Source: Limnohabitans sp. 2KL-27 (GTDB lineage: Bacteria > Pseudomonadota > Gammaproteobacteria > Burkholderiales > Burkholderiaceae_C). From it: a DNA stretch of 64,000 bases. Both the position numbers and the translations under genes were made by a program. Below, piece by piece: positions 1 through 64,000 of this stretch. The notes under the pieces are model-generated. The model saw only the letters and a list, made by a program, of their open reading frames with translations. It ran no database searches and was not told where the DNA came from. Positions within the stretch are counted from its first letter, which is position 1. Every line of letters begins with the position of its first letter. The stretch is taken from assembly GCF_001269345.1 (NCBI RefSeq), contig NZ_CXOP01000001.1:62001-126000 (forward strand), given 5' to 3'.

Positions 1-463
1 TCAAATAACTTTCCCCACGCGCCTGGGCAAACAGGTCCAGCGCCTGCGTGAAGCCCGCCTGCAGAACCAAGCCGATGCCGATCGCGGTGGCTGCATCCCA
101 TTTGGAAAAGAACGCGATCAGGCCGGCCCCGAGCACCAGCAGCAACAGCTCGACGGTTTTGTACACCTTGAAGTTGGCCATCACCGTTTGCATGCGTTCG
201 GTTTCTGCTTGCTTGAATTCAGTCGGCGAAAGGGACAGCTGCGTGCTCAGATGGGCCACTTGCGCCTCGGTGCGCGCAAAAATGGTGACGCCCACCACCA
301 GCTGCAGCAGTGCCACCACCACCAAAGGCAGCGCCATGAAGCGCAGGCGGTGGCCTTGCGTCCACAGCCAAACCGCCAGGCCGATCGCCATACATGCCGC
401 CAAGATGAAGAGCATGCTTTCTTGCTTCTCTCCAACAAAGTAATCCGTCATGTCTTTCACCAT
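1..463 (-). CDS. Multi-pass membrane protein, 3' end beyond the window
   Basis: An open frame reads leftward from an ATG at 463 to the window edge without a stop, giving at least 154 residues. An AGGAG box lies 8 bases upstream of this ATG, which favours it over the in-frame ATG at 451. The protein has a short polar N-terminus, a hydrophobic stretch at about residues 17-35, a second at about 45-63, a polar loop rich in Thr, Gln and Glu, and a hydrophobic region from about 105 onward. It looks like a small integral membrane protein with three or four helices. I do not recognise the family. The AraC-type regulator gene is immediately upstream on the same strand. Confidence 0.6.
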   Translation of the reverse strand, partial: MVKDMTDYFVGEKQESMLFILAACMAIGLAVWLWTQGHRLRFMALPLVVVALLQLVVGVTIFARTEAQVAHLSTQLSLSPTEFKQAETERMQTVMANFKVYKTVELLLLVLGAGLIAFFSKWDAATAIGIGLVLQAGFTQALDLFAQARGESYL

Positions 464-496
464 GTTCGTGTCTCCTGTATGCATGGGCGATGCCTC

Positions 497-1519
497 TCAA
501 TGCCACTGAGGGGCGTCCAGGCCCGCGAGACCCTGCCGATAGGCCGCTGGTGTGGTGCCGGTCCAGCTTCTGAAGGCCCGGATGAAGGAGTTGCTTTCCT
601 GAAAGCCCAGCAGCCAGGAAATCTCTGCGGCTGAAATACCGGTGCGGCTGAGGTAATGCTGCGCCAGCGCTTGCCGCACCTCGCTGAGCACTTCTTGAAA
701 CCCGACCGATTCGTTGGCCAACTGCCGCTGCAAGGATCGCTTGCTCATCGCCAGTTGTTGGGCCACGGACTCGATGCTGCTGATGCCTGCGGGCAGCGAC
801 TCCAGCAACACAGCCCTGACCCGCTCGCGCAGGCTCGCTTGTGCATCCAACTCAGAAAGTCGGCTGTTGAGTGCCGGCTCAAACGCTGCCCACATGGCCA
901 TGTTGTCGGTCAAGAAAGGCTTGCGTCCATCCTGCGTCGAAAACGTGATCTGGATCTGCTCTGAGGCACCCAAAGCGCAACCCAGATAGGCTTGGTAGGG
1001 GGCAAGATTCAAGGGCAAATCCGGTACAGAGGCCGCCAAGGGCTCGATGCGCTCGCGCGTGCCCAGCCGCGCCAGTTGCGTGAAGAACGCCAGTTCTGAC
1101 ACCCCCAAGCTGCGGGGGATCGGCCCGGCACTCCCGTAGCAGCTGAGCGTGACTTGCGTGCGGTCTGCGCGGATGTCGACCACCATGTGCAAAGGGCACA
1201 TGAGGCGTTTGTAATGCGCCAGCCGCTGCAACGCAGTGTTCAGATCGGGACTGCACAGGCAGGCGAACATGGCCGGGTCAAAGGCCTCCACCGACATGGC
1301 CTGCGCAAGCTTCAGGGCCAGCTCGTCGCGGCCTGCGGCCTGCTCCAATCCGCGCCACAGGTCAAAGTACTGCGCGGGTGACAAACTCGCACCCCCCGGG
1401 CGTGCAAACAGATCAACCGGCAAACGCGCCATGCTCAGCACATCAGCGGGGGCATAACCCATGTCCAAGATGAGCAGTTTCCAACCCATCTGCAAGGCAA
1501 AGCGTGTGGCCTGTTTCAC
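497..1519 (-). CDS. AraC-family transcriptional regulator
   Basis: A 340-residue protein of the large AraC class. Residues about 20-200 form the arabinose-binding-type N-terminal domain. Residues about 245-335 carry the two helix-turn-helix motifs, with the typical run SIESVAQQLAMSKRSLQRQL and, further on, a GFQESNSFIRAFRSWTGTTP signature. The start is GTG at 1519, preceded by an AAAGG box; the first ATG (codon 11) has no ribosome site. It probably activates a nearby unit, either the membrane protein downstream or the divergent dehydrogenase, in response to a small ligand. The ligand cannot be deduced from sequence. Confidence 0.85.
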   Translation of the reverse strand: MKQATRFALQMGWKLLILDMGYAPADVLSMARLPVDLFARPGGASLSPAQYFDLWRGLEQAAGRDELALKLAQAMSVEAFDPAMFACLCSPDLNTALQRLAHYKRLMCPLHMVVDIRADRTQVTLSCYGSAGPIPRSLGVSELAFFTQLARLGTRERIEPLAASVPDLPLNLAPYQAYLGCALGASEQIQITFSTQDGRKPFLTDNMAMWAAFEPALNSRLSELDAQASLRERVRAVLLESLPAGISSIESVAQQLAMSKRSLQRQLANESVGFQEVLSEVRQALAQHYLSRTGISAAEISWLLGFQESNSFIRAFRSWTGTTPAAYRQGLAGLDAPQWH

Positions 1520-1570
1520 GGTGAGGGCCTTTCTGGCACAAGGGCGTGAGGTGATTGGCGTAGGTCAAGG

Positions 1571-2410
1571 CTACTTGGCTTGGCTCAGGATGGCCATGTC
1601 AAACAGGCGGTCCCCCAAATATTTTCGGATGAACATCAAGGGCTTGGCCATTTTGCCGATGACGTAACGGGTTTTGGGTCGGCGCGAGCGCACAGCCTCC
1701 AGTATGGCATCGGCCACCACCGAGGGCGGCGAGGCGGCGCCCGCTTGGGCATACGTGCTGCGCATGGCCTTGGCCATGCCCTGCGCCATGGCTTGGTAAG
1801 GGCCTTGGCCCGAACGCGCCAGCATGGGCTCGAGCATCACGCCGCCCCATTCGGTGGCAATCACACCGGGCTCGATGATGACCACTTGGATACCGAAAGG
1901 TGCCAGCTCGATGCGCAGGCAATCGCTCCAACCTTCCACCGCGTGCTTGGTGGCGTGGTACCAAGAGCCCAGCGGGGTGTACATCTTGCCGCCCATGGAC
2001 GAGATGTTGATGACCTTGCCTGCCTTTTGGCGACGCATGTGCGGCAGGGCCAATTGCGTGAGCCGCGCCATGCCGAACAGGTTGACCTCAAACTGGTAGC
2101 GGGCATCGGCCAGGGTGGAGTCTTCCATGGCCCCATACATGCCAAATCCCGCGTTGTTGACCAGTACGTCGATGCCATCATGGCCGGACACGATGGTGTT
2201 CACAGCCGAGACGATGTCGGCGTCTACCGAAATGTCCATCTGCAGCGGTATCGCGCCCAAGGCCCGCAGGTCTTCCATTTGTGCCATACGGCGGGCTGCA
2301 ACGTAAACCACCAGCCCCTCTTGCAATAGCCGCTTGGCCGTTTCTTTGCCCATGCCGGACGAGGCGCCGGTGACGAGGGCCACTTGGGGCTTGAGGGATG
2401 TGGATGCCAT
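1571..2410 (-). CDS. Short-chain dehydrogenase/reductase
   Basis: A 279-residue classical SDR. The N-terminus carries the dinucleotide-binding motif TGASSGMG, followed by the NNAG motif, the catalytic serine in NISSMGG and the YxxxK pair in YHATK. The C-terminal third is longer than in minimal SDRs, with a segment like those of ketoacyl or retinol dehydrogenase relatives. The ATG at 2410 is chosen because a GGAG box lies 6 bases upstream; an in-frame upstream extension to 2503 lacks one. Substrate unknown. It is transcribed away from the lrgA-type gene, leaving a 200-base divergent promoter region. Confidence 0.85.
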   Translation of the reverse strand: MASTSLKPQVALVTGASSGMGKETAKRLLQEGLVVYVAARRMAQMEDLRALGAIPLQMDISVDADIVSAVNTIVSGHDGIDVLVNNAGFGMYGAMEDSTLADARYQFEVNLFGMARLTQLALPHMRRQKAGKVINISSMGGKMYTPLGSWYHATKHAVEGWSDCLRIELAPFGIQVVIIEPGVIATEWGGVMLEPMLARSGQGPYQAMAQGMAKAMRSTYAQAGAASPPSVVADAILEAVRSRRPKTRYVIGKMAKPLMFIRKYLGDRLFDMAILSQAK

Positions 2411-2611
2411 GAAAAACTCCGTTCCTTGATGTGTTTCGAATGGCCAAATGGTCGCAGCTGGTTCATCGTGTGTCGCCATCGGATCACGCCAATGCGCATG
2501 CAAATCGCGTCAACAAGCCCTGAATGCTGGGGATAGGCGAATCCAATCTGTGCGTTTTGATCACGACTGTTTGCACTCGCCAACAGACGCTGCCCTGTCT
2601 ACACTGGGCCC

Positions 2612-2950
2612 ATGATCCAAGGCTTGGTCCAACTCTTCCTCTTTCAGGCGCTCGGCGAGCTGCTGTCTAAATTCGCCCTGCCTTTCATCCCAGGGCCCGT
2701 TCTGGGTCTGGTCTTATTGCTGGCGTTTTTGGCCCTGCGCGGCCATGTGCCCGCGTCCATGGACATGGTGGGCAGCGGCATCTTGCAGCACTTGGGGCTT
2801 TTGTTCATTCCGGCGTCGGTGGGCGTGGTGCTTTACCTGCCGGTGCTGCAGGCCAATGCCTGGGCCATCAGCGCGGCGCTGGTGATCAGCGTGCTGGCCA
2901 CAGTGGCGGTGGTGGCGCTGGTACTCAAAATCTTGGCCCCAAAGGACTGA
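2612..2950 (+). CDS. CidA/LrgA family membrane protein
   Basis: A 112-residue protein with four hydrophobic segments and the family pattern of a short N-terminal helix, a PGPVLGLVLLL motif near residue 30 and a glycine-rich LGLLFIPASVGV helix. CidA/LrgA proteins are holin-like membrane proteins implicated in murein hydrolase export, programmed lysis and, more recently, pyruvate or glycolate movement. The gene is 5 bases upstream of the LrgB partner, so the two form an operon. No strong ribosome site is visible. Confidence 0.88.
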   Translation: MIQGLVQLFLFQALGELLSKFALPFIPGPVLGLVLLLAFLALRGHVPASMDMVGSGILQHLGLLFIPASVGVVLYLPVLQANAWAISAALVISVLATVAVVALVLKILAPKD

Positions 2951-2955
2951 GCGCC

Positions 2956-3684
2956 ATGGACAAAGCATTGCCGCCCATCTCTGAAATTTGGGTTTACCTC
3001 TCAGGCAGCCCGCTGCTGGCTTTGGTGCTCACGCTCAGCGCTTACCTGCTGGGCCTCACGCTGTACGAGCGCAGCCAGCGCAACCCACTGGCCAACCCGG
3101 TGCTGATCGCGGTGGTGCTGGTGTGCATGGGGATCAGTGTGATCGACATGCCCTATGCCCAATACTTTGAAGGCGCACAGTTTGTGCACTTCTTGCTGGG
3201 CACGGCCACGGTGTCCTTGGCCATCCCGATTTACAAGGGCTTGGCATCGCTCAGAGGTCGCATGGGGGTTTTGCTGCTGTCACTCACGGCGGGCAGCATC
3301 ACCTCTGTGGTGACGGCCGTGGGCATGGCGCATTGGCTGGACGTGGACGAGTCGCTGGTGCGCGGGCTGGTCGCCAAATCGGTCACGGCCCCCATTGCCA
3401 TGGGCATCGCCGAGCGCGTGCAAGCCTCGCCCACCTTGACCGCCATCTTTGCCGTCAGCACCGGCATTTTGGGCGCAGTGCTCGGCCGCTATGTGCTCGA
3501 CGCCCTGCGCGTGACGGCCTGGTGGCAGCGCGGCTTTGCTCTGGGCGTGGCCGCACACGGCATCGGCACCTCACGCGCTTTCAGCGTGAACGCCGAGGCC
3601 GGTGCCTATGCCAGCCTGGGGATGGGGCTGCACGGCATCGCGGGCGCGGTGCTCATACCCTATGCGGTGGCCTGGTGGTTTTGA
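2956..3684 (+). CDS. LrgB family membrane protein
   Basis: A 242-residue polytopic protein of the LrgB/CidB family, the usual partner of the preceding small protein. The family signature is visible in KSVTAPIAMGIAERV and in the C-terminal AHGIGTSRAF segment followed by a final glycine-rich helix. An AAAGGA box 9 bases upstream of the ATG supports the start. The pair may move small organic acids or modulate envelope lysis; sequence alone does not decide which. Confidence 0.9.
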   Translation: MDKALPPISEIWVYLSGSPLLALVLTLSAYLLGLTLYERSQRNPLANPVLIAVVLVCMGISVIDMPYAQYFEGAQFVHFLLGTATVSLAIPIYKGLASLRGRMGVLLLSLTAGSITSVVTAVGMAHWLDVDESLVRGLVAKSVTAPIAMGIAERVQASPTLTAIFAVSTGILGAVLGRYVLDALRVTAWWQRGFALGVAAHGIGTSRAFSVNAEAGAYASLGMGLHGIAGAVLIPYAVAWWF

Positions 3685-3754
3685 AAGCGCTGGCAAATGG
3701 CGCCAGGCGAACATGGCCGTCGAATTGACAGCCATAATCGGTTTTCTCTGAGCC

Positions 3755-4405
3755 ATGCGCGCCCGCGTGTCGCCCTCGCCGATTCCCGATGACCGACTCC
3801 GCGCCATGCACCGCACCATTTTTGACACCCCCATCGTCAACACCGCCCTTCGCGGCATGTCCTTGGTGTTTCTCAAAGCCACCGGCTGGAGGATCGAGGG
3901 CCAACTGCCGAACAGTGTCACCAAATGCGTGCTCATTGCCGCACCCCACACCAGCAACTGGGATTTGCCCTACACCTTGATGGTGGCCTTTGCCTTGCGC
4001 CTGCACATCTACTGGATGGGCAAAAGCAGCATCTTCTCCTTCCCCTTTGGCCCGGTCATGCGCTGGTTGGGCGGCATCGCGGTCAACCGCTCGCAAGCCT
4101 CCAACCTGGTGGACGCTTGTTCACAAGCCTTGGTCCAAGCCGAGGGCGCGGTGCACTTGGTGGTCCCGCCGGAGGGCACACGCAGCAAAACACGCTATTG
4201 GAAAACCGGCTTTTATTACATCGCCTTGCAAGCGCAAGTGCCCATCGTGATGGCCTACATGGACTACTCGCGCAAAGTCAGTGGCTTGGGCCCCTTGTTT
4301 TACCCGTCTGGCGACATCGACAAGGACATGGTCGCCATTCAAGCGTTTTATGCCCCCTTCAAGGGCAAAAACGCAGACCAGTTCGACCTGCCGCCCCCAA
4401 ACTGA
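3755..4405 (+). CDS. 1-acyl-glycerol-3-phosphate acyltransferase family protein
   Basis: A 216-residue PlsC-like acyltransferase. The HX4D catalytic motif is HTSNWD, the second block is GGIAVNRS and the third, binding the acyl acceptor phosphate, is VVPPEGTRSK. The family transfers acyl groups from acyl-CoA or acyl-ACP to lysophospholipids at the inner membrane. No long transmembrane anchor is evident. An alternative ATG at 3806 would remove the first 17 residues, which are poorly conserved in character; neither start has a clear ribosome site. The protein is shorter than PlsC of enteric bacteria and resembles stand-alone lysophospholipid acyltransferases. Confidence 0.8.
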   Translation: MRARVSPSPIPDDRLRAMHRTIFDTPIVNTALRGMSLVFLKATGWRIEGQLPNSVTKCVLIAAPHTSNWDLPYTLMVAFALRLHIYWMGKSSIFSFPFGPVMRWLGGIAVNRSQASNLVDACSQALVQAEGAVHLVVPPEGTRSKTRYWKTGFYYIALQAQVPIVMAYMDYSRKVSGLGPLFYPSGDIDKDMVAIQAFYAPFKGKNADQFDLPPPN

Positions 4406-4509
4406 GCCTGGTTGAGCCTCAGCAACCCGGTCGCCACAGGTGGCCCACCAGTGGACCCAATCCGGGTGACCGAGTCCAAGTGGCGACAGCGTTGAGGCCG
4501 CATGTTTTT

Positions 4510-5568
4510 ATGATGAAGGCCATGAACTACGCTGCTTCTGAACTTTTGACCTTTGCCCACCAGCTTTTGCAAAACGCAGGTTTGCCGCCCGACAAGGCGC
4601 AGGCCGTGGCCGAAGTGTTGCTGGAGGGTGACTTGCTGGGCCACAACACGCATGGCCTGGCCTTGCTGGCCCCTTATTTGGCCGAGCTGGAATCGGGCAA
4701 GATGCGCCAAGATGGCCAGCCCTTGGTGGTGTCGGACCACCCCGCCGCTGTGACCTGGGATGGGCAGCGTTTGCCTGGCCCCTGGCTGGTGCTGCAAGCC
4801 ATTGACTTGGCCACCCAACGCGCCCGCACGCAAGGCACCTGCACCGTGGTCATCCGGCGCAGCCACCACATCGCTTGCCTGGCCGCTTACCACCAACGCG
4901 TGACCGATCAGGGTTTCATGATGCTCTTGCATTGCTCTGACCCCAACGCCGCCAGCATTGCGCCCTTTGGCGGGCTGGACCCGGTGTTCACGCCCAACCC
5001 CATGTCGGTGGGCATTCCCACGTCCGGCCTGCCGGTGCTGATCGATGTGTCCACCTCGTCCACCACCAACGGCATGACCAACCGCTTGCACAAAGAAGGC
5101 GGCTTGCTGCCTGCCGAGTGGGTGATGGATGGCCACGGCCAGCCCAGCCGTGACCCTGCCGTGTTGTTCAACGAGCCCAAGGGCACGATCTTGCCGCTGG
5201 GTGGGATGGATTCGGGCCACAAAGGCTATGGCCTGAGCTGGATGGTCGAGGCGCTGACCGGTGGATTGGGCGGGCATGGCCGCGCCGACTCGCCGGAAGG
5301 CTGGGGGGCCACGGTGTTTTTGCAGATCATCGACCCCCGCGCTTTCGCAGGCCAAAGCGCCTTCAACACGCAGATGGACGAAGTGTCACGCCAGTGCCAT
5401 GCGGCGCGGCCCGCACAACCGGACCGCTGGGTGCGCACGCCAGGCGAGCGCGGCCTCAAGCTCAAAGCCGACAGCGCCAGCCAAGGCGTGGCGCTGTACC
5501 CGAACATCATGCCCATGCTGGCGCCTTGGGCCGAGAAGTTCAAAATTGCTATGCCCTCAGCGGTCTGA
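4510..5568 (+). CDS. Ldh family NAD(P)-dependent oxidoreductase (malate/L-lactate/sulfolactate type)
   Basis: A 352-residue member of the Ldh_2 family, which uses an NAD(P) fold unlike the Rossmann dehydrogenases. Typical features are the early helical segment with GHNTHGLALLAPYL, the RRSHHIACLAAYH block that holds the catalytic histidine, PNPMSVGIPT and the KGYGLSWMVEALTGGLGG motif. Three in-frame ATGs lie close together (4510, 4513, 4522); the first is given, with a GAGG box 12 bases ahead. The frame stays open far upstream, but that part overlaps the acyltransferase gene and is not family-like. The substrate is probably a 2-hydroxy acid. Confidence 0.85.
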   Translation: MMKAMNYAASELLTFAHQLLQNAGLPPDKAQAVAEVLLEGDLLGHNTHGLALLAPYLAELESGKMRQDGQPLVVSDHPAAVTWDGQRLPGPWLVLQAIDLATQRARTQGTCTVVIRRSHHIACLAAYHQRVTDQGFMMLLHCSDPNAASIAPFGGLDPVFTPNPMSVGIPTSGLPVLIDVSTSSTTNGMTNRLHKEGGLLPAEWVMDGHGQPSRDPAVLFNEPKGTILPLGGMDSGHKGYGLSWMVEALTGGLGGHGRADSPEGWGATVFLQIIDPRAFAGQSAFNTQMDEVSRQCHAARPAQPDRWVRTPGERGLKLKADSASQGVALYPNIMPMLAPWAEKFKIAMPSAV

Positions 5569-5605
5569 TCAACAAAAAGCTGAGCGACCGCACCCAGCAA
5601 AAAAA

Positions 5606-5625
5606 AACCCGGCACCAGCCGGGTT
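5606..5625. terminator. Bidirectional rho-independent terminator
   Basis: The arms AACCCGGC and GCCGGGTT are separated by a 4-base loop, with an A tract on the left and a T tract on the right. It lies between the convergent ends of the Ldh-family gene and tctA, so it can serve both strands. Confidence 0.85.
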
Positions 5626-5649
5626 TTTGGAGTTTTTAAAAGCGCTTGT

Positions 5650-7143
5650 TCAAGCCGCAGAAGCAGGCTTGCGCAGCATGCGCAAGAGCAGCGGTGCAAA
5701 CCACACCAATGCCGTCAATAGGGCCAATCCCAATGCGATAGGTCTGGCTACAAATGCCATCAAGTCCCCATTGGACTTGATCATCGAGGTGATGAAGTTC
5801 TCTTCCAGCATGCCGCCCAACACCACGCCCAAAATGGCCGGTGCTGTCGGGAACTTGTTGGCTTCCAGCAGATAAGCCAGGATGCCGGCGACCAGCATCA
5901 CGCCGATCTGAAACACCGAGTTGTTGATGGCGAACGTGCCGACCACGCAAAACAGCAAGATCATCGGCATCAGGATTTCACGCGGTACCTTGAGGATGCG
6001 CTTGGCCACCTTGATGCACAAAATGCCCAAGGGAATCATGATGAGGTTGGCCACGATGAAGAGCAAGAACACCGCATAAATGTTTTGCGGATTGGTGGTG
6101 AACAAGGTCGGGCCGGGGTTCATGTTTTTCATGTAGAGCACGCCGATCACAATCGCCGTGATCGAATCCCCCGGAATGCCAAACACCAAGGCGGGAATCC
6201 ACGCACCGGCCAGTGCACTGTTGTTGGCCGAGCCCGACTCCACGATGCCCTCCACATGCCCGGTGCCAAATTTCTCGGGCTCTTTGGAAAACTTCTTGCT
6301 CATCGCGTACGACATCCAAGCCGCGATATCGGCACCAGCACCGGGCAAAGCGCCCACCGCTGTGCCCAACACACTGCCCCGCAGTATTTGCTTGGGGTAT
6401 TTTTTGGCCAGGGCCCATTGCCCCTTGAGCACACCCCCCACTTCTTCCACCACCAACTCAGCAGGTGGGCTGGTGTCCACCACATAGCGGATGATTTCAG
6501 AGATGGCGAACATGCCGATCATCATGGCGATCATGCCGATGCCGCCCGACATCTCGGTATTGCCAAAGGTAAAGCGTGGAAAGCCCGCCGGATTGCCCAA
6601 ACCCACACAGGCCACCAGCAAGCCCAGAAACAACATCATCATGCCCTTGACCGGCGAACCGGTGGAGATGAAGACCGCGCAAGTCAGGCCCAGCAAGACC
6701 AGCCAAAAATATTCAAAGGAGCTGAAATTCAGTGCAAAGTCGGCCAAGGCAGGCGCAGCCACGATCAGCACCACCGTGCCAAACAAGCCCCCCACCGCCG
6801 AGAACACCAGGCCTGCGCCCAACGCTTTCTCGGCCTGCCCTTTGCGCGTCATGGCGTACGCTTCGTCGGTGTAGGCCGCCGATGCCGGCGTGCCCGGAAT
6901 GCGCAGCAAACAGCCCGGAATGTCACCGGAAAAAATCGCCATGGCGGTGGCCGTGACCATGGCCGCCACCGCCGGGATGGGCGGCATGAAGAAAGTCACC
7001 GGCACCAGCAGCGCAGTGGCCATGGTGGCGGTCAAGCCTGGCACCGAGCCGACAAACAAACCGTATAAGGAGGCGAGCACCATGACCATCAAGGTGTAGG
7101 GCTCGAACACCATCGAAAAAGCTTGACCAACGGCTGTCCACAT
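5650..7143 (-). CDS. tctA: Tripartite tricarboxylate transporter permease, large subunit (TctA)
   Basis: A 497-residue protein with about eleven hydrophobic segments. It starts with the TctA-type region LYGLFVGSVPGLTATMATAL and contains the conserved GALPGAGADIAAWMSYA segment and the VFGIPGDSITAIVIGVLYM block near residue 320. TctA is the large inner-membrane channel of a three-part, ion-driven uptake system. It is the last gene of the tctC-tctB-tctA operon. The start at 7143 has a GAGGAG sequence 11 bases upstream. The substrate is set by TctC and is likely a carboxylic acid. Confidence 0.95.
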   Translation of the reverse strand: MWTAVGQAFSMVFEPYTLMVMVLASLYGLFVGSVPGLTATMATALLVPVTFFMPPIPAVAAMVTATAMAIFSGDIPGCLLRIPGTPASAAYTDEAYAMTRKGQAEKALGAGLVFSAVGGLFGTVVLIVAAPALADFALNFSSFEYFWLVLLGLTCAVFISTGSPVKGMMMLFLGLLVACVGLGNPAGFPRFTFGNTEMSGGIGMIAMMIGMFAISEIIRYVVDTSPPAELVVEEVGGVLKGQWALAKKYPKQILRGSVLGTAVGALPGAGADIAAWMSYAMSKKFSKEPEKFGTGHVEGIVESGSANNSALAGAWIPALVFGIPGDSITAIVIGVLYMKNMNPGPTLFTTNPQNIYAVFLLFIVANLIMIPLGILCIKVAKRILKVPREILMPMILLFCVVGTFAINNSVFQIGVMLVAGILAYLLEANKFPTAPAILGVVLGGMLEENFITSMIKSNGDLMAFVARPIALGLALLTALVWFAPLLLRMLRKPASAA

Positions 7144-7203
7144 GGAATGCGGCTCCTCAGACTGTCAAAGTCGTTTGGGAAAAAACGAAAGTGGATCGGT
7201 TCG

Positions 7204-7677
7204 TTACCAAGCCAGTGGTGTCAGAACACCCCAGGGCAAAGGCACACGCAGCAATTTGTAAAAGGCAAAGTGAACGACCAAGGTGGCCACCACCGCCCAA
7301 AAAACCGAACGGCCCCACGCGACTTGCAAGGATCTGAACAGCACCACCAGCATCAGGATGGCCGTGATCAAAAACCCCAACCCATCAGACACCAGGATGT
7401 AGAAAACCACAGAGCCAAGCAAAGCCACCAACGCTCTGACGTGTCTGGGGGATCGAACCCAATCCTCCCAAACCAGCCAGGGACCGTGGGCACGGTCTCG
7501 CCAACCTTGCCAGACCAGCAAAGCGCCACCGGCACACAGGCCAATGGCGATCAGGCCTGGAAACAAAGCGGGCCCGACTGGCTGGCCTGGAATGTTGGGG
7601 TAGGCACGCACAGCCCAGAGCACCGCAGCGCCCAAGGCCATGAGCAGGACGCCCCAAAAAGCGTCGTTGATTTTCAT
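7204..7677 (-). CDS. tctB: Tripartite tricarboxylate transporter small permease subunit (TctB)
   Basis: A 157-residue protein with four hydrophobic helices. It opens with INDAFWGVLLMALGAAVLW, a usual TctB start, and contains the GPALFPGLIAIGL motif. It begins 8 bases after the tctC stop and precedes tctA by 60 bases, in the order and strand expected for the family. TctB is the small membrane partner required for transport. Confidence 0.92.
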   Translation of the reverse strand: MKINDAFWGVLLMALGAAVLWAVRAYPNIPGQPVGPALFPGLIAIGLCAGGALLVWQGWRDRAHGPWLVWEDWVRSPRHVRALVALLGSVVFYILVSDGLGFLITAILMLVVLFRSLQVAWGRSVFWAVVATLVVHFAFYKLLRVPLPWGVLTPLAW

Positions 7678-7685
7678 GTGCGGGT

Positions 7686-8669
7686 TTACTTGACCAAGCC
7701 CACAGCCTTCATGGTCACGCCCATTTCGGCATCGGACTTGGCCATGAACTTGGCCATGTCATCCGGGCCGCCATAAATCACGCCCAGGCCGCGGCTGGTC
7801 ATGAAGTCGTTGTACTCCTTGCTGGCCACGGCCTTGCGTACGGCCTCGGCCAACTTGGTTTGAATCGGGGCTGGCAAGCCTTTGGGGGCCAGCACACCGC
7901 GCCAAGCGGCCATGGTCCAGTTGCTGCCCGTGGCCGACTTGAGGGTCGGCACATTGGGGTACAGCGTGGAAGGCTTGGCGTCCATGATGGCCAGGCTCTT
8001 GACCTTGCCGGCATCGATCAGCGACCGCGCCTCAGGCAGGGACACCGGAGCCACTTCCACACCACCGGCCACCATGTCTTGCAAACCAGGGGCAGCGCCG
8101 TTGCTGGGCACCCAAGGCAGTGCTGCGGGGTCGATTTTTTGGTCCAGCAGCAAACCGGCAATGGCCAAATGCCAGATGCCGCCCTGGCCTGTGCCCGAGG
8201 CTTTGAACTTGCCGGGGTTGGCCTTGATGGCGGCCAGCAAGTCGTTCACGTTTTTGTAAGGTGAATCGGCGCGCACCTGAATACCCGCCGGGTCGGCATT
8301 GACCAAACCGATGGGCGTGTAGGAAGCGCCCGTCAGCTGGGTCAGACCCTGCCAATGCATCATGCCGATTTCGACCGTGGCCAGACCGATGGTGTAGCCG
8401 TCAGCGGGTGCCGAAGCAATGGCCGCATGGCCCACCACACCGCTGCCGCCCGTGCGGTTGACAACGGTGACCGGTTGGCCGAGGTCTTTTTCGAGCAAGC
8501 TGGCCACGATGCGGGCCACCGCATCGGTGCCACCGCCTGCACCCCAGGGCACGATCATGGTGAGGGGACGGGCGGGGTAATTCTGAGCGGCTGCAGGCAA
8601 CGCAGCTGCCAAACAAGCCAAGCCAGCAACAGCGCTGGCAACCAAAGAACGGCGTGAGCGATTGAACAT
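7686..8669 (-). CDS. tctC: Periplasmic substrate-binding protein of a tripartite tricarboxylate transporter (TctC/Bug)
   Basis: A 327-residue Bug-family receptor. It has a signal peptide (RRSLVASAVAGLACLAAALP, likely cleaved after AAA or AQ), then the mature start YPARPLTMIVPWGAGGGTDA, a hallmark of the family. The ATG at 8669 is chosen because AAGGAG precedes it by 6 bases; a longer frame to 8735 has no such support. Betaproteobacteria have many such receptors; ligands are usually carboxylates or amides and cannot be read from sequence. Head of the tctCBA operon. Confidence 0.93.
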   Translation of the reverse strand: MFNRSRRSLVASAVAGLACLAAALPAAAQNYPARPLTMIVPWGAGGGTDAVARIVASLLEKDLGQPVTVVNRTGGSGVVGHAAIASAPADGYTIGLATVEIGMMHWQGLTQLTGASYTPIGLVNADPAGIQVRADSPYKNVNDLLAAIKANPGKFKASGTGQGGIWHLAIAGLLLDQKIDPAALPWVPSNGAAPGLQDMVAGGVEVAPVSLPEARSLIDAGKVKSLAIMDAKPSTLYPNVPTLKSATGSNWTMAAWRGVLAPKGLPAPIQTKLAEAVRKAVASKEYNDFMTSRGLGVIYGGPDDMAKFMAKSDAEMGVTMKAVGLVK

Positions 8670-8724
8670 GGGTGTCTCCTTTTGATTTGAACAGCCGAGC
8701 CCAAAGGGGCCTGCTGCATCAAAA

Positions 8725-8752
8725 TTTATACCCATTGGATCGTCATACCAAT
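8725..8752 (-). promoter_or_regulatory. Probable tctC promoter with a small inverted repeat
   Basis: Read on the minus strand, the interval holds ATTGG-9-CCAAT, a perfect inverted repeat, followed by TATAAA, a plausible -10 element. The repeat resembles operators of FadR-type GntR regulators (TTGGT..ACCAA style). No matching regulator gene is adjacent, so the assignment is tentative. Confidence 0.35.
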
Positions 8753-8806
8753 AGGGTCAACCATATTCCAAGTAACACTGGCGACTGCCTGATCGCCCGC
8801 CAGCCT

Positions 8807-10018
8807 TCAGTCCAAATTGGCGCCCGCCTGAAACCAGTGGCCCAACAAGGCACGGTCTTCTTCGGTCAGGCCCGTGGCGTTGCCCATGGGCATTTGCTTG
8901 GTCACCACCACCTGCTGGTACATGTTTTGCGCATGCTGTTTGATCAGCTCTGGGCTGTCCAGGCGCACGTTTTTCATTTGCACCTGCGCACCGTGGCAGC
9001 TCAGGCAGTGCTGACCCACCAGGCTTTGCACTTGGGCAAAGGCCACAGGCGCAGCCGGGGTTGCCGACACTTTGGGTGCTTCAGGTTTCAAAGCCACGAT
9101 CACACCCGCAATCAGCACGATGCCCACCGCTGCAAAAGGCCAAGGGTTGCCCGCACGGCCCAGATGGAAGGCATGGCGCTGCACAAAGAACTGGCGGATC
9201 AAGGCGCCGGCAAACATCATCAGGAACAGCAGCACCCAGCGTTGTTCATGGGTATACAAAAAGCTGTAGTGGTTGCTCAGCATCGCAAAGATGACGGGCA
9301 AGGTGAAATAGGTGTTGTGCACACTGCGCTGCTTGCCACGTTTGCCGTGGATGGCCAGGGCGTTGGCGTCATACGGCTCACCGCTGGTCATGGCGGCCAC
9401 CACTTTGCGCTGGCCAGGGATGATCCAAAAGAACACGTTGGCGCTCATGGCGGTGGCGATCATGGCGCCCACCAACAAGAAAGCGGCGCGGCCTGCAAAC
9501 AGCTGGTTGGCGGACCATGATGCGAAGCCAATCACCACAATCATCAGACCCGCGACGATCAGCTCACCGTTCTTGCGGAAACCGAACACCCGGCAAATGG
9601 TGTCGTAAATCAGCCAGAAAGCCACCAAAAAGGCCACCGCTGCCGAGCCCGCCATGAATGGCGTCCATTGCATCAGCGATTTATCAATCAGGAAAGTGCC
9701 GGCGTTCCAAAGGTAGAGCACCGTGAAGAGCGCAAAACCACTGAGCCAAGTGGAATACGCCTCCCAATAGAACCAGTGCAGCTTGGTGTGGATTTTTTGG
9801 GGGGCCACCATGTATTTTTGGGGGTTGTAAAAACCGCCACCGTGCACCGCCCACATCGCACCGCCCACGCCCTTTTCAAGCAGGTCGGGTGAGTTGGGTT
9901 TTTGCAGGTTGTTGTCCAGAAAGACAAAGTAAAACGAGGAGCCAATCCAGGCGATGGCGGTGATGACATGCACCCATCGCAACAACAAATTGGCCCATTC
10001 CAGCAGATACGTTTCCAT
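8807..10018 (-). CDS. puuD: Urate hydroxylase PuuD, membrane part plus cytochrome c domain
   Basis: A 403-residue protein. The first about 300 residues form eight or so membrane helices of the urate oxidase N family, beginning LEWANLLLRWVHVITAIAWI. The C-terminus is a small cytochrome c domain with the haem motif CLSCH in QHCLSCHGAQ and a distal methionine region (KQMPMGNATG). PuuD oxidises urate to 5-hydroxyisourate and passes electrons through its haem to the respiratory chain, avoiding the peroxide made by soluble uricase. The ATG at 10018 begins the conserved sequence; an upstream extension does not. A TGTATACA palindrome lies 105 bases upstream. Confidence 0.93.
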   Translation of the reverse strand: METYLLEWANLLLRWVHVITAIAWIGSSFYFVFLDNNLQKPNSPDLLEKGVGGAMWAVHGGGFYNPQKYMVAPQKIHTKLHWFYWEAYSTWLSGFALFTVLYLWNAGTFLIDKSLMQWTPFMAGSAAVAFLVAFWLIYDTICRVFGFRKNGELIVAGLMIVVIGFASWSANQLFAGRAAFLLVGAMIATAMSANVFFWIIPGQRKVVAAMTSGEPYDANALAIHGKRGKQRSVHNTYFTLPVIFAMLSNHYSFLYTHEQRWVLLFLMMFAGALIRQFFVQRHAFHLGRAGNPWPFAAVGIVLIAGVIVALKPEAPKVSATPAAPVAFAQVQSLVGQHCLSCHGAQVQMKNVRLDSPELIKQHAQNMYQQVVVTKQMPMGNATGLTEEDRALLGHWFQAGANLD

Positions 10019-10122
10019 GAAGGATTCTCCAACCTGCTCACCACCGCGGGCCCTGTGAGCGGGTATTCGGTCGCGAACATGTTCCCGGAGGAACCTGCGC
10101 CGCTGCGACCAGTGCACCGGAG

Positions 10123-10130
10123 TGTATACA
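10123..10130. promoter_or_regulatory. TGTATACA operator candidate upstream of puuD
   Basis: A perfect 8-base palindrome with flanks GAG and GTTTA. The same core followed by TTT within two bases occurs at 19020, 24954 and 30296, each ahead of a gene for purine or nitrogen use. Likely bound by the GntR protein encoded at 19104. Confidence 0.6.
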
Positions 10131-10194
10131 GTTTATAGCCCGTCATCTACCTTTTACCAAGCCAGACGGCCTAGGGAAAACCATCAGCTGACCC

Positions 10195-11037
10195 TCAAAC
10201 CGTTTGCAGAAGTTGTGCCGCCACCGCCACAGCAATGACTTCGGGCTCTTTGCCCGTGATGCCCGGCACACCAATCGGGCAGGTGATGCGGGCAATCTCT
10301 TCGGCCGTGAAACCGCGGTCCTCCAGGCGGTGCCTGAAAGTGGCCCATTTGGTTTGGCTGCCAATCAGGCCCACAAAGGGCAAATCGTCCTGCGCGCGCA
10401 GGCGCTTGAGGCAGGCCACAACGATGTCCAGGTCTTCGGCGTGGCTGAAGCTCATGATCAGCACCCGGCTGCCAGGCGCCAGATCGGCCACGGCGGCCTG
10501 CACCGGGTTGGAGTGTTCGCATTCCACATCCAGGGGCACATCGGCCGGAAAAATCTCGTCACGGCTGTCGATCCAGCGCACCGCAAAAGGCAAGGGGGTC
10601 AGCGTATTCACAATCGCCCGGCCCACATGCCCCCCGCCAAACAGCGCCAGCGGGGTGCGCGGCGGCATCAACAAGGTGCGCAAACGCGCCACATCGTCAG
10701 TGCACATGGGTGCCAAAACCAACTCGACCACACCGCCGCAGCACTGCCCCAAACTGGGTCCCAGCACCTGGCGCAATTGGGTGGACACCCGCTCCCCAGC
10801 CAGCAAACGCCGCGCATGCGCCAAGGCCTGAAACTCGAGATGCCCGCCGCCAATCGTGCCCAGCTCGCCGTGGGCGAACACCAGCATGTGCGTACCCGGC
10901 CCTCGGGGCACAGAGCCTTGGGTGGCATCCACGGTCACCAGCACAGCCTGCTCTGTGTTCAGCCGCTGGAGGGCTTGCTCGATCCAATTCACGCTTTTTG
11001 TCCATTCAAAGTTGGGGATGGCCTCTGACTTGCTCAT
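10195..11037 (-). CDS. xdhC: Xanthine dehydrogenase accessory protein XdhC
   Basis: A 280-residue XdhC/CoxI family protein. The N-terminal half has the GSVPRGPGTHMLVF and GGGHLEFQAL motifs, and the C-terminal half has a Rossmann-type domain with LALFGGGHVGRAIVNTL. XdhC binds and sulfurates the molybdenum cofactor and loads it into XdhB. The ATG at 11037 starts the conserved part. It lies between puuD and a divergently read lipoprotein gene, 3.6 kb from xdhAB, so it is not in a simple operon with its target. Confidence 0.92.
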   Translation of the reverse strand: MSKSEAIPNFEWTKSVNWIEQALQRLNTEQAVLVTVDATQGSVPRGPGTHMLVFAHGELGTIGGGHLEFQALAHARRLLAGERVSTQLRQVLGPSLGQCCGGVVELVLAPMCTDDVARLRTLLMPPRTPLALFGGGHVGRAIVNTLTPLPFAVRWIDSRDEIFPADVPLDVECEHSNPVQAAVADLAPGSRVLIMSFSHAEDLDIVVACLKRLRAQDDLPFVGLIGSQTKWATFRHRLEDRGFTAEEIARITCPIGVPGITGKEPEVIAVAVAAQLLQTV

Positions 11038-11098
11038 CCAGGCGGGACGATGCCACAATCGTGCCCACCACCGAGTATGCCAAGGACAAGGGCTTGCC

Positions 11099-11635
11099 AT
11101 GAAACCACATTCAGATCCGATTCAGCCCCGCCTCAAACACCGCCTGTTGGCCATTGGCGCTGTGGTCTTGGCGCTCATGAGCGGCTGCAGCACGCCGCCG
11201 CCTGCGGTGCCCACGCCTACGCCACCACCCCCCCCACCCGCGGCTCAGCCAGCGGCCAAAATACCTGAGCCTGTGGCGGCACCGAACGGCCCCACATCGT
11301 TGGCGCGAAACAGCAAAGAATACCGAAAAGATGCTGCTAGCCATTTGTACGGCATGCACGCGCACCGCATCTACAAAGGCCGCATGCCGCCCTTGCTCGA
11401 AGCGATAGGGGTCCTGAATGTGGACATAGACCAAAAAGGCTCGGTCAAGGCGGTGAACTGGATGCGTGCACCCAGGCATGTTCCCCACGTGATGGCAGAG
11501 ATCGAGCGCATGGTCAAAGCTTCAGCGCCCTACCCTGTTCCCAAGCACATGGGTCAGGTCACTTACACCGATGTGTGGCTCTGGCACAAAAGCGGCAAAT
11601 TCCAGCTCGACACTTTGACAGAGGGGCAGGACTGA
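11099..11635 (+). CDS. Proline-rich lipoprotein with a TonB C-terminal-like domain
   Basis: A 178-residue protein. A signal sequence ends in the lipobox LMSGC near residue 25, followed by a Pro-rich linker (about residues 28-60). A C-terminal domain of about 100 residues, IYKGRMPPLLEAIGVLNVDI onward, reads like the TonB C-terminal fold seen in many periplasmic energy-transducer relatives. The lipid anchor means it is unlikely to be a true TonB, which needs an N-terminal membrane helix. It may be an envelope protein using the fold for peptidoglycan or protein contact. The ATG at 11099 is the only start compatible with the signal peptide. Confidence 0.65.
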   Translation: MKPHSDPIQPRLKHRLLAIGAVVLALMSGCSTPPPAVPTPTPPPPPPAAQPAAKIPEPVAAPNGPTSLARNSKEYRKDAASHLYGMHAHRIYKGRMPPLLEAIGVLNVDIDQKGSVKAVNWMRAPRHVPHVMAEIERMVKASAPYPVPKHMGQVTYTDVWLWHKSGKFQLDTLTEGQD

Positions 11636-11665
11636 GGCCTGGGGGCTTGTGACTCCCCTGCAGCT

Positions 11666-12892
11666 TCATGCCCCCTGAACCTGCTCGTGCGATGCGCCGG
11701 GCAACAAAGTCAAAATGAGCGTGGTGGCCACCGAAAAGCCCGCCAGAAGCAAAAGCGAGCTGCCAAAGCCCATGGCCTTGACCACCGGCCCCAAAGCCCA
11801 GACCGACAAAGAGCTGACCGCAAACGACACACCCAAGCGCATGCCCGACACGCGCGAGCGCAGTCGGTCGTCCACGTAGCGGGCGATCATGAAATCGGTG
11901 AAGGGAATGGCCCCGAAGATGAACACCATCACCCCAATCAGCGCTGCAAACAGCCACCAGCCCTGCGCCTGCGAGGCCAACACCAACATGGGGATCTGCG
12001 CCATCACCATGAACATGAAAAAGCGCTTGAGCGGGAAACGGTTGATGAGGTGCCCCACCACCACCTGGGCCACCGAGGCCACGGCATAGACCAGGGCCAA
12101 CAACAGGCCCAAGCTGGCAGGGTCTTCCATCACGCCCTTGAAGCGCTCGGCGATCAAAGGCCCATTGCCATTGGTGGTGAAGTTGAACAAGACGCTGCTG
12201 GTGATGGCCGCTGCCGTCATCACCACCAAAGCACGGGCCAGCAGGGGCGCGGGCAGGTTCACCTTGGCCCCGCCCTTGCGTTGGGCAGGCGACGAGACCT
12301 CTTGCGGACAGGTGCGTGCAAACACCCACCCGCACACCAAGGCCAACACACCTGGCAAGACAAAAGCCGCCCGCCAGCCCTGCCACTGGATCAAAAAGCC
12401 CGTGAGCAAAGCCGCCACCGCCACACCCAGGTTGCCCGCCAAGCCATTGAAGCCAATCGTCGCGCCCGGGTTGGACGATCGCTCCAGCAGCATGGGTATG
12501 CCCACCGGGTGGTAGATGGATGCGAACACGCCGATCAGCGTCAAGCACCCTGCCAGCTGCCAAGGCGTTTGTGCGAAGGCAGTGAGGATGGAGGCCGTGC
12601 CAATGCCAAAAAAGAAGACCAGCATCATGCTGCGGCGGCCCCACAGATCGCCCAAGCGCCCGGCGGGCAAAGAGCCCAGTCCGAACATGAAAAACGCACC
12701 TGCGCCGTAAGGCATGAGGTCCTGCCATTGGACCAGGCCCATGTCGGTCGCGATGGTGCTGACCGCCGCCGCAAAGATCAGCAAAAACAAATGGTCCAGC
12801 GCGTGTGCGATGTTGAGCAGGCCCCGCACCATGCGGGGATGGTCGGCGGCTTGTTCAGGCACATGGGCTGCAGAAGAGGTCAAGTTCGTCAT
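11666..12892 (-). CDS. Major facilitator superfamily transporter
   Basis: A 408-residue protein with about twelve membrane helices. The loop 2-3 signature GRLGDLWGRRSMM is typical of MFS proteins, and a break near residue 205 (KGGAKVNLPAP) separates two six-helix halves. The ATG at 12892 is preferred to the TTG two codons upstream. Substrate unknown. It sits within the purine-catabolism block with a second MFS gene upstream on the same strand, so either could carry a purine or ureide, but no residue pattern proves it. Confidence 0.85.
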   Translation of the reverse strand: MTNLTSSAAHVPEQAADHPRMVRGLLNIAHALDHLFLLIFAAAVSTIATDMGLVQWQDLMPYGAGAFFMFGLGSLPAGRLGDLWGRRSMMLVFFFGIGTASILTAFAQTPWQLAGCLTLIGVFASIYHPVGIPMLLERSSNPGATIGFNGLAGNLGVAVAALLTGFLIQWQGWRAAFVLPGVLALVCGWVFARTCPQEVSSPAQRKGGAKVNLPAPLLARALVVMTAAAITSSVLFNFTTNGNGPLIAERFKGVMEDPASLGLLLALVYAVASVAQVVVGHLINRFPLKRFFMFMVMAQIPMLVLASQAQGWWLFAALIGVMVFIFGAIPFTDFMIARYVDDRLRSRVSGMRLGVSFAVSSLSVWALGPVVKAMGFGSSLLLLAGFSVATTLILTLLPGASHEQVQGA

Positions 12893-13010
12893 GGTCAATG
12901 TCGGCTTTCGGGTCAGGCGGTGGTCACCCCGCCAGCATGCACCCGCACTGTGCGCTCACGGCGGTTTGCACGCTGTCGCTTTGGTCACAGCTCTTGTGCA
13001 TCCGGCCCCC

Positions 13011-14240
13011 TCACAAAGGGGCGTTGGCCGGGGCTCGGGCGTCCCAGATGTGCGCCCGCCAATGCACCGCCATGGCCCCAGTCAAGAGCAGACCGAGGGC
13101 CGAATACACACCCGCTGTGGCGGCATAGCCCCAGCGGTCAATCAGCGGGCCCGACAAGAGCAAACCCAATGGCAAACCCCAAATGGCCAGCATGCGCATG
13201 CCCATCACACGCCCCCGGTAGGCGGGCTCTGTGGCGCGCAGCATCACAGCGGCCAAGGGCGTCATGCTCAGACTTTGCGCCAAGCCCGCCAAGCACAGCA
13301 AGGCCATGCCCACGCCCAGATGGGTGCTGAAGGCGAACAGCACATCCACCGCAAACCACACCGCCCCGGCCAGCACCATGGTCTGGGCAGCGCGAAACGC
13401 AAAGCGGTGCGAGCTGAGCACCACCGATCCCACCAGCCCACCCAAGGCAAAGCTCGCGCCCAGCCAACCCAGCCCGGTCTGGTCGGTCAGGTAAATGTTT
13501 TTGGCCACATAGGGCAACAAGCCCAAAGAAAAGGGAAAGGCCAGAAGGTTGACCAAGAACGCCAGCGCCATGGCGGCCATCAGCACCGGACGCGTCCACA
13601 CATAGCCAAAAGCCAGCTGCAAATCGCGCATGGGCGATACGCGCACGGCGTCATGGGCTGGGGCGGGCACGTCCGACACCCCGCGAGACAGCACAAAGCT
13701 GAGCGTGTAAAGCGCCGTGATCAGGGCATAGGCCCAAGTCATGCCCAGCCATGCGACCACACCCGCACCGGCCAATGCACCCGCAATGCGGGCCGAATCC
13801 GAGGTGATGCGGGAAATGCCGAGCGTGCCCAGCAAATGCCGGGGCGGCAAGGTCTGCGCGATCAAGGCGTTGCGCATCATCATGTCCGAGGGGCGTACCA
13901 AGCCCGCCAAAGCAGCCATGAACAACACGATCATGGGCGTGAGGGCTTGCATCCAAGCCAGCAGCATGAAGGTGGCGGCCAACGCCGCATAGAGAGCTCG
14001 CGACAGGACCAGCATGCGCCGATAACCCAGCCTGTCACCTGCCACACCAAACAGGGGAGAGACCAAAGAGCCCAGGTACTGCAAGGAGCCAAACACCACC
14101 AGCATCATCACCGAGCCCGACTCGACCAAGATGAACCAGCCCAGCACGATGGCCTCCATCTCGAAGGCCCAAGAGGTGGCCAGATCGGCGGGCCACTGAA
14201 AGCGAAAACTCCGGACCCGGAACGGGTCGCGCCAGTGCAT
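13011..14240 (-). CDS. Major facilitator superfamily transporter (MFS_3/enterobactin-exporter-like)
   Basis: A 409-residue protein with two six-helix halves and the motif GVAGDRLGYRRMLVLSR between helices 2 and 3. The short cytosolic N-terminus with WRDPFRVRSFRFQWPADL is of the MFS_3 type often annotated as drug or siderophore exporters. The start at 14240 is the first in-frame ATG next to the conserved region; a GTG at 14279 is possible and neither has a good ribosome site. It is transcribed towards the other MFS gene, 118 bases away. Function unknown. Confidence 0.8.
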   Translation of the reverse strand: MHWRDPFRVRSFRFQWPADLATSWAFEMEAIVLGWFILVESGSVMMLVVFGSLQYLGSLVSPLFGVAGDRLGYRRMLVLSRALYAALAATFMLLAWMQALTPMIVLFMAALAGLVRPSDMMMRNALIAQTLPPRHLLGTLGISRITSDSARIAGALAGAGVVAWLGMTWAYALITALYTLSFVLSRGVSDVPAPAHDAVRVSPMRDLQLAFGYVWTRPVLMAAMALAFLVNLLAFPFSLGLLPYVAKNIYLTDQTGLGWLGASFALGGLVGSVVLSSHRFAFRAAQTMVLAGAVWFAVDVLFAFSTHLGVGMALLCLAGLAQSLSMTPLAAVMLRATEPAYRGRVMGMRMLAIWGLPLGLLLSGPLIDRWGYAATAGVYSALGLLLTGAMAVHWRAHIWDARAPANAPL

Positions 14241-14357
14241 GGCGGGTGATGACTCAGCAGTCGTTGCGGCCTGACTCACAGCCTTGGCCCTTCGAAGCAC
14301 ACAGCTTGAAGAAACATCGCACAGCGCTCGGAGCACGGGCGCATGGCGCTCATGCGT

Positions 14358-14540
14358 TCAATCCTGTCCGGCCCGAGGCGACTGTGGCGTGGCGTCGCTC
14401 TTTGGGAGGTGGTCTGGTTGCGCCGCAGGCTCGGTCATGAAACACATCTTCTCGCCGTCCCAGCGCTGGCCGCACCAGCACACGCCTTCGGCATTGATGA
14501 TGCAAGTGCCGGTGCCGCAGCACCGTGGATCGTCTGACAT
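14358..14540 (-). CDS. Small cysteine-rich protein of unknown function
   Basis: A 60-residue protein starting at the ATG at 14540, which has AGGAG 7 bases upstream. The first half contains six cysteines in the pattern CC-x4-C-x8-C-x1-C with one further Cys near residue 33 (DDPRCCGTGTCIINAEGVCW). The second half is polar and probably disordered. The arrangement suggests a metal-binding (Zn or Fe-S) mini-protein. I believe similar short proteins occur in other Burkholderiales but know no function. It lies between an MFS gene and xdhB on the same strand. Confidence 0.6.
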   Translation of the reverse strand: MSDDPRCCGTGTCIINAEGVCWCGQRWDGEKMCFMTEPAAQPDHLPKSDATPQSPRAGQD

Positions 14541-14615
14541 GGGCCTGCTCCTGTGGGCTGTATGGATCAAAGTGACAGGATGCCTGAAAGTGCTTGAGGC
14601 ATCCGGCTCATGCGA

Positions 14616-16976
14616 TCACAGCCCCGCATTGGCCTTGGCTTTTTCGCAAGCCATCAAGATGCGCTCGGGCGTGGCAGGCGCGTCCATGTACACCACCGCT
14701 TGGTGGTTGGCGCTGGCGGCCACCGCATCGCGCAAGGCGAAGAAGGCAGACAGGCCCAACATCAAAGGTGGCTCGCCCGTGGCCTTGCTGTTGAAAGGCG
14801 TGGGCTTGAGGTTGGCGTTGTCGAACAAGGTCACATTGAAATGCTCCGGGATGTCGCCCGCCACGGGAATCTTGTAGGTGCTGGGGCCATGCGTGAGCAA
14901 TTTGCCTTTTTTGTCCCAGATGCACTCTTCCATGGTGAGCCAACCCATGCCCTGGACATAAGCGCCTTCGATCTGGCCTTTGTCGATCGCGGGGTTGATG
15001 CTGCGGCCCACGTCGTGCACGATGTCCACGGCTTTCAGCCACCACTCGCCGGTGCGGGTGTCGATTTCCACTTCGCTCACGGCCGCGCCATAGCAGTAGT
15101 AATAGAACGCACGGCCATTCAGGGTCGCGAAGTCGTATTTGATTTCGGGCGTCATGTAAAAGCCCGTGACCGACAAGCCCACACGCTCCATGTACGCTTG
15201 CTTGGTCACATCGGCCCACTTGACCGACTTGCCGCCGCCGTGCAGTTCGTTGTTGGCAAAGCTGACGTCTTCGGGTTGGCAGCCCAGCATGCGGGCCGCC
15301 ACAGGCTTCAAGCGTTCACGCATTTGCATCGTCGCATTCATGATGGCCGCGCCGTTGATGTCGGCACCGCTCGATGCGGAGGTTGCCGAAGCGTTGGGCA
15401 CTTTTTGCGAGTCGGTGGCCGTGATGCGCACATGGTCCACGCTGATGCCCAAGCCGTCGGCGCAGACCTGCGCCATCTTGGTGTTCAGGCCTTGGCCCAT
15501 TTCGGTGCCGCCATGGTTGCAACTGACCGAGCCGTCCATGTACACCACCAGCAGCGCGCCGCCCTGGTTCAGGTGCGTGGCGGTGAAGCTGATGCCGAAC
15601 TTGAGCGGCACCAGCGCCATGCCGCGCTTGCGGGTTTTGCTTTGGGCGTTGAAGGCTTGAATCTGAGCGCGGCGCTCGGCGTATTTGGATTCCTGCTCGA
15701 CCTGATCGATCACTTGGTCACCCACCCAGTCTTCAATCAACTGGTTGTATTGGGTGGTCATGGTGTCGGGCGTGCCGCTGATGGCGGGGTCTTTGTAGAG
15801 GTTGAGTTTGCGCACAACCAGTGGGTCTTTGCCCAATGTCATGGCGATCTCGTCCATCACCGTCTCGATGCCGAACATGCCTTGCGGGCCGCCAAAGCCA
15901 CGGAAAGCGGTGGCGCTTTGGGTGTTGGTTTTGCAGCGGTGGCTCACCAACTTGAGCGCAGGCAGGTGGTAGGTGTTGTCGATGTGCAAGCAAGCACGGT
16001 CGTTCACAGGGCCCGAATAGTCGGTGCTGTAGCCGCAACGTGACATGAGCGTGATGTCGGCACCCAAAACGCGGCCACTGTCGTCAAAGCCCACTTCGTA
16101 GTCGATGCGGAAATCGTGGCGCTTGCCAGTGATGGTCATGTCGTCGTCGCGGTTCACACGCAGCTTGACCGGCTTTTGCAGTTTGAACGCGGCCAAAGCG
16201 GCGCTTTGACTGAAGATGCTGGCGTTGCCTTCTTTGCCACCGAAGCCACCGCCCATTCGGCGACAGATCACTTCCACATCGTTGGTGTGCAGGTTCAGGG
16301 CGTGCGCGGCTTCGCGCTGGTTGCCGTCGGGGTGCTGGGTCGAGACGTACAGCGTGAGCTGCCCGTCTTCCTTGGGCACCGCATAGGTGATCTGGCCTTC
16401 GAGATAAAACTGCTCTTGTTGGCCGGTGTTGGTGCTGCCCTTGATTTTGTGCGGGGCTTTGGCAATGGCCGCGGCGGCGTCACCACGCGTGATGCCCTTG
16501 GGCGGCATGATGAAGCTGCTCGCCGCCATGGCCTCTTCGATGGTCAAGATGGGGGGGAGTTCTTTGACCAGCACCTTGGCTTTTTTGGCGGCTTCTCGGG
16601 CGTAGAGCATCTCGCGCGCCACCACCACGGCCACAGCTTGGCCGACAAACTCGACCTTGCCTGCAGCGAGGAACGGGTCATCATGGATGATCGGGCCGCA
16701 GTTGTTTTCGCCGGGAATGTCTTTGGCCGTGTAGACAGCCACCACGCCATGTTGTTTCAACACAGCTTCGCGGTCAATGCCGTCGCCAATCAACTCGCCA
16801 TGCGCCACGGGCGACAAGATCAGCGCGGCATACAAAGTGCCTGCATGCTCGGGAATGTCGTCGATGTAAGTGGCCGAACCCGTCACGTGCAGGTGCGCTG
16901 ACTCGTGCACGATCTCGGTGCCCTGCTGAACACCCGTAGCGGGCAACAGGTTTTTGAGTGGGGTAGGAGCGTTCAT
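14616..16976 (-). CDS. xdhB: Xanthine dehydrogenase molybdopterin-binding subunit XdhB
   Basis: A 786-residue molybdenum hydroxylase large subunit. It has the N-terminal a/b hammerhead domain (about residues 25-135), the RMGGGFGGKE motif near residue 235 and the FRGFGGPQGMFGIE motif of the cofactor-binding domain. In the C-terminal part, GEPPLMLGLS contains the catalytic glutamate region. With XdhA it oxidises hypoxanthine and xanthine to urate in the cytoplasm. Its ATG follows the xdhA stop directly (TGAATG), so the two are translationally coupled. Confidence 0.96.
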   Translation of the reverse strand: MNAPTPLKNLLPATGVQQGTEIVHESAHLHVTGSATYIDDIPEHAGTLYAALILSPVAHGELIGDGIDREAVLKQHGVVAVYTAKDIPGENNCGPIIHDDPFLAAGKVEFVGQAVAVVVAREMLYAREAAKKAKVLVKELPPILTIEEAMAASSFIMPPKGITRGDAAAAIAKAPHKIKGSTNTGQQEQFYLEGQITYAVPKEDGQLTLYVSTQHPDGNQREAAHALNLHTNDVEVICRRMGGGFGGKEGNASIFSQSAALAAFKLQKPVKLRVNRDDDMTITGKRHDFRIDYEVGFDDSGRVLGADITLMSRCGYSTDYSGPVNDRACLHIDNTYHLPALKLVSHRCKTNTQSATAFRGFGGPQGMFGIETVMDEIAMTLGKDPLVVRKLNLYKDPAISGTPDTMTTQYNQLIEDWVGDQVIDQVEQESKYAERRAQIQAFNAQSKTRKRGMALVPLKFGISFTATHLNQGGALLVVYMDGSVSCNHGGTEMGQGLNTKMAQVCADGLGISVDHVRITATDSQKVPNASATSASSGADINGAAIMNATMQMRERLKPVAARMLGCQPEDVSFANNELHGGGKSVKWADVTKQAYMERVGLSVTGFYMTPEIKYDFATLNGRAFYYYCYGAAVSEVEIDTRTGEWWLKAVDIVHDVGRSINPAIDKGQIEGAYVQGMGWLTMEECIWDKKGKLLTHGPSTYKIPVAGDIPEHFNVTLFDNANLKPTPFNSKATGEPPLMLGLSAFFALRDAVAASANHQAVVYMDAPATPERILMACEKAKANAGL

Positions 16977-18452
16977 TCAAGCCACCTCTTTCGTTTGTTC
17001 TTCAATGAATTCGAGCACCAGATTACGAGCCACCAGGGCGCGGTAGGCCCATGTGGCACGCAGACCGTCGCGGGCGGTGAAGCTGGCGGCGATTGCGGCG
17101 TCCAGGTCGGCCGATTTCACATCGGCAGGCGACTTGCCCTCGAGCACCGCTTCGAGTTGGGGCGCACGGCACGGCGATGGTGCCAGACCGTTGTAGGCCA
17201 GCTTCACGCCAAGCAACTTGCCGCCTTGCAGCGTGTAGCTGATGGCCGCGCAGGTGGCGGAGATGTCTTGCTCAAAACGCTTGCTCACCTTGTGGGCGCG
17301 GAACACCTGGCCAGCCACTGGCTTGGGCAACTCGATCGCTTCGATGAACTCACCGGGCACCAGCACGTTTTTCTTCATGCCGGTGTAAAACTTATCCAGC
17401 AAAACCTTGCGGGTGTTGTCGCCCCGGCGCAGCACCAGGCTGGCACCCAGCGCCATCAGGCAAGGCATGGTGTCGCCAATCGGCGAGCCGTTGGCAATGT
17501 TGCCCGCCAAGGTGGCGGTGGAGCGGATGGGCGGCGAGCCAAAGCGGCGCAGCACTTCGGTGAAGTCGGGGTAAGCCTGAGCGACCAGCGCTTCGACTTG
17601 CGTGAGCGACACGGCCGCGCCAATGCGCCAGGCGCTGGCGGTTTCGGTCACTTGGCGCAGTTCTTTGACGTTGCCCAAATACATGATGTGTTCAGGGCGT
17701 GAGAACTGCTTGTTGACCTGCAGGCCAATTTCGGTGCTGCCTGCCAACAAGGTGGTGGTGGGGTTCTTGACCAGATAGTCGGCCACCTCCGCGAGGGTGG
17801 CGGGCGACACGAACTCATTGCCTTTGCGGGTGCGCACCACGGGCTGAACGATGATGTCGCCGTCCAAACTCAGCGTGGGCACGCTGGCGCGTTTGATTTC
17901 TTGGAGCAAAGGCACATCGGCACTGTCATCGAGCTTCAAGGCCTCAGGCTTGGCGCAGGCTTGGGTGGCCGAATCGATGATCGGCTTGTAACCGGTGCAT
18001 CGGCACAGGTTGCCGCTGAGCGAATCCGTGATCTGCTGGCGATTGGGCATGGGCAACACCTGCACCAAATTGACCAGGCTCATGACGATGCCAGGCGTAC
18101 AAAAGCCGCACTGCGAGCCGTGGCACTTGACCATTTCGGCCTGCACCGGGTGCAGCGTGCCGTCGGCTTTTTTCAGGCTCTCGACGGTCTTGACCGATTT
18201 GCCGTCCAGCGAAGGCAGCAGCTGAATGCAGGCGTTGGTGGCCACATAGTCCACACCCGTGCCTGCGGCGTTGAGCTCACCCACCATCACCACGCAAGCG
18301 CCGCAATCGCCTTCAGCGCAGCCCTCTTTGGTGCCGGTGCGGTGCAGTTCCTCGCGCAGGTAATCCAGAACAGTGGTGGTGCGGCGCTCACCTTGGGCTT
18401 CGACGATGCGGCCGTCGAGCACAAAGCGCACGGTGTTGGTGACTTGGGTCAT
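16977..18452 (-). CDS. xdhA: Xanthine dehydrogenase small subunit XdhA (2Fe-2S and FAD)
   Basis: A 491-residue subunit. Residues 1-170 hold two [2Fe-2S] sites: CAEGDCGACVV near residue 40, then CGFCTPGIVM and CRCTGYKPI near 118-157. Residues about 200-490 are the FAD-binding domain with the GNIANGSPIGDTMPC motif. It passes electrons from the molybdenum site in XdhB to NAD+. First gene of the xdhAB pair, starting 130 bases after the hiuH stop, with two hairpins in that gap. Confidence 0.95.
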   Translation of the reverse strand: MTQVTNTVRFVLDGRIVEAQGERRTTTVLDYLREELHRTGTKEGCAEGDCGACVVMVGELNAAGTGVDYVATNACIQLLPSLDGKSVKTVESLKKADGTLHPVQAEMVKCHGSQCGFCTPGIVMSLVNLVQVLPMPNRQQITDSLSGNLCRCTGYKPIIDSATQACAKPEALKLDDSADVPLLQEIKRASVPTLSLDGDIIVQPVVRTRKGNEFVSPATLAEVADYLVKNPTTTLLAGSTEIGLQVNKQFSRPEHIMYLGNVKELRQVTETASAWRIGAAVSLTQVEALVAQAYPDFTEVLRRFGSPPIRSTATLAGNIANGSPIGDTMPCLMALGASLVLRRGDNTRKVLLDKFYTGMKKNVLVPGEFIEAIELPKPVAGQVFRAHKVSKRFEQDISATCAAISYTLQGGKLLGVKLAYNGLAPSPCRAPQLEAVLEGKSPADVKSADLDAAIAASFTARDGLRATWAYRALVARNLVLEFIEEQTKEVA

Positions 18453-18483
18453 GGTGCGGGGGGTGGGGTAATTGAACTGTAAA

Positions 18484-18505
18484 CCCCGATTTTAAGGAAT
18501 CGGGG
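18484..18505. repeat. Small inverted repeat upstream of xdhA
   Basis: CCCCGATT and AATCGGGG flank a 6-base loop, 32 bases upstream of the xdhA start. The CCCCGATT arm also occurs inside the larger palindrome at 18534-18579, so the two hairpins may share an origin. Confidence 0.6.
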
Positions 18506-18533
18506 CCTTCACGGGGCGGCTTTTCGACGGATT

Positions 18534-18579
18534 AATGGGGATCTGACCCCGATTAATTAATTGGGGTCAGATCCCCATT
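18534..18579. repeat. 46-base near-perfect palindrome (REP-like)
   Basis: The arms AATGGGGATCTGACCCC (18534-18550) and GGGGTCAGATCCCCATT (18563-18579) are exact complements. The centre, ATTAATTAAT, is itself palindromic, and only one base pair (18551/18562) is mismatched. It starts directly after the hiuH stop codon region. It could act as a terminator or RNA stabiliser for hiuH. The GGGGTCAGA core resembles palindromes associated with REP-type tyrosine transposases. Confidence 0.7.
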
Positions 18580-18582
18580 GTT

Positions 18583-18936
18583 TTATGAGCCACGGTAAGT
18601 GGAGTAGCTCCAGGGGCTGGCCAGCAGGGGCACGTGGTAGTGCTGCTCTTCGTGGGCCACGCCAAAGTCCAGCGACACACGGTTCAGGAAATTGGGCTCG
18701 GGCAGTTCGACGCCTTTGGCTTTGAAGTAGTCGCTCACATTGAAGACCAAGCGGTAAGTGCCTTTGCGCAGGCTGGCGTGGTCGTAAAGCAGGCCGTCGG
18801 GGTTGCGGCCATCGTGGTTGAGGGTGAAGCTTTTGACCAAGGTGGCCTGGTCGCCTTGTGTGGTGTACAGGGACACCTGCATGCCCGCGGCGGGGCAGCC
18901 GTGCATGGTGTCCAAAACATGTGTGCTCAATCCCAT
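18583..18936 (-). CDS. hiuH: 5-hydroxyisourate hydrolase (transthyretin-like)
   Basis: A 117-residue transthyretin-related protein, full length for the family. It begins LSTHVLDTMHGCPAAGM, contains the conserved GRNPDGLL block and the HYHVPLLASPWSYSTYRGS end, including the C-terminal YRGS tetrapeptide that closes the active site. It hydrolyses 5-hydroxyisourate, the PuuD product, to OHCU. No signal peptide is present, so it acts in the cytoplasm. It is divergent from the GntR gene, with a TGTATACA site between them. Confidence 0.96.
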   Translation of the reverse strand: MGLSTHVLDTMHGCPAAGMQVSLYTTQGDQATLVKSFTLNHDGRNPDGLLYDHASLRKGTYRLVFNVSDYFKAKGVELPEPNFLNRVSLDFGVAHEEQHYHVPLLASPWSYSTYRGS

Positions 18937-19019
18937 GGTGTGCTCGCTTGTCTTGAATGGGGGTCAAAAGGGTGGTTGAGGTCAGGCTTTGAAAAGCCCT
19001 TTAAGCCGGTCGACTGAAG

Positions 19020-19027
19020 TGTATACA
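19020..19027. promoter_or_regulatory. TGTATACA operator candidate between hiuH and gntR
   Basis: This palindrome lies in the 167-base divergent region. Its TATACA part could be the -10 element of the gntR promoter, with TTTAAG at 19000-19005 as a -35 at 16-base spacing, so binding would block transcription. It would control both hiuH and the gntR-puuE operon, giving autoregulation. Confidence 0.6.
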
Positions 19028-19103
19028 ATTTTGCTTTTGGTGGCTATGATTTGCGCCACCGACACCCAAAACCCGGAGCAAGTGCCCCAAGGGACCGCGA
19101 GAC

Positions 19104-19769
19104 ATGGAAACCTCCACCACGCACCACATCGTCGAATCGCTGACCCGCGCCATCGTGGAGCACCGACTTTTGCCGGGCTCCAAGTTGGCCGAGCAAAAGC
19201 TGGCCGACCACTTTGGCGTTTCACGCACGCTGGTGCGCCAAGCGCTGTTTCAGCTCTCGCAAAACCGGTTGATCCGTTTGGAGCCAGCGCGCGGCGCGTT
19301 TGTGGCCGCACCCTCGGTCGAAGAGGCGCAGCAGGTCTTTGCCGTGCGCCGCATGCTCGAAGCCGAGATGACGCGCGCCTTTGCGCAACAGGTCACGCCC
19401 GCTCAAATCGTGGCCCTCAAAGAGCACATCCAACAAGAGCGCGAAGCCGTGACGCAAGGCGACATCACGGGGCGCACAGAATTGCTGGGCGATTTTCATG
19501 TCCGCATGGCCGAACTCATGAACAACGATGTGCTGGCCCAGGTGTTGGGCGAGCTGATTTCGCGCTGTGCCCTGATCACGCTGATGTACCAGTCCCGCAA
19601 CGAGGCCGAGCACTCCACCGACGAGCATGTGACCATCGTGGCCGCCCTCGAGGCGCAGGACGCTGACCTGGCCGTGCGCCTGATGCACGAGCACCTGCTG
19701 CACGTCGAAGCCAGCCTGACCTTCGACCGCAAAGTGCCCACCCACGACATTTCTCTGGCCTTGGCCTGA
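19104..19769 (+). CDS. GntR-family (FCD domain) regulator, probable purine-catabolism repressor
   Basis: A 221-residue FadR-type regulator. The N-terminal winged helix (about 10-75) contains LPGSKLAEQKLADHFGVSRT, and the C-terminal FCD domain (about 85-215) carries metal/ligand-binding histidines, including FHVRMAELM and the C-terminal MHEHLLHVE. It is the first gene of an operon with puuE, uraD-allC and an M20 hydrolase. The recurring TGTATACA palindrome, one copy of which lies in its own promoter, is the likely operator. Its inducer is probably a pathway intermediate such as urate or allantoin (inference). Confidence 0.88.
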   Translation: METSTTHHIVESLTRAIVEHRLLPGSKLAEQKLADHFGVSRTLVRQALFQLSQNRLIRLEPARGAFVAAPSVEEAQQVFAVRRMLEAEMTRAFAQQVTPAQIVALKEHIQQEREAVTQGDITGRTELLGDFHVRMAELMNNDVLAQVLGELISRCALITLMYQSRNEAEHSTDEHVTIVAALEAQDADLAVRLMHEHLLHVEASLTFDRKVPTHDISLALA

Positions 19770-19786
19770 ACCATCGAGCGATATCC

Positions 19787-20737
19787 ATGAGCGTTTACGA
19801 CAGCACCCTCCCCTATCCCCGCGATCTCAAAGGCTACGGCCGCCACGTCCCGCATGCCCAGTGGCCGGGCGGCGCACGCGTGGCCGTGCAGTTTGTCTTG
19901 AATTACGAAGAGGGTGGCGAGAACTCGGTGCTGCACGGCGATACGGGTTCTGAGCAGTTTTTGTCTGAAATGTTCAACCCTGCCTCCTTCCCCGAGCGGC
20001 ACATCAGCATGGAAGGCATTTATGAATACGGCTCGCGTGCAGGCGTTTGGCGCTTGTTGCGCGAGTTTGAAAAGCGCGGCCTGCCGCTCACCGTCTTTGG
20101 CGTGGCCACCGCCTTGCAAAAGCACGACGACGTGACAGCCGCCTTCCGAGAACTGGGTTATGACATCGCCTGCCATGGCCTCAAGTGGATCCATTACCAA
20201 AACATCGACGAAGCCACCGAGCGTGCCCACATGGCCGAGGCCATGGCCATTTTGCAAAAGCTCACAGGCGAGCGCCCCTTGGGCTGGTACACCGGACGTG
20301 ACAGCCCCAACACGCGACGCTTGGTGGCCGACTTTGGTGGCTTTGAATACGACAGTGACTATTACGGCGACGACCTGCCCTTCTGGATGAAAGTGCGCAA
20401 GAGCGACGGTAGCGATGCACCGCAACTGATCGTGCCCTACACCCTGGACTGCAACGACATGCGCTTTGCACTGCCCCAGGGCTACTCGCACGCTGACCCC
20501 TTTTTCCAGTACATGAAGGACACCTTTGATGCGCTGTACGCCGAGGGTGACCCGAATGGCGACAACGCCCCCAAGATGATGAGCATCGGCATGCACTGCC
20601 GCCTGCTGGGCCGCCCGGGTCGCATCACCGCGCTGCAACGCTTTTTGGACCACATCCAGTCGCACGACAAGGTCTGGGTGGCACGGCGCATCGACATTGC
20701 GCGGCACTGGAAAGCCCACCACCCCTACCAGGATTGA
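19787..20737 (+). CDS. puuE: Allantoinase PuuE (polysaccharide deacetylase family)
   Basis: A 316-residue PuuE-type allantoinase, unrelated to the amidohydrolase-type AllB. It starts DLKGYGRHVPHAQWPGGARV and contains FVLNYEEGGENSVLHGD, EYGSRAGVWRLLREFEKRG, GLKWIHYQNID and the C-terminal SIGMHCRLLGRPGR, all family landmarks. It hydrolyses the hydantoin ring of allantoin to give allantoate without the usual zinc site. It follows gntR by 17 bases and its stop abuts the start of the fused uraD-allC gene. Confidence 0.95.
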   Translation: MSVYDSTLPYPRDLKGYGRHVPHAQWPGGARVAVQFVLNYEEGGENSVLHGDTGSEQFLSEMFNPASFPERHISMEGIYEYGSRAGVWRLLREFEKRGLPLTVFGVATALQKHDDVTAAFRELGYDIACHGLKWIHYQNIDEATERAHMAEAMAILQKLTGERPLGWYTGRDSPNTRRLVADFGGFEYDSDYYGDDLPFWMKVRKSDGSDAPQLIVPYTLDCNDMRFALPQGYSHADPFFQYMKDTFDALYAEGDPNGDNAPKMMSIGMHCRLLGRPGRITALQRFLDHIQSHDKVWVARRIDIARHWKAHHPYQD

Positions 20738-20739
20738 AC

Positions 20740-22515
20740 ATGTCCCTGACCCTTGAAAAACTCAACAGCGCATCCCACGCCAATGCCGCGCACATGCTCG
20801 ACGGCTTGTACGAGCACTCGCCCTGGATCGCCGAGCAGGCGCTGGCCCAACGCCCCTTCGCCTCGCTGGCGCAACTCAAGCACGCCATGTGCGAAGTGCT
20901 GGCGCACGCCGGGCGCGACGCGCAGCTGGGCCTGATCCGCGCCCACCCCGAGCTGGCGGGCAAGGCCATGGTCAGCCAAACGCTCACCGCCGAATCGACG
21001 AACGAACAAACCAAGGCAGGCCTGACCGACTGCACGCCCGAGGAGTTCGCCAAGATCCAAAAGCTCAACGCAGACTACAACGCCAAGTTCGGCTGGCCCT
21101 TCATCCTGGCAGTGCGCGGCCCGCGTGGCTTGGGATTGAGCAAAAAACAGATCATCGACGCCTTTGAGCGCCGCCTGTTCGGTCACCCCGATATTGAGTT
21201 GCAAGAGTGCCTGCGCAACATCCACCGCATCGTCGAGATCCGCCTGAACGACAAGTTCGGCGTGGAACCCACGCTCGGCCACCAGGTCTGGGACTGGCAA
21301 GAACAACTGGCCCAACACAGTGACCCCGGCTTTGCCGAACTGGGCCAACTCACCGTCACTTATTTGACCGACGCGCACCGCGCCTGCGCCCAGCGCATCA
21401 CGCAAAACATGCGCGACTGTGGTTTTGACGAGGTCTATACCGATGCGGTAGGCAATGTGGTGGGGCGCTATCACGCGGCGTCGACCAGCGGCAAATATTT
21501 GATGACGGGCAGCCACTACGACACCGTGCGCAATGGCGGCAAATACGACGGTCGCCTGGGCATCTTTGTGCCCATGGCCTGCGTGCAGCAGCTGCACCAG
21601 CAGGCCAAGCGTTTGCCCTTTGGCATCGAGGTCGTGGCCTTTGCCGAAGAAGAAGGCCAGCGCTACAAAGCCACCTTCCTCGGTTCGGGCGCGCTGATTG
21701 GCCAGTTCAACCCCGCTTGGCTGGACCAGCAAGACGCCGACGGCATCACCATGCGCGCGGCCATGCAACACGCGGGCCTGTGCATCGACGACATTCCCAA
21801 AATCCAGCGCGACCCGGCGCAATACCTGGGTTTTGTCGAGGTGCACATCGAACAAGGTCCGGTGCTCAACGAAGTGAACATCCCGCTGGGTGTGGTGACC
21901 TCGATCAACGGCAGCGTGCGCTACCTGTGCGAAATCATCGGCACCACCAGCCACGCGGGCACCACGCCGATGGACCGCCGCCGCGACGCCGCTTGCGCCG
22001 TGGCAGAACTGGCGCTTTACATGGAGCAACGCGCCGCCCAAGACGGCGACAGCGTGGCGACGATGGGCCAGCTGCAAGTGCCCAACGGCTCGATCAACGT
22101 GGTGCCCGGCCGCTGCACCTTCAGCCTGGACATGCGGGCACCGACCGACGCGCAACGCGACGCGCTGGTCAACGACATCCTGGCGCAGCTGCAGGCCATT
22201 GCCGAGCGCCGTGGCGTGCGCGTGAAAGCCGAGCTCACCATGAGCGCCGCCGCCGCGCCCAGCGCCCCCGAATGGCAAGCACGATGGGAACGCGCCGTGA
22301 GCGCACTGGGCGTGCCGCTGTTCAAACTGCCCAGCGGCGCAGGCCATGACGCCATGAAGCTGCACGAGGTCATGCCCCAAGCCATGCTGTTTGTGCGCGG
22401 CGAAAACGCGGGCATCAGCCACAACCCTCTCGAATCCACCACCAGCTGCGACATGCAACTGTGTGTTGACGCCTTCACCCATGTTTTGAACCAACTTGCA
22501 TCGGAATTGTCATGA
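20740..22515 (+). CDS. Fused OHCU decarboxylase / allantoate amidohydrolase (UraD-AllC)
   Basis: A 591-residue fusion. Residues about 1-172 are an OHCU decarboxylase with the HPEL catalytic motif (His69), the SQTLTAESTNEQ segment and FGWPFILAVRG. Residues about 180-591 are an M20 allantoate amidohydrolase with metal ligands in GSHYDTV (His259), YDGRLG (Asp270), AEEEGQRY, VHIEQGPVL and GISHNPLE. The domains act either side of PuuE: UraD makes S-allantoin from OHCU, and AllC hydrolyses allantoate to ureidoglycine, ammonia and CO2. The ATG at 20740 is used; the TTG two codons earlier overlaps the puuE stop. Confidence 0.93.
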   Translation: MSLTLEKLNSASHANAAHMLDGLYEHSPWIAEQALAQRPFASLAQLKHAMCEVLAHAGRDAQLGLIRAHPELAGKAMVSQTLTAESTNEQTKAGLTDCTPEEFAKIQKLNADYNAKFGWPFILAVRGPRGLGLSKKQIIDAFERRLFGHPDIELQECLRNIHRIVEIRLNDKFGVEPTLGHQVWDWQEQLAQHSDPGFAELGQLTVTYLTDAHRACAQRITQNMRDCGFDEVYTDAVGNVVGRYHAASTSGKYLMTGSHYDTVRNGGKYDGRLGIFVPMACVQQLHQQAKRLPFGIEVVAFAEEEGQRYKATFLGSGALIGQFNPAWLDQQDADGITMRAAMQHAGLCIDDIPKIQRDPAQYLGFVEVHIEQGPVLNEVNIPLGVVTSINGSVRYLCEIIGTTSHAGTTPMDRRRDAACAVAELALYMEQRAAQDGDSVATMGQLQVPNGSINVVPGRCTFSLDMRAPTDAQRDALVNDILAQLQAIAERRGVRVKAELTMSAAAAPSAPEWQARWERAVSALGVPLFKLPSGAGHDAMKLHEVMPQAMLFVRGENAGISHNPLESTTSCDMQLCVDAFTHVLNQLASELS

Positions 22516-23765
22516 GCGCTACCGAAACCCAATACCAACAACTCGACGCCTGGATCGACGCGCACTTTAACGAGCAGGTGAAGTTCCTGCAAGCGCTGGT
22601 GCAAGTGCCCACCGACACCCCGCCCGGCAACAACGCCCCGCATGCCGAGCGAACAGCCGAGCTGCTGGCGCCCATGGGCTTTGCCGCAGAAAAGCACGCC
22701 GTGCCCGCCTCCGAAGTCAAGGCCTACGGCCTGGAATCGATCACCAACCTGATCGTGCGCCGCAAATACGGCGAGGGCAAAACCATTGCCCTGAACGCCC
22801 ACGGCGACGTGGTGCCCCCTGGCGAAGGCTGGACGCACCCACCCTACGGCGGCGAGATCCACAACAGCGCGATGTACGGCCGCGCCACCGCTGTGAGCAA
22901 GTGCGACTTTTCCACTTTCACCTTCGCCACTCGGGCACTGGAATCACTCAACGCGCCCCTCAAAGGCGGCGTGGAACTGCACTTCACTTACGACGAAGAG
23001 TTTGGCGGCGAAATGGGCCCCGGCTGGCTGCTGGCCAAAGGCCTCACCAAGCCTGATTTGATGATCGCGGCAGGTTTTAGCTACCAGGTCGTCACCGCAC
23101 ACAACGGCTGCCTGCAAATGGAAGTGACGGTGCAAGGCGAGATGTCGCACGCCGCCATCCCCGACAGCGGCACCGACGCGCTGCAAGGCGCGGTGCACAT
23201 CCTGAGCGCCCTGCTCGCACTCAACACGCAATACCTGAAAGTCACGTCCAAGGTCGAGGGCATCACCCACCCCTATCTGAACGTGGGCCTGATCGAAGGC
23301 GGCACCAACACCAACGTGGTGCCCGGCAAAGTGAGCTTCAAGCTCGACCGCCGCATGATTCCCGAAGAGAACCCAGCCGAAGTCGAAGCCAGCATCCGCC
23401 AAACCATTGCCGACGCCGCAGCCAGCTTCATGCCCCCACGTGGTGGCCATGTGCTGAAAGTGGACGTGCGCCGCATGCTGCTGGCCAACGCCATGAAGCC
23501 GCTGCCGGGCAACCAACCGCTTGTGAGCGCCATCCAGAAACACGGCGAACAAGTCTTCGGAGAAGTCATCCCCGCCCTGGGCACGCCGCTCTACACAGAC
23601 GTGCGCTTGTATGTGGAGCGCGGCATCCCTGGCGTGATCTACGGCGCAGGGCCCCGCACTGTGCTCGAATCCAACGCCAAACGCGCCGATGAGCATGTGC
23701 AGCTCGAAGACCTGCGCCGCGCCACCAAGGTGGTGGCACGCACGTTGCTGGATTTGCTGGCCTGA
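22512..23765 (+). CDS. M20 family metallohydrolase, possibly acting on a ureide
   Basis: A 417-residue M20/ArgE-DapE-like hydrolase overlapping the previous stop by 4 bases. Metal-site motifs are present: NAHGDVV (His97), YDEEFGGE (Glu162/163) and ADEHV (His395). The segment that normally reads GRGxxDMK, giving the bridging aspartate, is GRATAVSK here, with Val128 in place of the Asp and an Asp at 132. The position at the end of the purine operon suggests a role after AllC, such as ureidoglycolate or ureidoglycine hydrolysis, but that is inference from context. Signal peptide absent. Confidence 0.8.
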   Translation: MSATETQYQQLDAWIDAHFNEQVKFLQALVQVPTDTPPGNNAPHAERTAELLAPMGFAAEKHAVPASEVKAYGLESITNLIVRRKYGEGKTIALNAHGDVVPPGEGWTHPPYGGEIHNSAMYGRATAVSKCDFSTFTFATRALESLNAPLKGGVELHFTYDEEFGGEMGPGWLLAKGLTKPDLMIAAGFSYQVVTAHNGCLQMEVTVQGEMSHAAIPDSGTDALQGAVHILSALLALNTQYLKVTSKVEGITHPYLNVGLIEGGTNTNVVPGKVSFKLDRRMIPEENPAEVEASIRQTIADAAASFMPPRGGHVLKVDVRRMLLANAMKPLPGNQPLVSAIQKHGEQVFGEVIPALGTPLYTDVRLYVERGIPGVIYGAGPRTVLESNAKRADEHVQLEDLRRATKVVARTLLDLLA

Positions 23766-23904
23766 ACATCACCGCGGCGCAGATTGGAACCCTGCGCCAG
23801 CCCGTGCAGGCCTGCACCACCGCAGGGTAAATCGAGTCCTGGACCAGGATCGGTCCAGCTGGGGTGCCGATGGACCGTGCGCTTTTTCCGCTGATGCCTG
23901 GGCT

Positions 23905-24794
23905 TTAACCCCGTTTCAGATACACCTTGACGAAACTGCTCTTGAGCTGATCTGCTTGCGCGCGCATGGCCCCCAGATTTCCGGCTTGCGCCAATGCCAG
24001 CAGCTCATCCAGGTTTTTGCGAATGGCCTGAATCTCGACGTCGTTGGCTTCCAGTTCCACAGGTTTGAACTTGTCGCTGAGCATGGGATGCAGTTGCTTG
24101 ACTTTTCCCGCATCCTTGGCGTTCGCAGCGTCCAAGATCAGCTCCATCGCGTCATGAAAATCCACCAGCGCGACGGCCAGCATGGAAAACCCGTTGCGCT
24201 TGAAGATGTCCTGAAACACGGGGCGGATCTTTTCCAGATCCAGGTGCGCCTGATGCAGATCGCCATCGCGCACCAGGGGTTCAACAGCAGCCATGATCAC
24301 AGCCACCTGCTGCAAATCGCTCACCAGTTGGCGGTCGCCCCTGAGGGCATAGGGCTGATAAGTGCTGTATTTGCGCTGAAAAACCGCATAGCCTGACACC
24401 ATTTTTTCCCAATTCGCTACAGCTGAGTCGCGCTCATTTTTGCCCGTCAGAAACATTGTTTGTAAAAGTGGTTCATCGCATTGAACTCTTCCAAAAAGAG
24501 TTTGCGACTGAAAAACTCGCTGCCATAACTGCCACCGACGAGCAAGGCCAGCAATGCCAGCCACCCCAACCCGCGCCAGACGGGGCTTACTTTGCCACCG
24601 GCAACTTGGGCCGTGCCCATGCCCATGAATCGGTACAGGGGGCAAAACTGTGCACCCGCCGTGACCACCAGCACCACCGCCCCAGCGAAGGCAGCCCATT
24701 GCCAAGCCCCTGTCAGCCAGAAATAGCCCCCTTGCGCCAGAACGATGGCCAAAGCCAGACGACACCAGCGGTCGATGGGATGGATGTTTTTCAT
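23905..24794 (-). pseudogene. Frameshifted gene: DUF2892-type membrane domain joined to a helical domain
   Basis: Two frames on the minus strand appear to be one broken gene. From the ATG at 24794, the first encodes about 115 residues opening MKNIHPIDRWCRLALAIVLA, with hydrophobic helices and GAQFCPLYRFMG, as in DUF2892 inner-membrane proteins. It stops at 24447 after NHFYKQCF. The reading continues one frame over as LTGKNERDSAVANWEKMV and a charged all-helical region of about 170 residues ending at 23905. Adding one base near 24447-24455 would restore a protein of about 295 residues. It may be a real mutation or a sequencing error. Confidence 0.65.
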
Positions 24795-24953
24795 TACAAA
24801 ACCTCATGTTGGATCACCAAAAGGTTTTCGGCGATGTCGGATTTCAGTATCCACACACCCGCCCCTGTTGGAATTGATCCTGATCACGGGGCCGGAATCT
24901 TTTTCCAAGACTTCATGTCCCGGGGTATTCCCTGAGGTCAAGTGGGCATATTT

Positions 24954-24961
24954 TGTATACA
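24954..24961. promoter_or_regulatory. TGTATACA operator candidate upstream of the NCS2 permease
   Basis: This palindrome is followed by GTTTCGAACAC, nearly identical to the sequence after the site at 30296 (CTTTCGAACAC). It lies 77 bases before the permease ATG and probably overlaps its promoter. Confidence 0.6.
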
Positions 24962-25037
24962 GTTTCGAACACAAAGAAGCACACATCTAGTTTCTTTGCA
25001 GTTTTCTCCCTCTGTTTACTTTTCAGGAGACCCCTCC

Positions 25038-26519
25038 ATGAGTTCAACCATCCACCCCGTGGACGAGCATTTACCCAATGGCAAGCTCGCCGCTTTGGGC
25101 CTGCAACATGTGCTGGTGATGTATGCCGGCGCGGTGGCCGTGCCCCTGATCGTGGGCCGCGCCCTCAAGCTCAGCCCTGAACAAGTGGCGATGCTGATCT
25201 CGGCCGACCTGTTTTGCTGCGGTTTGGTCACGCTGATCCAGTCGCTGGGCGCCACCCAGTGGTTTGGCATCAAGCTGCCCGTGATGATGGGCGTGACGTT
25301 TGCTTCTGTGGCCCCCATGGTGGCCATGGCCAACAACAACCCGGGCGTGCAAGGCGCGGGGCTGATCTTTGGCGCCATCATTGGCGCGGGGGTGATATCG
25401 ATCTTGATTGCGCCCATCGTGAGCCGCATGCTGCGGTTCTTCCCGCCTGTCGTCACCGGCACCATCATTGCCGTCATCGGCATCAGCTTGATGCGCGTGG
25501 GCATCAACTGGATTTTTGGCAACCCCTTCGGCCCCACAGCGCCCAGCATTCCCAACCCGGAACACCTGGCCTGGCTCGATGCCGCCAAACAAGCGGCCAG
25601 CACCGGCGCGGTGCCCCCGGTGCCTGCCGGCATGAACATCGTGGGCTCGGTGCCCAACCCCAAGTACGCGCAGCTGTCGCACATCGGGATCGCTGCCATT
25701 GTGTTGGTGTCCATCTTGTTGATTGCCAAGTACGCCCGTGGCTTTGTGGCCAACATTTCGGTGCTGCTGGGCATCGTGATCGGTGGCGTGGTGGCTACAG
25801 CTGCCGGCCTCATGAGCTTCGACAAAGTCGGCAAAGCCGGCTGGTTTGACCTGGTCTTGCCCTTCGAAATCGCCACGCCCGTCTTTGACCCGATCCTGAT
25901 CCTGACCATGACCTTGGTGATGATCGTGGTGATGATCGAGTCGACCGGCATGTTCCTCGCCTTGGGCGATCTGACGGGCAAAAAAGTCGACCAAAAAATG
26001 CTCACCGCAGGTCTGCGCACCGACGGTCTGGGCACCCTGATCGGCGGCATTTTCAACACCTTCCCCTACACCAGCTTCTCGCAAAACGTGGGCCTGGTGG
26101 GTGTGACGGGCGTGAAAAGCCGCTTCGTCTGTGTGGCCGGCGGCGTGATCCTGATCGTGCTGGGTCTGTTGCCCAAAATGGCCGCTCTGGTCGAGTCGCT
26201 GCCCACTTTTGTGTTGGGTGGGGCGGGCTTGGTGATGTTCGGCATGGTGGCCGCCACCGGCATCCGCATCTTGGCCAGCGTGGACTACAAGGGCAACCGC
26301 AACAACCTGTTCATCGTGGCGATTTCGATCGGCTTTGGCATGATCCCGCTGATCGCGCCGCGCTACCTGCAGTGGATGCCGCACAGCATCCACCCGCTGA
26401 TCGAATCGGGCATCTTGCTGGCCTCCATCAGCGCGGTGCTCTTGAACCTGTACTTCAACGGGTCCAAAGGCGACAGCAGCGAGGCCATCGAAGCGGCCAA
26501 ACACGCCGACTCGCACTGA
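25038..26519 (+). CDS. NCS2-family purine/xanthine (urate) permease
   Basis: A 493-residue NCS2 symporter with about fourteen membrane segments. Typical features are LGLQHVLVMYAGAVAVPLIV at the N-terminus, SLGATQWFGIKLPVMMGVTF, the ESTGMFLALGDLTG motif and GLGTLIGGIFNTFPYTSFSQNVGLVGVTGV. These match the proton-coupled xanthine/uric acid branch more than the uracil branch. The ATG at 25038 has AGGAG 9 bases upstream. Regulation by the TGTATACA site would tie import to catabolism in the neighbouring operons. Confidence 0.93.
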   Translation: MSSTIHPVDEHLPNGKLAALGLQHVLVMYAGAVAVPLIVGRALKLSPEQVAMLISADLFCCGLVTLIQSLGATQWFGIKLPVMMGVTFASVAPMVAMANNNPGVQGAGLIFGAIIGAGVISILIAPIVSRMLRFFPPVVTGTIIAVIGISLMRVGINWIFGNPFGPTAPSIPNPEHLAWLDAAKQAASTGAVPPVPAGMNIVGSVPNPKYAQLSHIGIAAIVLVSILLIAKYARGFVANISVLLGIVIGGVVATAAGLMSFDKVGKAGWFDLVLPFEIATPVFDPILILTMTLVMIVVMIESTGMFLALGDLTGKKVDQKMLTAGLRTDGLGTLIGGIFNTFPYTSFSQNVGLVGVTGVKSRFVCVAGGVILIVLGLLPKMAALVESLPTFVLGGAGLVMFGMVAATGIRILASVDYKGNRNNLFIVAISIGFGMIPLIAPRYLQWMPHSIHPLIESGILLASISAVLLNLYFNGSKGDSSEAIEAAKHADSH

Positions 26520-26527
26520 TGACATGG

Positions 26528-26548
26528 ATACCCGGTCAAGCCGGGTAT
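26528..26548. repeat. Short palindromic dispersed repeat
   Basis: ATACCCGG-5-CCGGGTAT, flanked by GACATGG and GACA. The form resembles widely dispersed small palindromes known from many proteobacteria. It lies just downstream of the permease stop and ahead of a separate terminator. Confidence 0.5.
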
Positions 26549-26568
26549 GACAGACATTTGTCACACAA

Positions 26569-26591
26569 AAGCCAAGCCCAGCGCTTGGCTT
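26569..26591 (+). terminator. Rho-independent terminator of the NCS2 permease gene
   Basis: The arms AAGCCAAGC and GCTTGGCTT have a 5-base loop and are followed by a T run. Confidence 0.88.
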
Positions 26592-26689
26592 TTTTGCTTT
26601 TTATGCAGGTAATCCGCAGGGTATTGGGCGCACCAAATGGGTTACGCTTTCCCATTGATTTCCTTTCCTGAGCCAAAGAGACAATTTCC

Positions 26690-28990
<2,301 letters not shown>

Positions 28991-29017
28991 GCCGCAAAAA
29001 ACGGGCTCAGCACTGCA

Positions 29018-29073
29018 AAAAACCCCAATTTGGTGCTCACTTCAGCCGAAATGGGCACCAAAACAGGGGTTTT
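29018..29073 (+). terminator. Long-stem terminator of maeB
   Basis: The outer arms AAAACCCC and GGGGTTTT and inner arms TTTGGTGC and GCACCAAA pair around a 17-20 base loop, ending in a short T run. It lies 28 bases after the maeB stop. Confidence 0.7.
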
Positions 29074-29084
29074 ATAGGGGATGA

Positions 29085-29105
29085 ACCTGACATACACCGT
29101 CAGGT
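29085..29105. promoter_or_regulatory. Inverted repeat upstream of the sigma-54 type promoter
   Basis: ACCTGAC-7-GTCAGGT. It lies just upstream of the -24/-12 element at 29119-29134, so it would not be transcribed from that promoter and is more likely a protein-binding site than a leader hairpin. The cognate protein is unknown. Confidence 0.45.
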
Positions 29106-29118
29106 ACTTGTTTGATAA

Positions 29119-29134
29119 TGGCATCGATTTTGCT
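29119..29134 (+). promoter_or_regulatory. Sigma-54 (-24/-12) type promoter
   Basis: TGGCATCGATTTTGCT matches the TGGCAY-N5-TTGCW pattern with exact GG-N10-GC spacing. The predicted start lies about 28 bases before the ATG of the binding-protein gene at 29173, leaving room for the GGAG ribosome site. Confidence 0.6.
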
Positions 29135-29172
29135 AGACAAGATTCACCGTTTATCAGACCCTGGAGCCCCTC

Positions 29173-30207
29173 ATGAACAAGCGTTTCTTACTCAAGGCCA
29201 CGGCCGCACTGGCCGCAGTCGCCTCTTTTGGCCTGGCACAAGCCCAAAGCACTGCCATCAAATTCCAGCTCGACTGGCGCTTTGAAGGCCCCTCTGCTTT
29301 CTTTCTGCTGCCAGCTGCCAAGGGCTATTTCAAGGACGCCAAACTGGACGTGACAGTGGACTCGGGCAACGGCTCGGGTGGCGCCGTCACCCGCGTGGCC
29401 TCGGGCACTTATGACCTAGGCTTTGCCGACCTGGCCGCCCTGATGGAGTTCCACGCCAACAACCCCGACGCCCCCAACAAGCCCGTGGCCATCATGATGG
29501 TCTACAACAACACGCCTGCCTCGGTGATGGCGTTGAAGAAGTCCGGCATCAAGACCCCCGCCGACTTGGCTGGCAAGAAGCTGGGCGCTCCCGTGTTTGA
29601 CGCTGGCCGCCGTGCCTTCCCTATCTTCCAAAAAGCCAATGACATTGGCAACGTGGCCTGGACCGCCATGGATCCGCCACTGCGTGAGACCATGCTGGTG
29701 CGTGGTGACGTGGACGCCATCACCGGCTTCACCTTCACCTCGCTGCTCAACATCGAAGCGCGTGGCGTGAAAGCCGAAGACGTGGTCGTCATGCAGTACC
29801 CCGATTTCGGCGTCAAGCTCTACGGCAACGCGATCATCGCCTCACCCAAGATCCTGAAAGAAAACCCAGCCGCTGTGAAAGCGTTCCTGGCTGCCTTCAC
29901 CAAGGGCGCCAAGGACGTGATGGCCGACCCGGCCAAAGCCATTGAATCGGTCAAGGCCCGCGACGGCATCATCAACGTGGCCCTCGAAACCCGCCGCCTG
30001 CAACTGGCCATCGACACTGTGATCAACAGCCCCTCGGCCCGCGCCGAAGGCTTTGGCCAAATCAACGCCCCGCGCATGACGTTGATGGCTTCGCAAGTGT
30101 CGGACGCCTTCAACACCAAGACCCGCGTCAAGTCCGAAGACATCTGGAACGGCTCGTTCTTGCCGACTGCCAAAGAGCTGGACATCCTGCCCAAAGGCAA
30201 GAAGTAA
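29173..30207 (+). CDS. ABC transporter substrate-binding protein (NMT1/SsuA-like, NitT/TauT class)
   Basis: A 344-residue periplasmic receptor. A signal peptide (KRFLLKATAALAAVASFGLA) is followed by IKFQLDWRFEGPSAFFLLPA, a start common in NMT1/THI5-like receptors for pyrimidines, purines and sulfonates. VDSGNGSGGAVTRVASGTYD and GAPVFDAGRRAFPIF belong to the ligand-binding lobes. A ribosome site GGAG precedes the ATG. Upstream lies a sigma-54 type promoter, and downstream a terminator separates it from the ATPase and permease genes of the same probable transporter. The ligand may be a purine or ureide by context. Confidence 0.88.
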   Translation: MNKRFLLKATAALAAVASFGLAQAQSTAIKFQLDWRFEGPSAFFLLPAAKGYFKDAKLDVTVDSGNGSGGAVTRVASGTYDLGFADLAALMEFHANNPDAPNKPVAIMMVYNNTPASVMALKKSGIKTPADLAGKKLGAPVFDAGRRAFPIFQKANDIGNVAWTAMDPPLRETMLVRGDVDAITGFTFTSLLNIEARGVKAEDVVVMQYPDFGVKLYGNAIIASPKILKENPAAVKAFLAAFTKGAKDVMADPAKAIESVKARDGIINVALETRRLQLAIDTVINSPSARAEGFGQINAPRMTLMASQVSDAFNTKTRVKSEDIWNGSFLPTAKELDILPKGKK

Positions 30208-30247
30208 TCCAGCGCCAGTTTCGGGGCATGCCGCCCCGGCGCTCCGG

Positions 30248-30282
30248 GCCCACCGCCACCTTGCACGGGTCGGTGGGCTTTT
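30248..30282 (+). terminator. Terminator after the substrate-binding protein gene
   Basis: The arms GCCCACCG (30248-30255) and CGGTGGGC (30271-30278) are followed by TTTTA. It isolates the receptor gene from the downstream ATPase-permease unit, which has its own TGTATACA-controlled promoter. Confidence 0.75.
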
Positions 30283-30295
30283 ACAGGGCGTAGCG

Positions 30296-30303
30296 TGTAT
30301 ACA
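30296..30303. promoter_or_regulatory. TGTATACA operator candidate upstream of the ABC ATPase
   Basis: This palindrome is followed by CTTTCGAACACC, 30 bases before the ATPase ATG. It matches the permease site at 24954 over about 18 positions with one or two differences. Confidence 0.6.
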
Positions 30304-30332
30304 CTTTCGAACACCATTTTCGAGCTCTCACC

Positions 30333-31151
30333 ATGACCCAAGAATCATTCGTTGATTTCCAGAATGTCTGGCTGGCCTACAACGACGAGTTGCTGGCGCA
30401 AAACCACTTCGCTGTCGAAGACATCAACCTGCAGGTCAAGCAAGGCGAGTTCATCGCCATCGTGGGGCCATCGGGTTGCGGTAAGTCCACCTTCATGAAG
30501 CTGACCACAGGCCTGAAGATGCCGAGCAAGGGCCGCATCCTGGTTGACGGCCAGCCCGTGACCGGGCCGCTCAAAATCAGCGGCATGGCCTTTCAGGCCT
30601 CCTCGCTCTTGCCCTGGCGCACCACGCTTGACAACGTCTTGTTGCCGCTGGAAATCGTGGAGCCCTACCGCTCCAACTTCAAGCAAAAAAGAGAAGAGTA
30701 CGCGGAACGTGCCCGAAAACTGCTGAACACCGTCGGCTTGGGCGGCTACGAAGACAAGTTCCCCTGGCAACTGTCCGGCGGCATGCAGCAACGCGCCAGC
30801 ATCTGCCGCGCCTTGATCCATGAGCCCAAGATGCTGCTGCTGGACGAGCCTTTTGGCGCGCTCGACGCTTTCACCCGTGAAGAACTCTGGTGCATCTTGC
30901 GTGACCTGTGGACCGAGCAAAAGTTCAACGTCATTTTGGTCACGCACGACCTGCGCGAATCGGTGTTTTTGGCCGACACGGTCTATGTGATGAGCAAGAG
31001 CCCCGGCCGCTTTGTGGTCAAACGCGAGATCGACCTGCCGCGCCCACGCGATCTGGAGATCACCTACACCCCCGAATTCACCAACATCGTGCACGAGTTG
31101 CGCGGCCACATCGGTGCCATGCGCAAGACCGGTACGGCGATCAACCAATAA
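30333..31151 (+). CDS. ABC transporter ATP-binding protein (NitT/TauT class)
   Basis: A 272-residue ATPase. Walker A is GPSGCGKST, the Q-loop follows in GMAFQASSLLPW, the signature is LSGGMQQRASI, Walker B is MLLLDEPFGALD and the H-loop is ILVTHDLRES. A 15-residue extension after the family N-terminus (DELLAQNHFAV) is slightly longer than in SsuB. It is the energy subunit for uptake of the ligand bound by the protein at 29173. Transcribed with the permease 13 bases downstream. Confidence 0.93.
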   Translation: MTQESFVDFQNVWLAYNDELLAQNHFAVEDINLQVKQGEFIAIVGPSGCGKSTFMKLTTGLKMPSKGRILVDGQPVTGPLKISGMAFQASSLLPWRTTLDNVLLPLEIVEPYRSNFKQKREEYAERARKLLNTVGLGGYEDKFPWQLSGGMQQRASICRALIHEPKMLLLDEPFGALDAFTREELWCILRDLWTEQKFNVILVTHDLRESVFLADTVYVMSKSPGRFVVKREIDLPRPRDLEITYTPEFTNIVHELRGHIGAMRKTGTAINQ

Positions 31152-31164
31152 GCGGGAGACCCTC

Positions 31165-31932
31165 ATGAACAAGAAATCCCTCGAAAGCTGGTCCCCCTGG
31201 ATCTTGCTGGTGCTGAGCATCCTGATCTGGGAAGGCCTGTGCCGCGCCTTCAACGTGTCGGAATTCGTTTTCCCGAGTCCCTCGCGCATTGCGCAGCAAA
31301 CCATCGAATACCGCGACGTGATCGCAGGCCACGCCTGGCGCACCTACTGGGTGACCATGGTGGGCTTTGGCATCGCCATCGTGGTGGGTGTGCTGCTGGG
31401 CTTCATCATCGGCAGCTCACGCCTGGCCTATGCCGCCGTGTACCCGCTCATGACCGCCTTCAACGCGCTGCCCAAAGCGGCCTTCGTGCCCATCTTGGTG
31501 GTGTGGTTCGGCATCGGCATCGGCCCCGCCATCTTGACGGCCTTCCTCATCAGCTTCTTCCCCATCATGGTGAACATCGCCACGGGTTTGGCCACGCTGG
31601 AGCCTGAGCTCGAAGACGTGCTGCGCGTGCTGGGCGCCAAGCGCTGGGACGTGCTGGTCAAAGTCGGCCTGCCCCGTTCCATGCCTTACTTCTACGGCTC
31701 GCTCAAAGTCGCGATCACGCTGGCCTTTGTGGGCACCACGGTGTCCGAAATGACCGCGTCAAACGAAGGCATTGGCTACCTGCTGATCTCGGCCGGATCG
31801 GCCATGCAGATGGGCCTGGCGTTTTCGGGTCTGGTGGTGGTGGGCGCGATGGCCATGGCCATGTACGAACTGTTCAGCGCCATCGAAAAGCGCACCACAG
31901 GCTGGGCACACCGCGGCTCGCAAGGCGAATAA
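31165..31932 (+). CDS. ABC transporter permease (NitT/TauT class)
   Basis: A 255-residue protein with six membrane helices. It begins NKKSLESWSPWILLVLSILI and includes the EAA-type coupling loop ATLEPELEDVLRVLGAKRWDVLVKVGLPRSMP. GGAG precedes the start by 7 bases. It completes the transporter made by the two upstream genes. The urease accessory gene ureD follows 54 bases later on the same strand and could be cotranscribed. Confidence 0.92.
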   Translation: MNKKSLESWSPWILLVLSILIWEGLCRAFNVSEFVFPSPSRIAQQTIEYRDVIAGHAWRTYWVTMVGFGIAIVVGVLLGFIIGSSRLAYAAVYPLMTAFNALPKAAFVPILVVWFGIGIGPAILTAFLISFFPIMVNIATGLATLEPELEDVLRVLGAKRWDVLVKVGLPRSMPYFYGSLKVAITLAFVGTTVSEMTASNEGIGYLLISAGSAMQMGLAFSGLVVVGAMAMAMYELFSAIEKRTTGWAHRGSQGE

Positions 31933-31986
31933 GTCCCATGCTGTTTTGCGTGTGAAGCCGTCGGCCCATCCCAGGGAGTTGATCCG

Positions 31987-32817
31987 ATGACTTGGCTGGC
32001 CCGACTGGATCTGGACTACACGCACGAAGCCGAGCGCAGCGTGGCCCGCTACCTGCACCAAGGCCCGCTGCGCATTTTGCAAAGCCTCTACCCCGAAGGC
32101 GATGCGGTGTGCCACAACGTGCTGGTGCACCCCCCCAGCGGCCTGGTGGGTGGCGACACACTCGACATGCGCGTCACCGTGGGTTCAGGCGCCCATGGCC
32201 TGGTCACCACGCCCGGGGCCACACGCTTTTATCGGTCGGAGGCTGGGCTGGCCACGCAGCAAGTGCATGCACGCTTGGAATCGGGTGCGCGGCTCGAATG
32301 GCTGCCTTTGGAGGCGATTGCTTACAGCGGCTGCGATGGCCTCAATCGGGCCGTGTTTGACCTGGCGCCAGGGGCCGAACTGATCACCTGGGACATCACG
32401 GCGCTGGGCCTGCCCGCCGCTGACTTGCCCTTTGCACAAGGGACCTTTCGCCAGCACCTGGAAATCCCGGGAGTCTGGCTCGAGCGCGGCACGCTCGACG
32501 CCAGCGACAACCGGCTGATGAACAGCCCCTTGGGTCTGGCCGGTCAGCGCTGCATGGCCACGCTGGTGTTTGCGGCAGGCAGCGCCATATCGCCTGAGCG
32601 CTCGGATCGGGCCTTGGCCTGCGCACGGGAACTGCTTGAAGCCTCAGAACTGCGCCTGACCGCCGGGGCCACCTCACCGCACCCACAGGTCATCGTGCTG
32701 CGGGTGCTCTCGCCTGTGACCGAACCTGCGATGCAGCTGCTCAAACAAGTCTGGGCCGCCTGGCGCCACGAGATGTGGGGCATGAGCGGCACCGTACCGC
32801 GGCTTTGGAATCTTTAG
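31987..32817 (+). CDS. ureD: Urease accessory protein UreD
   Basis: A 276-residue UreD/UreH. Landmarks are LLHPPSGLVGGDTLD in the form VHPPSGLVGGDTLD, the TTPGATRFYRS motif and EWLPLEAIAYSG. UreD binds apo-UreC and, with UreF and UreG, guides nickel insertion and lysine carbamylation. It lies 24 kb from ureA. In most relatives the accessory gene adjoins the urease operon, so the intervening nicotinate-type island and the inverted urt operon separate parts that act together. Confidence 0.93.
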   Translation: MTWLARLDLDYTHEAERSVARYLHQGPLRILQSLYPEGDAVCHNVLVHPPSGLVGGDTLDMRVTVGSGAHGLVTTPGATRFYRSEAGLATQQVHARLESGARLEWLPLEAIAYSGCDGLNRAVFDLAPGAELITWDITALGLPAADLPFAQGTFRQHLEIPGVWLERGTLDASDNRLMNSPLGLAGQRCMATLVFAAGSAISPERSDRALACARELLEASELRLTAGATSPHPQVIVLRVLSPVTEPAMQLLKQVWAAWRHEMWGMSGTVPRLWNL

Positions 32818-33308
32818 GAATTGAGAGCGTTACGCAATCAATGTCCGATAAAGGCTGAAAGCGGACTACGACAAGCTGGCACCAAGGGCAGGAATCGACC
32901 AAAAGCGGCCCGTGATAGCCATGAAAAGCTGACGCTCAACGTTAATACAGCGGCTACCGGAGGCTGTCAGCTGCAATGATGGGTTAAGTTTAAATGAGCG
33001 TCTTTACCTTTGACGTAAAGTCGCTGCAGAACTGAGCGTTAGCTCGTACCCACAGTGCAAGAAACGCCCCGCGGACGATGGCCTCGGGAACGAAGCAAAT
33101 TTTGATGCCGACTTGGTTGAAAAGCAGGTGCGGGTTCCCAAAGTTGCCATTCCGTGTTCCCCCTCGTGTGCAGCCTTGCCTGAAACTCAGGTAACGCCTA
33201 GATCAGAGGTCTTTGGCTCGTACAGCCGCACTTGGAACCATGTTCTAGACGTTGTACGTAGCCACGCTTTTGATGAGGGTAAAGAACTTTATGGATGTGC
33301 CTTGAAGT
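32818..33308. other. Gene-free left border of the accessory island
   Basis: About 490 bases between ureD and the enamidase gene. It holds a 67-codon open frame at 33113-33316 with no family I recognise and no ribosome site, which is probably not a gene. The base composition is visibly less GC-rich than ureD. No integrase, transposase or tRNA fragment was seen. The sequence near 32870-32960 (AAAAGCGGCCCG and neighbours) resembles degenerate filler that follows many Burkholderiales genes. Confidence 0.5.
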
Positions 33309-34496
33309 TCAAATGATCATGGGAATATCTGTCGCAGGTGGAGTATTGCGACTGCGTCCACAGCGCACCAAACCATCGATCATCACCATGCCAATGCCGG
33401 GGATATCACCCAGTTGAACACTGTCCAGCAGGTCTTTTCCAGCAGTGTGCTGGGCCTTGTCCATGAACACGAAGTCGGCTGCGCGGCCAACTTCGATGAG
33501 GCCACAATTTAAGTCGCGTATGCGTGCGGTATTGCCCGTCGCGAATCCGAACACAACTTCGGCAGGAATACCCGCGAAGCTGGAAATGAGCGAGATAAGC
33601 CGCAGCATACCCAGCGGCTGTACACCCGATCCTGCAGGCCCATCGGTGCCAAGAATCACCCGATGCGGACACTTGAGTTCGATGGCAGCGCGCGCGGCCT
33701 CAATGGCAATTTTCTCGTTGCCGTTGTGCACAATTTCAATGGCACGCGAGGACTTTTCGCACAATTCGCACACATGTCGCCAAGGCAGAGCAGTGTGGCC
33801 ACCGTTGATGTGGCCAATTACATCAGCATCTGCTTCCAGGATCACGTCCTTGTCGATCAGGCCCGAGCCTGGGATAGACGGACCACCGGTGTGAATGGTG
33901 CTCTGGATTCCGTATTTTCTCGCCCAAGCCACCATTTTTTGAGCTTCTTCTCCGGCCTTGACCGATCCCAGCCCCACCTCGCCAAGCAGTTTGACTCCTG
34001 CATCAGCCAGGTCCTTGAAGTCTTGCTCAATCATGCCTTTTTCAATGACAGGAGCGCCAGCAATCACTTTGACGCCACCGGGGCGGAAGTTCTCGTAGGC
34101 GCGCTGTGCGGTGATGGCCAGGGCTTTAAGCCCGACGATGTCTTTGGGGCGACCGGGTAGGTGAACCTCGCCAGCCGAGATCATGGTCGTGACGCCGCCG
34201 TTCATAGTCGAGTCGATCCAGCCAATCTGGTTCTGACGCGGCGTCCAATCGCCAAAAACCGGGTGCACATGGCTGTCAATCAGGCCAGGAGCCACACAGG
34301 TTCGGCGAACATCAATAGTCTGACGAACGCCTTCTAAGTCGCAGTCCTTTTCTTTCCCGACTGCAATGATGATGCCGTCATTCACTAAGATGGTGTCGGC
34401 ATCCAGAATGGGATTGTCGATGTCGCCCGAGAGCAGTAAGCCGATGTTTTTAATGAGAACCTTGCCCGATTTTTCAGTGATTGCAGCTTCTGCCAT
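33309..34496 (-). CDS. ena: Enamidase-like amidohydrolase (nicotinate pathway)
   Basis: A 395-residue amidohydrolase strikingly like enamidase of Eubacterium barkeri. Shared features as I recall them are LIKNIG..SGDI..PIL.ADTI, TTMISAGE.H.PGRPKD, GEVGLG and the C-terminal SRNTPPA. Metal ligands are visible: His76 and His78 (HVHP), bridging Glu173, His202, His229 and Asp285. Enamidase opens 1,4,5,6-tetrahydro-6-oxonicotinate to 2-formylglutarate and ammonia. The start has GGAG 8 bases upstream. It is the last gene of the fdx-fpr-tetR-ena minus-strand unit. Confidence 0.82.
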   Translation of the reverse strand: MAEAAITEKSGKVLIKNIGLLLSGDIDNPILDADTILVNDGIIIAVGKEKDCDLEGVRQTIDVRRTCVAPGLIDSHVHPVFGDWTPRQNQIGWIDSTMNGGVTTMISAGEVHLPGRPKDIVGLKALAITAQRAYENFRPGGVKVIAGAPVIEKGMIEQDFKDLADAGVKLLGEVGLGSVKAGEEAQKMVAWARKYGIQSTIHTGGPSIPGSGLIDKDVILEADADVIGHINGGHTALPWRHVCELCEKSSRAIEIVHNGNEKIAIEAARAAIELKCPHRVILGTDGPAGSGVQPLGMLRLISLISSFAGIPAEVVFGFATGNTARIRDLNCGLIEVGRAADFVFMDKAQHTAGKDLLDSVQLGDIPGIGMVMIDGLVRCGRSRNTPPATDIPMII

Positions 34497-34524
34497 GAGT
34501 TACTCCGGTGAGGTTGAAGGAATT

Positions 34525-35205
34525 TCAAGTCTTCACGGTGCGAAGCACCGTTTCGATCACAAACTGTTGCCAATGCACCATCGCATCTTGGTTCTCAAGC
34601 TTTTCTCCGAGAAAAGCAGAAAGAGTGAAGCGATTAGAGAGGTAGAAGTAGTTCAAGCCAGCGATCATGAGATAGACATCGCGCCCCAACAGGTCTTTGC
34701 GGAAGACCTTTTTCTGTGCACCGCTAGCCAACACCGATTCAAGGATCTGGATGGCTGGTGAAGAATATTCGCGGGCTCTCAACGATTTAGAGATGTGTTT
34801 TCCCCGATGAAGGTTCTCGTCGTTGAGGAGGGTGATGAACTCAGGGTTGCGCTGGTAGTAATCCCACATGAAACTCACCACCGCGACCAAGGCTTCTTCA
34901 GGCTTTTCAACATTAAGTTTGAGACGTGCTTCAGCGTCGTTGAACCGTCGGTACAGGTCTTCGAGCACGGCGATGTAGAGCCCCTCTTTGCTGCCAAAGT
35001 AGTAGTAGATCATCCGGTCGTGCGACTTGGCCGCTTTGGAGATCTGGTCGACGCGCGCGCCTGAAAACCCGTGTTTGGCAAAAATGCGAGTGGCCGCTCG
35101 CAATATGCTGTCCTGAGTTTCCTGAGCCGCCAGTTCACGTACGCCAGGCTTGCGCCCAGGGGCGGCAAGTTTGCGGGTGGGGCTACGCGTCGTGGTTGTG
35201 CTCAT
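34525..35205 (-). CDS. TetR-family transcriptional regulator
   Basis: A 226-residue regulator. The N-terminal 25 residues are basic and flexible. The helix-turn-helix lies at about residues 30-75 (RAATRIFAKHGFSGARVDQI, then MIYYYFGSKEGLY). The C-terminal domain is larger, of the type with a TetR_C_33-like ligand pocket. It is encoded between the ferredoxin reductase and enamidase genes and probably controls the divergent catabolic promoters at 36354-36568, where two copies of a spaced inverted repeat occur. Confidence 0.88.
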   Translation of the reverse strand: MSTTTTRSPTRKLAAPGRKPGVRELAAQETQDSILRAATRIFAKHGFSGARVDQISKAAKSHDRMIYYYFGSKEGLYIAVLEDLYRRFNDAEARLKLNVEKPEEALVAVVSFMWDYYQRNPEFITLLNDENLHRGKHISKSLRAREYSSPAIQILESVLASGAQKKVFRKDLLGRDVYLMIAGLNYFYLSNRFTLSAFLGEKLENQDAMVHWQQFVIETVLRTVKT

Positions 35206-35233
35206 GGGCTAGGGGTGTTGCAGGGGGTGGATT

Positions 35234-36007
35234 TCAGGACTCAGCGAAAGCGCGCTCGATCACGAAGTCGCCCGGGCGTGAAGTATTGCCTTCGTTGAAG
35301 CCACGCGATTCTAGAAGATGCTTGAGATCCTTCAGCATGGCCGGGCTGCCACAAATCATTGCACGGTCGGTGGAGGGATTCAATGGTGGCAAGTCCAAGG
35401 CAGAGAAAAGTTTTCCGGATTCCATCAGGTCAGGTATTCGCCCCATGTTACGGAAACCCTCGCGCGTGACCGTTGGGTAGTACAGCAACTTACTGGCGAT
35501 CATATCGCCCAGAAATTCGTGGTTTGGCAGATGGTCGAGGATGAGGTCATGGTAAGCCAATTCGTCGACCGTCCGCACGCCATGTACCAGGATGATTTGC
35601 TCGAATTTTTCGTAAGTTTCAGGATCGCGCACGATACTCATGAAAGGCGCGAGGCCAGTGCCAGTGGACAGCATGTAAAGGCGTTTGCCTGGTAACAAAT
35701 AGTCTACAACCAGAGTGCCGGTCGGCTTGCGTCCGACGATGACGGTGTCGCCCACTTGGATGTGCTGCAGCCGGGAGGTGAGCGGGCCATCCTCGACCTT
35801 GATACTCAAGAATTCCAGATGGTCCTCGTAGTTTGGCGAGGCAATGCTGTAAGCGCGCAGCAGTGGCTTTTCATTGATACGCAAACCAATCATTGTGAAG
35901 TGGCCGTTGTTGAAGCGCAGGGATGTATCGCGGGTGGTGGTAAAGCTGAACAAACGGTCGGTCCAGTGATGAACGCTGATCACGCGTTCCTCGATGAATG
36001 CACTCAT
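35234..36007 (-). CDS. fpr: Ferredoxin--NADP reductase
   Basis: A 257-residue FNR of the bacterial subclass I. The FAD site is RAYSIASPNYEDHLEF, the NADP site is STGTGLAPFMSIVRDPETYE, and the typical end FVIERAFAES carries the C-terminal residues near the flavin. AAGGAA precedes the ATG by about 7 bases. It probably reduces the ferredoxin encoded 22 bases upstream with NADPH, giving low-potential electrons for the 6-hydroxynicotinate reductase homologue. Confidence 0.92.
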   Translation of the reverse strand: MSAFIEERVISVHHWTDRLFSFTTTRDTSLRFNNGHFTMIGLRINEKPLLRAYSIASPNYEDHLEFLSIKVEDGPLTSRLQHIQVGDTVIVGRKPTGTLVVDYLLPGKRLYMLSTGTGLAPFMSIVRDPETYEKFEQIILVHGVRTVDELAYHDLILDHLPNHEFLGDMIASKLLYYPTVTREGFRNMGRIPDLMESGKLFSALDLPPLNPSTDRAMICGSPAMLKDLKHLLESRGFNEGNTSRPGDFVIERAFAES

Positions 36008-36029
36008 TGTGGGTTCCTTGGCTGAAGGA

Positions 36030-36353
36030 TCAGTCTTTTAAGGTGGTTAATTTGTTTGTCCGGTCCTTCCACTCCTCTGCGTCAGGGAGCGGGAGGGTGC
36101 GCTTGGTGATGACGGGCCATCCTTGAGCGCGGTCCGCATTGATGGCGATGAAGTGGCGCTGGTCAATGGGGAGGTCTTCTTCTGCATAAATCGCGTTGAC
36201 TGGGCACTCAGGGATGCAGACTGCACAGTCTATGCACTCGTCCGGATCGATCACCAAAAAACTCGGCCCTTCCTTGAAACAGTCCACCGGGCACACATCC
36301 ACACAGTCGGTGTACTTGCAACGCACACAAGCATCAGTCACAACATGGGTCAT
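36030..36353 (-). CDS. fdxA: 7Fe-8S ferredoxin (FdxA type)
   Basis: A 107-residue ferredoxin. The N-terminal cluster motif is [17 protein letters not shown] and the second is [12 protein letters not shown], giving one [3Fe-4S] and one [4Fe-4S] site by family rules. A C-terminal extension of about 45 residues is normal for the FdxA group. The ATG at 36353 begins the conserved sequence and has AGGA upstream; a longer frame to 36398 does not. Being first in the fdx-fpr-tetR-ena unit, it looks like the dedicated electron carrier of the island. Confidence 0.92.
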
Positions 36354-36421
36354 ACGAATTCCTGAAAAACGGGCCTGGCACTGCCTAAGTGTCCGCAAAT
36401 ATTGCGGAGGAGAAACTTGTT

Positions 36422-36455
36422 TAGGGTTTACTCCATAGACAGTAGGTGAAGGCTA
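36422..36455. promoter_or_regulatory. Operator-like repeat, copy 1
   Basis: TAGGGTTTAC-14-GTGAAGGCTA. The half-sites form an imperfect inverted repeat. Copy 2 lies 58 bases downstream with identical spacing, between the fdxA and reductase genes that are read in opposite directions. Confidence 0.65.
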
Positions 36456-36479
36456 CATCAAAATTTCAGTTAATTGATG

Positions 36480-36513
36480 TAGGGTTTACTCCATGAAAGT
36501 TTAGTGAAGCCTA
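36480..36513. promoter_or_regulatory. Operator-like repeat, copy 2
   Basis: TAGGGTTTAC-14-GTGAAGCCTA. The inverted match is better than in copy 1 (8 of 10 positions). It lies 56 bases before the reductase ATG. The TetR (34525) or MarR (45172) proteins are the candidates to bind it. Confidence 0.65.
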
Positions 36514-36568
36514 CATTAAAGTCAAGTGAGGCTCAAGTCGAGCGTGCATTTTTGAGGCGAGTAAAAAC

Positions 36569-38182
36569 ATGGCCGAGCACACCAGAACAGATGGATTGCC
36601 AGGGATGGATGAGCCCCGAGTTCTCGAGCGCTCCCCCCCTCGCAGCGAGCGGATGGCTGATGCCAAGATCGAATGCAATGCGTGTCCCGTCTTATGTCAG
36701 ATCACCAGTGGCCGCACAGGCGCTTGCGACCGTTATGCAAATCAAGATGGGGTGTTGATACGTGTTGATCCGGTAGTTTTGCTGCGAAAGTCAATGGACC
36801 AGCAGGGCGCAAAGCTCGTGCAGTTCACCGGGCGCCTGGTGCAAAACGGTGCGCCCGATGCGCAGGATGTGTCTGAGGTATCGGATTGGAATGCTGACTT
36901 GTTGCTCGCCGATGAGGTGTTCGTGACCGGTGTGGGGTCATCCACAACCTACCCCGACTACAAACCTGCGCCGTTTATTGTTGGCTCCAAGGCTCAGGGA
37001 GTGGACATGGTGACAGTGGTCACAGAGGGCATCTTTAGCTATTGCAGTTACAAGGTGAAGATCGACACAGATCGATATCTTGGCCCTGAACAATCCAATG
37101 TGCGGTGTAAAGGCGAGGTGGTCGGACACGTCACTACGGCTGAGTATGGTTCCCAGATGTTGTCGTTGGGCGGTGTGCATCACCTCACCGGTGGCAGTAA
37201 GAAAGAGGGCCGCATCACTGTGGACATGATGGCTGCTCTGGGCAATAAAAAAGCGGTAGAGCTGAGCATTGATGGCGGCGCTCAGATCGTGATCCAAGCC
37301 GGAAAGGCCCCCATTGTCAACGGGGTGGAAGAGCAGCGCATGCGAGTTGGCTGTGGTTCGGCCACCGTGGGTATTTTTGCTAAACAACTTTATGGCAAGG
37401 TTGATGAGGTGGTGGTGGTGGATGATCACATCACAGGTGTGTTGACCGAGCATCAAGCTGGTCGTTGTCTGGACATGCGCCCCTCTGGCATCGCCATGCG
37501 AGGGCGAAAGTCCACACCGGGACGCTACTTCCAGGTTGCCAATCCCGGCACCGCTTGGGGCGGTACGTCGATAGCAGATCCGCTAGAAGTCATCGAAGGG
37601 TGGGATGCCAAGGTTTCCTGGCCTGGTCTTCGTTTACTCATGACCTCGACCACAGGTGAACACGCGGCTTGGTACGTGTTGGATGAGCAGCTGGTGCCGC
37701 GGGAGCAGCCCATGCCCGAGGCTGTGCAGGCGGTAGTGGATCGCATCGGAGAAAACTGCGAGCCTTCTATGACCACGGTACTGTTCCTGGCAGGTGCGGG
37801 CGGAAGCTTGCGAGCTGGAGCCACCGAAAACCCGGTACTGCTTACCCGCAGCATCAAGGATGCGCTGGTCAATGTGACCTGCGGCGGTGCGCCAGCCTAC
37901 GTCTGGCCTGGTGGTGGTATCACGGTGATGGTTGATGTGATGCGGATGCCCGACAACAGTTTTGGCACCGTACCTACGCCAGCTATCGTGGCACCTATTG
38001 AGTTCAGCATGCGTATGGACCACTATGCAGCGCTGGGTGGACACATAGATCAGGTGCGCAGCTTGGAGGACGTGCTGACGTCAGGAGCTTGGCACAACGA
38101 CGGCGCACCAACGCGCCTTCATTGGCAGCAAATCGAATCCGTCAATCCTTGGCCTTTGGGCCAGAAACCGCAGCTGGGCTGA
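36569..38182 (+). CDS. hnr: 6-hydroxynicotinate reductase-like Fe-S flavoprotein
   Basis: A 537-residue protein with an N-terminal iron-sulfur motif at Cys36, Cys39, Cys43 and Cys53 (CNACPVLC...GAC) and a large C-terminal domain. I recognise it as the family annotated as 6-hydroxynicotinate reductase, which in Eubacterium barkeri reduces 6-hydroxynicotinate to 1,4,5,6-tetrahydro-6-oxonicotinate with ferredoxin and contains a covalent flavin and Fe-S clusters. An AGAT motif ending at Thr419 resembles an ApbE flavinylation target. Further cysteines (SYCSYK, VGCGSA, VTCGGA) may bind other clusters. Head gene of the long plus-strand operon, divergent from fdxA. Confidence 0.78.
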   Translation: MAEHTRTDGLPGMDEPRVLERSPPRSERMADAKIECNACPVLCQITSGRTGACDRYANQDGVLIRVDPVVLLRKSMDQQGAKLVQFTGRLVQNGAPDAQDVSEVSDWNADLLLADEVFVTGVGSSTTYPDYKPAPFIVGSKAQGVDMVTVVTEGIFSYCSYKVKIDTDRYLGPEQSNVRCKGEVVGHVTTAEYGSQMLSLGGVHHLTGGSKKEGRITVDMMAALGNKKAVELSIDGGAQIVIQAGKAPIVNGVEEQRMRVGCGSATVGIFAKQLYGKVDEVVVVDDHITGVLTEHQAGRCLDMRPSGIAMRGRKSTPGRYFQVANPGTAWGGTSIADPLEVIEGWDAKVSWPGLRLLMTSTTGEHAAWYVLDEQLVPREQPMPEAVQAVVDRIGENCEPSMTTVLFLAGAGGSLRAGATENPVLLTRSIKDALVNVTCGGAPAYVWPGGGITVMVDVMRMPDNSFGTVPTPAIVAPIEFSMRMDHYAALGGHIDQVRSLEDVLTSGAWHNDGAPTRLHWQQIESVNPWPLGQKPQLG

Positions 38183-38184
38183 AA

Positions 38185-39111
38185 ATGCAAGCGCAACATC
38201 GGTCACTCGGTGAAGGTCGGCTCCACTTCCAGCACGGTCCTATGGACATAGTTCTCGGCGCCAGTGGAGACTTTGCTGCTTTGCAGCAGGCTCATGCGCA
38301 AGCGTGGGAGCGTTTTCGTGGCCTTCTGCAGGAGCTGGTTGATGAGCTGCCTGGATTACAGGCCCCGGTGGATGGACTTTGCACGTTGCGCGGCACAGTG
38401 GCTCGCCGCATGTGGGCCGCTGCTGAGGTGCACAGGCCGGCTTTTGTTACGCCTATGGTGGCAGTGGCCGGTGCTGTGGCTCAGGAGCTGCTGCTTGCCT
38501 ACGATCGCCCAGGAATTAACCGTGCTTGGGTCAACAACGGGGGTGACATCGCCCTACACCTTACGCCAGGCACGTCCTTTCGCATCGGTCTTTTAGCTCA
38601 AATTGAGCGTCAGGCGCAGTGGCACGATGCTGGCGGTTTGCAGATTGATGGCAAGTTTGATGTCACCCACGAGAGTGGGGTGCGTGGTGTCGCAACCAGC
38701 GGATGGCGCGGGCGAAGCTTCTCCCTTGGCATAGCAGACAGTGTGACGGTACTGGCTGCATCCTGCGCCGAAGCAGATGCAGCGGCCTCGCTTATCGCCA
38801 ATGCGGTCAATGTAGACGTGTTGGGGATCAAGCGGATGCCGGCTAACCAGCTTAAGGACAACAGCGATCTTGGCAATATCCCCGTCACCGTAGATGTGCC
38901 ACAACTCACGCCCAGCGAAGCATCCGAGGCGCTGCTTGCGGGACGTAAACACGCCATGGCATTACTAGAGGCTGGCCATATCCAAGCCTGTTTTATCACC
39001 TGCCAGGGCTGGACCGTGTCTACCCAAACCGGCGGCGCCGTGCCGCTGGCCCTCAACTCCTTAAAAAGGACAAGCGCCTCGGGCCAGTCGGCCTGCGTGC
39101 TGGAGCTTTAA
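38185..39111 (+). CDS. UPF0280 family protein, ApbE-like
   Basis: A 308-residue protein starting 2 bases after the reductase stop. NNGGDIALHL matches the metal/FAD-binding NxGGDI motif of ApbE flavin transferases, and SVTVLAASCAEADAAASLI matches the ApbE C-terminal motif. The UPF0280 family has no established reaction that I know of. Since the homologous reductase carries covalent flavin, a role as its dedicated flavin transferase is attractive, although canonical ApbE proteins are exported and this one has no signal peptide. Confidence 0.78.
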   Translation: MQAQHRSLGEGRLHFQHGPMDIVLGASGDFAALQQAHAQAWERFRGLLQELVDELPGLQAPVDGLCTLRGTVARRMWAAAEVHRPAFVTPMVAVAGAVAQELLLAYDRPGINRAWVNNGGDIALHLTPGTSFRIGLLAQIERQAQWHDAGGLQIDGKFDVTHESGVRGVATSGWRGRSFSLGIADSVTVLAASCAEADAAASLIANAVNVDVLGIKRMPANQLKDNSDLGNIPVTVDVPQLTPSEASEALLAGRKHAMALLEAGHIQACFITCQGWTVSTQTGGAVPLALNSLKRTSASGQSACVLEL

Positions 39112-39113
39112 CC

Positions 39114-39755
39114 ATGATCGAGATACGAAGAATTCACACCCATGTTGAAGACATATTTCACGAATTTGGTCCTGTCGCTGCGACGCCGCAGCGCCGTGGC
39201 TTCATTGCTGCGGTTTTGACCAATCCCTTTGCCGGCCGATACGTGGATGACATATTGCCCATGATGGAAGCGCTCAACTCCGTTGGCCCCCAGATGGCCC
39301 ACCAATTACTCACGGCTATGGCGGTGCAGCGTGAGCAGATCGAGGGTTATGGCAAGGGTGCCATCGTGGGTGAAGCTGGCGAGCTCGAGCACGGTGCGCT
39401 GTGGCACGTGCCCGGTGGATATGCCATGCGTGAATTGTTGGGCTGGGACGGCGACCGCGTCGCCTACATGGCGGGCAAAGGCCAAGATAAGACAGGACAG
39501 CCTGGTAACGCTATATCGATTGTGCCGTCCACCAAAAAAGTGGGCCCACCCGGTTGCACCCTTGACATACCTCTGACCCACATCAACGCCAGCTACGTTC
39601 GCAGCCACTTCGATGCCATAGAAGCGCGCGTGCCGGGAGCCCCATTTCCGGACGAAGTTGTGTTCCTGCTGGCCATGTCTACAGGACCTCGCGTGCACGC
39701 TCGTGTGGGAGGGCTCAAGGCTGCCGATATTGCCAAATGGGACGGTCTGCGCTGA
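39114..39755 (+). CDS. Amino acid synthesis (DUF1185) family protein, copy 1
   Basis: A 213-residue protein starting 2 bases after the previous stop. It has the family block GYGKGAIVGEAGELEHGALW, then PSTKKVGPPG and SHFDAIEARVP. The family name comes from annotation, not from a known reaction; structures of relatives show a chorismate-mutase-like fold. The next gene is a paralogue, sharing IVGEAGELEH, RSHFDAIEARV and a GGL-(K/Q)A-(A/S)-(D/E)I ending. No signal peptide. Candidate catalyst or subunit for a step in the heterocycle pathway. Confidence 0.75.
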   Translation: MIEIRRIHTHVEDIFHEFGPVAATPQRRGFIAAVLTNPFAGRYVDDILPMMEALNSVGPQMAHQLLTAMAVQREQIEGYGKGAIVGEAGELEHGALWHVPGGYAMRELLGWDGDRVAYMAGKGQDKTGQPGNAISIVPSTKKVGPPGCTLDIPLTHINASYVRSHFDAIEARVPGAPFPDEVVFLLAMSTGPRVHARVGGLKAADIAKWDGLR

Positions 39756-39793
39756 AGCGGGGCCAAGATTAATTGCATCAAATAAGGAATGCC

Positions 39794-40378
39794 ATGACAA
39801 CCAAGATCAGAAAACTTCTTGTCCAGGTGGACGAAATCCGCATCGAAATGGGCCAGGCCGTGAATCCGCCTACTCGCCGTGCAGTGGCGATGGCCGTGAT
39901 CGAAAACCCTTACGCGGGTCGATACGAGCAGAACCTGGACGCGCTGATCACCATCGGCGAAGAACTAGGTGCATTGCTGGGCGAGAAGTGTGTGCAAGCG
40001 CTGGGTATCACACCGGGTCAGGCTCAGAGTTACGGCAAGGCAGCCATTGTGGGTGAGGCGGGTGAATTGGAGCATGCCGCCGCCATCCTGCACCCTAAGT
40101 TGGGCGCGCCGCTACGCATGGCAGTGGAAAAAGGTGCTGCATTGGTGCCATCCAGCAAGAAACGCGGTGGCATGGGTACAGCCATCGACGTGCCGCTGGG
40201 CCACAAGGACGCCGCATTTGTGCGCAGTCACTTTGACGCGATAGAAGCACGTGTGTGCGATGCGCCGCGCTCCAATGAAATTGTTGTTGCAGTAGCAGTC
40301 ACCGACAGCGGGCGTCCTTTGCCGCGTATCGGTGGCCTTCAGGCCAGTGAGATCAAAGGCCTAGATGGTTTGAGGTGA
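39794..40378 (+). CDS. Amino acid synthesis (DUF1185) family protein, copy 2
   Basis: A 194-residue paralogue of the upstream gene. It starts at the ATG at 39794, which has AAGGA 6 bases ahead. The core SYGKAAIVGEAGELEHAAAI, PSSKKRGGMG, DVPLGHKDA and RSHFDAIEARVCDAP are shared with copy 1, but the copy 1 insert around residues 105-120 is missing. Two diverged copies in tandem suggest a heteromer or two related reactions. Confidence 0.75.
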   Translation: MTTKIRKLLVQVDEIRIEMGQAVNPPTRRAVAMAVIENPYAGRYEQNLDALITIGEELGALLGEKCVQALGITPGQAQSYGKAAIVGEAGELEHAAAILHPKLGAPLRMAVEKGAALVPSSKKRGGMGTAIDVPLGHKDAAFVRSHFDAIEARVCDAPRSNEIVVAVAVTDSGRPLPRIGGLQASEIKGLDGLR

Positions 40379-40434
40379 TGGGCTTCGGCCCGATGTAAGC
40401 GTGAAAGTACTTTAACCCCCTGAAAGGAATGACC

Positions 40435-41649
40435 ATGTTCAAGTTAAATGTCCAGGCAAAAATCCGGCCGATGATCGCGGGCGCAGCTGGCCTGTTGGTC
40501 GCGGTGAGCGCACAGTCACAGAGCGTGTTGAAAATCGGTGAGGTCAATAGCTACAAGGCTCAACCTGCCTTTTTGGAGCCCTACAAAAAAGGCATGCAGC
40601 TGGCGGTTGACGAGGTGAATGCGACTGGCGGGGTGCTGGGCCGCAAAATCGAGCTGATCACCCGGGACGACAACGCTAACCCAGGTGATGCCGTGCGTGC
40701 AGCAGAGGAACTGTTGTCGCGTGAGCGTGTTGATGTGCTGACAGGCTCATTCCTTTCTCACATCGGCTTGGCTTTGACAGACTTCGCCAAGCAAAAAAAG
40801 GTGTTTTTCCTCGCTGGTGAACCGCTCACTGACAAAATCGTGTGGGAAAACGGCAACCGTTACACCTTCCGTCTGCGTACCTCCACCTACATGCAGGTGG
40901 CCATGCTCATGCCCGACGCGGCGGCTATGAAGAAAAAGCGCTGGGCCATCGTTTATCCTAACTACGAATACGGCCAGTCGGCCGCCGCCAGCTTCAAGAA
41001 GCTGCTCAAGGCTGCGCAGCCTGATGTGGAATTTGTCGCGGAGCAGGCACCTCCTTTGGGCAAGGTAGATGCTGGCAGCGTCGTGCAAGCTTTGGCCGAT
41101 GCCAAGCCCGACGCCATTTTCAACGTACTTTTTGGTGCTGACTTGGCCAAGTTTGTGCGTGAGGGCAACACCCGCGGCCTGTTCAAGGGCAAGGACGTGG
41201 TCAGTCTTCTGACCGGCGAGCCAGAGTATCTCGACCCGCTCAAGGACGAAGCACCTGACGGCTGGCTTGTCACTGGGTACCCCTGGTACAGCATCAAGAC
41301 GCCAGAGCATGAGGCCTTCCGCAGCTCGTACGAAGCCAAGTTCAAGGAATATCCGCGTCTGGGGTCTGTGGTCGGCTACTCGTCCATCAAGTCCATCGTA
41401 GAAGGTGTGAAGAAGGCGGGATCGACTGACACCGAAAAAATGATCACAGCCTTCCGAGGTCTGAATGTCGTGACTCCCTTCGGTCCCATCGTTTACCGCG
41501 CTGAAGATCATCAGTCCACCATGGGTGCATATGTGGGCCGCACCAAAAATGAAGGCGGCAAGGGCGTGATGGTCAATTCGCGATACATGGATGGTGCCAA
41601 GTTTTTACCTTCAGCCGCAGAAGTTAAGAAGATGCGTCCTGCGGACTGA
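40435..41649 (+). CDS. Branched-chain-type ABC transporter substrate-binding protein
   Basis: A 404-residue periplasmic binding protein of the LivJ/UrtA type. A signal peptide (MIAGAAGLLVAVSAQSQS) precedes VLKIGEVNSYKAQPAFLEPY, and RAAEELLSRERVDVLTGSF and WAIVYPNYEYGQSAAASFKK are family landmarks. The second of two close ATGs (40429, 40435) is chosen because AAAGGA lies at the right distance from it. Encoded inside the island, so the ligand is probably the nicotinate-like substrate (inference). Confidence 0.9.
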   Translation: MFKLNVQAKIRPMIAGAAGLLVAVSAQSQSVLKIGEVNSYKAQPAFLEPYKKGMQLAVDEVNATGGVLGRKIELITRDDNANPGDAVRAAEELLSRERVDVLTGSFLSHIGLALTDFAKQKKVFFLAGEPLTDKIVWENGNRYTFRLRTSTYMQVAMLMPDAAAMKKKRWAIVYPNYEYGQSAAASFKKLLKAAQPDVEFVAEQAPPLGKVDAGSVVQALADAKPDAIFNVLFGADLAKFVREGNTRGLFKGKDVVSLLTGEPEYLDPLKDEAPDGWLVTGYPWYSIKTPEHEAFRSSYEAKFKEYPRLGSVVGYSSIKSIVEGVKKAGSTDTEKMITAFRGLNVVTPFGPIVYRAEDHQSTMGAYVGRTKNEGGKGVMVNSRYMDGAKFLPSAAEVKKMRPAD

Positions 41650-41710
41650 TATTAGGCACTTAACGAACGAGGCGCTGTATGTCTGAATTGTTGAACTCTG
41701 CAGAGGTGCT

Positions 41711-43606
41711 ATGAACTTCTCAGGCTTAGTTGTCCAGTTGCTCAATGGACTGGCTGGCGCTTCGTCGCTGTTTCTGGTCGCGGCCGGGTTGTCACTTATT
41801 TTTGGTGTCACCCGGATCGTGAACTTCGCACACGGCTCCTTCTACATGGTGGGTGTTTATGTAGCCTACGTGCTGGTGGACAAACTGGAATGGCTGGGCT
41901 TCTGGTTCGCCGTGCCCATTGCAGCCATCACCGTGGGCCTGCTGGGGGTTATCGTGGAGATGACGCTGCTGCGGCGCATCTACCGCGCACCAGAATTGTT
42001 CCAATTGCTCGCTACCTTTGCCTTGGTCTTGGTCATCAAGGATGGCGTTTTGTGGCTGTTTGGCCCTGAGGAATTGCTTGGCCCGCGCGCTCCCGGCATG
42101 ACCGGATCTGTAGAAATCCTCGGGCGTCAGTTCCCAACTTATGACCTGTTTCTAATTGTGGTCGGTCCCATCGTGCTGGGCCTCCTGTGGACACTTTTGA
42201 CGCGCACTCGCTGGGGTACCTTGGTACGCGCTGCTACCCAAGACCGCGAAATGGTGGGTGCCTTGGGCGTTAATCAGGCATGGCTGTTCACTGCGGTATT
42301 CGCCCTAGGTGCCATGCTGGCTGGGTTAGGCGGTGCGTTGCAATTGCCGCGCGAACCTGCAAACCTGGAGATGGATCTGCACATCATTGGCTCCGCCTTT
42401 GTAGTGGTGGTGGTCGGTGGTATGGGCTCCATAACTGGGGCCTTTATCGCCGCATTGCTGATCTCCGAGATTAAGGCCATCTGTATCTGGCTAGGTCTGA
42501 TCGAGGTGTTTGGCATCGAAATTTCCTTCTCCAAGCTCACCTTGGTTGCCGAATTCGTGGTTATGGCGGTGGTGCTGGTTGTGCGGCCTTGGGGCCTGAT
42601 GGGCAAGCAACAATCTGTTTCCCGTGTCATGGGCGAAGCAGAGATGCCCATACGACCTGCCGACAAGCTCTTCATGTCCGGCGTTGCGATGTTGACCTTG
42701 GTGCTGTTGGTTTTGCCTCAAGCCACCAGCGGATCGCCTTATGTGGTCGTGCTCGTGATCGATCTTCTGATCGCCGCACTGTTCGCCGCTAGTCTGCATT
42801 TCATCATGGGGCCTGCGGGGATGCATTCCTTTGGCCATGCCGCGTACTTCGGCCTAGGCGCCTACGCAGCAGCGCTAGTTGTGCGCAAGCTGGGCTTGTC
42901 CATGGAAATGGCCTTGGTGCTGGCACCTGTGGTGGCCGGGCTCGGAGCCATTATTGTGGGCTGGTTCAGTGTTCGGCTTTCGGGCGTATACCTGGCCATG
43001 CTGACGCTGGCCTTTGCTCAGATTGTTTGGGCCGGCGTGTACCAGTGGGACGCATTCACTGGCGGCAGCAATGGTTTGACCGGTGTATGGCCTGCTGAGT
43101 GGCTGTCCGACAAAACGGCTTATTACTACCTGACCTTGGTGCTGGTGGCAGTTTCATTGTGGGCTTTGCGACGCATGTTGTTCTCACCCTTTGGCTATGC
43201 GTTACGGGCGGGACGCGACTCTTTCCTGCGAGCCGATGCCATCGGAATGAACGTCAAAGCAATGCAGTGGATGGCCTTTGTGATCGCGGGCGCGTTTGCT
43301 GGTGTAGCCGGTGCGCTGTTCGCCTTTTCCAAGGGAAGTATTTCGCCGGAAGCGCTGAACGTTAGCCGCTCAGTGGATGGCCTGGTGATGGTCCTGTTAG
43401 GGGGCATCCAGACCCTTGCCGGACCTGTGGTGGGTGCGGTCAGCTATACCTGGCTACACGACGTTATGGCGCGTACTACCGAATATTGGCGTGCCTTGTT
43501 AGGCGCGGTGATCCTGATCTTGGTGCTCTTATTCCCACAAGGCATTGCTGGCTTCTTCCGGCAATTGCTGGACCTTCGCCGAGCAAAAACGGAGGTAACT
43601 CAATGA
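41711..43606 (+). CDS. Fused LivH-LivM type ABC permease
   Basis: A 631-residue permease. Residues 1 to about 290 match LivH (QLLNGLAGASSLFLVAAGLS, then a GLGGALQLPREPANL coupling region). Residues about 310-631 match LivM (GPAGMHSFGHAAYFGLGAYA, then ALRAGRDSFLRADAIGMNVK). These are separate genes in most such transporters; here one polypeptide supplies both halves. The stop overlaps the ATPase start (ATGA). Confidence 0.92.
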   Translation: MNFSGLVVQLLNGLAGASSLFLVAAGLSLIFGVTRIVNFAHGSFYMVGVYVAYVLVDKLEWLGFWFAVPIAAITVGLLGVIVEMTLLRRIYRAPELFQLLATFALVLVIKDGVLWLFGPEELLGPRAPGMTGSVEILGRQFPTYDLFLIVVGPIVLGLLWTLLTRTRWGTLVRAATQDREMVGALGVNQAWLFTAVFALGAMLAGLGGALQLPREPANLEMDLHIIGSAFVVVVVGGMGSITGAFIAALLISEIKAICIWLGLIEVFGIEISFSKLTLVAEFVVMAVVLVVRPWGLMGKQQSVSRVMGEAEMPIRPADKLFMSGVAMLTLVLLVLPQATSGSPYVVVLVIDLLIAALFAASLHFIMGPAGMHSFGHAAYFGLGAYAAALVVRKLGLSMEMALVLAPVVAGLGAIIVGWFSVRLSGVYLAMLTLAFAQIVWAGVYQWDAFTGGSNGLTGVWPAEWLSDKTAYYYLTLVLVAVSLWALRRMLFSPFGYALRAGRDSFLRADAIGMNVKAMQWMAFVIAGAFAGVAGALFAFSKGSISPEALNVSRSVDGLVMVLLGGIQTLAGPVVGAVSYTWLHDVMARTTEYWRALLGAVILILVLLFPQGIAGFFRQLLDLRRAKTEVTQ

Positions 43607-44397
43607 GTCTTCTTAAAGTCGAAAACCTGGGCAAGTCCTTTGGTGGAGTCAAGGCCGTTGACGGCATCAATTTCGAGCTAAAGGCCGGTGAATTGCTGGC
43701 CCTTATAGGCCCTAATGGCGCAGGGAAGTCCACTACTTTCAACATGGTCAACGGCCAGCTCAAAGCCGATCGTGGTTCCATACAATTTGCTGGAACTGAA
43801 CTGGTGGGTTTACAGCCCCGCGAAATCTGGCGTTTGGGCGTAGGACGGACCTTCCAGATCGCCGCTACCTTCTCGTCACTGACGGTGGTAGAAAACGTTC
43901 AGATGGCCTTGTTGTCTCAAGACAGACGGCTCTTTTCCTTGTGGCCGGCGACGGCAAAACACCGCCGCAGTGATGCACTGGACTTGCTAGACATGGTGGG
44001 TATGGCTTCACAGGCCGACCGACCTTGTAGTGTGCTGGCCTACGGTGACGTCAAGCGGGTGGAGCTGGCAGTGGCGATGGCCAACAGCCCGAAGCTGTTG
44101 CTGATGGACGAGCCAACCGCTGGTATGGCACCCAAGGAACGTAACGAGCTGATGGCATTGACCAAGAAACTGGTGATTGAGCGCGGCTTGGCCGTGCTGT
44201 TCACCGAACACAGTATGGACGTGGTGTTCGCCTACGCCGACCGCATGGTGGTTCTGGCGCGGGGTCGTCTGATCGCCGAAGGACCGCCCCACGTGATCCG
44301 CGATCATCCGAAGGTGCAAGAGGTGTATTTCGGCTCGGGCAAGACTTTCGAGAAAGCCCGTGGCAGTGACAAAGCGAAACAGGAGCAAGCGGCATGA
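43603..44397 (+). CDS. Branched-chain-type ABC transporter ATP-binding protein (LivG)
   Basis: A 264-residue LivG ATPase. Walker A is GPNGAGKST, the signature region is SVLAYGDVKRVELAVAMANS, in which the usual LSGGQQ is replaced by LAYGD (commonly LSYG in this group), and Walker B is LLLMDEPTAGMAP. A GGAGG box lies ahead of the ATG at 43603. It pairs with the LivF ATPase that overlaps its stop by 4 bases. Confidence 0.93.
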   Translation: MSLLKVENLGKSFGGVKAVDGINFELKAGELLALIGPNGAGKSTTFNMVNGQLKADRGSIQFAGTELVGLQPREIWRLGVGRTFQIAATFSSLTVVENVQMALLSQDRRLFSLWPATAKHRRSDALDLLDMVGMASQADRPCSVLAYGDVKRVELAVAMANSPKLLLMDEPTAGMAPKERNELMALTKKLVIERGLAVLFTEHSMDVVFAYADRMVVLARGRLIAEGPPHVIRDHPKVQEVYFGSGKTFEKARGSDKAKQEQAA

Positions 44398-45143
44398 CAG
44401 CCCCCCAAGTTATCAGCCCGGAAATACTGCTGGACGCTCACGGCCTAAAGGCTTGGTACGGCGCGGCGCAGATCCTGTATGACATCAACCTGCAAGTCGG
44501 ACGTGGTGAAGTGGTGGCCCTCATGGGACGAAACGGTGCTGGCAAGTCCACCACACTCAAGACGCTCATGGGCCTGATGGACAAACGCAAGGGCACGGTT
44601 AGTTTCATGGGCCACGATGTGTCGGATGCGCAGCCACACCTGATCGCCTCGCTGGGGATGGGCTTTGTGCCGGAAGACCGAAGGGTATTCACCGACCTGA
44701 CAGTGACCGAGAACCTCGAGGTGGGGCGCCAGCCAGCACGCCGTTGGCCCGATGGTCGGTCCGCACCCACATGGACGCCACAGGATCTGTACAAACTGTT
44801 TCCCAATCTTGGCGAAATGCCTGATCGTCCTGGTGGGAGCATGAGCGGTGGTGAGCAGCAGATGCTCACTGTGGCCCGCACGCTTATGGGAAACCCATTC
44901 CTAGTCTTGCTCGATGAGCCGTCGGAGGGTGTGGCGCCGGTCATTGTCGAGCAAATGGCCCAGATGATCCAGGAGCTCAAGAGCAAAGGTGTGAGCATTT
45001 TTCTTTCTGAGCAAAACCTTCACTTTGCCGAATTGGTGTCCGATCGAGCATACGTGCTTGAAAAAGGCCAAATCCGTTTTGAAGGCACGATCGCCGAGTT
45101 GTCCCGCGCTGAGGATATACGCCGCGCCTACCTCAGTGTCTGA
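44394..45143 (+). CDS. Branched-chain-type ABC transporter ATP-binding protein (LivF)
   Basis: A 249-residue LivF ATPase. Walker A is GRNGAGKSTTLKTLMG, the signature is MSGGEQQML and Walker B is FLVLLDEPSEGVAP, with the LivF-specific VPEDRRVFTDLTVTENLEVG. It completes the island transporter of receptor, fused permease and two ATPases. Confidence 0.93.
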   Translation: MTAPQVISPEILLDAHGLKAWYGAAQILYDINLQVGRGEVVALMGRNGAGKSTTLKTLMGLMDKRKGTVSFMGHDVSDAQPHLIASLGMGFVPEDRRVFTDLTVTENLEVGRQPARRWPDGRSAPTWTPQDLYKLFPNLGEMPDRPGGSMSGGEQQMLTVARTLMGNPFLVLLDEPSEGVAPVIVEQMAQMIQELKSKGVSIFLSEQNLHFAELVSDRAYVLEKGQIRFEGTIAELSRAEDIRRAYLSV

Positions 45144-45171
45144 GACACCTCACCCCCACGGAGCAAAAACC

Positions 45172-45615
45172 ATGAGCAGGCCCCCGAACTCCGGCGAGTA
45201 TCGCGTAACCGATCAAGTCGGCCACCTGTTGCGCCGGGCGTACCAGCGGCATACCGCTATTTTTCAGTCGGTGGTACCTGCCAGCAAGCTCAGTGCTGCT
45301 CAGTTTGTGGTTCTATGCGCTGTGCGTGACCACCAAAGCGCGACCATACGCGATATCGTGGACGCGACCGCTATGGACGAGCCGACCGTGCGTGGCATCG
45401 TCGAGCGCCTCAAGTGGACAGACCTTGTGCATGTAGCCCACGAGCCTGGGGACAAACGTCATGCCATCGTCACCCTGAGTGTGTTGGGTCAGTCTGCAGT
45501 CACCGACACACTGCCATACGCGCAACAGATTTCGGAGCTCACCTTTGGCGATCTGAACGCGAGCGAACGCCAGCAGTTAACCGATCTCTTGCGCCGCATA
45601 AGTGGTGCTGCCTGA
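45172..45615 (+). CDS. MarR-family transcriptional regulator
   Basis: A 147-residue MarR-type winged-helix protein. Residues about 20-125 carry SAAQFVVLCAVRDHQSATIR, DEPTVRGIVERLKWTDLV and the wing EPGDKRHAIVTLS. GGAG lies 9 bases before the ATG. MarR proteins in aromatic-degradation clusters commonly repress their operon until the substrate or a CoA/hydroxylated intermediate binds. Encoded between the transporter and the dehydrogenase genes of one operon. Confidence 0.9.
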   Translation: MSRPPNSGEYRVTDQVGHLLRRAYQRHTAIFQSVVPASKLSAAQFVVLCAVRDHQSATIRDIVDATAMDEPTVRGIVERLKWTDLVHVAHEPGDKRHAIVTLSVLGQSAVTDTLPYAQQISELTFGDLNASERQQLTDLLRRISGAA

Positions 45616-45624
45616 CGTCCGGCC

Positions 45625-46137
45625 ATGGCCGCAATTCCTCAATTTACTCACCCCATTGAACTTTTGGTCAATGGCGCAAACCACCGGTTGACTGTGGGTG
45701 GCTCTGCCACCTTGTTGCAGGTCTTGCGAAACGATCTGGGTCTCAATGGCCCTAAATATGGCTGTGGTTTTGGCCAGTGTGGTGCCTGTACGGTGCATGT
45801 TGATGGTGTGGCTGCCCGCGCCTGTGTTATTCCCGCAGCCAAAGTTCAGGGACGGGACATCACCACCTTGGAGGGCTTAGGTGATCGACTGCGGCCGCAT
45901 CTGGTGCAAAGCGCCTTCATTCAGGCCCAAGCAGCGCAGTGTGGTTATTGCTTGAACGGGATGATCATGACGACCGTCGCACTCTTGGCCCAAAACCCTC
46001 ATCCTAGCCAGCAAGCCGTGCGTGATGCCCTCTCGGGCAATTTATGCCGTTGCGGTACCCACGTCGAGATCTTGGCAGCGGTTGAGCACGCCGTGGCCAT
46101 GATGGCGAATACAACTTCCGACATGGCCCAGAGATGA
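45625..46137 (+). CDS. nicA: Nicotinate-dehydrogenase-type [2Fe-2S] subunit
   Basis: A 170-residue small subunit of the molybdenum hydroxylase family, similar to NicA of Pseudomonas putida. The plant-type cluster is CGFGQCGACTVHVDG and the second is QCGYCLNGMIM...CRCGTH. It takes electrons from the molybdenum site in the next gene product and hands them to its haem domains. Overlaps the large-subunit start by 4 bases. Other members of this class act on isoquinoline and related N-heterocycles, so the substrate is not proven. Confidence 0.88.
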   Translation: MAAIPQFTHPIELLVNGANHRLTVGGSATLLQVLRNDLGLNGPKYGCGFGQCGACTVHVDGVAARACVIPAAKVQGRDITTLEGLGDRLRPHLVQSAFIQAQAAQCGYCLNGMIMTTVALLAQNPHPSQQAVRDALSGNLCRCGTHVEILAAVEHAVAMMANTTSDMAQR

Positions 46138-49100
46138 ACAGAAGCGAACGATTGAACCTGTTGCGCACGCGCAGCGACTTTCTGAGCGCTAGCGGTGTGC
46201 TGCTTATCACGCGCGAACCACCGCCACCGCCACCGTCTGCGCCAGGCCAGCCACCCATCGTTGCCGGCAACCCTGCCGAAGGCGTAGAAGTCCTTCTTTC
46301 GGTTTGGGACGACAACAGCGCACTCGCATTGCACGGCCACGTGGACCTGGGCACCGGCATAAAAACAGCACTGAGCCAGATCGTGGCCGAGGAACTCGAC
46401 CTTGCCATGGAGCAAGTTGACATGGTGCTTGGCGACACCGGGCGAGCGCCAAATCAGGGCCCGACCATCGCCAGTGCTTCGATCCAGATTCACGCTGTGC
46501 CGTTGCGCAAAGCCGCCGCGCAGGCGCGTGCCTGGCTGCTAAATCAGGCCGCCCAGCATCTCGGCGTGGCGGTGGAAAACCTCACTGTCGGTAGTGGCGA
46601 AGTCCGGGCTGCGGGTGACAATGCCAAGGCCGTGCAATATGGCGAACTACTTCGCGGACGGCGCGTAGAGTTACGGCTCGACCTCGATACCCCGGTTAAG
46701 GCGGTGGCAGATTACCGTGTTGTGGGCCAGAGCCAGCCGCGTGTGGACATTCCTGCCAAGGCCTTTGGTGAGGCCGTGTTCGTGCACGATATGCGGGTTC
46801 CCGGCATGTTGCACGGGCGTGTGGTGCGCCCGCCCTACGCGGGCGCAGACCACGGTGATTTCATTGGTAACACGCTGGAATCGGTCGACGAAAACTCCAT
46901 CGCCCACATTCCAGGTATCCGTGCAGTGGTAGTGATTCGCGACTTTGTGGGCATCGTCGCTGAACGCGAAGAGCAAGTTGAAGCAGCCTGTGCCAGCCTA
47001 CAGGTGCGCTGGAAAGCTTGGCCCGGCATGGCGCCGCTTGACGACCTGGCACAGGCGCTGCGGGACAACCCAGCACGAAAGCGCCAGTTGGTGGATGAGG
47101 GCGATGTGGGAAAGGCGCTGTCCGCTGCCAGCCAAGTACTGGAGCGAAGTTACGTCTGGCCCTACCAAATGCACGCATCCATCGGACCGTCGTGTGCGGT
47201 TGCCGATTGGGCGGGCGAGAGTGGGGCGCCGGCGCTGCGGGTATACGCTGGTACCCAGAACCCCCATGCCTTAAGGGCTGACTTGTCCCGTCTGATGGGC
47301 GTAGCGGATGTATCAATCGATGTGGTCCGCATGGAAGCGGCCGGTTGTTATGGCCGCAACTGCGCTGACGATGTGGCAGCTGATGCGGCTCTGCTGTCGC
47401 GTGCGGTGTCAGCTCCTGTGCGCGTTCAGCTCACACGCGAACAGGAGCATTTGTGGGAGCCTAAGGGAGCAGCCCAGCTCATGGAAGTGCGTGGCGGCAT
47501 CACTGCAGAAGGCGTTATCGCCGCCTACGATTTCCAAAGTGCCTACCCCTCGAATGCGTCCCCCACGCTGGCATTGTTGTTGACTCGCACGATTGAGCCG
47601 GTAGCAACGGCTTTCGAGATGGGTGACCGCACTGCAAGGCCGCCCTACGACATCGCCAATCTGCGTGTAACCATCAACGACATGCCGCCGATCTTGCGCG
47701 CCTCCTGGCTGCGAGGGGTGTCAGCCATGCCCAACTCGTTTGCGCATGAGTCCTATATTGACGAGCTGGCGGTGGCCGCTGGTATTGATCCGGTGGAATT
47801 TCGTCTGCGTTACCTCAAAGATCCGCGGGCCAGTGAACTGCTGGAGACCACGGCCAAGCGGGCTGGATGGATTGCCCACACAGAGCCACAGGGGCAGGGT
47901 GCCAGCGGTGACTGGCTGCATGGCCAGGGCGTAGCTTACGCACGTTATGTGCACAGTAAATGGCCCGGTTTCGGTGCCGCCTTGGCGGCCTGGGTGGCCG
48001 ATGTGGACGTGAACCAGAAAACGGGAGAAGTGCACGTCAAACGGGTTGTGGTTGGCCACGATGCAGGACTCACCATCAATCCCGCCGGTGTCGAACATCA
48101 GATCCATGGCAATGTGCTGCAGACCACCAGCCGCGCGCTCAAGGAACAGGTACGCGTAGACCCAGATACAGGGGTCGTGGCCACTCGCGAGTGGGGCAGT
48201 TATCCCATCCTGAGCTTCCGTGAGGTCCCAGTGATCGAGGTCATGCAGATGCCCCGGGCCGACCAGCCACCTTTGGGTGCTGGCGAGTCGGCTTCGGTGC
48301 CGGGCACAGCTGCTATTGCCAACGCCATCTTCGATGCCACCGGCGTTCGGTTTCGTCAACCGCCATTCACCGCCGAGGCTGTGCGTGAGGCACTGAATCC
48401 GCAACGCCTGCCCTCGCCAGAACCCCCAGCACCTGCACCTTTGCCCGAGGTGCCGGCCAATGCCCCTTGGCCGCGCCGACGCAGCCGCTGGTTACAGGCT
48501 GGTGCTCTATTGGCTGGTGGTGTTGGCGTGCTCCTAGGTCTGGCTGGGTGGCGTTCGGCCATTGCTCCGGTAGCACCCAGCACGGCAGTGGTGTACACCG
48601 CAGAGACCATCGAAAAAGGTCGCCAGCTTGCAGCCCTGGGCAACTGCATGCACTGCCATACGGTGGATGCCCGTCAGCCCCTGGCCGGTGGGTTGGCCAT
48701 GGAAACGCCGTTTGGTACTGTGCACAGCACGAACATCACACCCGACGTGGAAACAGGAATCGGTGCTTGGTCCTTTAGCGCCTTCCAACGCGCCATGCGC
48801 GAAGGTATCTCGCGCGATGGGCGTCACCTCTATCCGGCTTTCCCGTATACCTCTTTCACCCGGATGGGCGATGACGACCTCATGGCGCTCTACGCCTACC
48901 TGATGAACCAGCCAGCAGTGCGCGCCGATTTGCCCGCCACGCAGCTGAAGTTCCCTTTCAATGCTCGACCTCTGCTGGCCGGATGGAACGCCTTGTACCT
49001 GACGCCTGGCACGCTAAAGACCACGGAGACAACACGCTCAGCGTTATGGCAGCGCGGTGAGTACTTGGTCAACGGGGTCGGGCACTGTAGCGCCTGCCAC

Positions 49101-49781
49101 ACCGAGCGCAACGCTCTGGGGGCCGAAAAAGGTGGCATGGCCTTCCTGGGCGGTGCCATGGTCAAAGGCTGGGAGGCGCCCTCCTTGACTGCTCGCCAGC
49201 CAGGCCCAGTGCCCTGGACAGAGGAGGCCTTCTACAGTTATCTGCGTCATGGCCACAGCCCGGAGCACGGTATGGCGGGGGGGCCTATGGCTGATGTGGT
49301 GCGTAATCTGCAATTCGTGCCGGAGACGGACGTGCGCGCGATGGCCCACTATCTGTCGTCATTTGGGCAGCCCACCAACGCAGCACAAGCACAGCAGGCA
49401 GCTAGCCAGGCCGTGGCCGTTGCCGCCGCAGGCGCACCGCAGTTGCTAGGCTCAGCGCAGCGCATGTTCACGCAGGCTTGCGCTGCTTGCCACCATGATG
49501 GTGAAGGGCCACGTGTTCTAGGTGTCAATGTGCCGCTGGCACTCAACACTAACTTGCACAGCGCGCGGCCCGACAACCTGCTGCGCAGCATCCTCGAAGG
49601 TGTCCAGGACCCGGCCACGTCCGACATTGGCTTTATGCCGGCCTTCAAAGATGCCTTTGATGACCGCCAACTCGTGGAGTTGGCTGGCTATATGCGCCAG
49701 CGGTTTGCTCCCCAACAGCCACCCTGGACCGATCTGCCCCAAGCTGTCGCTCGCGCTCGGGCTGCTCAAACGCGCCCCTGA
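46134..49781 (+). CDS. nicB: Nicotinate-dehydrogenase-type molybdopterin subunit with three cytochrome c domains
   Basis: A 1215-residue protein. Residues 1 to about 755 are the molybdopterin domain of the IorB/NicB type. A hydrophobic segment near 780-800 (AGALLAGGVGVLLGLAGW) looks like a membrane helix. The C-terminal third has three haem c motifs, CMHCH (Cys838), CSACH (Cys985) and CAACH (Cys1116). It hydroxylates an N-heterocyclic ring, probably nicotinate to 6-hydroxynicotinate, and delivers electrons to the aerobic respiratory chain. Size and order agree with P. putida NicB. Confidence 0.86.
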   Translation: MNRSERLNLLRTRSDFLSASGVLLITREPPPPPPSAPGQPPIVAGNPAEGVEVLLSVWDDNSALALHGHVDLGTGIKTALSQIVAEELDLAMEQVDMVLGDTGRAPNQGPTIASASIQIHAVPLRKAAAQARAWLLNQAAQHLGVAVENLTVGSGEVRAAGDNAKAVQYGELLRGRRVELRLDLDTPVKAVADYRVVGQSQPRVDIPAKAFGEAVFVHDMRVPGMLHGRVVRPPYAGADHGDFIGNTLESVDENSIAHIPGIRAVVVIRDFVGIVAEREEQVEAACASLQVRWKAWPGMAPLDDLAQALRDNPARKRQLVDEGDVGKALSAASQVLERSYVWPYQMHASIGPSCAVADWAGESGAPALRVYAGTQNPHALRADLSRLMGVADVSIDVVRMEAAGCYGRNCADDVAADAALLSRAVSAPVRVQLTREQEHLWEPKGAAQLMEVRGGITAEGVIAAYDFQSAYPSNASPTLALLLTRTIEPVATAFEMGDRTARPPYDIANLRVTINDMPPILRASWLRGVSAMPNSFAHESYIDELAVAAGIDPVEFRLRYLKDPRASELLETTAKRAGWIAHTEPQGQGASGDWLHGQGVAYARYVHSKWPGFGAALAAWVADVDVNQKTGEVHVKRVVVGHDAGLTINPAGVEHQIHGNVLQTTSRALKEQVRVDPDTGVVATREWGSYPILSFREVPVIEVMQMPRADQPPLGAGESASVPGTAAIANAIFDATGVRFRQPPFTAEAVREALNPQRLPSPEPPAPAPLPEVPANAPWPRRRSRWLQAGALLAGGVGVLLGLAGWRSAIAPVAPSTAVVYTAETIEKGRQLAALGNCMHCHTVDARQPLAGGLAMETPFGTVHSTNITPDVETGIGAWSFSAFQRAMREGISRDGRHLYPAFPYTSFTRMGDDDLMALYAYLMNQPAVRADLPATQLKFPFNARPLLAGWNALYLTPGTLKTTETTRSALWQRGEYLVNGVGHCSACHTERNALGAEKGGMAFLGGAMVKGWEAPSLTARQPGPVPWTEEAFYSYLRHGHSPEHGMAGGPMADVVRNLQFVPETDVRAMAHYLSSFGQPTNAAQAQQAASQAVAVAAAGAPQLLGSAQRMFTQACAACHHDGEGPRVLGVNVPLALNTNLHSARPDNLLRSILEGVQDPATSDIGFMPAFKDAFDDRQLVELAGYMRQRFAPQQPPWTDLPQAVARARAAQTRP

Positions 49782-50957
49782 TCATGATTGCGTAAAACCC
49801 AATGCACCTCAATCTCACTGATGGCGAATGCTTGCCCGAGAGCGGTTTACGCCAGCATCTGAACAGGCTCCGACAACTACGGCACCAAGTTAAAACGAGA
49901 CGCCCAGCTAAGAACAGTCATGGTCAAGTAGTCCCACTGACATCGACTACCGCGTGCCTTTTTGAGGTCGCAAAGGCTCCAGCGATGCATCCCGAGGGCC
50001 GGGACGTTCCGCAGCGGAGATTTATCAACACAACATGTGCTCTTTGATAGCTGCTTGATGCAACTCACAATCCGCTAAAAAGCCAAGCTTAACAACGAAC
50101 TATGACCTTTATCGACGATAAAACATCACGGGTGCTTATAGCGAATTCAGGGTGCGCAATCATCACGGTCATAGACCGCAATGGACCTGAAAGTGTCAGT
50201 CACGTCTCACCTGGAAAAGACTTTAATCCTCCTCAAGTAGCCTTCAACAGACAAAAAGTAATTGTCTACTTGTCTGCTTACCTTTGTTACGCGTCTGTCG
50301 TCAACTTGGTAGCCCACACTCTCAAAAACACCCTACTAACCTGACCGCTGATCCGTAAGCAGTCGTGATAACGATCAGGCGGCAGGATCACGGCCGAGCG
50401 CTTCTCATCCTGCGGCTTGTAAAAGTTGCCCGTGAAGGGGCCTCTCATTCGCAGTAGGACAGTTGAAAGATCAAGCGGATTTACAACGCGGCAGAAAACT
50501 GGTTGTACCGTGCGATGTACGCGCGCCTTTGAGCATCAAACTTGTTGAGCTTTTGCTTCAACTCAGACAAGTGATGTGTGATGAGGTCCAGCGGTGCCCC
50601 ATCATTAACAGGGGCGGTGCTGAACAGCCCCGAGGCCGGGTTGTAAAAGCAGTTGTCCGTTTCTGACAGGAACACGCGGATCAATCCCGAGCCGGGTGCC
50701 AGCCGGACGTGATGCCCTAGTGAATTCAGCAAACGCGAACCTGCGCTTTGGATCTGGTGTTGCCGGTGCCATCCACACTGCGGCCGGGCCGGAACTTGAG
50801 CAGTACTGAACAACTTGAACTTGGCCGTCGCTCGCGGTTCAGTTCAACAGCTGAATGACTGCTATTGGCCAGACAGCGGTCACTGCACGGCAGAGCCTGA
50901 CCGACCGCAACAGCTGCCTAGCTGACTTACACCATAAGAACTTCAAAATCAGCCTGC
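49782..50957. other. Gene-poor right border of the accessory island
   Basis: About 1.2 kb between the dehydrogenase gene and urtE. Short open frames (for example 50102-50344 plus, 50481-50813 minus) have no recognisable domains or good ribosome sites. A fragment of an SOS-response-associated peptidase gene lies at 50345-50460. Near the urtE end, TGACTGCT-11-AGCGGTCA (50856-50882) forms an imperfect hairpin. The patchwork suggests past insertions and deletions. Confidence 0.6.
50345..50460 (-). pseudogene. Remnant of an SOS-response-associated peptidase (YedK/HMCES-like) gene
   Basis: On the minus strand one frame reads KPQDEKRSAVILPPDRYHDC, matching the C-terminal region of these proteins (DEKRS.VI.PP..Y..WL). 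The catalytic N-terminal MCGR-type part is absent, and the flanks do not continue the match, so only some 35 codons survive. Confidence 0.5.
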
Positions 50958-51662
50958 TTAAATCGCCACCAGCTGCTGAATGTTCTTTTCCTTCATCTCA
51001 CTGCCCGGCCCCCTGGCAATCACCTCGCCCCGTTCCATGACCAAGTACTGGTCAGCCAGCTCTTGCGCAAAGTCGTAGTACTGCTCGCACAGCAGCACCG
51101 CCATGCGCTGGCCTTGCAGGCCCACGTCGGCCAGTTGACGGATCACGTGGCCGATGTCCTTGATGATGCTGGGCTGGATGCCTTCGGTGGGTTCGTCCAG
51201 AATCATCAAGCGCGGTTTGGCCGCCAGTGCGCGTGCAATGGCCAACTGCTGTTGCTGACCGCCTGACAAATCACCACCCCGGCGTTGCAGCATCAGCTTG
51301 AGGACCGGGAACAGCTCAAACAACTCGGGTGGAATGGGCGTGCCGCCCGGCTGGGTGGCCAGGCCCATGCGCAGGTTGTCTTCCACCGTGAGGCGGGCGA
51401 AGATTTCACGGCCTTGCGGCACATAACCCACGCCCGCTGCGGCGCGTTCGTAGGGCTTGGCGTTGCTCAATTCTTGGCCGCCCAGTGTCACGCTGCCGCT
51501 TTTGATCGGCACCAGCCCCATGAGTGATTTGAGCAAGGTGGTTTTTCCCACGCCGTTGCGCCCCAGCAGCACCGTGACCTGGCCTTGTGTGGCACTCAGG
51601 CTGACATCACGCAGGATGTGCGAGCCGCCGTAATACTGATGGATGTTTTTAACTTCAAGCAT
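50958..51662 (-). CDS. urtE: Urea ABC transporter ATP-binding protein UrtE
   Basis: A 234-residue ATPase. It begins LEVKNIHQYYGGSHILRDVS, has Walker A GRNGVGKTTLLKSLMG, the signature LSGGQQQQLAIARAL and Walker B LMILDEPTEGIQPSIIKDIG, the last being typical of UrtE. It is the final gene of urtABCDE, separated from urtD by 212 bases that contain a dispersed repeat, unlike the tight spacing of the other urt genes. Confidence 0.95.
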   Translation of the reverse strand: MLEVKNIHQYYGGSHILRDVSLSATQGQVTVLLGRNGVGKTTLLKSLMGLVPIKSGSVTLGGQELSNAKPYERAAAGVGYVPQGREIFARLTVEDNLRMGLATQPGGTPIPPELFELFPVLKLMLQRRGGDLSGGQQQQLAIARALAAKPRLMILDEPTEGIQPSIIKDIGHVIRQLADVGLQGQRMAVLLCEQYYDFAQELADQYLVMERGEVIARGPGSEMKEKNIQQLVAI

Positions 51663-51739
51663 TTAAACCCTCTTTAACCCTCTGTTGAATGGTGCGCACC
51701 ACTAAGCGGCAAGACGCAAGCAATAGAACACCGCGCTTG

Positions 51740-51830
51740 GCTCGCAGTGACGGCCAACTGGCTGTCATCGCGAGGGACGAAGCGATCCATGGACTGCTTC
51801 GTCGCTGCGCTCCTCGCAGTGACGGGAAGT
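51740..51830. repeat. Dispersed inverted repeat between urtD and urtE
   Basis: The interval 51764-51823 folds as a long imperfect hairpin. The left strand runs GTCATCGCGAGGGACGAAGC and the right strand GCTTCG...CTCGCAGTGAC, around a CCATGGA centre. A partial copy (CTCGCAGTGACGG) lies just before it. The GCGAG...GACGAAGC pattern is a widespread bacterial dispersed repeat type. Confidence 0.65.
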
Positions 51831-51874
51831 TCCTGGCCACGGCCATCTCCCCTTTGACGTGCGCAAACTATCCA

Positions 51875-52750
51875 TCAGCGTCCCAAATAAACTTCGATCA
51901 CCCGCTCGTCGGCCTGCACCTGGTCGAGCGTGCCCTGGGCCAGCACCGCGCCATCGCACAGCACGGTGACGATGTCAGAGATGGTCCGTATGAAGCCCAT
52001 GTCGTGCTCCACCACCATCAGCGAATGTTGGCCTTTGAGCGTGAGGAACAACTCGGCGGTGCGCTCGGTCTCAAAGTCGGTCATGCCCGCCACGGGTTCG
52101 TCCAACAGCAAGAGCTTGGGGTCTTGCATCAGCAGCATGCCGATCTCCAGCCACTGTTTTTGACCGTGGCTGAGCAAACCGGCCTGCTTGCTGACACTGT
52201 CGGCCAAATGGATGGTGTGCAGCACTTCGGCCAAGCAATCGCTTTGGCGAGAGTCCAGTTTGAAAAACATCGAGGCTTTGACACCCTTGTGGGTCTTGAG
52301 CGCGAGTTCGAGGTTTTCAAACACGGTCAGTTGTTCGAACACCGTCGGTTTTTGGAACTTGCGCCCAACGCCCAACTGCGCAATCTCCGGCTCGTTGTGG
52401 CGCAGCAAATCGATGGTGCTGCCAAAGAACACCGTGCCCTCATCAGGCCGGGTTTTGCCGGTGATGATGTCCATCATCGTGGTCTTGCCCGCACCGTTGG
52501 GGCCGATGATGCAGCGCAGCTCGCCGGGGGCGATGTCGAGCGACAGCTTGTTGATGGCTTTGAAACCGTCAAAACTCACGCTCACGTCGTCCAAGTACAG
52601 GATGCGGCCATGCGTCACATCGACTTCGCTGGCGTCTTGCACCACGCGGCCGTAACCTGCGCTGCGGCCACCGGACTCGGTGGACTCTGTGCGCAGCTGC
52701 GCGGACTTCGCTACACGCTCAGCGCCTTGTTGGAGCAGATCGGGCGTCAT
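51875..52750 (-). CDS. urtD: Urea ABC transporter ATP-binding protein UrtD
   Basis: A 291-residue ATPase. A 45-residue variable N-terminus precedes LYLDDVSVSFDGFKAINKLS. Walker A is GPNGAGKTTMMDIITGKTRP, and LSHGQKQWLEIGMLLMQDPK and LLLLDEPVAGMTDFETERTA are UrtD landmarks. Its ATG overlaps the urtC stop (ATGA). Confidence 0.95.
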   Translation of the reverse strand: MTPDLLQQGAERVAKSAQLRTESTESGGRSAGYGRVVQDASEVDVTHGRILYLDDVSVSFDGFKAINKLSLDIAPGELRCIIGPNGAGKTTMMDIITGKTRPDEGTVFFGSTIDLLRHNEPEIAQLGVGRKFQKPTVFEQLTVFENLELALKTHKGVKASMFFKLDSRQSDCLAEVLHTIHLADSVSKQAGLLSHGQKQWLEIGMLLMQDPKLLLLDEPVAGMTDFETERTAELFLTLKGQHSLMVVEHDMGFIRTISDIVTVLCDGAVLAQGTLDQVQADERVIEVYLGR

Positions 52751-53859
52751 GCGGTACCGCCTTTCTTGTTGCGCAATTTGGCCCACAAGCCGATCACGCC
52801 GTTCGGCAAATACAGCGTCACCCCAATGAACAACGCGCCCAAAAAGTACAACCAAAACTCAGGCGCGGTCACCGTGAGCCAACTCTTGGCCCCGTTCACC
52901 AAAAATGCACCCACGATGGGGCCGATCAAGGTGCCGCGCCCGCCCACAGCGGCCCACACCGCGATCTCGATCGAGTTGGCCGCACTCATTTCACCGGGGT
53001 TGATGATGCCCACCTGCGGCACATACAAAGCGCCCGCAATGGCGCACATCACCGCCGAGATGACCCAGATGCTCAGCTTGTAAGGCAGCGGCGAGTAACC
53101 CGAAAACATAACCCGCGTTTCGGCATCGCGAATCGCCATCAACACCCGGCCGTACTTGCTGCCCACCAACCAGCGCGAGAACAGGTAAAAACCCAGCAGC
53201 GCCAAACCGGTCATCACAAACAGCACCATGCGCATGCCGGGCGTGGCGATCGGCAGGTCCAGGATGCGTTTGAAATCAGTGAAGCCGTTGTTGCCACCAA
53301 AGCCGGTTTCGTTGCGAAAGAACAAGAGCATCGCCGCATAGGTCATGGCCTGCGTGATGATGGAAAAGTACACCCCTTTGATGCGAGAACGGAACGCGAA
53401 GTAGCCGAAGACAAAGGCGATCAAGCCCGGCACCAGCACCACCAACAACAGAGTCGCCACAAAACTGTCCGATAAGGCCCAATGCCAAGGCAGCTCTTTC
53501 CAGTCCAGGAAGACCATGAAATCCGGCAGCTCGCTTTTGTAATTGCCGTCTTGCCCGATCTGGCGCATGAGGTACATGCCCATGACGTAGCCGCCCAAGG
53601 CGAAAAACAGACCGTGGCCCAGTGACAAAATACCGGTGTAGCCCCAGATCAAATCCATGGCCAGAGCGCAAATGGCAAAACACATGATCTTGCCGACCAA
53701 GGACACCGCAAAGTCGCTCAGGTGCAAGGGGCTGCCCTCGGGCACCAGCAGGTTGAGCACCGGGGCCACCATGCCCACCACGATCAACGCCAGCCCAAAG
53801 ACAATCCAGGCTTTGCGTCCGAGCACAGGCGCGGGTGTGGGGAATTCGAATGCGTTCAT
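52747..53859 (-). CDS. urtC: Urea ABC transporter permease UrtC
   Basis: A 370-residue LivM-type permease. The UrtC traits are CFAICALAMDLIWGYTGILS, LGHGLFFALGGYVMGMYLMR and RIKGVYFSIITQAMTYAAML. The ATG at 53859 is preferred over the GTG at 53877 because GGAG and AGGA lie just ahead of it. It starts 15 bases past the urtB stop. Confidence 0.95.
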   Translation of the reverse strand: MNAFEFPTPAPVLGRKAWIVFGLALIVVGMVAPVLNLLVPEGSPLHLSDFAVSLVGKIMCFAICALAMDLIWGYTGILSLGHGLFFALGGYVMGMYLMRQIGQDGNYKSELPDFMVFLDWKELPWHWALSDSFVATLLLVVLVPGLIAFVFGYFAFRSRIKGVYFSIITQAMTYAAMLLFFRNETGFGGNNGFTDFKRILDLPIATPGMRMVLFVMTGLALLGFYLFSRWLVGSKYGRVLMAIRDAETRVMFSGYSPLPYKLSIWVISAVMCAIAGALYVPQVGIINPGEMSAANSIEIAVWAAVGGRGTLIGPIVGAFLVNGAKSWLTVTAPEFWLYFLGALFIGVTLYLPNGVIGLWAKLRNKKGGTA

Positions 53860-53873
53860 GTTCCTGCTCCAGT

Positions 53874-55466
53874 TCACGCCTCGGCGCTGCGACCCTTCAT
53901 CGCGAAGATGCCTTGCGGGCGCTTCTGGATGAAGACGATGATGAACACCAGCACCGCAATTTTGGCCAGCACCGCACCGGTCCAGCCTTCGAGCAGCTTG
54001 TTGGCCAAGCCCAGGCCCAAAGCGGCGTACACCGTGCCCGCCAGTTGCCCCACGCCACCCAAAACCACCACCATGAACGAATCCACGATGTAGCTCTGGC
54101 CCAAGTCAGGGCCCACATTGCCCACTTGGCTCAGTGCGCAACCGGCCAGTCCTGCGATGCCCGATCCCAATGCAAATGCATAGGTGTCGATGCGGGCGGT
54201 GTTGACGCCCATGCACGAGGCCATGGGGCGGTTTTGCGTGACGCCGCGCACGAACAAACCCAACCGGGTTTTGCTGATCAAAAGTGCCACGCCGATCAGC
54301 ACAGCGGCCGCAAATGCGATGATCAGCACGCGGTTCCAGGGCAGCTGCAAATTGGGCATCAACTGCAGCGATCCGCTCATCCACGACGGGTTTTCCACAC
54401 CCACGTTTTGCGCGCCAAAAAGGCTGCGCACCCCTTGCATCAGCACCAAACTGATGCCCCAAGTGGCCAGCAAGGTTTCGAGCGGTCTGCCATACAGGTG
54501 CTGGATCACGGTGCGCTCCATGACTGCACCGACCAGCGCCGAAGTGAGGAAAGCGATTGGAATGGCCACCACAAGGTAGGCATCAAACGCCTGTGGCCAG
54601 TGCTCACGAAACAGGGCTTGCACCACAAATGTGGCGTAAGCGCCAATCATCATCAACTCGCCGTGCGCCATGTTGATGACGCCCATCAGGCCATAGGTGA
54701 TGGCCAGACCCAGGGCCACCAGCAGCAAGATCGAGCCCAAGCTGGCCCCGGTGAACAAGGTGCCCAAGCGCTCACCCCAGCGCAAGCTGCCCTGCACGGC
54801 GGCCAAGGAGTTTTGAATTTGTTGCTTGACCGAAGGCTCCTGCTCTTGGGCCAGTTGTTGGTTGAGCAAGAGCAAGGTTTCGGGTTGTTGGCTGCCAGCC
54901 AATTCGCGGGCGGCCAGCAAGCGGTCATTGGGTGCTTCGCTGCTCAGGAGAGCGGCTGCGCGGGCTTGGCGCACCAGGCTTTGCACAGCGGCATCTTTTT
55001 CAGCGGCCAAGGCTTTTTCCAGCAAGGGGGCGCGGCTGGCATCGGGCTCTTTGAGCAGCGAGAGTGCAGCTTGTCTGCGCACCTTCACATCCGCACTGAA
55101 CAACTTGAGAGCGGCCAGGGCCGTGTCGATCTCGCCCCGCAGGCGGTTGTTCAGCATCACCTCTTCGGCATCTGGCGGCACAGGCACGGTTTGCCCTGTG
55201 ACGGGATCTGTGCCCTGACCATTGCGCACCACCAGAACCTGAGCGTTGGAGATTTTGACGACATCGTCGGCCAAGGCCTGTAAATAGGCCGCGGTTTTTT
55301 CATCACCTTGCGCCACGGCTTTGTTCAAAGCCGCGACCCGCGCATCGCTGTCGCCCACCGCAATGCCACGGGCATCGTCCACCGTCAAAGCGTGTGCCGT
55401 GGCCATGCCGCACAGCACGCTCGCTATCCACGCGCCTTTCATGATCCATCTGTTCATCGTGTTCAT
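53874..55466 (-). CDS. urtB: Urea ABC transporter permease UrtB
   Basis: A 530-residue permease of the long UrtB type. A signal peptide and a helical, HEAT-like extracytoplasmic region (about residues 25-230) precede the LivH-like channel, which has INMAHGELMMIGAYATFVVQ and MSGSLQLMPN. The N-terminal extension is normal in UrtB but absent in LivH. A hairpin precedes the gene on its 5' side, downstream of urtA. Confidence 0.95.
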   Translation of the reverse strand: MNTMNRWIMKGAWIASVLCGMATAHALTVDDARGIAVGDSDARVAALNKAVAQGDEKTAAYLQALADDVVKISNAQVLVVRNGQGTDPVTGQTVPVPPDAEEVMLNNRLRGEIDTALAALKLFSADVKVRRQAALSLLKEPDASRAPLLEKALAAEKDAAVQSLVRQARAAALLSSEAPNDRLLAARELAGSQQPETLLLLNQQLAQEQEPSVKQQIQNSLAAVQGSLRWGERLGTLFTGASLGSILLLVALGLAITYGLMGVINMAHGELMMIGAYATFVVQALFREHWPQAFDAYLVVAIPIAFLTSALVGAVMERTVIQHLYGRPLETLLATWGISLVLMQGVRSLFGAQNVGVENPSWMSGSLQLMPNLQLPWNRVLIIAFAAAVLIGVALLISKTRLGLFVRGVTQNRPMASCMGVNTARIDTYAFALGSGIAGLAGCALSQVGNVGPDLGQSYIVDSFMVVVLGGVGQLAGTVYAALGLGLANKLLEGWTGAVLAKIAVLVFIIVFIQKRPQGIFAMKGRSAEA

Positions 55467-55477
55467 CTCTTCAAATC

Positions 55478-55507
55478 AAAAGGGGAGGGGCTGCGCCCTC
55501 CCCTTTT
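55478..55507 (-). terminator. Intercistronic hairpin between urtA and urtB
   Basis: AAAAGGGGAGGG and CCCTCCCCTTTT flank a 6-base loop and are followed on the minus strand by a T-containing run. It can partly terminate or stabilise the urtA message, giving more binding protein than membrane components. Confidence 0.7.
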
Positions 55508-55530
55508 CTTTCATGGACGCAATCGAAGGA

Positions 55531-56811
55531 TCACTTCTTGGCAGGTTCGTCAGGCTTTTTGTCGTTGCCGGGGATGTAAGGACTCCATGGCTTGGCTTTG
55601 ACCGGGCCAGGCGTCTTCCACACCACATTGAACTGGCCGTCGGCCTTGATCTCGCCAATGAACACCGACTTGTGCAGGTGGTGATTTTTCTCATCCATCT
55701 TGCTGGTGATGCCGCTGGGCGCCTTGAAGGTCTGACCTGCCATCGCTGCGATCACTTTGTCGGTGTCGGTGGTCTTGGCTTTTTCAACCGCCTGCTTCCA
55801 CATGTTGATGCCGATGTACGTCGCTTCCATCGGATCGTTGGTGAGTGGCTTGTCTTTGTGGCCTGCAATGTTTTTGGCCTTGGCATAAGCCGCCCACTTC
55901 TTGGTGAACTCGTCGTTGGCCGGGTTCTTGATGCTCATGAAGTAGTTCCATGCGGCCAAGTGGCCCACCAAAGGCTTGGTGTCCACGCCGCGCAACTCTT
56001 CTTCACCCACCGAGAAGGCCACCACGGGAACGTCTTTGGCTTTGAGGCCCGCGTTGCCCAGTTCCTTGTAGAACGGCACGTTGGAGTCGCCGTTGATGGT
56101 CGACACCACCGCGGTCTTGCCACCGGCAGAGAATTTCTTCACATCGGCCACGATGGTTTGATAATCGCTGTGACCAAACGGCGTGTATTTTTCATCGATG
56201 TCTTTGTCAGCCACGCCTTTGCTTTTGAGGTAAGCCCTCAAGATTTTGTTGGTGGTGCGGGGGTACACGTAATCGGTGCCCAGCAAGACCCAACGCTTGG
56301 CCCCGCCGCCTTCTTTGCTCATCAGGTAGTCCACCGCAGGAATCGCTTGCTGGTTGGGCGCCGCACCGGTGTAGAACACGTTTTTGCTCAGTTCTTCACC
56401 TTCGTACTGCACTGGGTAAAACAGCAAGCCATTCATTTCTTCGACCACCGGCAGCACCGATTTACGCGACACCGAAGTCCAGCAGCCGAAGATGACCGAA
56501 ACTTTGTCCTGGCCCAACAGTTGTTTGGTTTTCTCGGCGAACAAAGGCCAGTTGGAGGCCGGGTCCACGATCACGGGCTCGAGTTTTTTGCCCAGCACAC
56601 CGCCCTTGGCGTTGATCTCATCGATGGCCATGAGCACCGTGTCTTTGAGCACCGTCTCGGAAATCGCCATGGTGCCTGACAAGCTGTGCAGCACGCCGAC
56701 TTTGATGGTGTTGCCCGCTTGCGCTTGGGCTTGGGTTGCAAAGCTCAGGCTGCCAGCCACAAGGGCGGCGGCGGACGCAAGGGCTTTGAGGTTGCCACGG
56801 CGGTTCATCAT
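55531..56811 (-). CDS. urtA: Urea ABC transporter substrate-binding protein UrtA
   Basis: A 426-residue receptor with a signal peptide (LKALASAAALVAGSLSFATQ) and mature start AQAGNTIKVGVLHSLSGTMA. It contains LGQDKVSVIFGCWTSVSRKS and EGEELSKNVFYTGAAPNQQA, typical of UrtA. GGAG lies about 9 bases upstream of the tandem ATGs. First gene of the urt operon, preceded by a -24/-12 promoter. Confidence 0.96.
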   Translation of the reverse strand: MMNRRGNLKALASAAALVAGSLSFATQAQAQAGNTIKVGVLHSLSGTMAISETVLKDTVLMAIDEINAKGGVLGKKLEPVIVDPASNWPLFAEKTKQLLGQDKVSVIFGCWTSVSRKSVLPVVEEMNGLLFYPVQYEGEELSKNVFYTGAAPNQQAIPAVDYLMSKEGGGAKRWVLLGTDYVYPRTTNKILRAYLKSKGVADKDIDEKYTPFGHSDYQTIVADVKKFSAGGKTAVVSTINGDSNVPFYKELGNAGLKAKDVPVVAFSVGEEELRGVDTKPLVGHLAAWNYFMSIKNPANDEFTKKWAAYAKAKNIAGHKDKPLTNDPMEATYIGINMWKQAVEKAKTTDTDKVIAAMAGQTFKAPSGITSKMDEKNHHLHKSVFIGEIKADGQFNVVWKTPGPVKAKPWSPYIPGNDKKPDEPAKK

Positions 56812-56878
56812 GAGATCACTCCAATCTGGAAAGTAAGTTGTTCAAGCACAGGCAGATTTGCTGCGCTGCACCAACGCT

Positions 56879-56894
56879 TGCAATCACCGTGCCA
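56879..56894 (-). promoter_or_regulatory. Sigma-54 (-24/-12) promoter of urtA
   Basis: On the minus strand the interval reads TGGCACGGTGATTGCA, an exact TGGCAC-N5-TTGCA match. The transcript would start about 57 bases before the urtA ATG. Nitrogen-regulated urt operons are known to use this sigma factor with NtrC. Confidence 0.75.
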
Positions 56895-56912
56895 GCCCAA
56901 AACCAGGCCCGA

Positions 56913-56929
56913 TGCACCAAGTGTTGGCA
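56913..56929. promoter_or_regulatory. NtrC-like enhancer site
   Basis: TGCACCAAGTGTTGGCA resembles the TGCACCAN3TGGTGCA activator site and lies about 20-30 bases upstream of the -24 element of urtA. Further TGCACCA half-sites are at 56867 and 56998. Confidence 0.45.
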
Positions 56930-57025
56930 TGGGTTCCCCATGGTGTTCGCCGGCTCCCTATATAGGGCACACTCTTTGCTTGTATTGACCCATTCGATGC
57001 ACCAAACCCTTCACCACGCACCAAT

Positions 57026-57328
57026 ATGGAACTCACCCCCCGCGAAAAAGACAAGCTGCTGATCTTCACAGCCGGCCTTTTGGCCGAGCGCCGCAAGGCC
57101 CGAGGTCTCAAGCTCAATTACCCCGAAGCCATCGCACTGATCAGCGCGGCCGTGATGGAGGGCGCACGCGACGGCAAGACGGTGGCCCAACTCATGAGCG
57201 AAGGCCGCACCGTTTTGACGCGCGCCGACGTGATGGAGGGGATCGCCGACATGATCCCCGACATCCAGATAGAAGCCACCTTTCCAGACGGCACCAAATT
57301 GGTGACCGTGCACCAACCCATCGTCTGA
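57026..57328 (+). CDS. ureA: Urease gamma subunit UreA
   Basis: A 100-residue full-length gamma subunit. It begins [20 protein letters not shown], followed by [15 protein letters not shown] and [12 protein letters not shown], and ends with [13 protein letters not shown]. It forms the urease trimer with UreB and UreC. It is divergent from urtA over a 214-base region holding the sigma-54 elements. Confidence 0.97.
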
Positions 57329-57347
57329 CCCCAATCCGGAGAACCTC

Positions 57348-57512
57348 ATGAGAACAATCGCCTGCATGCTCACATCCGCCATGGCCACTGTCGCCGTGGC
57401 ACACGAGGGTCACGGCTTGGGCCACAGCACCCATTGGCATGCCACCGACGCGCTCGGTTTTGTGATCGCAGCCGCCTTGGTGGCCTTGGCCGTTTACTTC
57501 GGCAAAAAGTGA
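57348..57512 (+). CDS. Short His-rich membrane peptide in the urease operon
   Basis: A 54-residue protein read from an ATG at 57348 with GGAG 7 bases upstream, between ureA and ureB. A signal-like N-terminus ([13 protein letters not shown]) leads to a histidine cluster [17 protein letters not shown] with six histidines in 15 residues, then one hydrophobic helix ([15 protein letters not shown]) and a KK end. The layout suggests a membrane-anchored periplasmic or loop segment that could bind nickel. I do not recognise a named family, though the hydrophobic-His pattern recalls HupE/UreJ-type nickel proteins. Confidence 0.65.
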
Positions 57513-57519
57513 GGCCCGC

Positions 57520-57849
57520 ATGATCCCCGGTGAATTGTTGATTGACCCCGGCCAGCACGCCCTGAACGTGGGCCGGCGCACCTGCACGTTGGTGGTGCAA
57601 AACGCCAGCGACCGCCCCATTCAGGTGGGCTCGCACTACCACTTTGCCGAGACCAATGCGGGCCTGAGCTTTGACCGCGTGGCCGCACGCGGCATGCGCC
57701 TGAACATCGCCTCGGGCATGGCGGTGCGCTTTGAGCCAGGCCAGCAACGCACGGTGGAGCTGGTGGACTACGCAGGTGAGCGCCTGGTGTTCGGCTTTCG
57801 GGGGCTCACCCAAGGCCCACTCGACGCCAGCCCATCGAAAGGGGGATGA
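57520..57849 (+). CDS. ureB: Urease beta subunit UreB
   Basis: A 109-residue subunit with [19 protein letters not shown] at the start, [15 protein letters not shown] in the middle and the [15 protein letters not shown] block, all standard. It starts 7 bases after the short peptide gene. Confidence 0.96.
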
Positions 57850-57850
57850 C

Positions 57851-59593
57851 ATGGCCCACATGGACAAACGCGCTTATGCCGAGACCTTTGGCCCCACCGT
57901 GGGCGACCGGGTGCGCCTGGCCGACACAGGCCTGCTGATCGAAGTGGAGAAAGACTTCACGCTGCAAGCTGGCGGCTACGGTGAAGAGGTCAAATTCGGC
58001 GGTGGCAAAACCATCCGCGATGGCATGGCGCAATCACAGCGAACAAACGTCGCCTACGGCTCGGGCCCGGAAGCGCCTGGCGCGATGGACTGCGTGCTGA
58101 CCAACGCCCTCATCATCGACCACTGGGGCATCGTCAAAGCCGACATCGGTCTGCGCGGCAACCGCATCGCGGCGATTGGCAAAGCGGGCAACCCCGATAC
58201 GCAGCCTGGGGTAGACATCGTGATTGGGCCCGGCACCGAGATCATCAGTTGCGAAGGCCTGATCGTCACGGCAGGCGGCATCGACTCGCACATCCACTTC
58301 ATCGCGCCCCAACAGATCGACGAGGCGCTGGCCAGCGGCGTGACCACCATGCTGGGCGGCGGCACAGGCCCGGCCACCGGCACCTTCGCCACCACCTGCA
58401 CGCCCGGCCCTTGGAACATCGAGCGCATGATGCAGGCGGCAGACGCTTTCCCGATGAACCTGGGCTTTCTGGGCAAAGGCAACGCCAGCCTGCCGGCCTC
58501 CTTGCACGAGCAGATCAGCGCGGGCGCGATCGGCATGAAGCTGCACGAGGACTGGGGCACCACACCCGCGGCCATCGACAACTGCCTGAACGTGGCCGAA
58601 GAAACCGACACGCAAGTGGCGATCCACACCGACACGCTCAACGAGTCGGGCTTTGTGGAAGACACCGTGGCCGCCTTCAAGGGCCGCACCATCCACACCT
58701 TCCACACCGAAGGCGCGGGCGGCGGGCATGCACCCGACATCTTGAAGGTGGTGGGCGAAGCCAATGTGTTGCCATCGTCGACCAACCCCACGCGCCCTTA
58801 CACCATCAACACGCTCGACGAGCATGTGGACATGCTGATGGTCTGCCACCACCTGGACCCGGCCATTGCCGAAGACCTGGCCTTTGCCGAGAGCCGCATC
58901 CGCAAGGAAACCATTGCGGCCGAGGACATCCTGCACGACCTGGGCGCCATCAGCATGATGAGCAGCGACAGCCAGGCCATGGGCCGGGTGGGCGAAGTGA
59001 TCATCCGCACTTGGCAAACCGCGCACAAAATGAAGCAGCAGCGCGGTAGCCTGCCCGGCGACACCGACCGCCACGACAACGCCCGCGTCAAACGCTACAT
59101 CGCCAAATACACCATCAACCCGGCCATCGCACACGGCATCAGCCACGAAGTGGGCAGCATCGACGTGGGCAAGTGGGCCGATCTGGTGATCTGGAAGCCG
59201 GCCTTCTTTGGCGTCAAGCCCGCCATCGTCATGAAGGGCGGCTTCATCGCACTGGCCGCCATGGGGGACCCGAACGCGTCCATCCCCACCCCTCAACCGG
59301 TGCACTACCGCCCCATGTTTGGCAGCTTTGGCGGAGCGCTGTCGCGCGGCTCGCTGACCTTTGTGTCGCAAGCCGGATTGCAAGCGGGCATTGGTGCGCG
59401 TTATGGCCTGCAAAAAACCCTGTCCGCCGTGAAGAACATCCGCCAAGTGGGCAAGCGCGACATGATTCACAATGACTACGCGCCCCGCATGGAAGTCGAT
59501 GCACAAACCTACGCGGTGCGCGCCGACGGCCAGCTGCTGGTGTGCGAACCAGCCAGCAGCCTGCCCATGACGCAACGCTACTTTTTGTTCTGA
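57851..59593 (+). CDS. ureC: Urease alpha (catalytic) subunit UreC
   Basis: A 580-residue catalytic subunit. The N-terminus has [20 protein letters not shown]. The nickel site includes SHIHFIAP histidines, and the carbamylated lysine is in [21 protein letters not shown] is the flap, including the conserved Cys-His pair. A TGATG overlap joins it to ureE. Full length with no missing active-site residue seen. Confidence 0.97.
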
Positions 59594-60270
59594 TGCTCCA
59601 CTGCTCCAAACTCATGCCGCAAGGACGCGGCCTGGCCCGCGTGCTTGTCCAACGCGCCAGCACCATCACCCTGGACTGGGACACCCGCCAAAAGAGCCGC
59701 TTTGACGCGACCGACAGCACAGGCCGAGCCCTGGGCGTGTTTTTACCTCGCGGGACAGTGGTGCGCGGCGGCGATGTGCTGGTGGCCGAAGACGGCTCGC
59801 TTGTGCGGGTGCAAGCCGCGCCACAAACCGTGCTGCGCATCACCGCTTGCACCGAACACGGCTCGCCCTTTGACCTGACCCGCGCCGCCTACCATCTGGG
59901 CAACCGCCATGTGCCCATCGAGCTCCAAACCGACCACCTGAAGATCGAGCCCGACCATGTGCTGGCCGACATGCTGCGCGCCATGCACATGACGGTGGTG
60001 GAAGTGGCAGAGCCCTTCGAGCCCGAAAGTGGCGCGTATGGTGACCACGGCGGCCATGCCGGACACACCCATGGACACAGCCATGAACAGGGGCCTGCAG
60101 GTCACACGCACGCCCCCCACGCCGAACCCCATGTGCATGGACCGGATGGCCAGCACGAACATGCAGCACCAGCAGCAAAGCCGATGGCAGGCAAGCGCAT
60201 CGCCATCCCGATCCGCTCCGCTTCTGCGCAACCCCACATACACGGCCCCGGTTGCGGTCATGAGCACTGA
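59593..60270 (+). CDS. ureE: Urease accessory protein UreE with a His-rich tail
   Basis: A 225-residue nickel chaperone. Residues 1 to about 150 are the UreE core ([36 protein letters not shown] and NRHVPI). From about residue 157 a tail of some 65 residues is rich in His ([14 protein letters not shown] and later [11 protein letters not shown]), ending GPGCGHEH. Such tails bind several nickel ions. It starts inside the ureC stop codon. Confidence 0.94.
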
Positions 60271-60949
60271 GACTGCCGCATCGGGTCTGCTGCAACTGAT
60301 CTGGCTCGCATCGCCAGCGCTGCCGATTGGTGGTTTCTCCTATTCAGAAGGACTGGAAGCGGCCATCGAGCAAGGCCTGGTGCACAACGAAGCCAGCGCC
60401 ACCGATTGGGTGGTGGACCAACTGCACCTGACTCAGTCACGCGGGGACATGGCCGTCATGGCTCAGGCCATTGCGGCTTGGCAATGCATGGACACCCAGC
60501 GTCTGCAAGCGCTGAACGACTGGGTCACGACCACCCGAGAAACCGCCGAGATGCGCTTGCAATCCGAGCAAATGGGCCGCTCCCTGCTCGACTGGCTGCG
60601 CAACCTCCAGCAAGCCAGCGAGGCCCAGTTGCAATGCTGCGCGCTGTTGCCCCCGACCTATCCCTTGGTCATTGCGCTGGCCTTGTCGCTGGCACACGCG
60701 CCGCCAGATCACGCCTTGCAAGCCTGCGCTTTCGGTTGGGCCGAGAACATGACCCAAGCTGCCCTCAAAGCCGTGCCCTTGGGGCAAAGTGCCGGACAGC
60801 GCATGTTGGCACGACTGGCCCGCGAAATCCCTCTGGCAGTGCAAACCGCCATGAATTTGTCCGACATCGACCGACAAGCCTTCAGTCCCATGCTGGCCAT
60901 CTTGTCATCCCGCCACGAAACCCAATACTCCCGCATCTTCCGATCATGA
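60260..60949 (+). CDS. ureF: Urease accessory protein UreF
   Basis: A 229-residue protein with the UreF patterns [20 protein letters not shown] and [11 protein letters not shown], and a C-terminal [20 protein letters not shown]. UreF bridges UreD and UreG in the nickel-insertion complex. It overlaps ureE by 11 bases and ureG by 4. Confidence 0.94.
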
Positions 60950-61614
60950 GCACCTCTTTTTCTGCCCTGCACCACATCCCCAACCGCACCCAAAAACTCC
61001 CACCCTTGCGCGTGGGCATCGGCGGGCCCGTGGGCTCTGGCAAAACGACGCTGCTGGAGATGCTGTGTAAAAACATGCGCGAGCGCTGGGACCTGATCGC
61101 CATCACCAACGACATCTACACCAAGGAAGACCAGCGCTTGCTCACCGTGAGTGGCGCCCTGCCTGCCGAGCGCATCATGGGTGTGGAAACCGGCGGTTGC
61201 CCCCACACCGCCATCCGCGAAGACGCCTCGATCAACCTCGAAGCGATTGACCGGATGCTCGAAAAATTTCCGAACGCCGATGTGGTGTTCATCGAAAGCG
61301 GCGGCGACAACCTGGCCGCCACCTTCAGCCCCGAACTGAGTGACCTGACGATCTATGTGATCGACGTGGCAGCTGGCGAAAAAATACCGCGCAAAGGCGG
61401 TCCTGGCATCACCAAAAGCGATTTGTTTGTCATCAACAAGACAGATCTGGCCCCGCATGTGGGCGCAGATTTGCAAGTGATGCGCGACGACACCAACCGC
61501 ATGCGCCCCAACCGCGAGACCCGCCCCTGGGTCATGACGAACCTGAAAACCTTGGACGGTCTGGCCGAAGTGGTGGCCTTCATCGAAAAACGCGGCATGT
61601 TGATTTCCGCTTGA
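60946..61614 (+). CDS. ureG: Urease accessory GTPase UreG
   Basis: A 222-residue GTPase. The P-loop is [14 protein letters not shown], then [15 protein letters not shown], the nickel-binding [14 protein letters not shown] (Cys-Pro-His) and [19 protein letters not shown]. It powers nickel delivery to UreC. Last gene of the urease operon; a tRNA gene follows after 69 bases. Confidence 0.96.
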
Positions 61615-61683
61615 TGCCCAGCATTCTCTTTTGTCGAGTCCCCCACAAGAGGCCAGTTTGAAGTCGTTACAATCTGGCCCCAA

Positions 61684-61771
61684 GGAAGCGTGGCAGAGTG
61701 GTCGATTGCACCGGTCTTGAAAACCGGCGACTCGAAAGGGTCCGTGAGTTCGAATCTCACCGCTTCCGCCA
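61684..61771 (+). tRNA. tRNA-Ser (anticodon UGA)
   Basis: An 88-base clover leaf with an encoded CCA end. The acceptor stem is GGAAGCG/CGCTTCC, the anticodon arm ACCGGTCTTGAAAACCGG shows TGA as anticodon, and the T arm is GTGAGTTCGAATCTCAC. The long variable arm (GACTCGAAAGGGTCC) marks it as a class II tRNA. Confidence 0.95.
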
Positions 61772-61782
61772 AGACACAACGC

Positions 61783-61810
61783 AAAAAGCCCCTCGCGGGG
61801 CTTTTTTTTA
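61783..61810 (+). terminator. Terminator of the tRNA-Ser gene
   Basis: AAAAAGCCCC and GGGGCTTTTT flank a 4-base loop, with a run of T residues. It also lies at the 3' end of the convergent Gfo/Idh gene. Confidence 0.9.
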
Positions 61811-61823
61811 TGGGGCAGACACT

Positions 61824-62789
61824 TCAGCTCTTACCCACCAGCATCGCCTCCACCAATTCCTGCACCGCCAGCGCTTCTTCAGCCGTTGCAAGCTTGTGCG
61901 ACTGGCCGCGCAGCCATAAATCCACCTCAGTCAACTGGCGCTGCAGGGCGCTGGTTCTCGGGTCTTCGTTGCGCCAGTCCAACGCCTCCACCCAAGGTCC
62001 GCCGTCTGAGCGCCACAGTTGGTAAAACTCCCTGAACTGGAAGTTCATGCGGCTGCCCCGCACCGTGACTTCTTGCCGGTCAGGCTGCTGGCCGCCGGTG
62101 GTGGCCATGATGGTCACGGGCTTGCCGTCTGCGTTGGTCAAGCGTGCCAGCATGTCCAGCTCGCACAAAGCAGGGTCTTTCGGGTAGCGCGGCAAGGCCT
62201 GCTGCAAGGTCAATGGCCCCAAAAATCGTCCGGCCAAAAACAGAAAATGCGAGATCACTTCTCGGGTGTAGCCGCCCTCATCGCGCAAGCGCAACCAGCC
62301 AGCGTCTTTTTGCCAGGCGCGGGGCCAGGCCGGGTAGTTCACCACGATGTCGATGCCCAACAGCTCACCCGTCTCACCCGCAGCGATGGCGCGGTTCAGT
62401 TCTTCAAAGCCCCGCGATGCGGCTTGGGTGAAGTTGACCACACCCGGCAACCGCGCTTGGCGCAGTTGGGCGACCAGATCACGGCTCTGCGCGTTGTCGG
62501 TGCCCAAGGGTTTTTCCATGAACACGCCCTGCCCGGCCGCAGCGGCCTGCAAGGCATAGGTCTTGCGCGGGCCGGGTGGACAGGCCAGGTAGACCACATC
62601 GGCCCCGGCCATGGCCGCCTGCGCGTTGGGGGCAAGGGTCACACCGGGCAGGGTCTCGAGGGTTTTGGCCACCGAGGCGTCAGAGGGATCCCAGACCCCA
62701 CAGACCTCAAAAGCGGGGTGTTGCAAAGCGTTTTCGAGCATGCGGCGTCCCATGATGCCGAGCCCAATGATGGCCATCCGATGTGTCAT
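61824..62789 (-). CDS. Gfo/Idh/MocA family oxidoreductase
   Basis: A 321-residue protein. The NAD(P) fold opens with AIIGLGIMGRRMLENAL, and the family lysine is in FMEKPLGTDNAQS (the EKP motif). The C-terminal half is the mixed sheet domain. The substrate is probably a sugar or cyclitol derivative. It starts with an ATG at 62789 and is divergent from the small winged-helix gene. Confidence 0.88.
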   Translation of the reverse strand: MTHRMAIIGLGIMGRRMLENALQHPAFEVCGVWDPSDASVAKTLETLPGVTLAPNAQAAMAGADVVYLACPPGPRKTYALQAAAAGQGVFMEKPLGTDNAQSRDLVAQLRQARLPGVVNFTQAASRGFEELNRAIAAGETGELLGIDIVVNYPAWPRAWQKDAGWLRLRDEGGYTREVISHFLFLAGRFLGPLTLQQALPRYPKDPALCELDMLARLTNADGKPVTIMATTGGQQPDRQEVTVRGSRMNFQFREFYQLWRSDGGPWVEALDWRNEDPRTSALQRQLTEVDLWLRGQSHKLATAEEALAVQELVEAMLVGKS

Positions 62790-62845
62790 GTGTCTCTCCT
62801 AGGCGTGCAAGCTTAACCATTCAATAAGCCCTTCGGCTTTGGCTT

Positions 62846-62874
62846 TTGCTTATCCTTTTGAAAAATTCGATAAA
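62846..62874 (+). promoter_or_regulatory. Promoter of the winged-helix gene
   Basis: TTGCTT and GATAAA are spaced by 17 bases in an AT-rich stretch. The predicted start is within a few bases of the ATG at 62883, so the transcript may be leaderless. Confidence 0.5.
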
Positions 62875-62882
62875 ATCAATGT

Positions 62883-63251
62883 ATGGAAAAAACCAACAGT
62901 CCTTTTGTATCTGCTTATCTGCGTTTTTTGCAGTTGGCCAGAGTCATTCAAGCCTTGCCCGATGGCATGGAGATGGACGCCAATGAAAAAGCCTTGCTGC
63001 AAGCCGTTGTGCTGCGCTGGTATGAAGAACAGCCCATGACGGTGCGCGAGGCGATTGCCTTGGCCGATTTGGGCTCTCCAGCAACCTTGCACAAGCGCAT
63101 CACCCGCCTGCGTGAAAAAGACATGCTCAGCACCTTGAACCTGGAGGGCGATCGCCGGGCCAAATTCCTGATTCCGACCCCAAGGACGCTGGAGTACTTC
63201 AGTAACCTAGGCCAATCGATGCAAATGGCCCACCCCGATATGCCCGCATGA
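62883..63251 (+). CDS. Small winged-helix (MarR-like) DNA-binding protein
   Basis: A 122-residue protein with a helical N-terminus and a winged helix at about residues 60-110 (DLGSPATLHKRITRLREKDM, then a wing with GDRRAKFLIPT). The group is seen in Burkholderiales, but its targets are not known to me. It overlaps the downstream membrane-protein gene by 4 bases (ATGA) and has no Shine-Dalgarno sequence. Confidence 0.7.
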   Translation: MEKTNSPFVSAYLRFLQLARVIQALPDGMEMDANEKALLQAVVLRWYEEQPMTVREAIALADLGSPATLHKRITRLREKDMLSTLNLEGDRRAKFLIPTPRTLEYFSNLGQSMQMAHPDMPA

Positions 63252-63805
63252 ACATGACGGCGCAAGAGGCCCTCGAGAAAACAGCGCTGACTTTGCTCAG
63301 CGCTGTTTTGTTTGCGGGATTCTTCCAGCTCAACGATTGGCTGTTTTCGATGTTCGAACACAGCAAGGGCATCAACTGGGTGTTTTTACCTGCTGGTTTT
63401 CGGGTGATTTTGGTTTTGGTGTTGGGCCTGCCGGGTGCACTGGGCTTGATGCTGGGCAGCTGGTTCATCGATTGGGAATTGATCCAGGGGCAAAACACGC
63501 TATTGGGTCTGATGAATGGCGTTGCAGGTGGCTTGACGCCCTGGCTGGTGCTGAAGTATTTGCACAAACAAAAATGGCTGGGACAGCAACTGCAAGCACT
63601 CAACGCGACGCAGCTGTTGAACCTCACACTGGTGTCTTCGGCGGCCAGTGCCATTTCGCATCAAATCGTTTGGTGGCTGTTGGAGCGTCCCAACATGAAC
63701 TTTTGGGTGGACGTGTGGCCGATGTTTTTCGGCAACGTCTTGGGTGCCTTGTTGATGCTCTACAGCTTCAAATTTGTGCTGGACCGGGTACGCGTCAAGC
63801 ACTGA
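63248..63805 (+). CDS. Integral membrane protein of unknown function
   Basis: A 185-residue protein with about five hydrophobic segments, starting LSAVLFAGFFQLNDWLFSMF and including INWVFLPAGFRVILVLVLGL and a final LGALLMLYSFKFVLDRVRV. The overall layout recalls the MASE1-like sensory membrane module, but no output domain is attached. Coupled to the upstream winged-helix gene, so the two may form a small regulatory pair. Confidence 0.6.
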   Translation: MNMTAQEALEKTALTLLSAVLFAGFFQLNDWLFSMFEHSKGINWVFLPAGFRVILVLVLGLPGALGLMLGSWFIDWELIQGQNTLLGLMNGVAGGLTPWLVLKYLHKQKWLGQQLQALNATQLLNLTLVSSAASAISHQIVWWLLERPNMNFWVDVWPMFFGNVLGALLMLYSFKFVLDRVRVKH

Positions 63806-63835
63806 AGCCTTGCGAGCATTTCAGCGCACGTGACT

Positions 63836-64000
63836 TCAGACACCCTCGGCCAAAAACAGCGCCTGCAAATCACTCAAAAAATCAAACCCCCTGTCTGTCG
63901 GCCAAACCCGGTGCAGGTCGCGCCCGATCAAGCCCAGTTTTTCAGCCTCCGCTAGACCCTTTTGGATGCTGCTCATGGCCAGGCCCGTGCGGTCCACGTA
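63836..64000 (-). CDS. hemW: C-terminal end of HemW-type radical SAM protein (partial)
   Basis: The last 54 codons are in the window, reading YVDRTGLAMSSIQKGLAEAE, then LHRVWPTDRGFDFLSDLQAL and FLAEGV before the stop at 63836. This is the ending of the HemW/oxygen-independent coproporphyrinogen oxidase-like family, which delivers haem. The catalytic part lies beyond the window. Confidence 0.8.
   Translation of the reverse strand, partial: YVDRTGLAMSSIQKGLAEAEKLGLIGRDLHRVWPTDRGFDFLSDLQALFLAEGV

Follow-up and report, generated by a model that had tools for sequence, protein, structure and literature searches.

A Limnohabitans gene cluster for the probable degradation of nicotinate by a mixed oxidative and reductive route

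The window, a 64,000-nucleotide stretch of DNA from Limnohabitans sp. 2KL-27, carries two divergent gene sets between positions 33309 and 49781. The minus-strand set consists of ena, encoding a homologue of the ring-opening amidohydrolase enamidase (33309..34496), a TetR-family regulator (34525..35205; PF00440, PF17938), a ferredoxin-NADP reductase-like protein that is the proposed electron donor (35234..36007; PF00175, PF00970), and the ferredoxin gene fdxA (36030..36353), whose start was set at 36353 rather than at a TTG further upstream (36398). The divergent promoter region contains two predicted operator palindromes, to which no strand is assigned: palindrome 1 (36420..36457, two mismatches to the script pattern) and palindrome 2 (36478..36515), which has no mismatches since the pattern was taken from it. 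At three or fewer mismatches, 8 of the 80 named loci also have this pattern 5′ of hnr, and none of 79 other fetched stretches contains it.

The plus-strand set opens with hnr, of the 6-hydroxynicotinate reductase family (36569..38182), and a UPF0280 gene (38185..39111). Two DUF1185 paralogues follow, at 39114..39755 and 39794..40378; computations on the second ran from 39791, three nucleotides before its ATG start. A Liv-type ABC transporter comprises a substrate-binding protein (40429..41649; PF13458), a fused permease (41711..43606; PF02653 in two stretches), a LivG-type ATPase (43603..44397; PF00005, PF12399), and a LivF-type ATPase (44394..45143; PF00005). The set closes with a MarR-family regulator (45172..45615; PF01047), a nicA-type [2Fe-2S] hydroxylase subunit (45625..46137; PF01799, PF00111), and a nicB-type molybdopterin subunit with a cytochrome c part (46134..49781; PF20256, PF02738, PF00034, PF13442). 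Every component named by the original prediction is present here, namely hnr, ena, the ferredoxin and its reductase, NicAB, the transporter, and two regulators; the UPF0280 and two DUF1185 proteins had gone unmentioned. Purine degradation enzymes and urease alpha are also encoded in the window. A partial look for nicC, nicX, nicD, nicE, and nicF revealed none, with Pfam run on 30 stretches of the window, of which 15 lie outside the cluster (two of these matchless), and the remaining flanks inspected by eye over the first 75 residues.

The grouping of these genes is not a matter of chance, as the same genes recur across the best 80 named relatives, which were chosen by Hnr: 78 of them carry UPF0280, 68 enamidase, 64 NicA, and 58 NicB, with several of the loci incomplete. 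The hydroxylase has the make-up of the NicAB type, a [2Fe-2S] subunit and a molybdenum subunit with a cytochrome c part and no adjoining FAD subunit. In NicB, two stretches with Pfam matches to cytochrome c come after the molybdopterin domains, the translation displays three CxxCH motifs, and the cytochrome part resembles the cytochrome c subunit of 8GY3 (E=1.6e-96). Among relatives, the hydroxylase is of either the NicAB or the FAD type. FdxA matches NF045490 at 161.6 bits (cut-off 135), and the best curated match of the reductase is the ferredoxin-NADP reductase PRK10926, at 157.6 bits under a cut-off of 390. Since FdxA is encoded in only 17 of the 80 named loci and the reductase (FNR) in 59, an electron route through the two is not fixed by gene content.

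The enamidase of the window is homologous along its chain to the Eubacterium barkeri enamidase 2VUN (residues 12-390, E=1.5e-106), with 180 of 379 aligned residues identical (47%). Residues H67, H69, E164, H193, H220, and D276 of 2VUN, the metal-ligand set of the amidohydrolase family, correspond in the alignment to H76, H78, E173, H202, H229, and D285. All six are kept; their loss had been named beforehand as grounds for rejecting the original prediction. For Hnr itself, profile searches of Pfam and NCBIfam at 1e-3 gave nothing, and a PDB search gave no match below E=0.9; its name derives from relatives annotated as 6-hydroxynicotinate reductase in plasmid records and from the accessible text of PMC3511419, according to which the Hnr of Bradyrhizobiaceae SG-6C is 42% identical to that of E. 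barkeri. Within the family of the window Hnr, seven cysteines are invariant across all 142 segments aligned.

Taken as a whole, the cluster is best explained, with good confidence for a reading of sequence data, as a route from nicotinate through 6-hydroxynicotinate and 1,4,5,6-tetrahydro-6-oxonicotinate (THON) to 2-formylglutarate. The Liv-type transporter would take in nicotinate, which the NicAB-type molybdenum enzyme would hydroxylate at C6, passing electrons to cytochrome c. Hnr would then reduce 6-hydroxynicotinate to THON with electrons that may flow from NADPH through the ferredoxin reductase and FdxA, and enamidase would open the THON ring, releasing ammonia and 2-formylglutarate. The gene content, the co-occurrence of the genes, and the metal site of the enamidase are observed, and the substrates, the path of the electrons, the attachment of the flavin, and the part played by DUF1185 are inferred.

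The ring opener appears to vary among relatives. In a first draw of 398 genomes, 32 harbor Hnr, and these hold an enamidase ortholog alone (16 genomes), an ortholog of hydantoinase A (HyuA) alone (14), both (2), or neither (0); neither ortholog was found among the best candidates of the 366 genomes that lack Hnr. A second draw added 18 Hnr genomes, with enamidase alone in eight, HyuA alone in eight, both in none, and neither in two; HyuA at the identity used was also not found in 68 Hnr-less genomes of this draw, and copies of intermediate identity (52-53%) occur in two of its Hnr-bearing genomes. Paraburkholderia xenovorans LB400 is an example of the enamidase type, and Neorhizobium sp. NCHU2750 has HyuAB and no enamidase. 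Absences in the 398-genome draws are less firm than those in 39 genomes examined more closely because only the best first-look candidates were scored per genome (at most three for Hnr, two for HyuA, and four for enamidase). The HyuA query was drawn from an Hnr locus, the identity cut was chosen after a gap between 61% and 48% had been seen, and Fisher values for the counts ignore the relatedness of the genomes. Tests of the swap on a tree gave weak results. With 53 rows and a quick method, the best tree of Hnr requires five changes between the enamidase and HyuA states, and the starred branches force only two for the enamidase label or four for the HyuA label. Across four independent pairs on the starred branches, HyuA changes in the direction opposite to enamidase in 1.6 on average, shows no difference within the pair in 2.4, and never changes in the same direction, and a sign test of the swap on these four pairs is not significant.

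The nearest curated and solved kin of the relatives' HyuAB, which is not part of the window cluster, are caprolactamase CapAB, N-methylhydantoinase, and 5-oxoprolinase. The pair scores 508.7 and 317.9 bits against the caprolactamase models NF050156 and NF050157, under cut-offs of 1000, and 295.4 and 527.4 bits against the hydantoinase/oxoprolinase families PF01968 and PF02538, above cut-offs of 22.9 and 26.8. These patterns suggest that a caprolactamase-like HyuAB, unrelated to enamidase, may replace it in some Hnr genomes and that the replacement is probably an energy-driven ring opener. A less probable reading, which still deserves weight, is that HyuAB serves another step or substrate than THON and that Hnr in the enamidase-less genomes may reduce another heterocycle. 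HyuA-family enzymes act on many substrates; two genomes carry HyuA without an adjoining HyuB, two hold both HyuA and enamidase, two HyuA genomes also hold an enamidase homologue of 40-42%, and in eight genomes HyuA lies on a different contig from hnr or at least 70 kb away. However, in six of those eight hyuAB adjoins a 55-57% relative of the window FNR, and HyuA at the identity used was not found in the Hnr-less genomes of either draw, with the best two candidates per genome scored in the 366 of the first. Hnr proteins of the enamidase and HyuA types do not separate into two clades, nicotinamidase-type genes lie near several HyuA-type Hnr clusters, and NicAB co-occurs with HyuAB on named plasmids. 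Replacement of enamidase by a HyuAB lactamase, if true, would explain ring opening in Hnr-bearing genomes without enamidase.

A near-constant neighbor of Hnr is UPF0280, which adjoins it in 79 of the 80 best named loci and in 34 of 35 other loci. The predicted model of UPF0280 shares the fold of ApbE flavinyl transferases over its whole length, whereas its sequence score against Pfam ApbE (PF02424) is 13.9 bits, short of the cut-off of 25.6. All 46 sequences aligned keep residues N117, G119, G120, D121, D198, and T/S202, which resemble ApbE motifs. The Hnr of E. barkeri reportedly carries a covalent flavin, according to the 2006 work of Alhapel, and the window Hnr has a candidate serine or threonine attachment site, D286-HITGVL-[S/T]293, one residue too long for an exact match to the ApbE acceptor motif. 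The modeled fold is consistent with a role in which UPF0280 may attach the flavin of Hnr; both the fold and the six kept positions argue against an unlikely alternative, in which UPF0280 aids Fe-S or sulfur assembly of Hnr. That alternative draws on the accessible text of PMC5764234, in which D. vulgaris needs COG2122 together with DUF39 to make homocysteine and COG2122 is suggested to take part in modification by persulfide. Flavin loading, if true, would be a new idea for this COG2122/UPF0280 family.

Both DUF1185 paralogues match PF06684 (AA_synth), at 225.7 and 241.7 bits (cut-off 27), and paralogue 1 matches PDB 3BYQ (E=4.3e-45). DUF1185 genes lie near Hnr in 77 of the 80 best named loci and 28 of 35 other loci; counted separately, the two types occur in 74 and 76 of the 80, with several loci incomplete. 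The seven other loci lack DUF1185 within fetched stretches of 5-20 kb, and the one of these genomes searched as a whole has none. In three genomes, enamidase homologues of 40-46% adjoin a DUF1185 gene, and no Hnr was detected there. Structures of DUF1185 proteins have been solved without a known reaction, and the cluster offers a candidate role just past ring opening, where they may act on 2-formylglutarate, for example by decarboxylating or tautomerizing it towards glutarate.

Nicotinate is a presumed substrate because molybdenum hydroxylases of the NicAB class have varied substrates and may act on other heterocycles. That the cluster handles another N-heterocycle by the same chemistry (a substituted nicotinate, isonicotinate, picolinate, or a quinoline-type compound), nicotinate not being the natural substrate, gains from a molybdenum subunit under every NCBIfam cut-off and from the purine degradation and urease genes, which make several N-heterocycles plausible, but is quite improbable given the close likeness of the enamidase and its metal site to the E. 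barkeri enzyme, the nicotinamidase genes near some relatives' clusters, which support nicotinate, MarR neighbors named nicR in two records, and a strain of the Bradyrhizobiaceae that carries a related cluster and degrades 6-chloronicotinate via 6-hydroxynicotinate (accessible text of PMC3511419). The mixed oxidative and reductive route of the original prediction, most likely for nicotinate, is supported, with an intact enamidase metal site and the seven invariant cysteines of the Hnr family; its suggestion that the genes of such a route may have been little described is not, as that source describes the cluster type as conserved in Azorhizobium and Bradyrhizobiaceae.

More tentatively, and at somewhat less than an even chance, the pathway may be modular. 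Its near-constant core would consist of Hnr with UPF0280 as a dedicated flavinyl transferase of the ApbE fold, in most cases accompanied by DUF1185, and its two ends would be swapped independently. At one end, the hydroxylase would be either NicAB, linked to cytochrome, or an enzyme linked to FAD; at the other, the ring would be opened either by the metal-dependent enamidase or by a caprolactamase-like HyuAB that hydrolyzes THON at the expense of ATP. DUF1185 would supply the missing step from 2-formylglutarate to glutarate semialdehyde, needed by an aerobic glutarate route and not by the E. barkeri fermentation. The enamidase/HyuA pattern, the UPF0280-Hnr pairing, and the DUF1185-Hnr association are new here, by computation only; no tie of hydantoinase, caprolactamase, UPF0280, or DUF1185 to 6-hydroxynicotinate was seen among the papers listed by searches of an open-access library, and one may exist in print. 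Two families of unknown function, UPF0280 and DUF1185, thereby gain proposed roles.

Among known systems, the nic pathway of Pseudomonas putida is said, in the 2008 work of Jimenez, to share the NicAB-type hydroxylation at C6 but to proceed by oxidative ring cleavage where the window has Hnr and enamidase. The first three genes of the reductive route reportedly occur in nine Proteobacteria, according to Alhapel. The nicotinate fermentation of E. barkeri, which uses Hnr and enamidase (accessible text of PMC3511419 and PMC9304392), has steps of both types and their intermediates in common with the window, in which the hydroxylase is instead of the cytochrome-linked NicAB type and, on the window side of the comparison, UPF0280 and two DUF1185 genes stand beside these steps. 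The published aerobic clusters of Azorhizobium and Bradyrhizobiaceae SG-6C share with the window the first three steps, an ABC transporter, and a pair of conserved proteins of unknown function (accessible text of PMC3511419). Set beside them, the window holds a Burkholderiales-type member, and it supplies a fuller and testable gene list for the reductive breakdown of nicotinate by aerobes, a route known from biochemical work on Azorhizobium.

All genes named in the original prediction of a reductive N-heterocycle cluster are present in the window (C1:62001-126000), which belongs to a 2.97-Mb genome in two contigs. The minus-strand set runs away from a divergent region of 215 bases in the order fdxA (36353-36030, the first gene beside that region), ferredoxin reductase, TetR regulator and enamidase homologue, with intergenic gaps of 22-28 bases. 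The plus-strand set comprises hnr, UPF0280, two DUF1185 genes, a Liv-type ABC transporter, a MarR regulator, nicA and nicB; gaps of 2 bases separate hnr from UPF0280 and UPF0280 from the first DUF1185 gene, and the junctions range from a 7-base overlap to a 61-base gap, as computed before two starts were moved 3 bases on the basis of translations. Two palindromes of one type lie in the divergent region (36420-36457 and 36478-36515). A search pattern built on the second of them and allowing no more than three mismatches finds sites in the 150 bases before hnr in 8 of the 80 named loci, against none of 79 other fetched stretches; a TetR operator is therefore a fair guess for the two palindromes.

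Purine breakdown enzymes and urease alpha flank the cluster, which gives the window the look of a region for scavenging nitrogen. The flank at 8.8-26.5 kb (8807-26519) encodes a urate oxidase N-terminal domain, XdhC, xanthine dehydrogenase-type subunits, HIU hydrolase, a xanthine/uracil permease, an OHCU decarboxylase fused to an M20 peptidase in one 593-aa protein (20734-22515) and another M20 peptidase; urease alpha (57731-59593) lies on the opposite side.

The enamidase homologue is 47% identical to the solved Eubacterium barkeri enzyme (2VUN; 180 of 379 aligned residues) and keeps its metal ligands, namely the HxH motif, a Glu, two His and an Asp, as the proposed assignment demanded. Hnr has no match in Pfam and NCBIfam searches at 1e-3 or in the PDB; its relatives are annotated as 6-hydroxynicotinate reductase in plasmid records, and seven cysteines are invariant across 142 aligned segments. 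A published study gives 42% identity between a Bradyrhizobiaceae homologue and the E. barkeri enzyme (PMC3511419). In NicB two molybdopterin domains are followed by a cytochrome c part, which shows two Pfam stretches and three CxxCH motifs. The match of this part to the 8GY3 cytochrome c subunit makes it probable that the hydroxylation step delivers its electrons to the respiratory chain. NADPH would probably supply the reduction step through the reductase and a ferredoxin; FdxA is detected in only 17 of the 80 named loci.

The predicted ring-opening enzyme differs among Hnr genomes. In a draw of 398 genomes, where scoring was limited to the few best candidates of each, enamidase orthologs (at least 60% identity) occur in 18 and HyuA orthologs (at least 61%) in 16, every one with Hnr; one or both are found in all 32 Hnr genomes, both in G181 and G251. 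Two genomes without detected Hnr have 40% enamidase homologues. With all candidates scored in these 32 and seven nearer relatives, the 39 Hnr genomes comprise 23 with enamidase, 18 with HyuA, two with both and none with neither. A second draw of 86 genomes includes 18 with Hnr (three already in the first set), of which eight carry enamidase (at least 66%), eight HyuA (at least 58%), none both at these cuts and two neither; at the same cuts neither enzyme is found in the 68 genomes without Hnr, where a 46% enamidase homologue (G496) and, in several, HyuA paralogues of 43-49% are present. The two Hnr genomes with neither are a fragmented assembly (G477) and one with a 53% HyuA and adjoining HyuB (G504). 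Weaker homologues of the other enzyme also occur: enamidase is accompanied by a 52% HyuA in G481, and the HyuA genomes G452 and G468 carry 40-42% enamidase homologues.

Over 54 distinct Hnr genomes, 28 have enamidase only, 22 HyuA only, two both and two neither (Fisher p 8.6e-11, relatedness ignored). In a tree built from 53 Hnr proteins, members of the two types lie among one another; the best tree requires five changes, the supported branches force fewer than five, and the independent pairs are not numerous enough for a significant result. The Hnr reading frame of G075 is probably broken, by a frameshift or sequencing error, because its matches come as two adjoining pieces (L134:9926-10819). 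One HyuA copy (G467:C1:440689-442719) has an in-frame TGA.

HyuB adjoins HyuA in 20 of 24 genomes counted as HyuA-bearing; it is missing beside HyuA in G197 and G037, and the stretches of G075 and G480 end at that point. The nearest curated families of HyuAB are caprolactamase subunits, with scores below their cut-offs, and the nearest solved relatives are N-methylhydantoinase and 5-oxoprolinase. All three are cyclic-amide openers, and 1,4,5,6-tetrahydro-6-oxonicotinate, the predicted product of Hnr, is a lactam. In eight genomes hyuAB and hnr are on separate contigs or no less than 70 kb apart; in six of these (G181, G251, G329, G254, G110, G130) hyuAB has as its neighbour a ferredoxin reductase related at 55-57% to that of the window, and in G419 and G387 it has no such neighbour.

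Among 51 named loci of at least 20 kb, UPF0280 is present in 51, enamidase and NicA in 49 each, FNR (ferredoxin-NADP reductase-like protein) in 36, the nicotinamidase type in 25, NicB in 19 (many stretches stop inside nicB) and FdxA in 11; 48 have two DUF1185 genes and three have one. The 35 other Hnr loci, whose stretches span 5-20 kb and in some cases run into a contig end, harbor UPF0280 (34), one or two DUF1185 genes (28), an FAD-type hydroxylase (23), HyuA (12), enamidase (7), NicB (6), the nicotinamidase type (6), FNR (5) and FdxA (2). UPF0280 is lacking at a single locus, that of G508, a genome that encodes it at another site; none of ten hand-picked genomes without Hnr has it. Every combination of hydroxylase and putative ring opener is represented in this group of 35: NicB is paired with enamidase in 3 and with HyuA in 1, the FAD type with enamidase in 4 and with HyuA in 9; the remaining 18 have only one part or neither inside the stretch. 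NicAB and HyuAB occur together on plasmids of Neorhizobium sp. NCHU2750 and Paracoccaceae strain La 6, HyuAB also on Pleomorphomonas, Fuscovulum and Pseudosulfitobacter plasmids, and a 63% enamidase on a Sulfitobacter pontiacus plasmid; Comamonadaceae OTU4NAUVB1 has an amidohydrolase, by annotation.

The DUF1185 family is found in 31 of the 32 Hnr genomes versus 28 of the 366 others in the 398-genome draw. It is missing from the fetched stretch in seven of the 35 other loci, and is absent from G197, the only one of these searched whole. DUF1185 genes directly precede 40-46% enamidase homologues in three genomes without a detected Hnr match (L164:5074-6848, L165:4080-5910, L196:8547-10334), possibly another heterocycle pathway; this adjacency even without detected Hnr ties the family to ring opening. 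In L164 and L196 the gene that follows resembles, by eye, an FAD monooxygenase. On two roseobacterial plasmids, a gene for an aromatic ring-hydroxylating dioxygenase alpha subunit lies near the DUF1185 genes of the Hnr cluster (L173:18103-19170, L199:17628-18698). Trigonelline is N-methylnicotinate, and the routes for nicotinate and trigonelline could share a 2-formyl dicarboxylate needing CO2 loss. According to a coumarin-breakdown study, the homologue TgnF stimulates the TgnE-dependent oxidation of succinate semialdehyde during trigonelline breakdown, an effect not seen for the study's own homologue HcdD (PMC7913881).

Hnr is common, occurring in 8 of 60 genomes close to that of the window and 32 of 398 across the phylum (the window's genome counted in both), and in 18 of 86 of the order of G385, probably rhizobial. 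A collection of named species gave at least 591 stretches confirmed with Hnr; the best 80, which were kept, bear 76 Burkholderiales names, three of betaproteobacterium only and one of an uncultured bacterium. The genome comparison yields three testable predictions for the pathway, that HyuAB may replace enamidase, UPF0280 may load the Hnr flavin and DUF1185 may act on 2-formylglutarate, and is of moderate interest for that reason. As the find of a new pathway the cluster is ordinary, because its kind, which the original prediction suggested may be poorly described at gene level, is already in print; the window holds a further member of this published kind.
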